Positions 1 to 64,000 of a DNA stretch of 64,000 nt are shown in pieces. This DNA comes from Lepidurus packardi. Its lineage: Eukaryota > Arthropoda > Branchiopoda > Notostraca > Triopsidae. The position numbers were made by a program, and so were the translations under genes. Positions within the stretch are counted from its first letter, which is position 1, and each line of letters starts with the position of its first letter. Where the stretch lies: the NCBI GenBank assembly GCA_023053545.1, contig JAKZAN010000046.1:124001-188000 (forward strand), in the 5' to 3' direction. The notes under the pieces are model-generated. The model searched no databases and had not been told where the DNA came from. It saw nothing but the letters and a program-made list of their open reading frames with translations.

Positions 1-1140
1 TTGAATTCTTTTCACACTGAATGAATTCCTTACGGACTGAATGAATTCCTTACGGACTGAATTAATTTCATACGGACTGAATTAATTCCTTACGGACTGA
101 ATGAATTCCTTACGGACTGAATGAATTCCTTACGGACTGAATTAATTTCATACGGACTGAATTAATTCATTACGGACTTAATTAATCCATTACGGACTGA
201 ATTAATTCCTTACAGACTGAACTTATTCCTTACGGACTGAATGAATTCCTTACGGACTGAATGAATTCCTTACGGACTGAATTAATTTCATACGGACTGA
301 ATTAATTCATTACGTACTGAATTAATCCATTACGGACTGAATTATTTCCTTACGTACTGAAGTTATTCCTTACGGACTGAATTAATTCATTACGGACTTA
401 ATTAAATCCTTACAGACTAAATTAATTCCTTATGGACTTAATTAATTCCGTAAGGAATGAATTAATTAATTACGGACTGAAATAATTCCTTACGGACTGA
501 ATTAATTCCTTACGGACTTAATTAATTCCTTACGGACTTAATTAATTCCTTACGGACTGAATTAATTCCTTACGGACTGAATTAGTTCCTTACGGACTGA
601 ATTAATTCTTTAAGATTGATTGAATTCTTTTCTCACTGAATGAATTCCTTACGGACTGAATGAATTCCTTACGGACTGAATTAATTTCATACGGACTGAA
701 TTAATTCCTTACGGACTGAATGAATTCCTTACGGACTGAATGAATTCCTTACGGACTGAATTAATTTCATACGGACTGAATTAATTCATTACGGACTTAA
801 TTAATTCCTTACGGACTGAATTAATTCCTTACGGACTGAATTAATACCTTACGGACTGAATTAAACCCTTACGGACTTAATTAATTCCTTACGGACTGAA
901 TTAATTCCTTACGGACTGAATTAATCCCTTACGGATTGAATTAAATCCTTACGGACTGAATTAATTCCTTACGGACTGAATTAATTCCTTACGGACTGAA
1001 TTAATTCCTTACGGACTGAATTAATTCATTACGGACTTAATTAAATCCTTACAGACTGAATTAATTCCTTATTCACTTAATTAATTCCGTAAGGAATGAA
1101 TTAATTAATTACGGACTGAATTAATTCCTTACGGACTGAA
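1..1140 (+). repeat. Duplicated block, left copy (offset 4020 to 4120-4220 bp)
   Basis: The first 140 bases match 4021-4160 without visible change, and the block stays alignable to about 5370. The right copy carries extra monomers (60 bp at 4141-4200 and further 20-bp steps), so the offset grows: K 612 matches 4732 (4120 bp) and H 1151 matches 5371 (4220 bp). Shared rare variants include TTATTCACTTAATT just before the P core (1087 and 5307) and AATCCCTTACGGATTG. Confidence 0.8.
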
Positions 1141-2535
1141 TAAATTCCTTAATTAATTCCTTACGGACTGAGTTAATTTCATACGGACTGAATTAATTCA
1201 TTACGGACTTAAATAATCGATTACGGACTGAATTAATTCCTTACGGACTGAATTAATTCCTTACGTACTGAATTAATCCATTACGGACTGAATTATTTCC
1301 TTACGTACTGAAGTTATTCCTTACGGACTGAATTAATTCATTACGGACTTAATTAAATCCTTACAGACTAAATTAATTCCTTATGGACTTAATTAATTCC
1401 GTAAGGAATGAATTAATTAATTACGGACTGAAATAATTCCTTACGGACTGAATTAGTTCCTTACGGACTGAATTAATTCTTTAAGATTGATTGAATTCTT
1501 TTCTCACTGAATGAATTAATTACGGACTGAATGAATTCCTTACGGACTGAATTAATTTCATACGGACTGATTGAATTCCTTACGGACTGAATTAATTCCT
1601 TACGGACTGAATTAATTTCATACGGATTGAATTAATTCATTACGGACTTAATTAATCCATTACGGACTGAATTAATTCCTTACGTACTGAACTTATTCCT
1701 TACGGACTGAATTAATTCCTTACGGACTGAATTAATTCCTTAAGGACTGAATTAATTCCTTACGAACTGAATTAATTCATTACGGACTTAATTAAATCCT
1801 TACAGACTGAATTAATTCCTTATGGACTTAATTAATTCCGTAAGGAATGAATTAATTAATTACGGACTGAAATAATTCCTTACGGACTGAATTAATTCCT
1901 TACGGACTGAATTAATTCCTTACGGACTGAATTAATTCCTTACGGACTGAATTAATTCCTTACGGACTTAATTAATTCCTTACGGACTTAATTAATTCCT
2001 TACGGACTTAATTAATTCCTTACGGACTGAATTAATTCCTTACGGACTGAATTAATTCCTTACGGACTGAATTAGTTCCTTACGGACTGAATTAATTCTT
2101 TAAGATTGATTGAATTCCTTACCGACTGAATGAATTCCTTACGGACTGAAATATTTCCTTACGGACTAAATTAATTCTTTAGGATTGATTGAATTCCTTT
2201 CTTACTGAATTAATTCCTTACGGACTGAAATAATTCCTTACGGACTGAATTAATTCCTTACGGACTGAATTAATTTCTTACGGACTGAATTAATTCCTTA
2301 CGGACTGAATTAATTCCTTACGGACTGAATTAATTCCTTACGGACTGAATTAATTCATTACGTACTTAATTAAATCCTTACAGACTGAATTAATTCCTTA
2401 TGGATTGATTGAATTCCTTTCTTACTGAATTAATTCCTTACGGACTGAAATAATTCCTTACGGACTGAATTAATTCCTTACGGACTGAATTAATTCCTTA
2501 CTGACTGAATTAATTCCTTACGGTCTGAATTAATT

Positions 2536-2543
2536 CCGTACGG
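2536..2543. repeat. Q palindrome CCGTACGG, copy 1
   Basis: The core reads CCGTACGG, an 8-bp perfect palindrome halfway between the forward CCTTACGG and the inverted CCGTAAGG. It is followed by a diverged ATTTTATTAATTCTTTACGG monomer and preceded by TACGGTCTG. Confidence 0.88.
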
Positions 2544-2599
2544 ATTTTATTAATTCTTTACGGACTGAATTAATTCTTTACGGAATTAATTAATCCATT

Positions 2600-2620
2600 A
2601 CGGACTGAATTATTTCCATT
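2600..2620 (+). repeat. 21-bp monomer (one base gained)
   Basis: ATTTCCATTACGG has one extra base between ATTTCC and TTACGG. The same insertion is seen at 8383-8403, so it predates the 5.8-kb duplication. Confidence 0.85.
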
Positions 2621-2646
2621 ACGGACTGAATTAATTCCTTATGGAC

Positions 2647-2674
2647 TTAATTAATTCCGTAAGGAATTAATTAA
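2647..2674 (+). repeat. Perfect hairpin form of P
   Basis: Arms TTAATTAATTCC (2647-2658) and GGAATTAATTAA (2663-2674) are exact reverse complements around a GTAA loop (2659-2662). Most other P copies have G instead of T at the sixth position of the right arm (GGAATGAATT), giving 11 of 12 pairs. This copy could be the founding state of the inversion or a back-mutation. Confidence 0.9.
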
Positions 2675-4020
2675 TTAATTACGGACTGAAATAATTCCTT
2701 ACGGACTGAATTAATTCCTTACGGACTGAATTAATTCCTTACGGACTGAATTAATTCCTTACGGACTGAATTAATTCCTTACGGACTGAATTAATACCTT
2801 ACGGATTGAATTAAATCCTTACGGACTGAATTAATTCCTTACGGACTGAATTAATTCCTTACGGACTGAATTAATTCCTTACGGACTGAATTAATTCATT
2901 ACGGACTTAATTAAATCCTTACAGACTGAATTAATTCCTTATGGACTTAATTAATTCCGTAAGGAATGAATTAATTAATTACGGACTGAAATAATTCCTT
3001 ACGGACTGAATTAATTCCTTACGGACTGAATTAATTCCTTAATTAATTCCTTACGGACTGAGTTAATTTCATACGGACTGAATTAATTCATTACGGACTT
3101 AATTAATCGATTACGGACTGAATTAATTCCTTACGTACTGAACTTATTCCTTACGGACTGAATTAATTCCTTACGGACTGAATTAATTCCTTACGGACTG
3201 AATTAATTCCTTACGGACTGAATTAATTCCTTACGGACTGAATTAATTCCTTACGGACTGAATTAATACCTTACGGACTGAATTAAATACTTACGGACTG
3301 AATTTATTCCTTACGGACTGAATTAATTCCTTACGGACTGAATTAAATCCTTACGGACTGAATTAATTCCTTACGGACTGAATTAATTTCATACGGACTG
3401 AATTAATTCATTACGGACTTAATTAATCCATTACGGACTGAATTAATTCCTTACGTACTGAACTTATTCCTTACGGACTGAACGAATTCCTTACGGACTG
3501 AATGAATTCCTTACGGACTGAATTAATTTCATACGGACTGAATTAATTCATTACGGACTTAATTAATTCCTTACGGACTGAATTAATTCCTTACGGACTG
3601 AATTAATACCTTACGGACTGAATTAAACCCTTACGGACTGAATTAATTCCTTACGGACTGAATTAATTCCTTACGGACTGAATTAATTCCTTACTGACTG
3701 AATTAATTCCTTACGTACTGAATTAATCCATTACGGACTGAATTATTTCCTTACGTACTGAAGTTTTTCCTTACGGACTGAATTAATTCCTTACGGACTG
3801 AATTAAATCCTTACAGACTAAATTAATTCCTTATGGACTTAATTAATTCCGTAAGGAATGAATTAATTAATTACGGACTGAAATATTTCCTTACGTACTG
3901 AATTAATTCCTTACGGACTTAATTAATTCCTTACGGACTTAATTAATTCCTTACGGACTGAATTAATTCCTTACGGACTGAATTAGTTCCTTACGGACTG
4001 AATTAATTCTTTAAGATTGA

Positions 4021-5370
4021 TTGAATTCTTTTCACACTGAATGAATTCCTTACGGACTGAATGAATTCCTTACGGACTGAATTAATTTCATACGGACTGA
4101 ATTAATTCCTTACGGACTGAATGAATTCCTTACGGACTGAATTAATTTCATACGGACTGAATTAATTCCTTACGGACTGAATGAATTCCTTACGGACTGA
4201 ATGAATTCCTTACGGACTGAATTAATTTCATACGGACTGAATTAATTCATTACGGACTTAATTAATCCATTACGGACTGAATTAATTCCTTACAGACTGA
4301 ACTTATTCCTTACGGACTGAATGAATTCCTTACGGACTGAATGAATTCCTTACGGACTGAATGAATTCCTTACGGACTGAATTAATTTCATACGGACTGA
4401 ATTAATTCATTACGTACTGAATTAATCCATTACGGACTGAATTATTTCCTTACGTACTGAAGTTATTCCTTACGGACTGAATTAATTCATTACGGACTTA
4501 ATTAAATCCTTACAGACTTAATTAAATCCTTACAGACTAAATTAATTCCTTATGGACTTAATTAATTCCGTAAGGAATGAATTAATTAATTACGGACTGA
4601 AATAATTCCTTACGGACTGAATTAATTCCTTACGGACTTAATTAATTCCTTACGGACTTAATTAATTCCTTACGGACTGAATTAATTCCTTACGGACTGA
4701 ATTAGTTCCTTACGGACTGAATTAATTCTTTAAGATTGATTGAATTCTTTTCTCACTGAATGAATTCCTTACGGACTGAATGAATTCCTTACGGACTGAA
4801 TTAATTTCATACGGACTGAATTAATTCCTTACGGACTGAATGAATTCCTTACGGATTGAATGAATTCCTTACGGACTGAATTAATTTCATACGGACTGAA
4901 TTAATTCATTACGGACTTAATTAATCCATTACGGACTGAATTAATTCCTTACGTACTGAACTTATTCCTTACGGACTGAATGAATTCCTTACGGACTGAA
5001 TGAATTCCTTACGGACTGAATTAATTCCTTACGGACTGAATTAATTCCTTACGGACTGAATTAATACCTTACGGACTGAATTAAACCCTTACGGACTTAA
5101 TTAATTCCTTACGGACTGAATTAATTCCTTACGGACTGCATTAATCCCTTACGGATTGAATTAAATCCTTACGGACTGAATTAATTCCTTACGGACTGAA
5201 TTAATTCCTTACGGACTGAATTAATTCCTTACGGACTGAATTAATTCATTACGGACTTAATTAAATCCTTACAGACTGAATTAATTCCTTATTCACTTAA
5301 TTAATTCCGTAAGGAATGAATTAATTAATTACGGACTGAATTAATTCCTTACGGACTGAATAAATTCCTT
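4021..5370 (+). repeat. Duplicated block, right copy (partner of 1-1140)
   Basis: Expanded relative to its partner by whole 20-bp monomers, mainly in the runs of GAATGAATTCC and AATTTCATACGG monomers. This shows that copy number changes inside a duplicated block occur in monomer steps. Confidence 0.8.
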
Positions 5371-5914
5371 AATTAATTCCTTACGGACTGAGTTAATTTC
5401 ATACGGACTGAATTAATTCATTACGGACTGAATTAATTCCTTACGTACTGAACTTATTGATTACGGACTGAATTAATTCCTTACGGACTGAATTAATTCC
5501 TTACGGACTGAATTAATTTCATACGGACTGAATTAATTCATTACGGACTTAATTAATTCCTTACGGACTGAATTAAGTCCTTACGGACTGAATTAATACC
5601 TTACGGACTGAATTAAACCCTTACGGACTTAATTAATTCCTTACGGACTGAATTAATTCCTTACGGACTGCATGAATCCCTTACGGATTGAATTAAATCC
5701 TTACGGACTGAATTAATTCCTTACGGACTGAATTAATTCCTTACGGACTGAATTAATTCCTTACGGACTTAATTAATTCATTACGGACTTAATTAAATCC
5801 TTACAGACTGAATTAATTCCTTATTCACTTAATTAATTCCGTAAGGAATGAATTAATTAATTACGGACTGAATTAATTCCTTACGGACTGAATAAATTCC
5901 TTAATTAATTCCTT
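4851..5914 (+). repeat. Tandem duplication, 532-bp unit
   Basis: Copies abut near 5382. P cores (5307, 5839), H units (5371, 5903) and the rare ACGGACTGCAT variant (5138, 5670) are all 532 bp apart. 532 equals 26 monomers plus one 12-bp H. A related third copy, with P at 6890 and H at 6954, follows 1051 bp later. The right copy has diverged by a few bases. Confidence 0.82.
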
Positions 5915-8318
5915 ACGGACTGAGTTAATTTCATACGGACTGAATTAATTCATTACGGACTTAATTAATCGATTACGGACTGAATTAATTCCTTACGTAC
6001 TGAACTTATTGATTACGGACTGAATTAATTCCTTACGGACTGAATTAATTCCTTACGTACTGAATTAATCCATTACGGACTGAATTATTTCCTTACGTAC
6101 TGAAGTTATTCCTTACGGACTGAATTAATTCATTACGGACTTAATTAAATCCTTACAGACTAAATTAATTCCTTGTGGACTTAATTAATTCCGTAAGGAA
6201 TGAATTAATTAATTACGGACTGAAATAATTCCTCACGGACTGAATTAGTTCCTTACGGACTGAATTAATTCTTTAAGATTGATTGAATTCTTTTCACACT
6301 GAATGAAATCCTTAAGGACTGAATGAATTCCTTACGGACTGAATTAATTTCATACGGACTGAATTAATTCCTTACGGACTGAATGAATTCCTTACGGACT
6401 GAATGAATTCCTTACGGACTGAATTAATTTCATACGGACTGAATTAATTCATTACGGACTTAATTAATCCATTACGGACTGAATTAATTCCTTACAGACT
6501 GAACTTATTCCTTACGGACTGAATGAATTCCTTACGGACTGAATGAATTCCTTACGGACTGAATTAATTTCATACGGACTGAATTAATTCATTACGGACT
6601 TAATTAATTCCTTACGGACTGAATTAATTCCTTACGGACTGAATTAATACCTTACGGACTGAATTAAACCCTTACGGACTTAATTAATTCCTTACGGACT
6701 GAATTAATTCCTTACGGACTGAATTAATCCCTTACGGATTGAATTAAATCCTTACGGACTGAATTAATTCCTTACGGACTGAATTAATTCCTTACGGACT
6801 GAATTAATTCCTTACGGACTGAATTAATTCATTACGGACTTAATTAAATCCTTACAGACTGAATTAATTCCTTATTCAGTTAATTAATTCCGTAAGGAAT
6901 GAATTAATTAATTACGGACTGAATTAATTCCTTACGGACTGAATAAATTCCTTAATTAATTCCTTACGGACTGAGTTAATTTCATACGGACTGAATTAAT
7001 TCATTACGGACTTAAATAATCGATTACGGACTGAATTAATTCCTTACGGACTGAATTAATTCCTTACGTACTGAATTAATCCATTACGGACTGAATTATT
7101 TCCTTACGTACTGAAGTTATTCCTTACGGACTGAATTAATTCATTACGGACTTAATTAAATCCTTACAGACTAAATTAATTCCTTATGGACTTAATTAAT
7201 TCCGTAAGGAATGAATTAATTAATTACGGACTGAAATAATTCCTTACGGACTGAATTAGTTCCTTACGGACTGAATTAATTCTTTAAGATTGATTGAATT
7301 CTTTTCTCACTGAATGAATTAATTACGGACTGAATGAATTCCTTACGGACTGAATTAATTTCATACGGACTGATTGAATTCCTTACGGACTGAATTAATT
7401 CCTTACGGACTGAATTAATTTCATACGGATTGAATTAATTCATTACGGACTTAATTAATCCATTACGGACTGAATTAATTCCTTACGTACTGAACTTATT
7501 CCTTACGGACTGAATTAATTCCTTACGGACTGAATTAATTCCTTAAGGACTGAATTAATTCCTTACGGACTGAATTAATTCATTACGGACTTAATTAAAT
7601 CCTTACAGACTGAATTAATTCCTTATGGACTTAATTAATTCCGTAAGGAATGAATTAATTAATTACGGACTGAAATAATTCCTTACGGACTGAATTAATT
7701 CCTTACGGACTGAATTAATTCCTTACGGACTGAATTAATTCCTTACGGACTGAATTAATTCCTTACGGACTTAATTAATTCCTTACGGACTTAATTAATT
7801 CCTTACGGACTGAATTAATTCCTTACGGACTGAATTAATTCCTTACGGACTGAATTAGTTCCTTACGGACTGAATTAATTCTTTAAGATTGATTGAATTC
7901 CTTACCGACTGAATGAATTCCTTACGGACTGAAATATTTCCTTACGGACTAAATTAATTCTTTAGGATTGATTGAATTCCTTTCTTACTGAATTAATTCC
8001 TTACGGACTGAAATAATTCCTTACGGACTGAATTAATTCCTTACGGACTGAATTAATTTCTTACGGACTGAATTAATTCCTTACGGACTGAATTAATTCC
8101 TTACGGACTGAATTAATTCCTTACGGACTGAATTAATTCATTACGTACTTAATTAAATCCTTACAGACTGAATTAATTCCTTATGGATTGATTGAATTCC
8201 TTTCTTACTGAATTAATTCCTTACGGACTGAAATAATTCCTTACGGACTGAATTAATTCCTTACGGACTGAATTAATTCCTTACTGACTGAATTAATTCC
8301 TTACGGTCTGAATTAATT

Positions 8319-8326
8319 CCGTACGG
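8319..8326. repeat. Q palindrome CCGTACGG, copy 2
   Basis: Same context as the copy at 2536, at an offset of 5783 bp, within the 5.8-kb duplicated block of zone A. Confidence 0.88.
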
Positions 8327-8382
8327 ATTTTATTAATTCTTTACGGACTGAATTAATTCATTACGGAATTAATTAATCCATT

Positions 8383-8403
8383 ACGGACTGAATTATTTCC
8401 ATT
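8383..8403 (+). repeat. 21-bp monomer (partner of 2600-2620)
   Basis: Same ATTTCCATTACGG insertion, 5783 bp from its partner. Confidence 0.85.
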
Positions 8404-8819
8404 ACGGACTGAATTAATTCCTTATGGACTTAATTAATTCCGTAAGGAATGAATTAATTAATTACGGACTGAAATAATTCCTTACGGACTGAATTAATTC
8501 CTTACGGACTGAATTAATTCCTTACGGACTGAATTAATTCCTTACGGACTGAATTAATTCCTTACGGACTGAATTAATACCTTACGGATTGAATTAAATC
8601 CTTACGGACTGAATTAATTCCTTACGGACTGAATTAATTCCTTACGGACTGAATTAATTCCTTACGGACTGAATTAATTCATTACGGACTTAATTAATTC
8701 CTTAATTAATTCCTTACGGACTGAGTTAATTTCATACGGACTGAATTAATTCATTACGGACTTAATTAATCGATTACGGACTGAATTAATTCCTTACGTA
8801 CTGAACTTATTCCTTACGG

Positions 8820-10676
8820 ACTGAATTAATTCCTTACGGACTGAATTAATTCCTTACGGACTGAATTAATTCCTTACGGACTGAATTAATTCCTTACGGA
8901 CTGAATTAATTCCTTACGGACTGAATTAATACCTTACGGACTGAATTAAATACTTACGGACTGAATTTATTCCTTACGGACTGAATTAATTCCTTACGGA
9001 CTGAATTAAATCCTTACGGACTGAATTAATTCCTTACGGACTGAATTAATTCCTTACGGACTGAATTAATTTCATACGGACTGAATTAATTCATTACGGA
9101 CTGAATTAATCGATTACGGACTGAATTAATTCCTTACGTACTGAACTTATTCCTTACGGACTGAATTAATTCCTTACGGACTGAATTAATTCCTTACGGA
9201 CTGAATTAATACCTTCCGGACTGAATTAAATCCTTACGGACTGAATTAATTCCTTACGGACTGAATTAATTCCTTACGGACTGAATTAATTCCTTACTGA
9301 CTGAATTAATTCATTACGGACTTAATTAAATCCTTACAGACTAAATTAATTCCTTATGGACTAAATTAATTCCGTAAGGAATGAATTAATTAATTACGGA
9401 CTGAAATAATTCCTTACGGACTGAATTAATTCCTTACGGACTTAATTAATTCCTTACGGACTTAATTAATTCCTTACGGACTGAATTAATTCCTTACGGA
9501 CTGAATTAGTTAGTTACGGACTGAATTAATTCTTTAAGATTGATTGAATTCTTTTCTCACTGAATGAATTCCTTACGGACTGAATGAATTCCTTACGGAC
9601 TTAATTAATCCATTGCGGACTGAATTAATTCCTTACGGACTGAATGAATTCCTTACGGACTGAACGAATTCCTTACGGACTGAATGAATTCCTTACGGAC
9701 TGAATTAATTTCATACGGACTGAATTAATTCATTACGGACTTAATTAATTCCTTACGGACTGAATTAATTCCTTACGGACTGAATTAATACCTTACGGAC
9801 TGAATTAAACCCTTACGGACTGACTTAATTCCTTACGGACTGAATTAATTCCTTACGGACTGAATTAATTCCTTACTGACTGAATTAATTCCTTACGTAC
9901 TGAATTAATCCATTACGGACTGAATTATTTCCTTACGTACTGAAGTTTTTCCTTACGGACTGAATTAATTCATTACGGACTTAATTAAATCCTTACAGAC
10001 TAAATTAATTCCTTATGGACTTAATTAATTCCGTAAGGAATGAATTAATTAATTACGGACTGAAATAATTCCTTACGGACTGAATTAATTCCTTACGGAC
10101 TGAATTAATTCCTTACGGACTGAATTAATTCCTTACGATCTTAATTAATTCCTTACGGACTTAATTAATTCCTTACACACTGAATTAATTCCTTACGGAC
10201 AGAATTAATTCCTTACGGACTGAATTAGTTCCTTACGGACTGAATTAATTCTTTAGGATTGATTGAATTCCTTTCTTACTGAATTAATTCCTTACGGACT
10301 GAATTAATTTCATACGGACTGAATTAATTCATTACGGACTTAATTAATCCATTACGGACTGAATTAATTCCTTACGGACTGAATTAATTCATTACGGACT
10401 TAATTAAATCCTTACAGACTGAATTAATTCCTTATGGACTTAATTAATTCCTTACGGACTTAATTAATTCCTTACGAACTGAATTAATTCCTTACGGACT
10501 GAATTAGTTCCTTACGGACTGAATTAATTCCTTAAGATTGATTGAATTCCTTTCTCACTGAATTAATTCCTTACGGACTGAATGAATTCCTTTCTCACTG
10601 AATTAATTCCTTACGGACTGAATGAATTCCTTACGGACTGAATGAATTCCTTACGGACTGAATTTATTTCATACGG
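8820..10676 (+). repeat. 1857-bp tandem duplication, copy 1
   Basis: Markers in this copy recur exactly 1857 bp later: AAATACTTACGG (8948, 10805), P (9372, 11229), K (9536, 11393), P (10031, 11888), K (10255, 12112), K (10534, 12391). The unusual TTAGTTAGTTACGG near 9507 is also shared. 1857 equals 93 monomers minus 3, fully explained by three 19-bp K units. I saw no difference between the copies by eye. Confidence 0.9.
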
Positions 10677-12533
10677 ACTGAATTAATTCCTTACGGACTG
10701 AATTAATTCCTTACGGACTGAATTAATTCCTTACGGACTGAATTAATTCCTTACGGACTGAATTAATTCCTTACGGACTGAATTAATACCTTACGGACTG
10801 AATTAAATACTTACGGACTGAATTTATTCCTTACGGACTGAATTAATTCCTTACGGACTGAATTAAATCCTTACGGACTGAATTAATTCCTTACGGACTG
10901 AATTAATTCCTTACGGACTGAATTAATTTCATACGGACTGAATTAATTCATTACGGACTGAATTAATCGATTACGGACTGAATTAATTCCTTACGTACTG
11001 AACTTATTCCTTACGGACTGAATTAATTCCTTACGGACTGAATTAATTCCTTACGGACTGAATTAATACCTTCCGGACTGAATTAAATCCTTACGGACTG
11101 AATTAATTCCTTACGGACTGAATTAATTCCTTACGGACTGAATTAATTCCTTACTGACTGAATTAATTCATTACGGACTTAATTAAATCCTTACAGACTA
11201 AATTAATTCCTTATGGACTAAATTAATTCCGTAAGGAATGAATTAATTAATTACGGACTGAAATAATTCCTTACGGACTGAATTAATTCCTTACGGACTT
11301 AATTAATTCCTTACGGACTTAATTAATTCCTTACGGACTGAATTAATTCCTTACGGACTGAATTAGTTAGTTACGGACTGAATTAATTCTTTAAGATTGA
11401 TTGAATTCTTTTCTCACTGAATGAATTCCTTACGGACTGAATGAATTCCTTACGGACTTAATTAATCCATTGCGGACTGAATTAATTCCTTACGGACTGA
11501 ATGAATTCCTTACGGACTGAACGAATTCCTTACGGACTGAATGAATTCCTTACGGACTGAATTAATTTCATACGGACTGAATTAATTCATTACGGACTTA
11601 ATTAATTCCTTACGGACTGAATTAATTCCTTACGGACTGAATTAATACCTTACGGACTGAATTAAACCCTTACGGACTGACTTAATTCCTTACGGACTGA
11701 ATTAATTCCTTACGGACTGAATTAATTCCTTACTGACTGAATTAATTCCTTACGTACTGAATTAATCCATTACGGACTGAATTATTTCCTTACGTACTGA
11801 AGTTTTTCCTTACGGACTGAATTAATTCATTACGGACTTAATTAAATCCTTACAGACTAAATTAATTCCTTATGGACTTAATTAATTCCGTAAGGAATGA
11901 ATTAATTAATTACGGACTGAAATAATTCCTTACGGACTGAATTAATTCCTTACGGACTGAATTAATTCCTTACGGACTGAATTAATTCCTTACGATCTTA
12001 ATTAATTCCTTACGGACTTAATTAATTCCTTACACACTGAATTAATTCCTTACGGACAGAATTAATTCCTTACGGACTGAATTAGTTCCTTACGGACTGA
12101 ATTAATTCTTTAGGATTGATTGAATTCCTTTCTTACTGAATTAATTCCTTACGGACTGAATTAATTTCATACGGACTGAATTAATTCATTACGGACTTAA
12201 TTAATCCATTACGGACTGAATTAATTCCTTACGGACTGAATTAATTCATTACGGACTTAATTAAATCCTTACAGACTGAATTAATTCCTTATGGACTTAA
12301 TTAATTCCTTACGGACTTAATTAATTCCTTACGAACTGAATTAATTCCTTACGGACTGAATTAGTTCCTTACGGACTGAATTAATTCCTTAAGATTGATT
12401 GAATTCCTTTCTCACTGAATTAATTCCTTACGGACTGAATGAATTCCTTTCTCACTGAATTAATTCCTTACGGACTGAATGAATTCCTTACGGACTGAAT
12501 GAATTCCTTACGGACTGAATTTATTTCATACGG
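10677..12533 (+). repeat. 1857-bp tandem duplication, copy 2
   Basis: This copy directly abuts copy 1; the junction is near 10677, after AATTTATTTCATACGG. Alignment ends near 12547, where this copy continues with CATTACGG and AATCGATT monomers. The breakpoints fall in plain consensus monomers, so their exact position is ambiguous by up to a few monomers. Confidence 0.9.
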
Positions 12534-13039
12534 ACTGAATTAATTCATTACGGACTGAATTAATCGATTACGGACTGAATTAATTCCTTACGTACTGAAA
12601 TTATTCCTTACGGACTGAATTAATTCCTTACGGACTGAATTAATTCCTTACGGACTGAATTAATTTCATACGGACTGAATTAATTCATTACGGACTGAAT
12701 TAACTCCTTACGGACTGAATTAATTCCTTACGGTCTGAATTAAATCCTTACGGACTGAATTAATTCCTTACGGACTGAATAAATTCCTTACGGACTGAAT
12801 TAATTCCTTACGGACTGAATTAATACCTTACGGACTGAATTAAATCCTTACGGACTGAATTAATTCCTTACGGACTGAATTAATTCCTTACGGACTGAAT
12901 TAAATCCTTACGGACTGAATTAATTCATTACGGACTTAATTAAATCCTTATAGACTGAATTAATTCCTTATGGACTTAATTAAAATAATTCCTTACGGAC
13001 TGAATACATTCCTTACGGACTTAATTAATTCCTTACGGA

Positions 13040-15563
13040 CTGAATTAATTTCTTACGGACTGAATTAATTCATTACGGACTGAATTAATCGATTACGGAC
13101 TGAATTAATTCCTTACGTACTGAAATTATTCCTTACGGACTGAATTAATTCCTTACGGACTGAATTAATTCCTTACGGACTGAATTAATACCTTCCGGAC
13201 TGAATTAAATCCTTACGGACTGAATTAATTCCTTACGGACTGAATTAATTCCTTACGGACTGAATTAATTCCTTACTGACTGAATTAATTCCTTACGTAC
13301 TGAATTAATCCATTACGGACTGAATTATTTCCTTACGGACTGAATTAATACCTTACGGACTGAATTACATCCTCACGGACAGAATTAATTCCTTACAGAC
13401 TGAATTAACTCTTTACGGACTGAATTAATTCCTTACGGACTGAATTAATTCCTTACGGACTGAATTAATTCCTTACGGACTGAATTAATTCCTTACGGAC
13501 TGAATTAATTCCTTACGGACTGAATTAATACCTTACGGACTGAATTAAATCCTTACGGACTGAATTAATTCCTTACGGACTGAATTAATTCCTTACGGAC
13601 TGAATTAAATCCTTACGGACTGAATTAATTCATTACGGACTTAATTAAATCCTTACAGACTGAATTAATTCCTTATGGACTTAATTAAAATAATTCCTTA
13701 CGGACTGAATTAATTCCTTATGGACTTAATTAAAATAATTCCTTACGGACTGAATTAATTCCTTACGGACTGAATTAATTTCATACGGACTGAATTAATT
13801 CATTACGGACTGAATTAATCGATTACGGACTGAATTAATTCCTTACGTACTGAACTTATTTCTTACGGACTGAATTAATTCCTTACGGACTGAATTAATT
13901 CCTTACGGACTGAATTAATACCTTCCGGACTGAATTAAATCCTTACGGACTGAATTAATTCCTTACGGACTGAATTAATTCCTTACGGACTGAATTAATT
14001 CCTTACTGACTGAATTAATTCATTACGGACTTAATTAAATCCTTACAGACTAAATTAATTCCTTATGGACTAAATTAATTCCGTAAGGAATGAATTAATT
14101 AATTACGGACTGAAATAATTCCTTACGGACTGAATTAATTCCTTACGGACTTAATTAATTCCTTACGGACTTAATTAATTCCTTACGGACTGAATGAATT
14201 CCTTACGGACTTAATTAATCCATTGCGGACTAAATTAATTCCTTACGGACTGAATGAATTCCTTACGGACTGAACGAATTCCTTACGGACTGAATGAATT
14301 CCTTACGGACTGAATTAATTTCATACGGACTGAATTAATTCATTACGGACTGAATTAAACCCTTACGGACTGAATTAATTCCTTACGGACTGAATTAATT
14401 CCTTACGGACTGAATTAATTCCTTACTGACTGAATTAATTCCTTACGTACTGAATTAATCCATTACGGACTGAATTATTTCCTTACGGACTGAATTAATA
14501 CCTTACGGACTGAATTACATCCTCACGGACAGAATTAATTCCTTACGGACTGAATTAACTCCTTACGGACTGAATTAATTCCTTACGGACTGAATTAATT
14601 CCTTACGGACTGAATTAATACCTTACGGACTGAATTAAATCCTTACGGACTGAATTAATTCCTTACGGACTGAATTAATTCCTTACGGACTGAATTAATA
14701 CCTTACGGACTGAATTAATTCCTTACGGACTGAATTAATTCCTTACGGACTGAATTAATACCTTACGGACTGAATTACATCCTCACGGACAGAATTTATT
14801 CCTTACGGACTGAATTAACTCCTTACGGACTGAATTAATTCCTTACGGACTGAATTAATTCCTTACGGACTGAATTAATACCTTACGGATTGAATTAAAT
14901 CCTTACGGACTGAATTAATTCCTTACGGACTGAATTAATTCCTTACGGACTGAATTAATTCCTTACGGACTGAATTAATTCATTACGGACTTAATTAAAT
15001 CCTTACAGACTGAATTAATTCCTTATGGACTTAATTAATTCCGTAAGGAATGAATTAATTAATTACGGACTGAAATAATTCCTTACGGACTGAATTAATT
15101 CCTTACGGACTGAATTAATTCCTTAATTAATTCCTTACGGACTGAGTTAATTTCATACGGACTGAATTAATTCATTACGGACTTAATTAATCGATTACGG
15201 ACTGAATTAATTCCTTACGTACTGAACTTATTCCTTACGGACTGAATTAATTCCTTACGGACTGAATTAATTCCTTACGGACTGAATTAATTCCTTACGG
15301 ACTGAATTAATTCCTTACGGACTGAATTAATTCCTTACGGACTGAATTAATTCCTTACGGACTGAATTAATACCTTACGGACTGAATTAAATCCTTACGG
15401 ACTGAATTAATTCCTTACGGACTGAATTAATTCCTTACGGACTGAATTAAATCCTTACGGACTGAATTAATTCATTACGGACTTAATTAAATCCTTACAG
15501 ACTGGATTAATTCCTTATGGACTTAATTAAAATAATTCCTTACGGACTGAATTAATTCCTTAC
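13040..15563 (+). repeat. 2702-bp-offset duplication, copy 1
   Basis: P (14081, 15041), T (14521, 14781), H (15125) and the rare CAGACTGGATT (near 15502) recur 2702 bp later. Left of 13695 the offset is 2747 because this copy has a 45-bp tandem duplication of an L unit plus one monomer (13695-13744), absent from copy 2. Confidence 0.88.
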
Positions 15564-15786
15564 GGTCTGAATTAATTCCTTACGGACTGAATTAATTTCA
15601 TACGGACTGAATTAATTCCTTACGGACTGAATTAATTCATTACGGACTTAATTAAATCCTTACAGACTGAATTAATTCCTAATGGATTGATTGAATTCCT
15701 TTCTTACTGAATTAATTCCTTACGGACTGAAATAATTCCTTACGGACTGAATTAATTCCTTACGGACTGAATTAATTCCTTACGGA

Positions 15787-18265
15787 CTGAATTAATTTCA
15801 TACGGACTGAATTAATTCATTACGGACTGAATTAATCGATTACGGACTGAATTAATTCCTTACGTACTGAAATTATTCCTTACGGACTGAATTAATTCCT
15901 TACGGACTGAATTAATTCCTTACGGACTGAATTAATACCTTCCGGACTGAATTAAATCCTTACGGACTGAATTAATTCCTTACGGACTGAATTAATTCCT
16001 TACGGACTGAATTAATTCCTTACTGACTGAATTAATTCCTTACGTACTGAATTAATCCATTACGGACTGAATTATTTCCTTACGGACTGAATTAATACCT
16101 TACGGACTGAATTACATCCTCACGGACAGAATTAATTCCTTACAGACTGAATTAACTCTTTACGGACTGAATTAATTCCTTACGGACTGAATTAATTCCT
16201 TACGGACTGAATTAATTCCTTACGGACTGAATTAATTCTTTACGGACTGAATTAATTCCTTACGGACTGAATTAATACCTTACGGACTGAATTAAATCCT
16301 TACGGACTGAATTAATTCCTTACGGACTGAATTAATTCCTTACGGACTGAATTAAATCCTTACGGACTGAATTAATTCATTACGGACTTAATTAAATCCT
16401 TACAGACTGAATTAATTCCTTATGGACTTAATTAAAATAATTCCTTACGGACTGAATTAATTCCTTACGGACTGAATTAATTTCATACGGACTGAATTAA
16501 TTCATTACGGACTGAATTAATCGATTACGGACTGAATTAATTCCTTACGTACTGAACTTATTTCTTACGGACTGAATTAATTCCTTACGGACTGAATTAA
16601 TTCCTTACGGACTGAATTAATACCTTCCGGACTGAATTAAATCCTTACGGACTGAATTAATTCCTTACGGACTGAATTAATTCCTTACGGACTGAATTAA
16701 TTCCTTACTGACTGAATTAATTCATTACGGACTTAATTAAATCCTTACAGACTAAATTAATTCCTTATGGACTAAATTAATTCCGTAAGGAATGAATTAA
16801 TTAATTACGGACTGAAATAATTCCTTACGGACTGAATTAATTCCTTACGGACTTAATTAATTCCTTACGGACTTAATTAATTCCTTACGGACTGAATGAA
16901 TTCCTTACGGACTTAATTAATCCATTGCGGACTGAATTAATTCCTTACGGACTGAATGAATTCCTTACGGACTGAACGAATTCCTTACGGACTGAATGAA
17001 TTCCTTACGGACTGAATTAATTTCATACGGACTGAATTAATTCATTACGGACTGAATTAAACCCTTACGGACTGAATTAATTCCTTACGGACTGAATTAA
17101 TTCCTTACGGACTGAATTAATTCCTTACTGACTGAATTAATTCCTTACGTACTGAATTAATCCATTACGGACTGAATTATTTCCTTACGGACTGAATTAA
17201 TACCTTACGGACTGAATTACATCCTCACGGACAGAATTAATTCCTTACGGACTGAATTAACTCCTTACGGACTGAATTAATTCCTTACGGACTGAATTAA
17301 TTCCTTACGGACTGAATTAATACCTTACGGACTGAATTAAATCCTTACGGACTGAATTAATTCCTTACGGACTGAATTAATTCCTTACGGACTGAATTAA
17401 TACCTTACGGACTGAATTAATTCCTTACGGACTGAATTAATTCCTTACGGACTGAATTAATACCTTACGGACTGAATTACATCCTCACGGACAGAATTTA
17501 TTCCTTACGGACTGAATTAACTCCTTACGGACTGAATTAATTCCTTACGGACTGAATTAATTCCTTACGGACTGAATTAATACCTTACGGATTGAATTAA
17601 ATCCTTACGGACTGAATTAATTCCTTACGGACTGAATTAATTCCTTACGGACTGAATTAATTCCTTACGGACTGAATTAATTCATTACGGACTTAATTAA
17701 ATCCTTACAGACTGAATTAATTCCTTATGGACTTAATTAATTCCGTAAGGAATGAATTAATTAATTACGGACTGAAATAATTCCTTACGGACTGAATTAA
17801 TTCCTTACGGACTGAATTAATTCCTTAATTAATTCCTTACGGACTGAGTTAATTTCATACGGACTGAATTAATTCATTACGGACTTAATTAATCGATTAC
17901 GGACTGAATTAATTCCTTACGTACTGAACTTATTCCTTACGGACTGAATTAATTCCTTACGGACTGAATTAATTCCTTACGGACTGAATTAATTCCTTAC
18001 GGACTGAATTAATTCCTTAGGGACTGAATTAATTCCTTACGGACTGAATTAATTCCTTACGGACTGAATTAATACCTTACGGACTGAATTAAATCCTTAC
18101 GGACTGAATTAATTCCTTACGGACTGAATTAATTCCTTACGGACTGAATTAAATCCTTACGGACTGAATTAATTCATTACGGACTTAATTAAATCCTTAC
18201 AGACTGGATTAATTCCTTATGGACTTAATTAAAATAATTCCTTACGGACTGAATTAATTCCTTAC
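15787..18265 (+). repeat. 2702-bp-offset duplication, copy 2
   Basis: The order P 16783, T 17223 and 17483, P 17743, H 17827, L near 18220 repeats copy 1. Copy 2 has one private substitution, CCTTAGGG at 18015, and diverges after about 18265. The two copies are separated by a short K2-containing segment (15564-15786). Confidence 0.88.
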
Positions 18266-18827
18266 GGACTGAATTAATACCTTACGGACTGAATTAAATC
18301 CTTACGGACTGAATTAATTCCTTACGGACTGAATTAATTCCTTACGGACTGAATTAAATCCTTACGGACTGAATTATTTCATTACGGACTTAGTTAAATC
18401 CTTACAGACTGAATTAATTCCTTATGGACTTAATTAATTCCGTAAGGAATGAATTAATTAATTACGGACTGAAATAATTCCTTACGCACTTAATTAATTC
18501 CTTACGGACTTAATTAATTCCTTACGGACTGAATTAATTCCTTACGGACTGAATTAATTCCTTACGGACTGAATTAATTCCTTAGGGACTGAATTAATTC
18601 CTTACGGACTGAATTAATTCCTTACGGACTGAATTAATACCTTACGGACTGAATTAAATCCTTACGGACTGAATTAATTCCTTACGGACTGAATTAATTC
18701 CTTACGGACTGAATTAAATCCTTACGGACTGAATTAATTCATTACGGACTTAATTAAATCCTTACAGACTGGATTAATTCCTTATGGACTTAATTAAAAT
18801 AATTCCTTACGGACTGAATTAATTCCT
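17955..18827 (+). repeat. Repeated segment with 565-bp offset
   Basis: The private CCTTAGGG substitution (TTAGGG at 18017 and 18582) and CAGACTGGATT (AGACTGG at 18201 and 18766) both recur at 565 bp, equal to 27 monomers plus one 25-bp L. The matching parts are about 17955-18262 and 18520-18827, with a P-containing stretch between them. The copied mutation dates this event after the 2702-bp duplication. Confidence 0.85.
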
Positions 18828-18984
18828 TACGGTCTGAATTAATTCCTTACGGACTGAATTAATTTCATACGGACTGAATTAATTCCTTACGGACTGAATT
18901 AATTCATTACGGACTTAATTAAATCCTTACAGACTGAATTAATTCCTAATGGATTGATTGAATTCCTTTCTTACTGAATTAATT

Positions 18985-19640
18985 CCTTACGGACTGAAAT
19001 AATTCCTTTCGGACTGAATTAATTCCTTACGGACTGAATTAATTCCTTACGGACTGAATTAATTCCTTACGGTCTAAATTAATTCCGTACGGATTTTATT
19101 AATTCTTTACGGACTGAATTAATTCATTACGGACTTAATTAAATCCTTACAGACTAAATTAATTCCTTATGGACTTAATTAATTCCGTAAGGAATGAATT
19201 AATTAATTACGGACTGAAATAATTCCTTACGGACTGAATTAATTCCTTACGGACTGAATTAATTCCTTACGGACTGAATTAATTCCTTACGATCTTAATT
19301 AATTCCTTACGGACTTAATTAATTCCTTACACACTGAATTAATTCCTTACGGACAGAATTAATTCATTACGGACTGAATTAGTTCCTTACGGACTGAATT
19401 AATTCTTTAGGATTGATTGAATTCCTTTCTTACTGAATTAATTCCTTACGGACTGAATTAATTTCATACGGACTGAATTAATTCATTACGGACTTAATTA
19501 ATCCATTACGGACTGAATTAATTCCTTACGGACTGAATTAATTCATTACGGACTTAATTAAATCCTTACAGACTGAATTAATTCCTTATGGACTTAATTA
19601 ATTCCGTAAGGAATGAATTAATTAATCACGGACTGAAATA
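18985..19640 (+). repeat. 1556-bp-offset duplication, left copy
   Basis: Q (19085), P (19185), K (19409) and P (19604) recur at 20641, 20741, 20965 and 21160. Small private changes are visible, for example CCTTTCGG near 19006 and AATCACGG near 19623. Confidence 0.83.
19085..19092. repeat. Q palindrome CCGTACGG, copy 3
   Basis: Preceded by TACGGTCTAAATT rather than TACGGTCTGAATT, a substitution shared only with the copy at 20641. A normal P core follows 100 bp later (19185). Confidence 0.88.
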
Positions 19641-20490
19641 ATTCCTTACGGACTGAATTAATTCCTTACGGACTGAATTAATTCCTTAATTAATTCCTTA
19701 CGGACTGAGTTAATTTCATACGGACTGAATTAATTCATTACGGACTTAATTAATCGATTACGGACTGAATTAATTCCTTACGTACTGAACTTATTCCTTA
19801 CGGACTGAATTAATTCCTTACGGACTGAATTAATTCCTTACGGACTGAATTAATTCCTTACGGACTGAATTAATTCCTTACGGACTGAATTAATTCCTTA
19901 CGGACTGAATTAATTCCTTACGGACTGAATTAATACCTTACGGACTGAATTAAATCCTTACGGACTGAATTAATTCCTTACGGACTGAATTAATTCCTTA
20001 CGGACTGAATTAAATCCTTACGGACTGAATTATTTCATTACGGACTTAGTTAAATCCTTACAGACTGAATTAATTCCTTATGGACTTAATTAATTCCGTA
20101 AGGAATGAATTAATTAATTACGGACTGAAATAATTCCTTACGCACTTAATTAATTCCTTACGGACTTAATTAATTCCTTACGGACTTAATTAATTCCTTA
20201 CGAACTGAATTAATTCCTTACGGACTGAATTAGTTCCTTACGGACTGAATTAAATCCTTACGGACTGAATTAATTCATTACGGACTTAATTAAATCCTTA
20301 CAGACTGAATTAATTCCTTATGGACTTAATTAAAATAATTCCTTACGGACTGAATTAATTCCTTACGGACTGAATTAATTCCTTACGGACTGAATTAATT
20401 TCATACGGACTGAATTAATTCCTTACGGACTGAATTAATTCATTACGGACTTAATTAAATCCTTACAGACTGAATTAATTCCTTATGGAT

Positions 20491-20530
20491 TGATTGAATT
20501 CCTTTCTTACTGATTGAATTCCTTTCTTAC
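20491..20530 (+). repeat. Local 20-bp tandem duplication of a K2 half
   Basis: TGATTGAATTCCTTTCTTAC is present twice in direct succession (20491-20510 and 20511-20530). The other K2 copies have it once. This is a single-monomer slippage event captured in one place. Confidence 0.9.
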
Positions 20531-20540
20531 TGAATTAATT

Positions 20541-21196
20541 CCTTACGGACTGAAATAATTCCTTACGGACTGAATTAATTCCTTACGGACTGAATTAATT
20601 CCTTACGGACTGAATTAATTCCTTACGGTCTAAATTAATTCCGTACGGATTTTATTAATTCTTTACGGACTGAATTAATTCATTACGGACTTAATTAAAT
20701 CCTTACAGACTAAATTAATTCCTTATGGACTTAATTAATTCCGTAAGGAATGAATTAATTAATTACGGACTGAAATAATTCCTTACGGACTGAATTAATT
20801 CCTTACGGACTGAATTAATTCCTTACGGACTGAATTAATTCCTTACGATCTTAATTAATTCCTTACGGACTTAATTAATTCCTTACACACTGAATTAATT
20901 CCTTACGGACAGAATTAATTCCTTACGGACTGAATTAGTTCCTTACGGACTGAATTAATTCTTTAGGATTGATTGAATTCCTTTCTTACTGAATTAATTC
21001 CTTACGGACTGAATTAATTTCATACGGACTGAATTAATTCATTACGGACTTAATTAATCCATTACGGACTGAATTAATTCCTTACGGACTGAATTATTTC
21101 ATTACGGACTTAGTTAAATCCTTACAGACTGAATTAATTCCTTATGGACTTAATTAATTCCGTAAGGAATGAATTAATTAATTACGGACTGAAATA
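20541..21196 (+). repeat. 1556-bp-offset duplication, right copy
   Basis: Partner of 18985-19640. Its right end continues with TTAGTTAAATCC and CGCACTTAATT variants, also found near 18381-18490 and 20046-20150, so this small segment exists three times in about 3 kb. Confidence 0.8.
20641..20648. repeat. Q palindrome CCGTACGG, copy 4
   Basis: Exactly 1556 bp from copy 3 and part of the 1556-bp-offset duplication. The P core at 20741 again lies 100 bp downstream. Confidence 0.88.
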
Positions 21197-21528
21197 ATTC
21201 CTTACGCACTTAATTAATTCCTTACGGACTTAATTAATTCCTTACGGACTTAATTAATTCCTTACGAACTGAATTAATTCCTTACGGACTGAATTAGTTC
21301 CTTACGGACTGAATTAATTCTTTAAGATTGATTGAATTCCTTTCTCACTGAATTAATTCCTTACGGACTGAATGAATTCCTTACGGACTGAATGAATTCC
21401 TTACGGACTGAATGAATTCCTTACGGACTGAATGAATTCCTTACGGACTGAATTTATTTCATACGGACTGAATTAATTCATTACGGACTTAATTAAATCC
21501 TTACAGACTGAATTAATTCCTTATGGAC

Positions 21529-21556
21529 TTAATTAATTCCGTAAGGAATTAATTAA
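21529..21556 (+). repeat. Second perfect hairpin form of P
   Basis: This is the same 12-bp perfect stem with GTAA loop as at 2647-2674, in zone B1 about 18.9 kb away. It is followed by the usual GAAATAATTCC monomer. Two distant copies sharing the perfect arm suggest an older P haplotype rather than two chance reversions; that is inference. Confidence 0.9.
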
Positions 21557-23159
21557 TTAATTACGGACTGAAATAATTCCTTACGGACTGAATTAATTCC
21601 TTACGGACTGAATTAATTCCTTACGGACTGAATTAATTCCTTACGGACTGAATTAATTCCTTACGGACTGAATTAATTCCTTACGGACTGAATTAATTCA
21701 TTACGGACTTAATTAATCCATTACGGACTGAATTAATTCCTTACGTACTGAACTTATTCCTTACGGACTGAATGAATTCCTTACGGACTGAATGAATTCC
21801 TTACGGACTGAATTAATTTCATACGGACTGAATTAATTCATTACGGACTTAATTAATTCCTTACGGACTGAATTAATTCCTTACGGACTGAATCAATACC
21901 TTACGGACTGAATTAAACCCTTACGGACTGAATTAATTCCTTACAGACTGAATTAATTCCTTATGGACTTAATTAAAATAATTCCTTACGGACTGAATTA
22001 ATTCCTTACGGACTGAATTAATTCCTTACGGACTGAATTAATTTCATACGGACTGAATTAATTCATTACGGACTGAATTAATCGATTACGGACTGAATTA
22101 ATTCCTTACGTACTGAACTTATTCCTTACGGACTGAATTAATTCCTTACGGACTGAATTAATTCCTTACGGACTGAATTAATTCCTTACGGACTGAATTA
22201 ATTTCATACGGACTGAATTAATTCATTACGGACTTAATTAATTCCTTACGGACTGAATTAATTCCTTACGGACTGAATCAATACCTTACGGACTGAATTA
22301 AACCCTTACGGACTGAATTAATTCCTTACAGACTGAATTAATTCCTTATGGACTTAATTAAAATAATGCCTTACGGACTGAATTAATTCCTTACGGACTG
22401 AATTAATTCCTTACGGACTGAATTAATGTCATACGGACTGAATTAATTCATTACGGACTGAATTAATCGCTTACGGACTGAATTAATTCCTTACGTACTG
22501 AACTTATTCCTTACGGACTGAATTAATTCCTTACGGACTGAATTAATTCCTTACGGACTGAATTACATCCTCACGGACAGAATTAATTCCTTACGGACTG
22601 AATTAACTCCTTACGGACTGAATTAATTCCTTACGGACTGAATTAATTCCTTACGGACTGAATTAATTCCTTACGGACTGAATAAATTCCTTACGGACTG
22701 AATTAATTCCTTACGGACTGAATTAATACCTTACGGACTGAATTAAATCCTTACGGACTGAATTAATTCCTTACGGACTGAATTAATTCCTTACGGACTG
22801 AATTAAATCCTTACGGACTGAAATAATTCATTACGGACTTAATTAAATCCTTACAGACTGAATTAATTCCTTATGGACTTAATTAAAATAATTCCTTACG
22901 GATTGAACTAATTCCTTACGGACTGAATTAATTCCTTACGGACTGAATTAATTTCATACGGACTGAATTAATTCATTACGGACTGAATTAATCGATTACG
23001 GACTGAATTAATTCCTTACGTACTGAAATTATTCCTTACGGACTGAATTAATTCCTTACGGACTGAATTAATTCCTTACGGACTGAATTAATACCTTCCG
23101 GACTGAATTAAATCCCTACGGACTGAATTAATTCCTTACGGAATGAATTAATTCCTTAC

Positions 23160-25101
23160 GGACTGAATTAATTCCTTACTGACTGAATTAATTCCTTACG
23201 TACTGAATTAATCCATTACGGACTGAATTATTTCCTTACGGACTGAATTAATACCTTACGGACTGAATTACATCCTCACGGACAGAATTAATTCCTTACG
23301 GACTGAATTAACTCCTTACGGACTGAATTAATTCCTTACGGACTGAATTAATTCCTTACGGACTGAATTAACTCCTTACGGACTGAATTAATTCCTTACG
23401 GACTGAATTAATTCCTTACGGACTGAATTAATACCTTACGGACTGAATTAAATCCTTACGGACTGAATTAATTCCTTACGGACTGAATTAATTCCTTACG
23501 GACTGAATTAAATCCTTACGGACTGAATTAATTCATTACGGACTTAATTAAATCCTTACAGACTGAATTAATTCCTTATGGACTTAATTAAAATAATTCC
23601 TTACGGACTGAATTAATTCCTTATGGACTGAATTAATTTCATACGGACTGAATTAATTCATTACGGACTGAATTAATCGATTACGGACTGAATTAATTCC
23701 TTACGTACTGAACTTATTCCTTACGGACTGAATTAATTCCTTACGGACTGAATTAATTCCTTACGGACTGAATTAATACCTTCCGGACTGAATTAAATCC
23801 TTACGGACTGAATTAATTCCTTACGGACTGAATTAATTCCTTACGGACTGAATTAATTCCTTACTGACTGAATTAATTCAATACGGACTTAATTAAATCC
23901 TTACAGACTATATTAATTCCTTATGGACGAAATTAATTCCGTAAGGAATGAATTAATTAATTACGGACTGAAATAATTCCTTACGGACTGAATTAATTCC
24001 TTACGGACTTAATTAATTCCTTACGGACTTAATTAATTCCTTACGGACTGAATGAATTCCTTACGGACTTAATTAATCCATTGCGGACTGAATTAATTCC
24101 TTACGGACTGAATGAATTCCTTACGGACTGAACGAATTCCTTACGGACTGAATGAATTCCTTACGGACTGAATTAATTTCATACGGACTGAATTAATTCA
24201 TTACGGACTGAATTAAACCCTTACGGACTGAATTAATTCCTTACTGACTGAATTAATTCCTTACGTACTGAATTAATCCATTACGGACTGAATTATTTCC
24301 TTACGGACTGAATTAATACCTTACGGACTGAATTACATCCTCACGGACAGAATTAATTCCTTACGGACTGAATTAACTCCTTACGGACTGAATCAATTCC
24401 TTACGGACTGAATTAATTCCTTACGGACTGAATTAATACCTTACGGACTGAATTAAATCCTTACGGACTGAATTAATTCCTTACGGACTGAATTAATTCC
24501 TTACGGACTGAATTAATACCTTACGGACTGAATTACATCCTCACGGACAGAATTTATTCCTTACGGACTGAATTAACTCCTTACGGACTGAATTAATTCC
24601 TTACGGACTGAATTAATTCCTTACGGACTGAATTAATACCTTACGGATTGAATTAAATCCTTACGGACTGAATTAATTCCTTACGGACTGAATTAATTCC
24701 TTACGGACTTAATTAATTCCTTACGGACTGAATTAATTCATTACCGACTTAATTAAATCCTTACAGACTGAATTAATTCCTTATGGACTTAATTAATTCC
24801 GTAAGGAATGAATTAATTAATTACTGACTGAAATAATTCCTTACGGACTGAATTAATTCCTTACGGACTGAAAAAATTCCTTAATTAATTCCTTACGGAC
24901 TGAGTTAATTTCATACGGACTGAATTAATTCATTACGGACTTAATTAATCGATTACGGACTGAATTAATTCCTTACGTACTGAACTTATTCCTTACGGAC
25001 TGAATTAATTCCTTACGGACTGAATTAATTCCTTACGGACTGAATTAATTCCTTACGGACTGAATTAATTCCTTACGGACTGAATTAATTCCTTACGGAC
25101 T
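23160..25101 (+). repeat. 2077-bp-offset duplication, copy 1
   Basis: P (23939, 24799) and H (24883) recur 2077 bp later, as does the odd GAAAAAATTCC monomer just before H (24870). The offset is 2097 at the left edge because of a one-monomer difference. 2077 equals 2080 plus 5 (L) minus 8 (H). Confidence 0.88.
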
Positions 25102-25256
25102 GAATTAATTCCTTACGGACTGAATTAATACCTTACGGACTGAATTAAATCCTTACGGACTGAATTAATTCCTTACGGACTGAATTAATTCCTTACGGAC
25201 TGAATTAAATCCTTACGGACTGAATTAATTCATTACGGACTGAATTAATTCCTTAC

Positions 25257-27178
25257 AGACTGAATTAATTCCTTACTGACTGAATTAATTCCTTACGTAC
25301 TGAATTAATCCATTACGGACTGAATTATTTCCTTACGGACTGAATTAATACCTTACGGACTGAATTACATCCTCACGGACAGAATTAATTCCTTACGGAC
25401 TGAATTAACTCCTTACGGACTGAATTAATTCCTTACGGACTGAATTAATTCCTTACGGACTGAATTAATTCCTTACGGACTGAATTAATTCCTTACGGAC
25501 TGAATTAATTCCTTACGGACTGAATTAATACCTTACGGACTGAATTAAATCCTTACGGACTGAATTAATTCCTTACGGACTGAATTAATTCCTTACGGAC
25601 TGAATTAAATCCTTACGGACTGAATTAATTCATTACGGACTTAATTAAATCCTTACAGACTGAATTAATTCCTTATGGACTTAATTAAAATAATTCCTTA
25701 CGGACTGAATTAATTTCATACGGACTGAATTAATTCATTACGGACTGAATTAATCGATTACGGACTGAATTAATTCCTTACGTACTGAACTTATTCCTTA
25801 CGGACTGAATTAATTCCTTACGGACTGAATTAATTCCTTACGGACTGAATTAATACCTTCCGGACTGAATTAAATCCTTACGGACTGAATTAATTCCTTA
25901 CGGACTGAATTAATTCCTTACGGACTGAATTAATTCCTTACTGACTGAATTAATTCAATACGGACTTAATTAAATCCTTACAGACTATATTAATTCCTTA
26001 TGGACTAAATTAATTCCGTAAGGAATGAATTAATTAATTACGGACTGAAATAATTCCTTACGGACTGAATTAATTCCTTACGGACTTAATTAATTCCTTA
26101 CGGACTTAATTAATTCCTTACGGACTGAATGAATTCCTTACGGACTTAATTAATCCATTGCGGACTGAATTAATTCCTTACGGACTGAATGAATTCCTTA
26201 CGGACTGAACGAATTCCTTACGGACTGAATGAATTCCTTACGGACTGAATTAATTTCATACGGACTGAATTAATTCATTACGGACTGAATTAAACCCTTA
26301 CGGACTGAATTAATTCCTTACTGACTGAATTAATTCCTTACGTACTGAATTAATCCATTACGGACTGAATTATTTCCTTACGGACTGAATTAATACCTTA
26401 CGGACTGAATTACATCCTCACGGACAGAATTAATTCCTTACGGACTGAATTAACTCCTTACGGACTGAATTAATTCCTTACGGACTGAATTAATTCCTTA
26501 CGGACTGAATTAATACCTTACGGACTGAATTAAATCCTTACGGACTGAATTAATTCCTTACGGACTGAATTAATTCCTTACGGACTGAATTAATACCTTA
26601 CGGACTGAATTACATCCTCACGGACAGAATTTATTCCTTACGGACTGAATTAACTCCTTACGGACTGAATTAATTCCTTACGGACTGAATTAATTCCTTA
26701 CGGACTGAATTAATACCTTACGGATTGAATTAAATCCTTACGGACTGAATTAATTCCTTACGGACTGAATTAATTCCTTACGGACTTAATTAATTCCTTA
26801 CGGACTGAATTAATTCATTACCGACTTAATTAAATCCTTACAGACTGAATTAATTCCTTATGGACTTAATTAATTCCGTAAGGAATGAATTAATTAATTA
26901 CTGACTGAAATAATTCCTTACGGACTGAATTAATTCCTTACGGACTGAAAAAATTCCTTAATTAATTCCTTACGGACTGAGTTAATTTCATACGGACTGA
27001 ATTAATTCATTACGGACTTAATTAATCGATTACGGACTGAATTAATTCCTTACGTACTGAACTTATTCCTTACGGACTGAATTAATTCCTTACGGACTGA
27101 ATTAATTCCTTACGGACTGAATTAATTCCTTACGGACTGAATTAATTCCTTACGGACTGAATTAATTCCTTACGGACT
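25257..27178 (+). repeat. 2077-bp-offset duplication, copy 2
   Basis: P at 26016 and 26876, GAAAAAATTCC at 26947 and H at 26960 mirror copy 1. After 27178 the sequence jumps to a TATTAATTCC-TATGG-P segment (27208), marking a recombination junction that starts copy 3. Confidence 0.88.
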
Positions 27179-27239
27179 ATATTAATTCCTTATGGACTAA
27201 ATTAATTCCGTAAGGAATGAATTAATTAATTACGGACTG

Positions 27240-28790
27240 AATTAATTCCTTACGGACTGAATTAATACCTTCCGGACTGAATTAAATCCTTACGGACTGA
27301 ATTAATTCCTTACGGACTGAATTAATTCCTTACGGACTGAATTAATTCCTTACTGACTGAATTAATTCAATACGGACTTAATTAAATCCTTACAGACTAT
27401 ATTAATTCCTTATGGACTAAATTAATTCCGTAAGGAATGAATTAATTAATTACGGACTGAAATAATTCCTTACGGACTGAATTAATTCCTTACGGACTTA
27501 ATTAATTCCTTACGGACTTAATTAATTCCTTACGGACTGAATGAATTCCTTACGGACTTAATTAATCCATTGCGGACTGAATTAATTCCTTACGGACTGA
27601 ATGAATTCCTTACGGACTGAACGAATTCCTTACGGACTGAATGAATTCCTTACGGACTGAATTAATTTCATACGGACTGAATTAATTCATTACGGACTGA
27701 ATTAAACCCTTACGGACTGAATTAATTCCTTACTGACTGAATTAATTCCTTACGTACTGAATTAATCCATTACGGACTGAATTATTTCCTTACGGACTGA
27801 ATTAATACCTTACGGACTGAATTACATCCTCACGGACAGAATTAATTCCTTACGGACTGAATTAACTCCTTACGGACTGAATTAATTCCTTACGGACTGA
27901 ATTAATTCCTTACGGACTGAATTAATACCTTACGGACTGAATTAAATCCTTACGGACTGAATTAATTCCTTACGGACTGAATTAATTCCTTACGGACTGA
28001 ATTAATACCTTACGGACTGAATTACATCCTCACGGACAGAATTTATTCCTTACGGACTGAATTAACTCCTTACGGACTGAATTAATTCCTTACGGACTGA
28101 ATTAATTCCTTACGGACTGAATTAATACCTTACGGATTGAATTAAATCCTTACGGACTGAATTAATTCCTTACGGACTGAATTAATTCCTTACGGACTTA
28201 ATTAATTCCTTACGGACTGAATTAATTCATTACCGACTTAATTAAATCCTTACAGACTGAATTAATTCCTTATGGACTTAATTAATTCCGTAAGGAATGA
28301 ATTAATTAATTACTGACTGAAATAATTCCTTACGGACTGAATTAATTCCTTACGGACTGAAAAAATTCCTTAATTAATTCCTTACGGACTGAGTTAATTT
28401 CATACGGACTGAATTAATTCATTACGGACTTAATTAATCGATTACGGACTGAATTAATTCCTTACGTACTGAACTTATTCCTTACGGACTGAATTAATTC
28501 CTTACGGACTGAATTAATTCCTTACGGACTGAATTAATTCCTTACGGACTGAATTAATTCCTTACGGACTGAATTAATTCCTTACGGACTGAATTAATTC
28601 CTTACGGACTGAATTAATACCTTACGGACTGAATTAAATCCTTACGGACTGAATTAATTCCTTACGGACTGAATTAATTCCTTACGGACTGAATTAAATC
28701 CTTACGGACTGAATTAATTCATTACGGACTTAATTAAATCCTTACAGACTGAATTAATTCCTTATGGACTTAATTAAAATAATTCCTTAC
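27240..28790 (+). repeat. Third, shorter copy (offset 1412 bp)
   Basis: P (27428, 28288), GAAAAAATTCC (28359) and H (28372) lie 1412 bp after those of copy 2, equal to 70 monomers plus one 12-bp H. This copy lacks the T/L-containing left part of the longer unit. Confidence 0.85.
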
Positions 28791-28846
28791 GGACTGAATT
28801 AATTCCTTACGGACTGAATTAATTCCTTACAGACTGAATTAATTCC

Positions 28847-29931
28847 TTACTGACTGAATTAATTCCTTACGTACTGAATTAATCCATTACGGACTGAATT
28901 ATTTCCTTACGGACTGAATTAATACCTTACGGACTGAATTACATCCTCACGGACAGAATTAATTCCTTACGGACTGAATTAACTCCTTACGGACTGAATT
29001 AATTCCTTACGGACTGAATTAATTCCTTACGGACTGAATTAATTCCTTACGGACTGAATTAATTCCTTACGGACTGAATTAATTCCTTACGGACTGAATT
29101 AATACCTTACGGACTGAATTAAATCCTTACGGACTGAATTAATTCCTTACGGACTGAATTAATTCCTTACGGACTGAATTAAATCCTTACGGACTGAATT
29201 AATTCATTACGGACTTAATTAAATCCTTACAGACTGAATTAATTCCTTATGGACTTAATTAAAATAATTCCTTACGGACTGAATTAATTTCATACGGACT
29301 GAATTAATTCATTACGGACTGAATTAATCGATTACGGACTGAATTAATTCCTTACGTACTGAACTTATTCCTTACGGACTGAATTAATTCCTTACGGACT
29401 GAATTAATTCCTTACGGACTGAATTAATACCTTCCGGACTGAATTAAATCCTTACGGACTGAATTAATTCCTTACGGACTGAATTAATTCCTTACGGACT
29501 GAATTAATTCCTTACTGACTGAATTAATTCAATACGGACTTAATTAAATCCTTACAGACTATATTAATTCCTTATGGACTAAATTAATTCCGTAAGGAAT
29601 GAATTAATTAATTACGGACTGAAATAATTCCTTACGGACTGAATTAATTCCTTACGGACTTAATTAATTCCTTACGGACTTAATTAATTCCTTACGGACT
29701 GAATGAATTCCTTACGGACTTAATTAATCCATTGCGGACTGAATTAATTCCTTACGGACTGAATGAATTCCTTACGGACTGAACGAATTCCTTACGGACT
29801 GAATGAATTCCTTACGGACTGAATTAATTTCATACGGACTGAATTAATTCATTACGGACTGAATTAAAACCTTACGGACTGAATTAATTCCTTTCGGACT
29901 GAATTAATTCCTTACGGACTGAATTAATTCC
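28847..29931 (+). repeat. 1085-bp HOR, copy 1
   Basis: The unit comprises 54 monomers: 53 of 20 bp and one 25-bp L. Taking TTACTGACTG as the start gives 28847, 29932, 31017 and 32102, always 1085 bp apart. Each copy holds T, L, AATCGATT, ACCTTCCGG, one P (29590 here) and the GCGGACTG monomer. The only difference I noticed is CCTTTCGG near 29891 in this copy. Confidence 0.92.
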
Positions 29932-31016
29932 TTACTGACTGAATTAATTCCTTACGTACTGAATTAATCCATTACGGACTGAATTATTTCCTTACGGACT
30001 GAATTAATACCTTACGGACTGAATTACATCCTCACGGACAGAATTAATTCCTTACGGACTGAATTAACTCCTTACGGACTGAATTAATTCCTTACGGACT
30101 GAATTAATTCCTTACGGACTGAATTAATTCCTTACGGACTGAATTAATTCCTTACGGACTGAATTAATTCCTTACGGACTGAATTAATACCTTACGGACT
30201 GAATTAAATCCTTACGGACTGAATTAATTCCTTACGGACTGAATTAATTCCTTACGGACTGAATTAAATCCTTACGGACTGAATTAATTCATTACGGACT
30301 TAATTAAATCCTTACAGACTGAATTAATTCCTTATGGACTTAATTAAAATAATTCCTTACGGACTGAATTAATTTCATACGGACTGAATTAATTCATTAC
30401 GGACTGAATTAATCGATTACGGACTGAATTAATTCCTTACGTACTGAACTTATTCCTTACGGACTGAATTAATTCCTTACGGACTGAATTAATTCCTTAC
30501 GGACTGAATTAATACCTTCCGGACTGAATTAAATCCTTACGGACTGAATTAATTCCTTACGGACTGAATTAATTCCTTACGGACTGAATTAATTCCTTAC
30601 TGACTGAATTAATTCAATACGGACTTAATTAAATCCTTACAGACTATATTAATTCCTTATGGACTAAATTAATTCCGTAAGGAATGAATTAATTAATTAC
30701 GGACTGAAATAATTCCTTACGGACTGAATTAATTCCTTACGGACTTAATTAATTCCTTACGGACTTAATTAATTCCTTACGGACTGAATGAATTCCTTAC
30801 GGACTTAATTAATCCATTGCGGACTGAATTAATTCCTTACGGACTGAATGAATTCCTTACGGACTGAACGAATTCCTTACGGACTGAATGAATTCCTTAC
30901 GGACTGAATTAATTTCATACGGACTGAATTAATTCATTACGGACTGAATTAAAACCTTACGGACTGAATTAATTCCTTACGGACTGAATTAATTCCTTAC
31001 GGACTGAATTAATTCC
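29932..31016 (+). repeat. 1085-bp HOR, copy 2
   Basis: P at 30675 and L at 30335 are exactly 1085 bp after those of copy 1. All minor variants, including AATTCAATACGG, GACTATATT and AATTAAAACC, are in the same places. Confidence 0.92.
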
Positions 31017-32101
31017 TTACTGACTGAATTAATTCCTTACGTACTGAATTAATCCATTACGGACTGAATTATTTCCTTACGGACTGAATTAATACCTTAC
31101 GGACTGAATTACATCCTCACGGACAGAATTAATTCCTTACGGACTGAATTAACTCCTTACGGACTGAATTAATTCCTTACGGACTGAATTAATTCCTTAC
31201 GGACTGAATTAATTCCTTACGGACTGAATTAATTCCTTACGGACTGAATTAATTCCTTACGGACTGAATTAATACCTTACGGACTGAATTAAATCCTTAC
31301 GGACTGAATTAATTCCTTACGGACTGAATTAATTCCTTACGGACTGAATTAAATCCTTACGGACTGAATTAATTCATTACGGACTTAATTAAATCCTTAC
31401 AGACTGAATTAATTCCTTATGGACTTAATTAAAATAATTCCTTACGGACTGAATTAATTTCATACGGACTGAATTAATTCATTACGGACTGAATTAATCG
31501 ATTACGGACTGAATTAATTCCTTACGTACTGAACTTATTCCTTACGGACTGAATTAATTCCTTACGGACTGAATTAATTCCTTACGGACTGAATTAATAC
31601 CTTCCGGACTGAATTAAATCCTTACGGACTGAATTAATTCCTTACGGACTGAATTAATTCCTTACGGACTGAATTAATTCCTTACTGACTGAATTAATTC
31701 AATACGGACTTAATTAAATCCTTACAGACTATATTAATTCCTTATGGACTAAATTAATTCCGTAAGGAATGAATTAATTAATTACGGACTGAAATAATTC
31801 CTTACGGACTGAATTAATTCCTTACGGACTTAATTAATTCCTTACGGACTTAATTAATTCCTTACGGACTGAATGAATTCCTTACGGACTTAATTAATCC
31901 ATTGCGGACTGAATTAATTCCTTACGGACTGAATGAATTCCTTACGGACTGAACGAATTCCTTACGGACTGAATGAATTCCTTACGGACTGAATTAATTT
32001 CATACGGACTGAATTAATTCATTACGGACTGAATTAAAACCTTACGGACTGAATTAATTCCTTACGGACTGAATTAATTCCTTACGGACTGAATTAATTC
32101 C
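31017..32101 (+). repeat. 1085-bp HOR, copy 3
   Basis: P at 31760 and L at 31420 match copy 2 at 1085 bp. I saw no difference from copy 2. Confidence 0.92.
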
Positions 32102-33776
32102 TTACTGACTGAATTAATTCCTTACGTACTGAATTAATCCATTACGGACTGAATTATTTCCTTACGGACTGAATTAATACCTTACGGACTGAATTACATC
32201 CTCACGGACAGAATTAATTCCTTACGGACTGAATTAACTCCTTACGGACTGAATTAATTCCTTACGGACTGAATTAATTCCTTACGGACTGAATTAATAC
32301 CTTACGGACTGAATTAAATCCTTACGGACTGAATTAATTCCTTACGGACTGAATTAATTCCTTACGGACTGAATTAATACCTTACGGACTGAATTACATC
32401 CTCACGGACAGAATTTATTCCTTACGGACTGAATTAACTCCTTACGGACTGAATTAATTCCTTACGGACTGAATTAATTCCTTACGGACTGAATTAATAC
32501 CTTACGGATTGAATTAAATCCTTACGGACTGAATTAATTCCTTACGGACTGAATTAATTCCTTACGGACTGAATTAATTCCTTACGGACTGAATTAATTC
32601 ATTACCGACTTAATTAAATCCTTACAGACTGAATTAATTCCTTATGGACTTAATTAATTCCGTAAGGAATGAATTAATTAATTACTGACTGAAATAATTC
32701 CTTACGGACTGAATTAATTCCTTACGGACTGAATTAATTCCTTAATTAATTCCTTACGGACTGAGTTAATTTCATACGGACTGAATTATTTCATTACGGA
32801 CTTAATTAATCGATTACGGACTGAATTAATTCCTTACGTACTGAACTTATTCCTTACGGACTGAATTAATTCCTTACGGACTGAATTAATTCCTTACGGA
32901 CTGAATTAATTCCTTACGGACTGAATTAATTCCTTACGGACTGAATTAATTCCTTACGGACTGAATTAATTCCTTACGGACTGAATTAATACCTTACGGA
33001 CTGAATTAAATCCTTACGGACTGAATTAATTCCTTACGGACTGAATTAATTCCTTACGGACTGAATTAAATCCTTACTGACTGAATTAATTCCTTACGTA
33101 CTGAATTAATCCATTACGGACTGAATTATTTCCTTACGGACTGAATTAATACCTTACGGACTGAATTACATCCTCACGGACAGAATTAATTCCTTACGGA
33201 CTGAATTAACTCCTTACGGACTGAATTAATTCCTTACGGACTGAATTAATTCCTTACGGACTGAATTAATTCCTTACGGACTGAATTAATTCCTTACGGA
33301 CTGAATTAATTCCTTACGGACTGAATTAATACCTTACGGACTGAATTAAATCCTTACGGACTGAATTAATTCCTTACGGACTGAATTAATTCCTTACGGA
33401 CTGAATTAAATCCTTACGGACTGAATTAATTCATTACGGACTTAATTAAATCCTTACAGACTGAATTAATTCCTTATGGACTTAATTAAAATAATTCCTT
33501 ACGGACTGAATTAATTCCTTACGGACTGAATTAATTTCATACGGACTGAATTAATTCATTACGGACTGAATTAATCGATTACGGACTGAATTAATTCCTT
33601 ACGTACTGAACTTATTCCTTACGGACTGAATTAATTCCTTACGGACTGAATTAATTCCTTACGGACTGAATTAATACCTTCCGGACTGAATTAAATCCTT
33701 ATGGACTGAATTAATTCCTTACGGACTGAATTAATTCCTTACGGACTGAATTAATTCCTTACTGACTGAATTATTT
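31570..33776 (+). repeat. 2397-bp-offset duplication, copy 1
   Basis: TTACTGACTG (32102), P (31760, 32660), H (32744), AAATCCTTACTGACTG (33068) and L (near 33476) recur 2397 bp later. 2397 equals 2400 plus 5 (L) minus 8 (H). The rare AAATCCTTATGGACTG near 33695 is shared. Confidence 0.88.
32102..32285 (+). repeat. 1085-bp HOR, truncated fourth copy
   Basis: It follows the HOR through the T monomer and the AACTCC monomer, then departs near 32285, passing straight to an AATACC monomer where full copies have three more consensus monomers. This is where the 1085-bp tandem run ends and the longer Pa-Pb-H unit resumes. Confidence 0.82.
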
Positions 33777-33836
33777 CATTACGGACTTAATTAAATCCTT
33801 ACGGACTGAATTAATTCCTTACGGACTAAATTAATT

Positions 33837-33856
33837 CCGTAAGGAATGAATTAATT
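33837..33856 (+). repeat. Atypical P followed by CATTACGG
   Basis: The inverted core here lacks the usual TACAGAC and TATGGAC monomers upstream (both read TACGGAC) and is followed by AATTCATTACGG instead of AATTAATTACGG. A second, normal P follows only 80 bp later (33917) and a third at 34157. The cluster of three P within 330 bp marks a local rearrangement at the left edge of the second 2397-bp copy. Confidence 0.8.
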
Positions 33857-33966
33857 CATTACGGACTTAATTAAATCCTTACAGACTAAATTAATTCCTT
33901 ATGGACTAAATTAATTCCGTAAGGAATGAATTAATTAATTACGGACTGAAATAATTCCTTACGGAC

Positions 33967-36172
33967 TGAATTAATTCCTTACGGACTGAATTAATACCTT
34001 CCGGACTGAATTAAATCCTTACGGACTGAATTAATTCCTTACGGACTGAATTAATTCCTTACGGACTGAATTAATTCCTTACTGACTGAATTAATTCAAT
34101 ACGGACTTAATTAAATCCTTACAGACTATATTAATTCCTTATGGACTAAATTAATTCCGTAAGGAATGAATTAATTAATTACGGACTGAAATAATTCCTT
34201 ACGGACTGAATTAATTCCTTACGGACTTAATTAATTCCTTACGGACTTAATTAATTCCTTACGGACTGAATGAATTCCTTACGGACTTAATTAATCCATT
34301 GCGGACTGAATTAATTCCTTACGGACTGAATGAATTCCTTACGGACTGAACGAATTCCTTACGGACTGAATGAATTCCTTACGGACTGAATTAATTTCAT
34401 ACGGACTGAATTAATTCATTACGGACTGAATTAAACCCTTACGGACTGAATTAATTCCTTACGGACTGAATTAATTCCTTACGGACTGAATTAATTCCTT
34501 ACTGACTGAATTAATTCCTTACGTACTGAATTAATCCATTACGGACTGAATTATTTCCTTACGGACTGAATTAATACCTTACGGACTGAATTACATCCTC
34601 ACGGACAGAATTAATTCCTTACGGACTGAATTAACTCCTTACGGACTGAATTAATTCCTTACGGACTGAATTAATTCCTTACGGACTGAATTAATACCTT
34701 ACGGACTGAATTAAATCCTTACGGACTGAATTAATTCCTTACGGACTGAATTAATTCCTTACGGACTGAATTAATACCTTACGGACTGAATTACATCCTC
34801 ACGGACAGAATTTATTCCTTACGGACTGAATTAACTCCTTACGGACTGAATTAATTCCTTACGGACTGAATTAATTCCTTACGGACTGAATTAATACCTT
34901 ACGGATTGAATTAAATCCTTACGGACTGAATTAATTCCTTACGGACTGAATTAATTCCTTACGGACTGAATTAATTCCTTACGGACTGAATTAATTCATT
35001 ACGGACTTAATTAAATCCTTACAGACTGAATTAATTCCTTATGGACTTAATTAATTCCGTAAGGAATGAATTAATTAATTACTGACTGAAATAATTCCTT
35101 ACGGACTGAATTAATTCCTTACGGACTGAATTAATTCCTTAATTAATTCCTTACGGACTGAGTTAATTTCATACGGACTGAATTAATTCATTACGGACTT
35201 AATTAATCGATTACGGACTGAATTAATTCCTTACGTACTGAACTTATTCCTTACGGACTGCATTAATTCCTTACGGACTGAATTAATTCCTTACGGACTG
35301 AATTAATTCCTTACGGACTGAATTAATTCCTTACGGACTGAATTAATTCCTTACGGACTGAATTAATTCCTTACGGACTGAATTAATACCTTACGGACTG
35401 AATTAAATCCTTACGGACTGAATTAATTCCTTACGGACTGAATTAATTCCTTACGGACTGAATTAAATCCTTACTGACTGAATTAATTCCTTACGTACTG
35501 AATTAATCCATTACGGACTGAATTATTTCCTTACGGACTGAATTAATACCTTACGGACTGAATTACATCCTCACGGACAGAATTAATTCCTTACGGACTG
35601 AATTAACTCCTTACGGACTGAATTAATTCCTTACGGACTGAATTAATTCCTTACGGACTGAATTAATTCCTTACGGACTGAATTAATTCCTTACGGACTG
35701 AATTAATTCCTTACGGACTGAATTAATACCTTACGGACTGAATTAAATCCTTACGGACTGAATTAATTCCTTACGGACTGAATTAATTCCTTACGGACTG
35801 AATTAAATCCTTACGGACTGAATTAATTCATTACGGACTTAATTAAATCCTTACAGACTGAATTAATTCCTTATGGACTTAATTAAAATAATTCCTTACG
35901 GACTGAATTAATTCCTTACGGACTGAATTAATTCATACGGACTGAATTAATTCATTACGGACTGAATTAATCGATTACGGACTGAATTAATTCCTTACGT
36001 ACTGAACTTATTCCTTACGGACTGAATTAATTCCTTACGGACTGAATTAATTCCTTACGGACTGAATTAATACCTTCCGGACTGAATTAAATCCTTATGG
36101 ACTGAATTAATTCCTTACGGACTGAATTAATTCCTTACGGACTGAATTAATTCCTTACTGACTGAATTAATT
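33967..36172 (+). repeat. 2397-bp-offset duplication, copy 2
   Basis: P at 34157 and 35057, H at 35141 and L near 35873 mirror copy 1. Private changes include AAACCC near 34434 (AAAACC in copy 1), GACTGCATT near 35260 and a one-base deletion at 35918-35936. Confidence 0.88.
35918..35936 (+). repeat. Private 19-bp monomer (one T lost)
   Basis: AATTCATACGG stands where every other copy has AATTTCATACGG. The loss shifts phase by one and changes the local duplication offset from 2397 to 2396. It is either a real recent mutation or a consensus error. Confidence 0.85.
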
Positions 36173-36339
36173 CATTACGGACTTAATTAAATCCTTACAG
36201 ACTAAATTAATTCCTTATGGACTAAATTAATTCCGTAAGGAATGAATTAATTAATTACGGACTGAAATAATTCCTTACGGACTGAATTAATTCCTTACGG
36301 ACTTAATTAATTCCTTACGGACTTAATTAATTCCTTACG

Positions 36340-37085
36340 GACTGAATGAATTCCTTACGGACTTAATTAATCCATTGCGGACTGAATGAATTCCTTACGG
36401 ACTGAACGAATTCCTTACGGACTGAATGAATTCCTTACGGACTGAATTAATTTCATACGGACTGAATTAATTCATTACGGACTGAATTAAACCCTTACGG
36501 ACTGAATTAATTCCTTACGGACTGAATTAATTCCTTACGGACTGAATTAATTCCTTACTGACTGAATTAATTCCTTACGTACTGAATTAATCCATTACGG
36601 ACTGAATTATTTCCTTACGGACTGAATTAATACCTTACGGACTGAATTACATCCTCACGGACAGAATTAATTCCTTACGGACTGAATTAACTCCTTACGG
36701 ACTGAATTAATTCCTTACGGACTGAATTAATTCCTTACGGACTGAATTAATACCTTACGGACTGAATTAAATCCTTACGGACTGAATTAATTCCTTACGG
36801 ACTGAATTAATTCCTTACGGACTGAATTAATACCTTACGGACTGAATTACATCCTCACGGACAGAATTTATTCCTTACGGACTGAATTAACTCCTTACGG
36901 ACTGAATTAATTCCTTACGGACTGAATTAATTCCTTACGGACTGAATTAATACCTTACGGATTGAATTAAATCCTTACGGACTGAATTAATTCCTTACGG
37001 ACTGAATTCATTCCTTACGGACTGAATTAATTCCTTACGGACTGAATTAATTCATTACGGACTTAATTAAATCCTTACAGACTGA
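36340..37085 (+). repeat. Block shared with about 40005-40815
   Basis: The order GCGGACTG, GAACGAATTCC, T, T and CGGATTGAATTAAATCC in this stretch is repeated near 40005-40815, with whole-monomer differences (the later copy has the extra AATTCC and AATACC monomers near 40150-40200). After 37085 this copy lacks the expected P: TATGGACTGAATTAATTCC replaces TATGGACTTAATT plus P. Confidence 0.65.
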
Positions 37086-37801
37086 ATTAATTCCTTATGG
37101 ACTGAATTAATTCCTTACGGACTGAATTAATTCCTTACTGACTGAATTAATTCCTTACGTACTGAACTTATTCCTTACGGACTGAATTAATTCATTACGG
37201 ACTCAATTAATTCCTTACGGACTGAATTAATTCCTTACGGACTGAATCAATACCTTACGGACTGAATTAATCCATTACGGACTGAATTAATTCCTTACGG
37301 ACTGAAATAATTCCTTACGGACTGAATTAATTCATTACGGACTTAATTAAATCCTTACAGACTGAATTAATTCCTTATGGACTTAATTAAAATAATTCCT
37401 TACGGACTGAATTAATTCCTTACGGACTGAATTAATTCATTACGGACTTAATTAATTCCTTACGGACTGAATTAATTCCTTACGGACTGAATTAATTCCT
37501 TACGGACTGAATTAATTCCTTACGGACTGAATTAATACCTTACGGACTGAATTAAATCCTTACGGACTGAATTAATTCCTTACGGACTGAATTAATTCCT
37601 TACGGACTGAATTAATTCCTTACGGACTGAATTAATTCCTTACGGACTGAATTAATTCCTTACGGACTGAATTAATTCATTACGGACTTAATTAAATCCT
37701 TACAGACTGAATTAATTCCTTATGGACTTAATTAATTCCGTAAGGAATGAATTAATTAATTACTGACTGAAATAATTCCTTACGGACTGAATTAATTCCT
37801 T

Positions 37802-37820
37802 ACGGACTGAATTAATACTT
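37802..37820 (+). repeat. Private 19-bp monomer before H
   Basis: AATTAATACTT replaces AATTAATTCCTT directly before the H unit at 37821, so Pb to H is 83 bp here instead of 84. Confidence 0.8.
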
Positions 37821-39002
37821 AATTAATTCCTTACGGACTGAGTTAATTTCATACGGACTGAATTAATTCATTACGGACTTAATTAATCGATTACGGACTG
37901 AATTAATTCCTTACGTACTGAACTTATTCCTTACGGACTGAATTAATTCCTTACGGACTGAATTAATTCCTTACGGACTGAATTAATTCCTTACGGACTG
38001 AATTAATTCCTTACGGACTGAATTAATTCCTTACGGACTGAATTAATTCCTTACGGACTGAATTAATACCTTACGGACTGAATTAAATCCTTACGGACTG
38101 AATTAATTCCTTACGGACTGAATTAATTCCTTACGGACTGAATTAAATCCTTACGGACTGAATTAATTCATTACGGACTTAATTAAATCCTTACAGACTG
38201 AATTAATTCCTTATGGACTTAATTAAAATAATTCCTTACGGACTGAATTAATTCCTTACGGACTGAACTAATTCCTTACGGACTGAATTAATTTCATACG
38301 GACTGAATTAATTCATTACGGACTGAATTAATCGATTACGGACTGAATTAATTCCTTACGTACTGAACTTATTCCTTACGGACTGAATTAATTCATTACG
38401 GACTTAATTAATTCCTTACGGACTGAATTAATTCCTTACGGAATGAATCAATACCTTACGGACTGAATTAATCCATTACGGACTGAATTAATTCCTTACG
38501 GACTGAAATAATTCCTTACGGACTGAATTAATTCATTACGGACTTAATTAAATCCTTACAGACTGAATTAATTCCTTATGGACTTAATTAAAATAATTCC
38601 TTACGGACTGAATTAATTCCTTACGGACTGAATTAATTCCTTACGTACTGAATTAATTCCTTACGGACGGAATTAATTCCTTACGGACTGAATTAATACC
38701 TTACAGACTGAATTACATCCTCACGGACAGAATTAATTCCTTACGGACTGAATTAACTCCTTACGGACTGAATTAATTCCTTACGGACTGAATTCATTCC
38801 TTACGGACTGAATTAATACCTTACGGACTGAATTAAATCTTTACGGACTGAATTAATTCCTTACGGACTGAATTAATTCCTTACGGACTGAATTAATACC
38901 TTACGGACTGAATTACATCCTCACGGACAGAATTAATTGATTACGGACTGAATTAACTCCTTACGGACTGAATTAATTCCTTACGGACTGAATTAATTCC
39001 TT

Positions 39003-39021
39003 ACGGACTGAATTAAACCTT
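39003..39021 (+). repeat. Private 19-bp monomer
   Basis: AATTAAACCTTACGGATTG is one base shorter than the AATTAATACCTTACGGATTG found at the equivalent place in other copies. Confidence 0.82.
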
Positions 39022-42000
39022 ACGGATTGAATTAAATCCTTACGGACTGAATTAATCCCTTACGGACTGAATTAATTCCTTACGGACTGAATTAATTCCT
39101 TACGGACTGAATTAATTCCTTACGGACTGAATTAATTCCTTAATTAATTCCTTACGGACTGAGTTAATTTCATACGGACTGAATTAATTCATTACGGACT
39201 TAATTAATCGATTACGGACTGAATTAATTCCTTACGTACTGAACTTATTCCTTACGGACTGAATTAATTCCTTACGGATTGAATTAATTCCTTACGGACT
39301 GAATTAATTCCTTACGGACTGAATTAATTCCTTACGGACTGAATTAATTCCTTACGGACTGAATTAATTCCTTACGGACTGAATTAATACCTTACGGACT
39401 GAATTAAATCCTTACGGACTGAATTAATTCCTTACGGACTGAATTAATTCCTTACGGACTGAATTAAATCCTTACGGACTGAATTAATTCATTACGGACT
39501 TAATTAAATCCTTACAGACTGAATTAATTCCTTATGGACTTAATTAAAATAATTCCTTACGGACTGAATTAATTCCTTACGGACTGAATTAATTCCTTAC
39601 GGACTGAATTAATTTCATACGGACTGAATTAATTCATTACGGACTGAATTAATCGATTACGGACTGAATTAATTCCTTACGTACTGAACTTATTCCTTAC
39701 GGACTGAATTAATTCCTTACGGACTGAATTAATTCCTTACGGACTGAATTAATACCTTCCGGACTGAATTAAATCCTTACGGACTGAATTTATTCCTTAC
39801 GGACTGAATTAATTCCTTATGGACTAAATTAATTCCGTAAGGAATGAATTAATTAATTACGGACTGAAATAATTCCTTACGGACTGAATTAATTCCTTAC
39901 GGACTAAATTAATTCCTTACGGACTTAATTAATTCCTTACGGACTTAATTAATTCCTTACGGACTGAATTAATTCCTTACGGACTGAATTAGTTCCTTAC
40001 GGACTTAATTAATCCATTGCGGACTGAATTAATTCCTTACGGACTGAATGAATTCCTTACGGACTGAACGAATTCCTTACGGACTGAATGAATTCCTTAC
40101 GGACTGAATTAATTTCATACGGACTGAATTAATTCATTACGGACTTAATTAATTCCTTACGGACTGAATTAATTCCTTACGGACTGAATTAATACCTTAC
40201 GGACTGAATTAAACCCTTACGGACTGAATTAATTCCTTACGGACTGAATTAATTCCTTACGGACTGAATTAATTCCTTACTGACTGAATTAATTCCTTTC
40301 GTACTGAATTAATCCATTACGGACTGAATTATTTCCTTACGGACTGAATTAATACCTTACGGACTGAATTACATCCTCACGGACAGAATTAATTCCTTAC
40401 GGACTGAATTAACTCCTTACGGACTGAATTAATTCCTTACGGACTGAATTAATTCCTTACGGACTGAATTAATACCTTACGGACTGAATTAAATCCTTAC
40501 GGACTGAATTAAATCCTTTCGGACTGAATTAATTCCTTACGGACTGAATTAATACCTTACGGACTGAATTACATCCTCACGGACAGAATTAATTCCTTAC
40601 GGACTGAATTAACTCCTTACGGACTGAATTAATTCCTTACGGACTGAATTAATTCCTTACGGACTGAATTAATACCTTACGGATTGAATTAAATCCTTAC
40701 GGACTGAATTAATTCCTTACGGACTGAATTAATTCCTTACGGACTGAATTAATTCCTTACGGACTGAATTAATTCATTACGGACTTAATTAAATCCTTAC
40801 AGACTGAATTAATTCCTTATGGACTTAATTAATTCCGTAAGGAATGAATTAATTAATTACGGACTGAAATAATTCCTTACGGACTGAATTAATTCCTTAA
40901 TTAATTCCTTACGGACTGAGTTAATTTCATACGGACTGAATTAATTCATTACGGACTTAATTAATCGATTACGGACTGAATTAATTCCTTACGTACTGAA
41001 CTTATTCCTTACGGACTGAATTAATTCCTTACGGACTGAATTAATTCCTTACGGACTGAATTAATTCCTTACGGACTGAATTAATTCCTTACGGACTGAA
41101 TTAATTCCTTACGGACTGAATTAATTCCTTACGGACTGAATTAATACCTTACGGACTGAATTAAATCCTTACGGACTGAATTAATTCCTTACGGACTGAA
41201 TTAATTCCTTACGGACTGAATTAAATCCTTACGGACTGAATTAATTCATTACGGACTTAATTAAATCCTTACAGACTGAATTAATTCCTTATGGACTTAA
41301 TTAAAATAATTCCTTACGGACTGAATTAATTCCTTACGGACTGAAATAATTCCTTACGGACTGAATTAATTTCATACGGACTGAATTAATTCATTACGGA
41401 CTGAATTAATCGATTACGGACTGAATTAATTCCTTACGTACTGAACTTATTCCTTACGGACTGAATTAATTCCTTACGGACTGAATTAATTCCTTACGGA
41501 CTGAATTAATACCTTCCGGACTGAATTAAATCCTTACGGACTGAATTAATTCCTTACGGACTGAATTAATTCCTTACGGACTGAATTAATTCCTTACTGA
41601 CTGAATTAATTCATTACGGACTTAATTAAATCCTTACAGACTAAATTAATTCCTTATGGACTAAATTAATTCCGTAAGGAATGAATTAATTAATTACGGA
41701 CTGAAATAATTCCTTACGGACTGAATTAATTTCATACGGACTGAATTAATTCATTACGGACTGAATTAATCGATTACGGACTGAATTAATTCCTTACGTA
41801 CTGAACTTATTCCTTACGGACTGAATTAATTCCTTACGGACTGAATTAATACCTTACGGACTGAATTAAATCCTTACGGACTGAATTAATTCCTTACGGA
41901 CTGAATTAATTCCTTACGGACTGAATTAAATCCTTACGGACTGAATTAATTCATTACGGACTTAAGTAAATCCTTACAGACTGAATTAATTCCTTATGGA

Positions 42001-44043
42001 CTTAATTAAAATAATTCCTTACGGACTGAATTAATTCCTTACGGACTGAATTAATTCCTTACGGACTGAATTAATTTCATACGGACTGAATTAATTTATT
42101 ACGGACTGAATTAATCGATTACGGACTGAATTAATTCCTTACGTACTGAACTTATTCCTTACGGACTGAATTAATTCCTTACGGACTGAATTAATTCCTT
42201 ACGGACTGAATTAATACCTTCCGGACTGAATTAAATCCTTACGGACTGAATTAATTCCTTACGGACTGAATTAATTCCTTACGGTCTGAATTAATTCCTT
42301 ACTGACTGAATTAATTCATTACGGACTTAATTAAATCCTTACAGACTAAATTAATTCCTTATGGACTAAATTAATTCCGTAAGGAATGAATTAATTAATT
42401 ACGGACTGAAATAATTCCTTACGGACTGAATTAATTCCTTACGGACTTAATTAATTCCTTACGGACTTAATTAATTCCTTACGGACTGAATTAATTCCTT
42501 ACGGACTGAATTAGTTCCTTACGGACTGAATTAATTCTTTAAGATTGATTGAATTCTTTTCTCACTGAATGAATTCCTTACGGACTGAATGAATTCCTTA
42601 CGGACTTAATTAATCCATTACGGACTGAATTAATTCCTTACGGACTGAATGAATTCCTTACGGACTGAACGAATTCCTTACGGACTGAATGAATTCCTTA
42701 CGGACTGAATTAATTTCATACGGACTGAATTAATTCATTACGGACTTAATTAATTCCTTACGGACTGAATTAATTCCTTACGGACTGAATTAATACCTTA
42801 CGGACTGAATTAAACCCTTACGGACTGAATTAATTCCTTACGGACTGAATTAATTCCTTACGGACTGAATTAATTCCTTACGGACTGAATTAATACCTTA
42901 CGGACTGAATTAAATCCTTACGGACTGAATTAATTCCTTACGGACTGAATTAATTCCTTACGGACTGAATTAAATCCTTACGGACTGAATTAATTCATTA
43001 CGGACTTAATTAAATCCTTACAGACTGAATTAATTCCTTATGGACTTAATTAAAATAATTCCTTACGGACTGAATTAATTCCTTACGGACTGAATTAATT
43101 CCTTACGGACTGAATTAATTTCAAACGGACTGAATTAATTCATTACGGACTGAATTAATCGATTACGGACTGAATTAATTCCTTACGTACTGAACTTATT
43201 CCTTACGGACTGAATTAATTCCTTACGGACTGAATTAATTCCTTACGGACTGAATTAATACCTTCCGGACTGAATTAAATCCTTACGGACTGAATTAATT
43301 CCTTACGGACTAAATTAATTCCTTACGGACTGAATTAATTCCTTACTGACTGAATTAATTCATTACGGACTTAATTAAATCCTTACAGACTAAATTAATT
43401 CCTTATGGACTAAATTAATTCCGTAAGGAATGAATTAATTAATTACGGACTGAAATAATTCCTTACGGACTGAATTAATTCCTTACGGACTGAATTAATT
43501 CTTTAAGATTGATTGAATTCTTTTCTCACTGAATGAATTCCTTACGGACTGAATGAATTATTTACGGACTTAATTAATCCATTACGGACTGAATTAATTC
43601 CTTACGGACTGAATGAATTCCTTACGGACTGAACGAATTCCTTACGGACTGAATGAATTCCTTACGGACTGAATTAATTTCATACGGACTGAATTAATTC
43701 ATTACGGACTTAATTAATTCCTTACGGACTGAATTAATTCCTTACGGACTGAATTAATACCTTACGGACTGAATTAAACCCTTACGGACTGAATTAATTC
43801 CTTACGGACTGAATTAATTCCTTACGGACTGAATTAATTCCTTACTGACTGAATTAATTCCTTACGGACTGAATTAATTCATTACGGACTTAATTAAATC
43901 CTTACAGACTGAATTAATTCCTTATGGACTTAATTAATTCCGTAAGGAATGAATTAATTAATTACGGACTGAAATAATTCCTTACGGACTGAATTAATTC
44001 CTTACGGACTGAATTAATTCCTTACGGACTGAATTAATTCCTT

Positions 44044-44087
44044 AATTAATTCCTTACGGACTGAATTAATTCCTTAATTAATTCCTT
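44044..44087 (+). repeat. Double H, copy 1
   Basis: Two 12-bp H units (44044-44055, 44076-44087) flank one full 20-bp monomer. The motif lies 104 bp after the P core at 43940 and is found only in zone C. Confidence 0.9.
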
Positions 44088-44520
44088 ACGGACTGAGTTA
44101 ATTTCATACGGACTGAATTAATTCATTACGGACTTAATTAATCGATTACGGACTGAATTAATTCCTTACGTACTGAACTTATTCCTTACGGACTGAATTA
44201 ATTCCTTACGGACTGAATTAATTCCTTACGGACTGAATTAATTCCTTACGGACTGAATTAATTCCTTACGGACTGAATTAATTCCTTACGGACTGAATTA
44301 ATACCTTACGGACTGAATTAAATCCTTACGGACTGAATTAATTCCTTACGGACTGAATTAATTCCTTACGGACTGAATTAAATCCTTACGGACTGAATTA
44401 ATTCATTACGGACTTAATTAAATCCTTACAGACTGAATTAATTCCTTATGGACTTAATTAAAATATTTCCTTACGGACTGAATTAATTCCTTACGGACTG
44501 AATTAATTCCTTACGGACTG

Positions 44521-47500
44521 AATTAAACCCTTACGTACTGAATTAATTCCTTACGGACTGAATTAATTCATTACGGACTGAATTAATTCCTTACTGACTG
44601 AATTAATTCCTTACGTACTGAATTAATCCATTACGGACTGAATTATTTCCTTACGTACTGAAGTTTTTCCTTACGGACTGAATTAATTTATTACGGACTT
44701 AATTAAATCCTTACACACTAAATTAATTCCTTATGGACTTAATTAATTCCGTAAGGAATGAATTAATTAATTACGGACTGAAATATTTCCTTACGTACTG
44801 AATTAATTCCTTACGGACTTAATTAATTCCTTACGGACTTAATTAATTCCTTACGGACTGAATTAATTCCTTACGGATTGAATTAGTTCCTTACGGACTG
44901 AATTAATTCTTTAAGATTGATTGAATTCTTTTCACACTGAATGAATTCCTTACGGACTGAATGAATTCCTTACGGACTGAATTAATTTCATACGGACTGA
45001 ATTAATTCCTTACGGACTGAATGAATTCCTTACGGACTGAATGAATTCCTTACGGACTGAATTAATTTCATACGGACTGAATTAATTCATTACGTACTGA
45101 ATTAATCCATTACGGACTGAATTATTTCCTTACGTACTGAAGTTATTCCTTACGGACTGAATTAAATCCTTACGGACTGAATTAATTCATTACGGACTTA
45201 ATTAAATCCTTACAGACTGAATTAATTCCTTATGGACTTAATTAAAATAATTCCTTACGGACTGAATTAATTCCTTACGGACTGAATTAATTCCTTACGG
45301 ACTGAATTAATTCCTTACTGACTGAATTAATTCATTACGGACTTAATTAAATCCTTACAGACTAAATTAATTCCTTATGGACTAAATTAATTCCGTAAGG
45401 AATGAATTAATTAATTACGGACTGAAATAATTCCTTACGGACTGAATTAATTCCTTACGGACTGAATTAATTCTTTAAGATTGATTGAATTCTTTTCTCA
45501 CTGAATGAATTCCTTACGGACTGAATGAATTATTTACGGACTTAATTAATCCATTACGGACTGAATTAATTCCTTACGGACTGAATTAATTCCTTACGGA
45601 CTGAATTAATTCCTTACGGACTGAATTAATACCTTACGGACTGAATTAAATCCTTACGGACTGAATTAATTCCTTACGGACTGAATTAATTCCTTACGGA
45701 CTGAATTAAATCCTTACGGACTGAATTAATTCATTACGGACTTAATTAAATCCTTACAGACTGAATTAATTCCTTATGGACTTAATTAAAATAATTCCTT
45801 ACGGACTGAATTAATTCCTTACGGACTGAATTAATTCCTTACGGACTGAATTAATTTCATACGGACTGAATTAATTCATTACGGACTGAATTAATCGATT
45901 ACGGACTGAATTAATTCCTTACGTACTGAACTTATTCCTTACGGACTGAATTAATTCCTTACGGACTGAATTAATTCCTTACGGACTGAATTAATACCTT
46001 CCGGACTGAATTAAATCCTTACGGACTGAATTAATTCCTTACGGACTAAATTAATTCCTTACGGACTGAATTAATTCCTTACTGACTGAATTAATTCATT
46101 ACGGACTTAATTAAATCCTTACAGACTAAATTAATTCCTTATGGACTAAATTAATTCCGTAAGGAATGAATTAATTAATTACGGACTGAAATAATTCCTT
46201 ACGGACTGAATTAATTCCTTACGGACTGAATTAATTCTTTAAGATTGATTGAATTCTTTTCTCACTGAATGAATTCCTTACGGACTGAATGAATTATTTA
46301 CGGACTTAATTAATCCATTACGGACTGAATTAATTCCTTACGGACTGAATGAATTCCTTACGGACTGAACGAATTCCTTACGGACTGAATGAATTCCTTA
46401 CGGACTGAATTAATTTCATACGGACTGAATTAATTCATTACGGACTTAATTAATTCCTTACGGACTGAATTAATTCCTTACGGACTGAATTAATACCTTA
46501 CGGACTGAATTAAACCCTTACGGACTGAATTAATTCCTTACGGACTGAATTAATTCCTTACGGACTGAATTAATTCCTTACTGACTGAATTAATTCCTTA
46601 CGGACTGAATTAATTCATTACGGACTTAATTAAATCCTTACAGACTGAATTAATTCCTTATGGACTTAATTAATTCCGTAAGGAATGAATTAATTAATTA
46701 CGGACTGAAATAATTCCTTACGGACTGAATTAATTCCTTACGGACTGAATTAATTCCTTACGGACTGAATTAATTCCTTAATTAATTCCTTACGGACTGA
46801 ATTAATTCCTTAATTAATTCCTTACGGACTGAGTTAATTTCATACGGACTGAATTAATTCATTACGGACTTAATTAATCGATTACGGACTGAATTAATTC
46901 CTTACGTACTGAACTTATTCCTTACGGACTGAATTAATTCCTTACGGACTGAATTAATTCCTTACGGACTGAATTAATTCCTTACGGACTGAATTAATTC
47001 CTTACGGACTGAATTAATTCCTTACGGACTGAATTAATACCTTACGGACTGAATTAAATCCTTACGGACTGAATTAATTCCTTACGGACTGAATTAATTC
47101 CTTACGGACTGAATTAAATCCTTACGGACTGAATTAATTCATTACGGACTTAATTAAATCCTTACAGACTGAATTAATTCCTTATGGACTTAATTAAAAT
47201 AATTCCTTACGGACTGAATTAATTCCTTACGGACTGAATTAATTCCTTACGGACTGAATTAATTTCATACGGACTGAATTAATTCATTACGGACTGAATT
47301 AATCGATTACGGACTGAATTAATTCCTTACGTACTGAACTTATTCCTTACGGACTGAATTAATTCCTTACGGACTGAATTAATTCCTTACGGACTGAATT
47401 AATACCTTCCGGACTGAATTAAATCCTTACGGACTGAATTAATTCCTTACGGACTAAATTAATTCCTTACGGACTGAATTAATTCCTTACTGACTGAATT

Positions 47501-47640
47501 AATTCATTACGGACTTAATTAAATCCTTACAGACTAAATTAATTCCTTATGGACTAAATTAATTCCGTAAGGAATGAATTAATTAATTACGGACTGAAAT
47601 AATTCCTTACGGACTGAATTAATTCCTTACGGACTGAATT
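44521..47640 (+). repeat. 9186-bp-offset duplication, left copy (3.1 kb)
   Basis: AAACCC (44525), P (44749, 45393, 46157, 46676, 47565), K (44913, 45477, 46241) and the double H (46780) all recur exactly 9186 bp later. The block starts after L near 44450-44475 and ends where the right copy continues with CTTAATTAATTCC monomers instead of K. Confidence 0.9.
46780..46823 (+). repeat. Double H, copy 2
   Basis: H units at 46780-46791 and 46812-46823 flank one full monomer. The P core at 46676 is again 104 bp upstream. Confidence 0.9.
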
Positions 47641-48089
47641 AATTCTTTAAGATTGATTGAATTCTTTTCTCACTGAATGAATTCCTTACGGACTGAATGA
47701 ATTATTTACGGACTTAATTAATCCATTACGGACTGAATTAATTCCTTACGGACTGAATGAATTCCTTACGGACTGAACGAATTCCTTACGGACTGAATGA
47801 ATTCCTTACGGACTGAATTAATTTCATACGGACTGAATTAATTCATTACGGACTTAATTAATCGATTACGGACTGAATTAATTCCTTACGTACTGAACTT
47901 ATTCCTTACGGACTGAATTAATTCCTTACGGACTGAATTAATTCCTTACGGACTGAATTAATTCCTTACGGACTGAATTAATTCCTTACGGACTGAATTA
48001 ATTCCTTACGGACTGAATTAATACCTTACGGACTGAATTAAATCCTTACGGACTGAATTAATTCCTTACGGACTGAATTAATTCCTTAC

Positions 48090-50221
48090 GGACTGAATTA
48101 AATCCTTACGGACTGAATTAATTCATTACGGACTTAATTAAATCCTTACAGACTGAATTAATTCCTTATGGACTTAATTAAAATAATTCCTTACGGACTG
48201 AATTAATTCCTTACGGACTGAATTAATTCCTTACGGACTGAATTAATTTCATACGGACTGAATTAATTCATTACGGACTGAATTAATCGATTACGGACTG
48301 AATTAATTCCTTACGTACTGAACTTATTCCTTACGGACTGAATTAATTCCTTACGGACTGAATTAATTCCTTACGGACTGAATTAATACCTTCCGGACTG
48401 AATTAAATCCTTACGGACTGAATTAATTCCTTACGGACTAAATTAATTCCTTACGGACTGAATTAATTCCTTACTGACTGAATTAATTCATTACGGACTT
48501 AATTAAATCCTTACAGACTAAATTAATTCCTTATGGACTAAATTAATTCCGTAAGGAATGAATTAATTAATTACGGACTGAAATAATTCCTTACGGACTG
48601 AATTAATTCCTTACGGACTGAATTAATTCTTTAAGATTGATTGAATTCTTTTCTCACTGAATGAATTCCTTACGGACTGAATGAATTATTTACGGACTTA
48701 ATTAATCCATTACGGACTGAATTAATTCCTTACGGACTGAATGAATTCCTTACGGACTGAACGAATTCCTTACGGACTGAATTAATTCCTTACGGACTGA
48801 ATTAATTTCATACGGACTGAATTAATTCATTACGGACTTAATTAATTCCTTACGGACTGAATTAATTCCTTACGGACTGAATTAATACCTTACGGACTGA
48901 ATTAAACCCTTACGGACTGAATTAATTCCTTACGGACTGAATTAATTCCTTACGGACTGAATTAATTCCTTACTGACTGAATTAATTCCTTACGGACTGA
49001 ATTAATTCATTACGGACTTAATTAAATCCTTACAGACTGAATTAATTCCTTATGGACTTAATTAATTCCGTAAGGAATGAATTAATTAATTACGGACTGA
49101 AATAATTCCTTACGGACTGAATTAATTCCTTACGGACTGAATTAATTCCTTACGGACTGAATTAATTCCTTAATTAATTCCTTACGGACTGAATTAATTC
49201 CTTAATTAATTCCTTACGGACTGAGTTAATTTCATACGGACTGAATTAATTCATTACGGACTTAATTAATCGATTACGGACTGAATTAATTCCTTACGTA
49301 CTGAACTTATTCCTTACGGACTGAATTAATTCCTTACGGACTGAATTAATTCCTTACGGACTGAATTAATTCCTTACGGACTGAATTAATTCCTTACGGA
49401 CTGAATTAATTCCTTACGGACTGAATTAATACCTTACGGACTGAATTAAATCCTTACGGACTGAATTAATTCCTTACGGACTGAATTAATTCCTTACGGA
49501 CTGAATTAAATCCTTACGGACTGAATTAATTCATTACGGACTTAATTAAATCCTTACAGACTGAATTAATTCCTTATGGACTTAATTAAAATAATTCCTT
49601 ACGGACTGAATTAATTCCTTACGGACTGAATTAATTCCTTACGGACTGAATTAATTTCATACGGACTGAATTAATTCATTACGGACTGAATTAATCGATT
49701 ACGGACTGAATTAATTCCTTACGTACTGAACTTATTCCTTACGGACTGAATTAATTCCTTACGGACTGAATTAATTCCTTACGGACTGAATTAATACCTT
49801 CCGGACTGAATTAAATCCTTACGGACTGAATTAATTCCTTACGGACTGAATTAATTCCTTACGGACTGAATTAATTCCTTACTGACTGAATTAATTCATT
49901 ACGGACTTAATTAAATCCTTACAGACTAAATTAATTCCTTATGGACTAAATTAATTCCGTAAGGAATGAATTAATTAATTACGGACTGAAATAATTCCTT
50001 ACGGACTGAATTAATTCCTTACGGACTTAATTAATTCCTTACGGACTTAATTAATTCCTTACGGACTGAATTAATTCCTTACGGACTGAATTAGTTCCTT
50101 ACGGACTGAATTAATTCTTTAAGATCGATTGAATTCTTTTCTCACTGAATGAATTCCTTACGGACTGAATGAATTCCTTACGGACTTAATTAATCCATTA
50201 CGGACTGAATTAATTCCTTAC
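48090..50221 (+). repeat. 2132/2172-bp HOR, copy 1
   Basis: L (near 48168), P (48549, 49068), K (48633) and the double H (49172) recur 2132 bp later. From P 49957 onward the offset is 2172 because copy 2 gained two consensus monomers near 51541-51600. Confidence 0.88.
49172..49215 (+). repeat. Double H, copy 3
   Basis: H units at 49172-49183 and 49204-49215; the P core at 49068 lies 104 bp upstream. Confidence 0.9.
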
Positions 50222-52393
50222 GGACTGAATTAAATCCTTACGGACTGAATTAATTCATTACGGACTTAATTAAATCCTTACAGACTGAATTAATTCCTTA
50301 TGGACTTAATTAAAATAATTCCTTACGGACTGAATTAATTCCTTACGGACTGAATTAATTCCTTACGGACTGAATTAATTTCATACGGACTGAATTAATT
50401 CATTACGGACTGAATTAATCGATTACGGACTGAATTAATTCCTTACGTACTGAACTTATTCCTTACGGACTGAATTAATTCCTTACGGACTGAATTAATT
50501 CCTTACGGACTGAATTAATACCTTCCGGACTGAATTAAATCCTTACGGACTGAATTAATTCCTTACGGACTAAATTAATTCCTTACGGACTGAATTAATT
50601 CCTTACTGACTGAATTAATTCATTACGGACTTAATTAAATCCTTACAGACTAAATTAATTCCTTATGGACTAAATTAATTCCGTAAGGAATGAATTAATT
50701 AATTACGGACTGAAATAATTCCTTACGGACTGAATTAATTCCTTACGGACTGAATTAATTCTTTAAGATTGATTGAATTCTTTTCTCACTGAATGAATTC
50801 CTTACGGACTGAATGAATTATTTACGGACTTAATTAATCCATTACGGACTGAATTAATTCCTTACGGACTGAATGAATTCCTTACGGACTGAACGAATTC
50901 CTTACGGACTGAATTAATTCCTTACGGACTGAATTAATTTCATACGGACTGAATTAATTCATTACGGACTTAATTAATTCCTTACGGACTGAATTAATTC
51001 CTTACGGACTGAATTAATACCTTACGGACTGAATTAAACCCTTACGGACTGAATTAATTCCTTACGGACTGAATTAATTCCTTACGGACTGAATTAATTC
51101 CTTACTGACTGAATTAATTCCTTACGGACTGAATTAATTCATTACGGACTTAATTAAATCCTTACAGACTGAATTAATTCCTTATGGACTTAATTAATTC
51201 CGTAAGGAATGAATTAATTAATTACGGACTGAAATAATTCCTTACGGACTGAATTAATTCCTTACGGACTGAATTAATTCCTTACGGACTGAATTAATTC
51301 CTTAATTAATTCCTTACGGACTGAATTAATTCCTTAATTAATTCCTTACGGACTGAGTTAATTTCATACGGACTGAATTAATTCATTACGGACTTAATTA
51401 ATCGATTACGGACTGAATTAATTCCTTACGTACTGAACTTATTCCTTACGGACTGAATTAATTCCTTACGGACTGAATTAATTCCTTACGGACTGAATTA
51501 ATTCCTTACGGACTGAATTAATTCCTTACGGACTGAATTAATTCCTTACGGACTGAATTAATTCCTTACGGACTGAATTAATTCCTTACGGACTGAATTA
51601 ATACCTTACGGACTGAATTAAATCCTTACGGACTGAATTAATTCCTTACGGACTGAATTAATTCCTTACGGACTGAATTAAATCCTTACGGACTGAATTA
51701 ATTCATTACGGACTTAATTAAATCCTTACAGACTGAATTAATTCCTTATGGACTTAATTAAAATAATTCCTTACGGACTGAATTAATTCCTTACGGACTG
51801 AATTAATTCCTTACGGACTGAATTAATTTCATACGGACTGAATTAATTCATTACGGACTGAATTAATCGATTACGGACTGAATTAATTCCTTACGTACTG
51901 AACTTATTCCTTACGGACTGAATTAATTCCTTACGGACTGAATTAATTCCTTACGGACTGAATTAATACCTTCCGGACTGAATTAAATCCTTACGGACTG
52001 AATTAATTCCTTACGGACTGAATTAATTCCTTACGGACTGAATTAATTCCTTACTGACTGAATTAATTCATTACGGACTTAATTAAATCCTTACAGACTA
52101 AATTAATTCCTTATGGACTAAATTAATTCCGTAAGGAATGAATTAATTAATTACGGACTGAAATAATTCCTTACGGACTGAATTAATTCCTTACGGACTT
52201 AATTAATTCCTTACGGACTTAATTAATTCCTTACGGACTGAATTAATTCCTTACGGACTGAATTAGTTCCTTACGGACTGAATTAATTCTTTAAGATCGA
52301 TTGAATTCTTTTCTCACTGAATGAATTCCTTACGGACTGAATGAATTCCTTACGGACTTAATTAATCCATTACGGACTGAATTAATTCCTTAC
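50222..52393 (+). repeat. 2132/2172-bp HOR, copy 2
   Basis: P at 50681, 51200 and 52129, K at 50765, GATCGATT-type K at 52293 and double H at 51304 follow the order of copy 1. Copies join near a GAATTAATCCATTACGG monomer. Confidence 0.88.
51304..51347 (+). repeat. Double H, copy 4
   Basis: H units at 51304-51315 and 51336-51347; the P core at 51200 lies 104 bp upstream. It is 2132 bp from copy 3, matching the local HOR offset. Confidence 0.9.
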
Positions 52394-52956
52394 GGACTGA
52401 ATTAAATCCTTACGGACTGAATTAATTCATTACGGACTTAATTAAATCCTTACAGACTGAATTAATTCCTTATGGACTTAATTAAAATAATTCCTTACGG
52501 ACTGAATTAATTCCTTACGGACTGAATTAATTCCTTACGGACTGAATTAATTTCATACGGACTGAATTAATTCATTACGGACTGAATTAATCGATTACGG
52601 ACTGAATTAATTCCTTACGTACTGAACTTATTCCTTACGGACTGAATTAATTCCTTACGGACTGAATTAATTCCTTACGGACTGAATTAATACCTTCCGG
52701 ACTGAATTAAATCCTTACGGACTGAATTAATTCCTTACGGACTAAATTAATTCCTTACGGACTGAATTAATTCCTTACTGACTGAATTAATTCATTACGG
52801 ACTTAATTAAATCCTTACAGACTAAATTAATTCCTTATGGACTAAATTAATTCCGTAAGGAATGAATTAATTAATTACGGACTGAAATAATTCCTTACGG
52901 ACTGAATTAATTCCTTACGGACTGAATTAATTCTTTAAGATTGATTGAATTCTTTT
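52394..52956 (+). repeat. 2132/2172-bp HOR, truncated copy 3
   Basis: L (near 52472), P (52853) and K (52937) lie 2172 bp after those of copy 2. The copy is cut inside its K monomer by the aberrant stretch at 52953-52986. Confidence 0.87.
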
Positions 52957-52986
52957 CGGACTTTTCGGACTTCTTTTCTTCTTTTT
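52953..52986 (+). other. Aberrant pyrimidine-rich junction, only non-monomer sequence
   Basis: After GATTGAATTC of a K monomer the sequence reads TTTTCGGAC twice (52953-52961 and 52962-52970), then the tract TTCTTTTCTTCTTTTT (52971-52986), before monomers resume with GAATTAATTCATTACGG at 52987. Elsewhere this K is followed by TTTTCTCACTGAATG. The resumed sequence corresponds to 51840 in the previous HOR copy (offset 1147 bp, confirmed by P 52129/53276 and K 52293/53440). The HOR register therefore jumps back about 1.1 kb here. It could be a slippage-filled rearrangement breakpoint or an assembly join; the sequence alone cannot decide. Confidence 0.85.
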
Positions 52987-54640
52987 GAATTAATTCATTA
53001 CGGACTGAATTAATCGATTACGGACTGAATTAATTCCTTACGTACTGAACTTATTCCTTACGGACTGAATTAATTCCTTACGGACTGAATTAATTCCTTA
53101 CGGACTGAATTAATACCTTCCGGACTGAATTAAATCCTTACGGACTGAATTAATTCCTTACGGACTGAATTAATTCCTTACGGACTGAATTAATTCCTTA
53201 CTGACTGAATTAATTCATTACGGACTTAATTAAATCCTTACAGACTAAATTAATTCCTTATGGACTAAATTAATTCCGTAAGGAATGAATTAATTAATTA
53301 CGGACTGAAATAATTCCTTACGGACTGAATTAATTCCTTACGGACTTAATTAATTCCTTACGGACTTAATTAATTCCTTACGGACTGAATTAATTCCTTA
53401 CGGACTGAATTAGTTCCTTACGGACTGAATTAATTCTTTAAGATCGATTGAATTCTTTTCTCACTGAATGAATTCCTTACGGACTGAATGAATTCCTTAC
53501 GGACTTAATTAATCCATTACGGACTGAATTAATTCCTTACGGACTGAATGAATTCCTTACGGACTGAACGAATTCCTTACGGACTGAATGAATTCCTTAC
53601 GGACTGAATTAATTTCATACGGACTGAATTAATTCATTACGGACTTAATTAATTCCTTACGGACTGAATTATTTCCTTACGGACTGAATTAATACCTTAC
53701 GGACTGAATTAAACCCTTACGTACTGAATTAATTCCTTACGGACTGAATTAATTCATTACGGACTGAATTAATTCCTTACTGACTGAATTAATTCCTTAC
53801 GTACTGAATTAATCGATTACGGACTGAATTATTTCCTTACGTACTGAAGTTTTTCCTTACGGACTGAATTAATTTATTACGGACTTAATTAAATCCTTAC
53901 ACACTAAATTAATTCCTTATGGACTTAATTAATTCCGTAAGGAATGAATTAATTAATTACGGACTGAAATATTTCCTTACGTACTGAATTAATTCCTTAC
54001 GGACTTAATTAATTCCTTACGGACTTAATTAATTCCTTACGGACTGAATTAATTCCTTACGGATTGAATTAGTTCCTTACGGACTGAATTAATTCTTTAA
54101 GATTGATTTAATTCTTTTCACACTGAATGAATTCCTTACGGACTGAATGAATTCCTTACGGACTGAATTAATTTCATACGGACTGAATTAATTCCTTACG
54201 GACTGAATGAATTCCTTACGGACTGAATGAATTCCTTACGGACTGAATTAATTTCATACGGACTGAATTAATTCATTACGTACTGAATTAATCCATTACG
54301 GACTGAATTATTTCCTTACGTACTGAAGTTATTCCTTACGGACTGAATTAAATCCTTACGGACTGAATTAATTCATTACGGACTTAATTAAATCCTTACA
54401 GACTGAATTAATTCCTTATGGACTTAATTAAAATAATTCCTTACGGACTGAATTAATTCCTTACGGACTGAATTAATTCCTTACGGACTGAATTAATTCC
54501 TTACTGACTGAATTAATTCATTACGGACTTAATTAAATCCTTACAGACTAAATTAATTCCTTATGGACTAAATTAATTCCGTAAGGAATGAATTAATTAA
54601 TTACGGACTGAAATAATTCCTTACGGACTGAATTAATTCC
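52987..54640 (+). repeat. 3475-bp-offset duplication, left copy
   Basis: Starting at the first base after the aberrant junction, P (53276, 53935, 54579) and K (53440, 54099) recur 3475 bp later. The match ends near 54653, where this copy goes to K and the other to CTTAATTAATTCC monomers. Confidence 0.88.
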
Positions 54641-56826
54641 TTACGGACTGAATTAATTCTTTAAGATTGATTGAATTCTTTTCTCACTGAATGAATTCCT
54701 TACGGACTGAATGAATTATTTACGGACTTAATTAATCCATTACGGACTGAATTAATTCCTTACGGACTGAATTAATTCCTTACGGACTGAATTAATTCCT
54801 TACGGACTGAATTAATACCTTACGGACTGAATTAAATCCTTACGGACTGAATTAATTCCTTACGGACTGAATTAATTCCTTACGGACTGAATTAAATCCT
54901 TACGGACTGAATTAATTCATTACGGACTTAATTAAATCCTTACAGACTGAATTAATTCCTTATGGACTTAATTAAAATAATTCCTTACGGACTGAATTAA
55001 TTCCTTACGGACTGAATTAATTCCTTACGGACTGAATTAATTTCATACGGACTGAATTAATTCATTACGGACTGAATTAATCGATTACGGACTGAATTAA
55101 TTCCTTACGTACTGAACTTATTCCTTACGGACTGAATTAATTCCTTACGGACTGAATTAATTCCTTACGGACTGAATTAATACCTTCCGGACTGAATTAA
55201 ATCCTTACGGACTGAATTAATTCCTTACGGACTAAATTAATTCCTTACGGACTGAATTAATTCCTTACTGACTGAATTAATTCATTACGGACTTAATTAA
55301 ATCCTTACAGACTAAATTAATTCCTTATGGACTAAATTAATTCCGTAAGGAATGAATTAATTAATTACGGACTGAAATAATTCCTTACGGACTGAATTAA
55401 TTCCTTACGGACTGAATTAATTCTTTAAGATTGATTGAATTCTTTTCTCACTGAATGAATTCCTTACGGACTGAATGAATTATTTACGGACTTAATTAAT
55501 CCATTACGGACTGAATTAATTCCTTACGGACTGAATGAATTCCTTACGGACTGAACGAATTCCTTACGGACTGAATGAATTCCTTACGGATTGAATTAAT
55601 TTCATACGGACTGAATTAATTCATTACGGACTTAATTAATTCCTTACGGACTGAATTAATTCCTTACGGACTGAATTAATACCTTACGGACTGAATTAAA
55701 CCCTTACGGACTGAATTAATTCCTTACGGACTGAATTAATTCCTTACGGACTGAATTAATTCCTTACTGACTGAATTAATTCCTTACGGACTGAATTAAT
55801 TCATTACGGACTTAATTAAATCCTTACAGACTGAATTAATTCCTTATGGACTTAATTAATTCCGTAAGGAATGAATTAATTAATTACGGACTGAAATAAT
55901 TCCTTACGGACTGAATTAATTCCTTACGGACTGAATTAATTCCTTACGGACTGAATTAATTCCTTAATTAATTCCTTACGGACTGAATTAATTCCTTAAT
56001 TAATTCCTTACGGACTGAGTTAATTTCATACGGACTGAATTAATTCATTACGGACTTAATTAATCGATTACGGACTGAATTAATTCCTTACGTACTGAAC
56101 TTATTCCTTACGGACTGAATTAATTCCTTACGGACTGAATTAATTCCTTACGGACTGAATTAATTCCTTACGGACTGAATTAATTCCTTACGGACTGAAT
56201 TAATTCCTTACGGACTGAATTAATACCTTACGGACTGAATTAAATCCTTACGGACTGAATTAATTCCTTACGGACTGAATTAATTCCTTACGGACTGAAT
56301 TAAATCCTTACGGACTGAATTAATTCATTACGGACTTAATTAAATCCTTACAGACTGAATTAATTCCTTATGGACTTAATTAAAATAATTCCTTACGGAC
56401 TGAATTAATTCCTTACGGACTGAATTAATTCCTTACGGACTGAATTAATTTCATACGGACTGAATTAATTCATTACGGACTGAATTAATCGATTACGGAC
56501 TGAATTAATTCCTTACGTACTGAACTTATTCCTTACGGACTGAATTAATTCCTTACGGACTGAATTAATTCCTTACGGACTGAATTAATACCTTCCGGAC
56601 TGAATTAAATCCTTACGGACTGAATTAATTCCTTACGGACTGAATTAATTCCTTACGGACTGAATTAATTCCTTACTGACTGAATTAATTCATTACGGAC
56701 TTAATTAAATCCTTACAGACTAAATTAATTCCTTATGGACTAAATTAATTCCGTAAGGAATGAATTAATTAATTACGGACTGAAATAATTCCTTACGGAC
56801 TGAATTAATTCCTTACGGACTTAATT
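53707..56826 (+). repeat. 9186-bp-offset duplication, right copy (3.1 kb)
   Basis: The match to 44521-47640 has no net indel over about 3.1 kb. Private changes include AATCGATT near 53811 (AATCCATT in the left copy), GATTTAATTC near 54106 (GATTGAATTC) and CGGATTG near 55587. Confidence 0.9.
55966..56009 (+). repeat. Double H, copy 5
   Basis: H units at 55966-55977 and 55998-56009; the P core at 55862 lies 104 bp upstream. It is 9186 bp from copy 2, as expected for the 9186-bp duplication. Confidence 0.9.
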
Positions 56827-58115
56827 AATTCCTTACGGACTTAATTAATTCCTTACGGACTGAATTAATTCCTTACGGACTGAATTAGTTCCTTACGGAC
56901 TGAATTAATTCTTTAAGATCGATTGAATTCTTTTCTCACTGAATGAATTCCTTACGGACTGAATGAATTCCTTACGGACTTAATTAATCCATTACGGACT
57001 GAATTAATTCCTTACGGACTGAATGAATTCCTTACGGACTGAACGAATTCCTTACGGACTGAATGAATTCCTTACGGACTGAATTAATTTCATACGGACT
57101 GAATTAATTCATTACGGACTTAATTAATTCCTTACGGACTGAATTAATTCCTTACGGACTGAATTAATACCTTACGGACTGAATTAAACCCTTACGTACT
57201 GAATTAATTCCTTACGGACTGAATTAATTCATTACGGACTGAATTAATTCCTTACTGACTGAATTAATTCCTTACGTACTGAATTAATCCATTACGGACT
57301 GAATTATTTCCTTACGTACTGAAGTTTTTCCTTACGGACTGAATTAATTTATTACGGACTTAATTAAATCCTTACACACTAAATTAATTCCTTATGGACT
57401 TAATTAATTCCGTAAGGAATGAATTAATTAATTACGGACTGAAATATTTCCTTACGTACTGAATTAATTCCTTACGGACTTAATTAATTCCTTACGGACT
57501 TAATTAATTCCTTACGGACTGAATTAATTCCTTACGGATTGAATTAGTTCCTTACGGACTGAATTAATTCTTTAAGATTGATTGAATTCTTTTCACACTG
57601 AATGAATTCCTTACGGACTGAATGAATTCCTTACGGACTGAATTAATTTCATACGGACTGAATTAATTCCTTACGGACTGAATGAATTCCTTACGGACTG
57701 AATGAATTCCTTACGGACTGAATTAATTTCATACGGACTGAATTAATTCATTACGTACTGAATTAATCCATTACGGACTGAATTATTTCCTTACGTACTG
57801 AAGTTATTCCTTACGGACTGAATTAAATCCTTACGGACTGAATTAATTCATTACGGACTTAATTAAATCCTTACAGACTGAATTAATTCCTTATGGACTT
57901 AATTAAAATAATTCCTTACGGACTGAATTAATTCCTTACGGACTGAATTAATTCCTTACGGACTGAATTAATTCCTTACTGACTGAATTAATTCATTACG
58001 GACTTAATTAAATCCTTACAGACTAAATTAATTCCTTATGGACTAAATTAATTCCGTAAGGAATGAATTAATTAATTACGGACTGAAATAATTCCTTACG
58101 GACTGAATTAATTCC
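56462..58115 (+). repeat. 3475-bp-offset duplication, right copy
   Basis: P at 56751, 57410 and 58054 and K at 56915 and 57574 match the left copy. The equivalent of the left copy's first base, 56462, is embedded in normal array here, so the intact arrangement exists without the pyrimidine tract. Confidence 0.88.
56640..57942 (+). repeat. 1303/1283-bp tandem duplication, copy 1
   Basis: P (56751 to 58054) and GATCGATT-type K (56915 to 58218) are 1303 bp apart. P (57410 to 58693), K (57574 to 58857) and L (near 57894 to 59176) are 1283 bp apart. The 20-bp step is one GAATGAATTCC monomer missing from copy 2 just after K. Confidence 0.87.
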
Positions 58116-59223
58116 TTACGGACTTAATTAATTCCTTACGGACTTAATTAATTCCTTACGGACTGAATTAATTCCTTACGGACTGAATTAGTTCCTTACG
58201 GACTGAATTAATTCTTTAAGATCGATTGAATTCTTTTCTCACTGAATGAATTCCTTACGGACTTAATTAATCCATTACGGACTGAATTAATTCCTTACGG
58301 ACTGAATGAATTCCTTACGGACTGAACGAATTCCTTACGGACTGAATGAATTCCTTACGGACTGAATTAATTTCATACGGACTGAATTAATTCATTACGG
58401 ACTTAATTAATTCCTTACGGACTGAATTAATTCCTTACGGACTGAATTAATACCTTACGGACTGAATTAAACCCTTACGTACTGAATTAATTCCTTACGG
58501 ACTGAATTAATTCATTACGGACTGAATTAATTCCTTACTGACTGAATTAATTCCTTACGTACTGAATTAATCCATTACGGACTGAATTATTTCCTTACGT
58601 ACTGAAGTTTTTCCTTACGGACTGAATTAATTTATTACGGACTTAATTAAATCCTTACACACTAAATTAATTCCTTATGGACTTAATTAATTCCGTAAGG
58701 AATGAATTAATTAATTACGGACTGAAATATTTCCTTACGTACTGAATTAATTCCTTACGGACTTAATTAATTCCTTACGGACTTAATTAATTCCTTACGG
58801 ACTGAATTAATTCCTTACGGATTGAATTAGTTCCTTACGGACTGAATTAATTCTTTAAGATTGATTGAATTCTTTTCACACTGAATGAATTCCTTACGGA
58901 CTGAATGAATTCCTTACGGACTGAATTAATTTCATACGGACTGAATTAATTCCTTACGGACTGAATGAATTCCTTACGGACTGAATGAATTCCTTACGGA
59001 CTGAATTAATTTCATACGGACTGAATTAATTCATTACGTACTGAATTAATCCATTACGGACTGAATTATTTCCTTACGTACTGAAGTTATTCCTTACGGA
59101 CTGAATTAAATCCTTACGGACTGAATTAATTCATTACGGACTTAATTAAATCCTTACAGACTGAATTAATTCCTTATGGACTTAATTAAAATAATTCCTT
59201 ACGGACTGAATTAATTCCTTACG
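57943..59223 (+). repeat. 1303/1283-bp tandem duplication, copy 2
   Basis: It abuts copy 1 in consensus monomers near 57943 and ends where the B-type island begins. The CACACTAAATT variant near 58657 is shared with 44711, 53901 and 57371. Confidence 0.87.
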
Positions 59224-60770
59224 GACTGAATTAATTCTTTACGTACTGAATTAATTCCTTACGGACGGAATAAATTCCTTACGGACTGAATTAATACCTT
59301 ACGGACTGAATTACATCCTCACGGACAGAATTAATTCCTTACGGACTGAATTAACTCCTTACGGACTGAATTAATTCCTTACGGACTGAATTAATTCCTT
59401 ACGGACTGAATTAATACCTTACGGACTGAATTAAATCCTTACGGACTGAATTAATTCCTTACGGACTGAATTAATTCCTTACGGACTGAATTAATACCTT
59501 ACGGACTGAATTACATCCTCACGGACAGAATTAATTCCTTACGGACTGAATTAACTCCTTACGGACTGAATTAATTCCTTACGGACTGAATTAATTCCTT
59601 ACGGACTGAATTAATACCTTACGGATTGAATTAAATCCTTACGGAATGAATTAATTCCTTACGGACTGAATTAATTCCTTACGGACTGAATTAATTCCTT
59701 ACGGACTGAATTAATTCATTACGGACTTAATTAAATCCTTAAAGACTGAATTAATTCCTTATGGACTTAATTAATTCCGTAAGGAATGAATTAATTAATT
59801 ACGGACTGAAATAATTCCTTACGGACTGAATTAATTCCTTACGGACTGAATTAATTCCTTAATTAATTCATTACGGACTTAATTAATCGATTACGGACTG
59901 AATTAATTCCTTACGTACTGAACTTATTCCTTACGGACTGAATTAATTCCTTACGGACTGAATTAATTCCTTATGGACTTAACTAAAATAATTCCTTACG
60001 AACTGAATTAATTCCTTACGGACTGAATTAATTCCTTACGTACTGAATTAATTCCTTACGGACGGAATAAATTCCTTACGGACTGAATTAATACCTTACG
60101 GACTGAATTACATCCTCACGGACAGAATTAATTCCTTACGGACTGAATTAACTCCTTACGGACTGGATTAATTCCTTACGGACTGAATTAATTCCTTATG
60201 GACTGAATTAATACCTTACGGACTGAATTAAATCCTTACGGACTGAATTAATTCCTTACGGACTGAATTAATTCCTTACGGACTGAATTAATACCTTACG
60301 GACTGAATTACATCCTCACGGACAGAATTAATTCCTTACGGACTGAATTAACTCCTTACGGACTGAATTAATTCCTTACGGACTGAATTAATTCCTTACG
60401 GACTGAATTATTACCTTACGGATTGAATTAAATCCTTACGGAATGAATTAATTCCTTACGGACTGAATTAATTCCTTACGGACTGAATTAATTCCTTACG
60501 GACTGAATTAATTCATTACGGACTTAATTAAATCCTTAAAGACTGAATTAATTCCTTATGGACTTAATTAATTCCGTAAGGAATGAATTAATTAATTACG
60601 GACTGAAATAATTCCTTACGGACTGAATTAATTCCTTACGGACTGAATTAATTCCTTAATTAATTCCTTACGGACTGAGTTAATTTCATACGGACTGAAT
60701 TAATTCATTACGGACTTAATTAATCGATTACGGACTGAATTAATTCCTTACGTACTGAACTTATTCCTTA
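59177..60770 (+). repeat. 797-bp-offset duplication within the island
   Basis: GGACGGAATAAATTCC (59264, 60061), P (59777, 60574) and H (59861, 60658) are 797 bp apart. 797 equals 800 plus 5 (L) minus 8 (H). AAAGACTG, replacing CAGACTG just before TATGG, is private to both copies (near 59740 and 60538). Confidence 0.86.
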
Positions 60771-61070
60771 CGGACTGAATTAATTCCTTACGGACTGAAT
60801 TAATTCCTTACGGACTGAATTAATTCCTTACGGACTGAATTAATTCCTTACGGACTGAATTAATTCCTTACGGACTGAATTAATTCCTTACGGACTGAAT
60901 TAATACCTTACGGACTGAATTAAATCCTTACGGACTGAATTAATTCCTTACGGACTGAATTAATTCCTTACGGACTGAATTAAATCCTTACGGACTGAAT
61001 TAATTCATTACGGACTTAATTAAATCCTTACAGACTGAATTAATTCCTTATGGACTTAATTAAAATAATT
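59221..61070 (+). repeat. B-type island inside zone C
   Basis: T monomers (CCTCACGGACAG), otherwise confined to about 13.3-40.6 kb, reappear only here (near 59318, 59518, 60114, 60314). H is single (59861, 60658) rather than double as elsewhere in zone C. The rare variant GGACGGAA at 59264 and 60061 is otherwise seen at 38666 in zone B2, with matching flanks. The island is itself duplicated with a 797-bp offset. It reads as a segment of zone B2 placed into zone C by unequal exchange, conversion or insertion; direction is inferred. Confidence 0.7.
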
Positions 61071-61140
61071 CCTTACGGACTGAATTAATTCCTTACGGAC
61101 TGAATTAATTCCTTACGGACTGAATTAATTTCTTACGGAC

Positions 61141-62130
61141 TGAAATAATACCTTCCGGACTGAATTAAATCCTTACGGACTGAATTAATTCCTTACGGAC
61201 TGAATTAATTCCTTACGGACTGAATTAATTCCTTACTGACTGAATTAATTCATTACGGACTTAATTAAATCCTTACAGACTAAATTAATTCCTTATGGAC
61301 TAAATTAATTCCGTAAGGAATGAATTAATTAATTACGGACTGAAATAATTCCTTACGGACTGAATTAATTCCTTACGGACTTAATTAATTCCTTACGGAC
61401 TTAATTAATTCCTTACGGACTGAATTAATTCCTTACGGACTAAATTAGTTCCTTACGGATTGAATTAATTCTTTAAGATTGATTGAATTCTTTTCTCACT
61501 GAATGAATTCCTTACGGACTGAATGAATTCCTTACGGACTTAATTAATCCATTGCGGACTGAATTAATTCCTTACGGACTGAATGAATTCCTTACGGACT
61601 GAACGAATTCCTTACGGACTGAATTAATTCCTTACGGACTGAAATAATACCTTCCGGACTGAATTAAATCCTTACGGACTGAATTAATTCCTTACGGACT
61701 GAATTAATTCCTTACGGACTGAATTAATTCCTTACTGACTGAATTAATTCATTACGGACTTAATTAAATCCTTACAGACTAAATTAATTCCTTATGGACT
61801 AAATTAATTCCGTAAGGAATGAATTAATTAATTACGGACTGAAATAATTCCTTACGGACTGAATTAATTCCTTACGGACTTAATTAATTCCTTACGGACT
61901 TAATTAATTCCTTACGGACTGAATTAATTCCTTACGGACTAAATTAGTTCCTTACGGACTGAATTAATTCTTTAAGATTGATTGAATTCTTTTCTCACTG
62001 AATGAATTCCTTACGGACTGAATGAATTCCTTACGGACTTAATTAATCCATTGCGGACTGAATTAATTCCTTACGGACTGAATGAATTCCTTACGGACTG
62101 AACGAATTCCTTACGGACTGAATGAATTCT
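61141..62130 (+). repeat. 499-bp tandem duplication
   Basis: The otherwise unseen TGAAATAATACC (61141, 61640), P (61311, 61810) and K (61475, 61974) are 499 bp apart, equal to 25 monomers minus the one base lost in K. Copy 1 has CGGATTGAATT before K (near 61457); copy 2 has CGGACTGAATT. Confidence 0.88.
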
Positions 62131-63660
62131 TTACGGACTGAATTAATTTCATACGGACTGAATTAATTCATTACGGACTTAATTAATTCCTTACGGACTG
62201 AATTGATTCCTTACGGACTGAATTAATACCTTACGGACTGAATTAAACCCTTACGGACTGAATTAATTCCTTACGGACTGAATTAATTCCTTACGGACTG
62301 AATTAATTCCTTACTGACTGAATTAATTCCTTACGTACTGAATTAATCCATTACGGACTGAAGTTTTTCCTTACGGAATTTATTAATTCATTACGGACTT
62401 AATTAAATCCTTACAGACTGACTTAATTCCTTATGGACTTAATTAAAATAATTCCTTACGGACTGAATTAATTCCTTACGGACTGAATTAATTCCTTACG
62501 GACTGAATTAATTCCTTACGGACTGAATTAATTCTTTAAGATTGATTGAATTCTTTTCTCACTGAATGAATTGCTTACGGACTGAATGAATTCCTTACGG
62601 ACTTAATTAATCCATTGCGGAATGAATTAATTCCTTACGGACTGAATTAATTCCTTACGGACTGAATTAATACGTTACGGACTGAATTAAACCCTTACGT
62701 ACTGAAGTTTTTCATTACGGACTGAATTTATTCATTACGGACTTAATTAAATCCTTACAGACTAAATTAATTCCTTATGGACTTAATTAATTCCGTAAGG
62801 AATGAATTAATTAATTACGGACTGAAATATTTCCTTACGTACTGAATTAATTCCTTACTGACTTAATTAATTCCTTACGGACTTAATTAATTCCTTACGG
62901 ACTGAATTAATACCTTACAGATTGAATTAAATCCTTACGGACTGAATTAATTCCTTACGGACTGAATTAATTCCTTACGGACTGAATTAATTCCTTACGG
63001 ACTGAATTAATTCATTACGGACTTAATTAAATCCTTACAGACTGAATTAATTCCTTATGGACTTAATTAAAATAATTCCTTACGGACTGAATTAATTCCT
63101 TACGGACTGAATTAATTCCTTACGGACTGAATTAATTTCATACGGACTGAATTAATTCATTACGGACTGAATTAATCGATTACGGACTGAATTAATTCCT
63201 TACGTACTGAACTTATTCCTTACGGACTGAATTAATTCCTTACGGACTGAATTAATTCCTTACGGACTGAATTAATACCTTCCGGACTGAATTAAATCCT
63301 TACGGACTGAATTAATTCCTTACGGACTGAATTAATTCCTTACGGACTGAATTAATTCCTTACTGACTGAATTAATTCATTACGGACTTAATTAAATCCT
63401 TACAGACTAAATTAATTCCTTATGGACTAAATTAATTCCGTAAGGAATGAATTAATTAATTACGGACTGAAATAATTCCTTACGGACTGAATTAATTCCT
63501 TACGGACTTAATTAATTCCTTACGGACTTAATTAATTCCTTACGGACTGAATTAATTCCTTACGGACTGAATTAGTTCCTTACGGACTGAATTAATTCTT
63601 TAAGATTGATTGAATTCTTTTCTCACTGAATGAATTCCTTACGGACTGAATGAATTCCTT

Positions 63661-63780
63661 ACGGACTTAATTAATCCATTGCGGACTGAATTAATTCCTT
63701 ACGGACTGAATGAATTCCTTACGGACTTAATTAATCCATTGCGGACTGAATTAATTCCTTACGGACTGAATGAATTCCTT
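63661..63780 (+). repeat. 60-bp (three-monomer) tandem duplication
   Basis: The group CTTAATTAATCCATTGCGG, consensus monomer, GAATGAATTCC occurs twice in a row (63661-63720 and 63721-63780). Elsewhere, for example 61540-61600, it occurs once. Confidence 0.88.
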
Positions 63781-64000
63781 ACGGACTGAACGAATTCCTT
63801 ACGGACTGAATGAATTCCTTACGGACTGAATTAATTTCATACGGACTGAATTAATTCATTACGGACTTAATTAATTCCTTACGGACTGAATTAATTCCAT
63901 ACGGACTGAATTAATACCTTACGGACTGAATTAAACCCTTACGGACTGAATTAATTCCTTACGGACTGAATTGATTCCTTACGGACTGAATTAATTCCTT

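Follow-up and report, generated by a model that had tools for sequence, protein, structure and literature searches.

Alpha satellite is the best described higher-order-repeat array with deletion-derived or hybrid monomers. Like alpha-satellite arrays, the array analysed here contains marked variants of a tandem monomer, has been rearranged by block duplication, and carries monomers of odd length that are attributable to deletion. It differs in that its monomer is 20 bp long (against approximately 171 bp), in that its modules form an irregular mosaic, and in that no copy of its sequence turned up in the collections or papers that were searched. In PMC4496801, hybrid monomers formed in heavily deleted alpha satellite are themselves named as one possible explanation.

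The window, by which we mean the whole 64,000-nucleotide stretch of DNA, is occupied from 1 to 64000 on the forward strand by an array of the monomer TTCCTTACGGACTGAATTAA, repeated head to tail (Tandem Repeats Finder row 16-64000, period 20). The window was cut into monomers by wrap-around alignment to TTCCTTACGGACTGAATTAA, giving 3249 pieces, 3125 of which were 20 bp in length. Each monomer was then written as its differences from this consensus, with a dot for the consensus itself. The codes used are c (2A), G (1A), T (4A+14T), q (1A+9A), b (8T+14T), d (8T+14A), V (14T), D (17A, TTCCTTACGGACTGAAATAA), P (5G+8A+12A), a (3A+4A+17A), 5 (1A+9A+14A), w (2A+7C), m (3T+5A), Y (4A), S (2C+3G+4A), R (10T+17C+19T), z (2A+12T) and o (16G); i is a 12-bp piece, TTCCTTAATTAA, and L is b followed by AATAA. 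Piece i was present 28 times and reads as a tandem duplication, while the only 5-bp piece outside L was the cut monomer at the first base of the window. Multi-monomer blocks recurred, both as repeating monomer modules and as blocks centred on L that are common to loci over up to 3198 bp. The array is non-coding: no closed open reading frame of at least 60 amino acids was found in the six frames of the window, and no Rfam family matched it at gathering score. A 33-base exact array pattern had no match in viral_contigs or genome_contigs, a 200-base stretch had no BLAST match among phages with the low-complexity filter on, and four array pieces of 18 to 20 letters, two per strand, were not found in the paper texts searched. 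The array is probably a eukaryotic satellite.

The 25-bp unit L consists of monomer b with its 8T and 14T marks plus 5 bp, AATAA. The initial annotation had put its number at about 44, and the exact count is indeed 44. Numbered along the forward strand, the L loci are L 1 at 12964-12988, L 2 at 13669-13693, L 3 at 13714-13738, L 4 at 15511-15535, L 5 at 16416-16440, L 6 at 18213-18237, L 7 at 18778-18802, L 8 at 20314-20338, L 9 at 21957-21981, L 10 at 22342-22366, L 11 at 22867-22891, L 12 at 23572-23596, L 13 at 25669-25693, L 14 at 28758-28782, L 15 at 29243-29267, L 16 at 30328-30352, L 17 at 31413-31437, L 18 at 33470-33494, L 19 at 35867-35891, L 20 at 37371-37395, L 21 at 38207-38231, L 22 at 38572-38596, L 23 at 39528-39552, L 24 at 41285-41309, L 25 at 41990-42014, L 26 at 43034-43058, L 27 at 44442-44466, L 28 at 45226-45250, L 29 at 45770-45794, L 30 at 47178-47202, L 31 at 48162-48186, L 32 at 49570-49594, L 33 at 50294-50318, L 34 at 51742-51766, L 35 at 52466-52490, L 36 at 54412-54436, L 37 at 54956-54980, L 38 at 56364-56388, L 39 at 57887-57911, L 40 at 59170-59194, L 41 at 59967-59991, L 42 at 61044-61068, L 43 at 62427-62451 and L 44 at 63051-63075. 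The tail is AATAA in 43 of these and AATAT in L 27 (at 44462).

When the breakpoints of L were compared for identity or variation, a single one was found in all 44 loci, on which ground repeated independent deletion was rejected. The b of L is exact in 43 loci and carries one extra change (17C) in L 41, and by our own reading the monomer before b contains an exact TACAGAC in 41 of 44, so that L does retain the upstream flank of b-P loci, TACAGAC included, as first annotated. The monomer before b-L has 9A without 14A in 42 of 44 loci and neither mark in the other two.

P, the 20-bp monomer from which L was thought to derive, occurs 80 times in the window, 19 of them in 1-12963. It is preceded by b at 45 loci, by d at 34 and by another monomer at one; of the 45 b-P pairs, 28 come after q, 15 after 5 and two after a monomer of 21 bp. 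Monomer b is in turn tied closely to P and L, being followed by P in 45 of its 91 occurrences, by L in 44 and by V in two, so that 89 of the 91 have either P or L next. Loci of the types 5-d-P and 5-b-P are ruled out as the source of L, since their 14A mark is absent from both monomers before L in 44 of 44 cases. Within the reading refined here, the most likely parent, judged from these monomer marks, is the q-b-P-a class, which accounts for 28 of the 80 P loci. It is represented on the forward strand by q at 14999-15018, b at 15019-15038, P at 15039-15058 and a at 15059-15078, where the 35 bp to be lost, P plus the first 15 bp of a, would be 15039-15073, an interval that slides by 1 bp.

The arithmetic of the initial annotation holds, in that b, P and a together measure 60 bp and L 25 bp, a difference of 35, and the 35-bp join recurs at P loci. 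This was seen in a search in which all splits of the L 25-mer with 10 bp on each side were sought as the product of one join, allowing deletions of up to 400 bp and duplications of up to 100 bp. A 35-bp deletion yielded the exact L junction at 23 starts, and P was next in 23 of 23; 19 of the starts followed exact q, two a one-base variant of q and two the 21-bp monomer. Single-join distances of 335, 373 and 393 were found at one start each. As the search was masked by the exact L core, the variant L loci at 22332 and 44432 passed, giving all the remaining distances, which are multiples of 20. The exact left flank TATGGACTTAATTAA was found 85 times, 41 times joined as in L and 34 times at 35 bp from the tail; the other ten had no such tail within 279 bp and comprised six P loci with the tail AAATATTTCC, two L with an altered tail and two cases of b then V. 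The ends of the L junction share 1 bp. That L is P minus 35 bp is, as judged from these joins and from the tie of b to P and L, well supported.

Tandem duplication alone gave no exact L junction in the same search (up to 100 bp). The 5 bp of L could instead have been added to b as a tandem duplication of AATTA or ATTAA followed by a T-to-A change, with P never involved; when b stands before an ordinary monomer, the 5-bp duplications that come nearest to L are one base off, and the array holds another apparent tandem duplication, the 12-bp piece i. Two events are needed, however, and the later change would have had to recreate by chance the 17A mark of a, a mark found in 98 monomers, 74 of them right after P. 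The b monomers outside L precede P in 45 of 47 cases, and the window offers no 5-bp piece other than L and the monomer cut at its edge. We consider this origin quite unlikely.

The flanks of L and P were compared without gaps over 160 bp, and the nearest non-L place was sought for each L. For the upstream 160 bp ending in b, the nearest place precedes P for 40 of the 44 L, with 36 nearest to the q type and four to the 5 type or another; for L 5 (AATAA at 16436) the nearest were seven P loci at two differences. The upstream flanks of L 3, L 9, L 10 and L 41 (AATAA at 13734, 21977, 22362 and 59987) are closer to ordinary places, and we read the first, which lies 45 bp past L 2, as probably a tandem copy and the other three as recombinants. 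The expectation that L flanks would not group with ordinary monomers is thus borne out upstream for 40 loci and partly contradicted by these four. At L 44 the upstream flank reads G... T q b, which is the P type.

Downstream the result was otherwise: the nearest match to the 160 bp following L is an ordinary locus in 44 of 44 cases and a P locus in none, so that the downstream flank does not serve as evidence for P. The initial annotation had stated that AATAATTCC, which forms the downstream side of the junction, otherwise occurs right after P. It was found 120 times, 42 of them in L; of the remaining 78, 68 lie in the monomer right after P, as stated, and ten do not, all of these being in monomer D. 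An illegitimate exchange between b and D, by a 15-bp or inter-locus deletion in which P took no part, would draw on these sites. One D at 15716 is followed by... m Y S, as is the case downstream of L, and another, at 41330, lies in the flank downstream of L 24 and has. m Y S R after it. Against such an exchange, AATAATTCC in D accounts for only 10 sites versus 68 after P, and D follows b in no case; as the remaining eight of the ten D sites have different downstream flanks, the D at 15716 looks like a later recombinant and that at 41330 like a point change in the flank of L. An exchange of this kind is very improbable.

L loci typically read c G.. G T q b L... m Y S R... w G, and q-class P loci typically read z G... 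T q b P a.. i o m T S R. Once i is set aside, the two align monomer by monomer. The distance from b to m has its mode at 85 bp for L (21 of 44) and at 132 bp for q-class P (10 of 28), and the difference of 47 is the sum of 35 and the 12-bp piece i; m was not found within the next eight pieces for 14 of 44 L and 12 of 28 q-class P. We read the P-side.. i o m T S R as a paralogue of the L-side m Y S R with the 12-bp duplication i and a few substitutions. Since the contexts align and the b-to-m distances differ by 35 plus 12, we also read the L and P loci as probable paralogues on both sides, the closest downstream relatives of L being m Y S R modules. Of the 23 exact instances of c G.. G T q b, 22 are followed by AATAA and none by P; L therefore stands in a separate haplotype, in agreement with a single origin. 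The presumed direct ancestor of L, exact c G.. G T q b P, was found 0 times in the window, as were exact G T q b P a and exact P a... m. By upstream string, the loci at 18438 and 20094 come closest to this missing ancestor, with two differences each.

The claim that L then spread was supported: in 43 of the 44 L, gapless similarity to the best partner extends over at least 418 bp. This similarity reaches 3198 bp, for L at 45246 with 54432, among others; the best partner of L at 62447 shares 179 bp. The L at 29263, 30348 and 31433 are linked by an equal spacing of 1085 bp. These shared blocks suggest that L spread together with the blocks around it, and a likely single origin followed by block duplication fits best.

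The initial annotation had described L as a hairpin-excision product. With DNA parameters, the lost 35 bp fold into one hairpin of -5.0 kcal/mol with 1 and 4 free end bases, and hairpins as strong and as flush occur at 2.0% of 35-bp positions in the window, P loci included, which speaks for excision of a hairpin. On fold strength alone, a hairpin no weaker than this is found at 10.2% of all 35-bp positions in the window, and the lost stretch comes 40th among the 126 compared locally. The strongest local hairpin is formed by b with P (-8.1), yet the deletion retains arm b. With only 1 bp shared by the ends, over which the junction slides, short direct repeats are not seen at the hairpin base, and slippage between such repeats is not indicated; moreover, a single event gives no statistics. 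As the ends share 1 bp, b:P is the strongest hairpin and one of its arms was kept, hairpin excision was not established. We favour a deletion of the end-joining type, to which a hairpin may possibly have contributed. That a hairpin of P and a was cut out nearly flush with the loss of 35 bp, which would be a special form of the deletion from q-b-P-a, we regard as unlikely.

The absence of L from zone A (none in 1-12963) was also correctly noted, and was taken to mean that P came first. It does not date L, because zone A has the module that hosts L twice without it: c G'.. G.. m Y S R, lacking T-q-b-L, lies at 8930-9149 (S at 9110) and, in an identical copy, at 10787-11006 (S at 10967), both on the forward strand. 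These modules may predate L, or they may have lost it in register at a later time. Zone A also has places that resemble in-register loss of P, at 8770, where T is directly followed by i o m, and at 10428 and 12285, where b is directly followed by V.

The 20-bp register of P is a better dating argument than absence from zone A. P, b and a keep the register, with two to three substitutions each from the ordinary monomer, and L is out of register. P becomes L by one deletion, whereas L could become P only by a 35-bp insertion that restored the register, and this supports the order P first, L later. Diversity does not separate L from P as a clock. Over the 160 bp upstream the mean pairwise difference is 0.063 among the 44 L loci and 0.038 among the 28 loci of q-class P, the median being 0.0375 in both groups, and over 40 bp the mean is 0.013 versus 0.018; since the upstream diversity of L is not lower than that of q-class P at 160 bp, it does not show L to be the younger.

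Template switching between short inverted repeats produces clustered substitutions (PMC8604942). The P monomer, as distinct from L, resembles such mutations as they are described there, in that its clustered changes match an inverted copy from nearby: a single inverted copy of 12 bp of the ordinary monomer accounts for all three changes in P. The P core TCCGTAAGGAAT, present in 80 copies, matches ATTCCTTACGGA in reverse complement; ATTCCTTACGGA itself is found 1422 times. At the four P loci examined the exact reverse complement of the core starts 39 bp past the start of P. It differs from reported template switches in lying inside a satellite array and in that the event would have to be reconstructed without an outgroup. 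The sequence fits an origin of P by a short template switch between inverted repeats. A longer chain, in which a template switch made P and structure-driven excision then left L as a scar that was favoured in amplification, is decidedly improbable; if true, satellite palindromes would be both made and removed by replication errors, and their scars would be new higher-order markers.

What we consider probable is that L is a deletion derivative of q-b-P-a, made by one join and copied along the array with blocks of its module. A single break-and-join would have taken out 35 bp, made up of the entire P and 15 bp from the start of a, so that b came to abut the AATAA tail of a; the two ends share 1 bp. 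L would have formed in, or been moved by in-register recombination into, the module that typically reads c G.. G T q b L... m Y S R. It would then have multiplied along with this module through the duplication and shuffling of array blocks that measure hundreds to thousands of bp. From the initial annotation we retain the deletion origin from P; its downstream evidence did not hold in the form given, its zone A clock is weak and its hairpin excision unproven.

L is an ordinary example of how satellites evolve, though a clean one; it is no evidence for a special cutting mechanism, and by itself it does not demonstrate a new one. It is a readable case in which one out-of-register deletion was turned into a marker copied to 44 places, and with P placed before L it offers a polarised character for ordering the modules of the array.

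Among the 80 P monomers, which carry an inverted 12-bp core, the one at 33835 is unique on both sides, its left neighbour being neither b (8T+14T) nor d (8T+14A) and its right neighbour not being like a (3A+4A+17A). A normal d-P-a arrangement stands 80 bp after it. In the monomer notation, b is followed directly by V (14T) at 10428 and 12285. This is a P-less derivative, and it looks as if four monomers had dropped out in register; the locus at 21158 serves for comparison.

A 12-bp piece, i (TTCCTTAATTAA), stands at 28 places (for example 15119-15130), and in some modules it is present two times, on either side of a consensus monomer. It can be read as AATTAATTCCTT duplicated in tandem, in keeping with period-12 rows in the TRF output. 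The monomer list also contains a 44-bp stretch (52950-52993) that cannot be divided into 20-bp monomers and is the sole example of its kind in that list. It adjoins the 19-bp h monomer, and looks like a small scrambled rearrangement beside it.

The neighbours of P (b or d, and a; for example 15019-15078) carry marks of their own, 8T in b and d, and 3A and 4A in a. As we read the fold, these marks are located in arms able to pair with the inverted core of P, and they may weaken that pairing.
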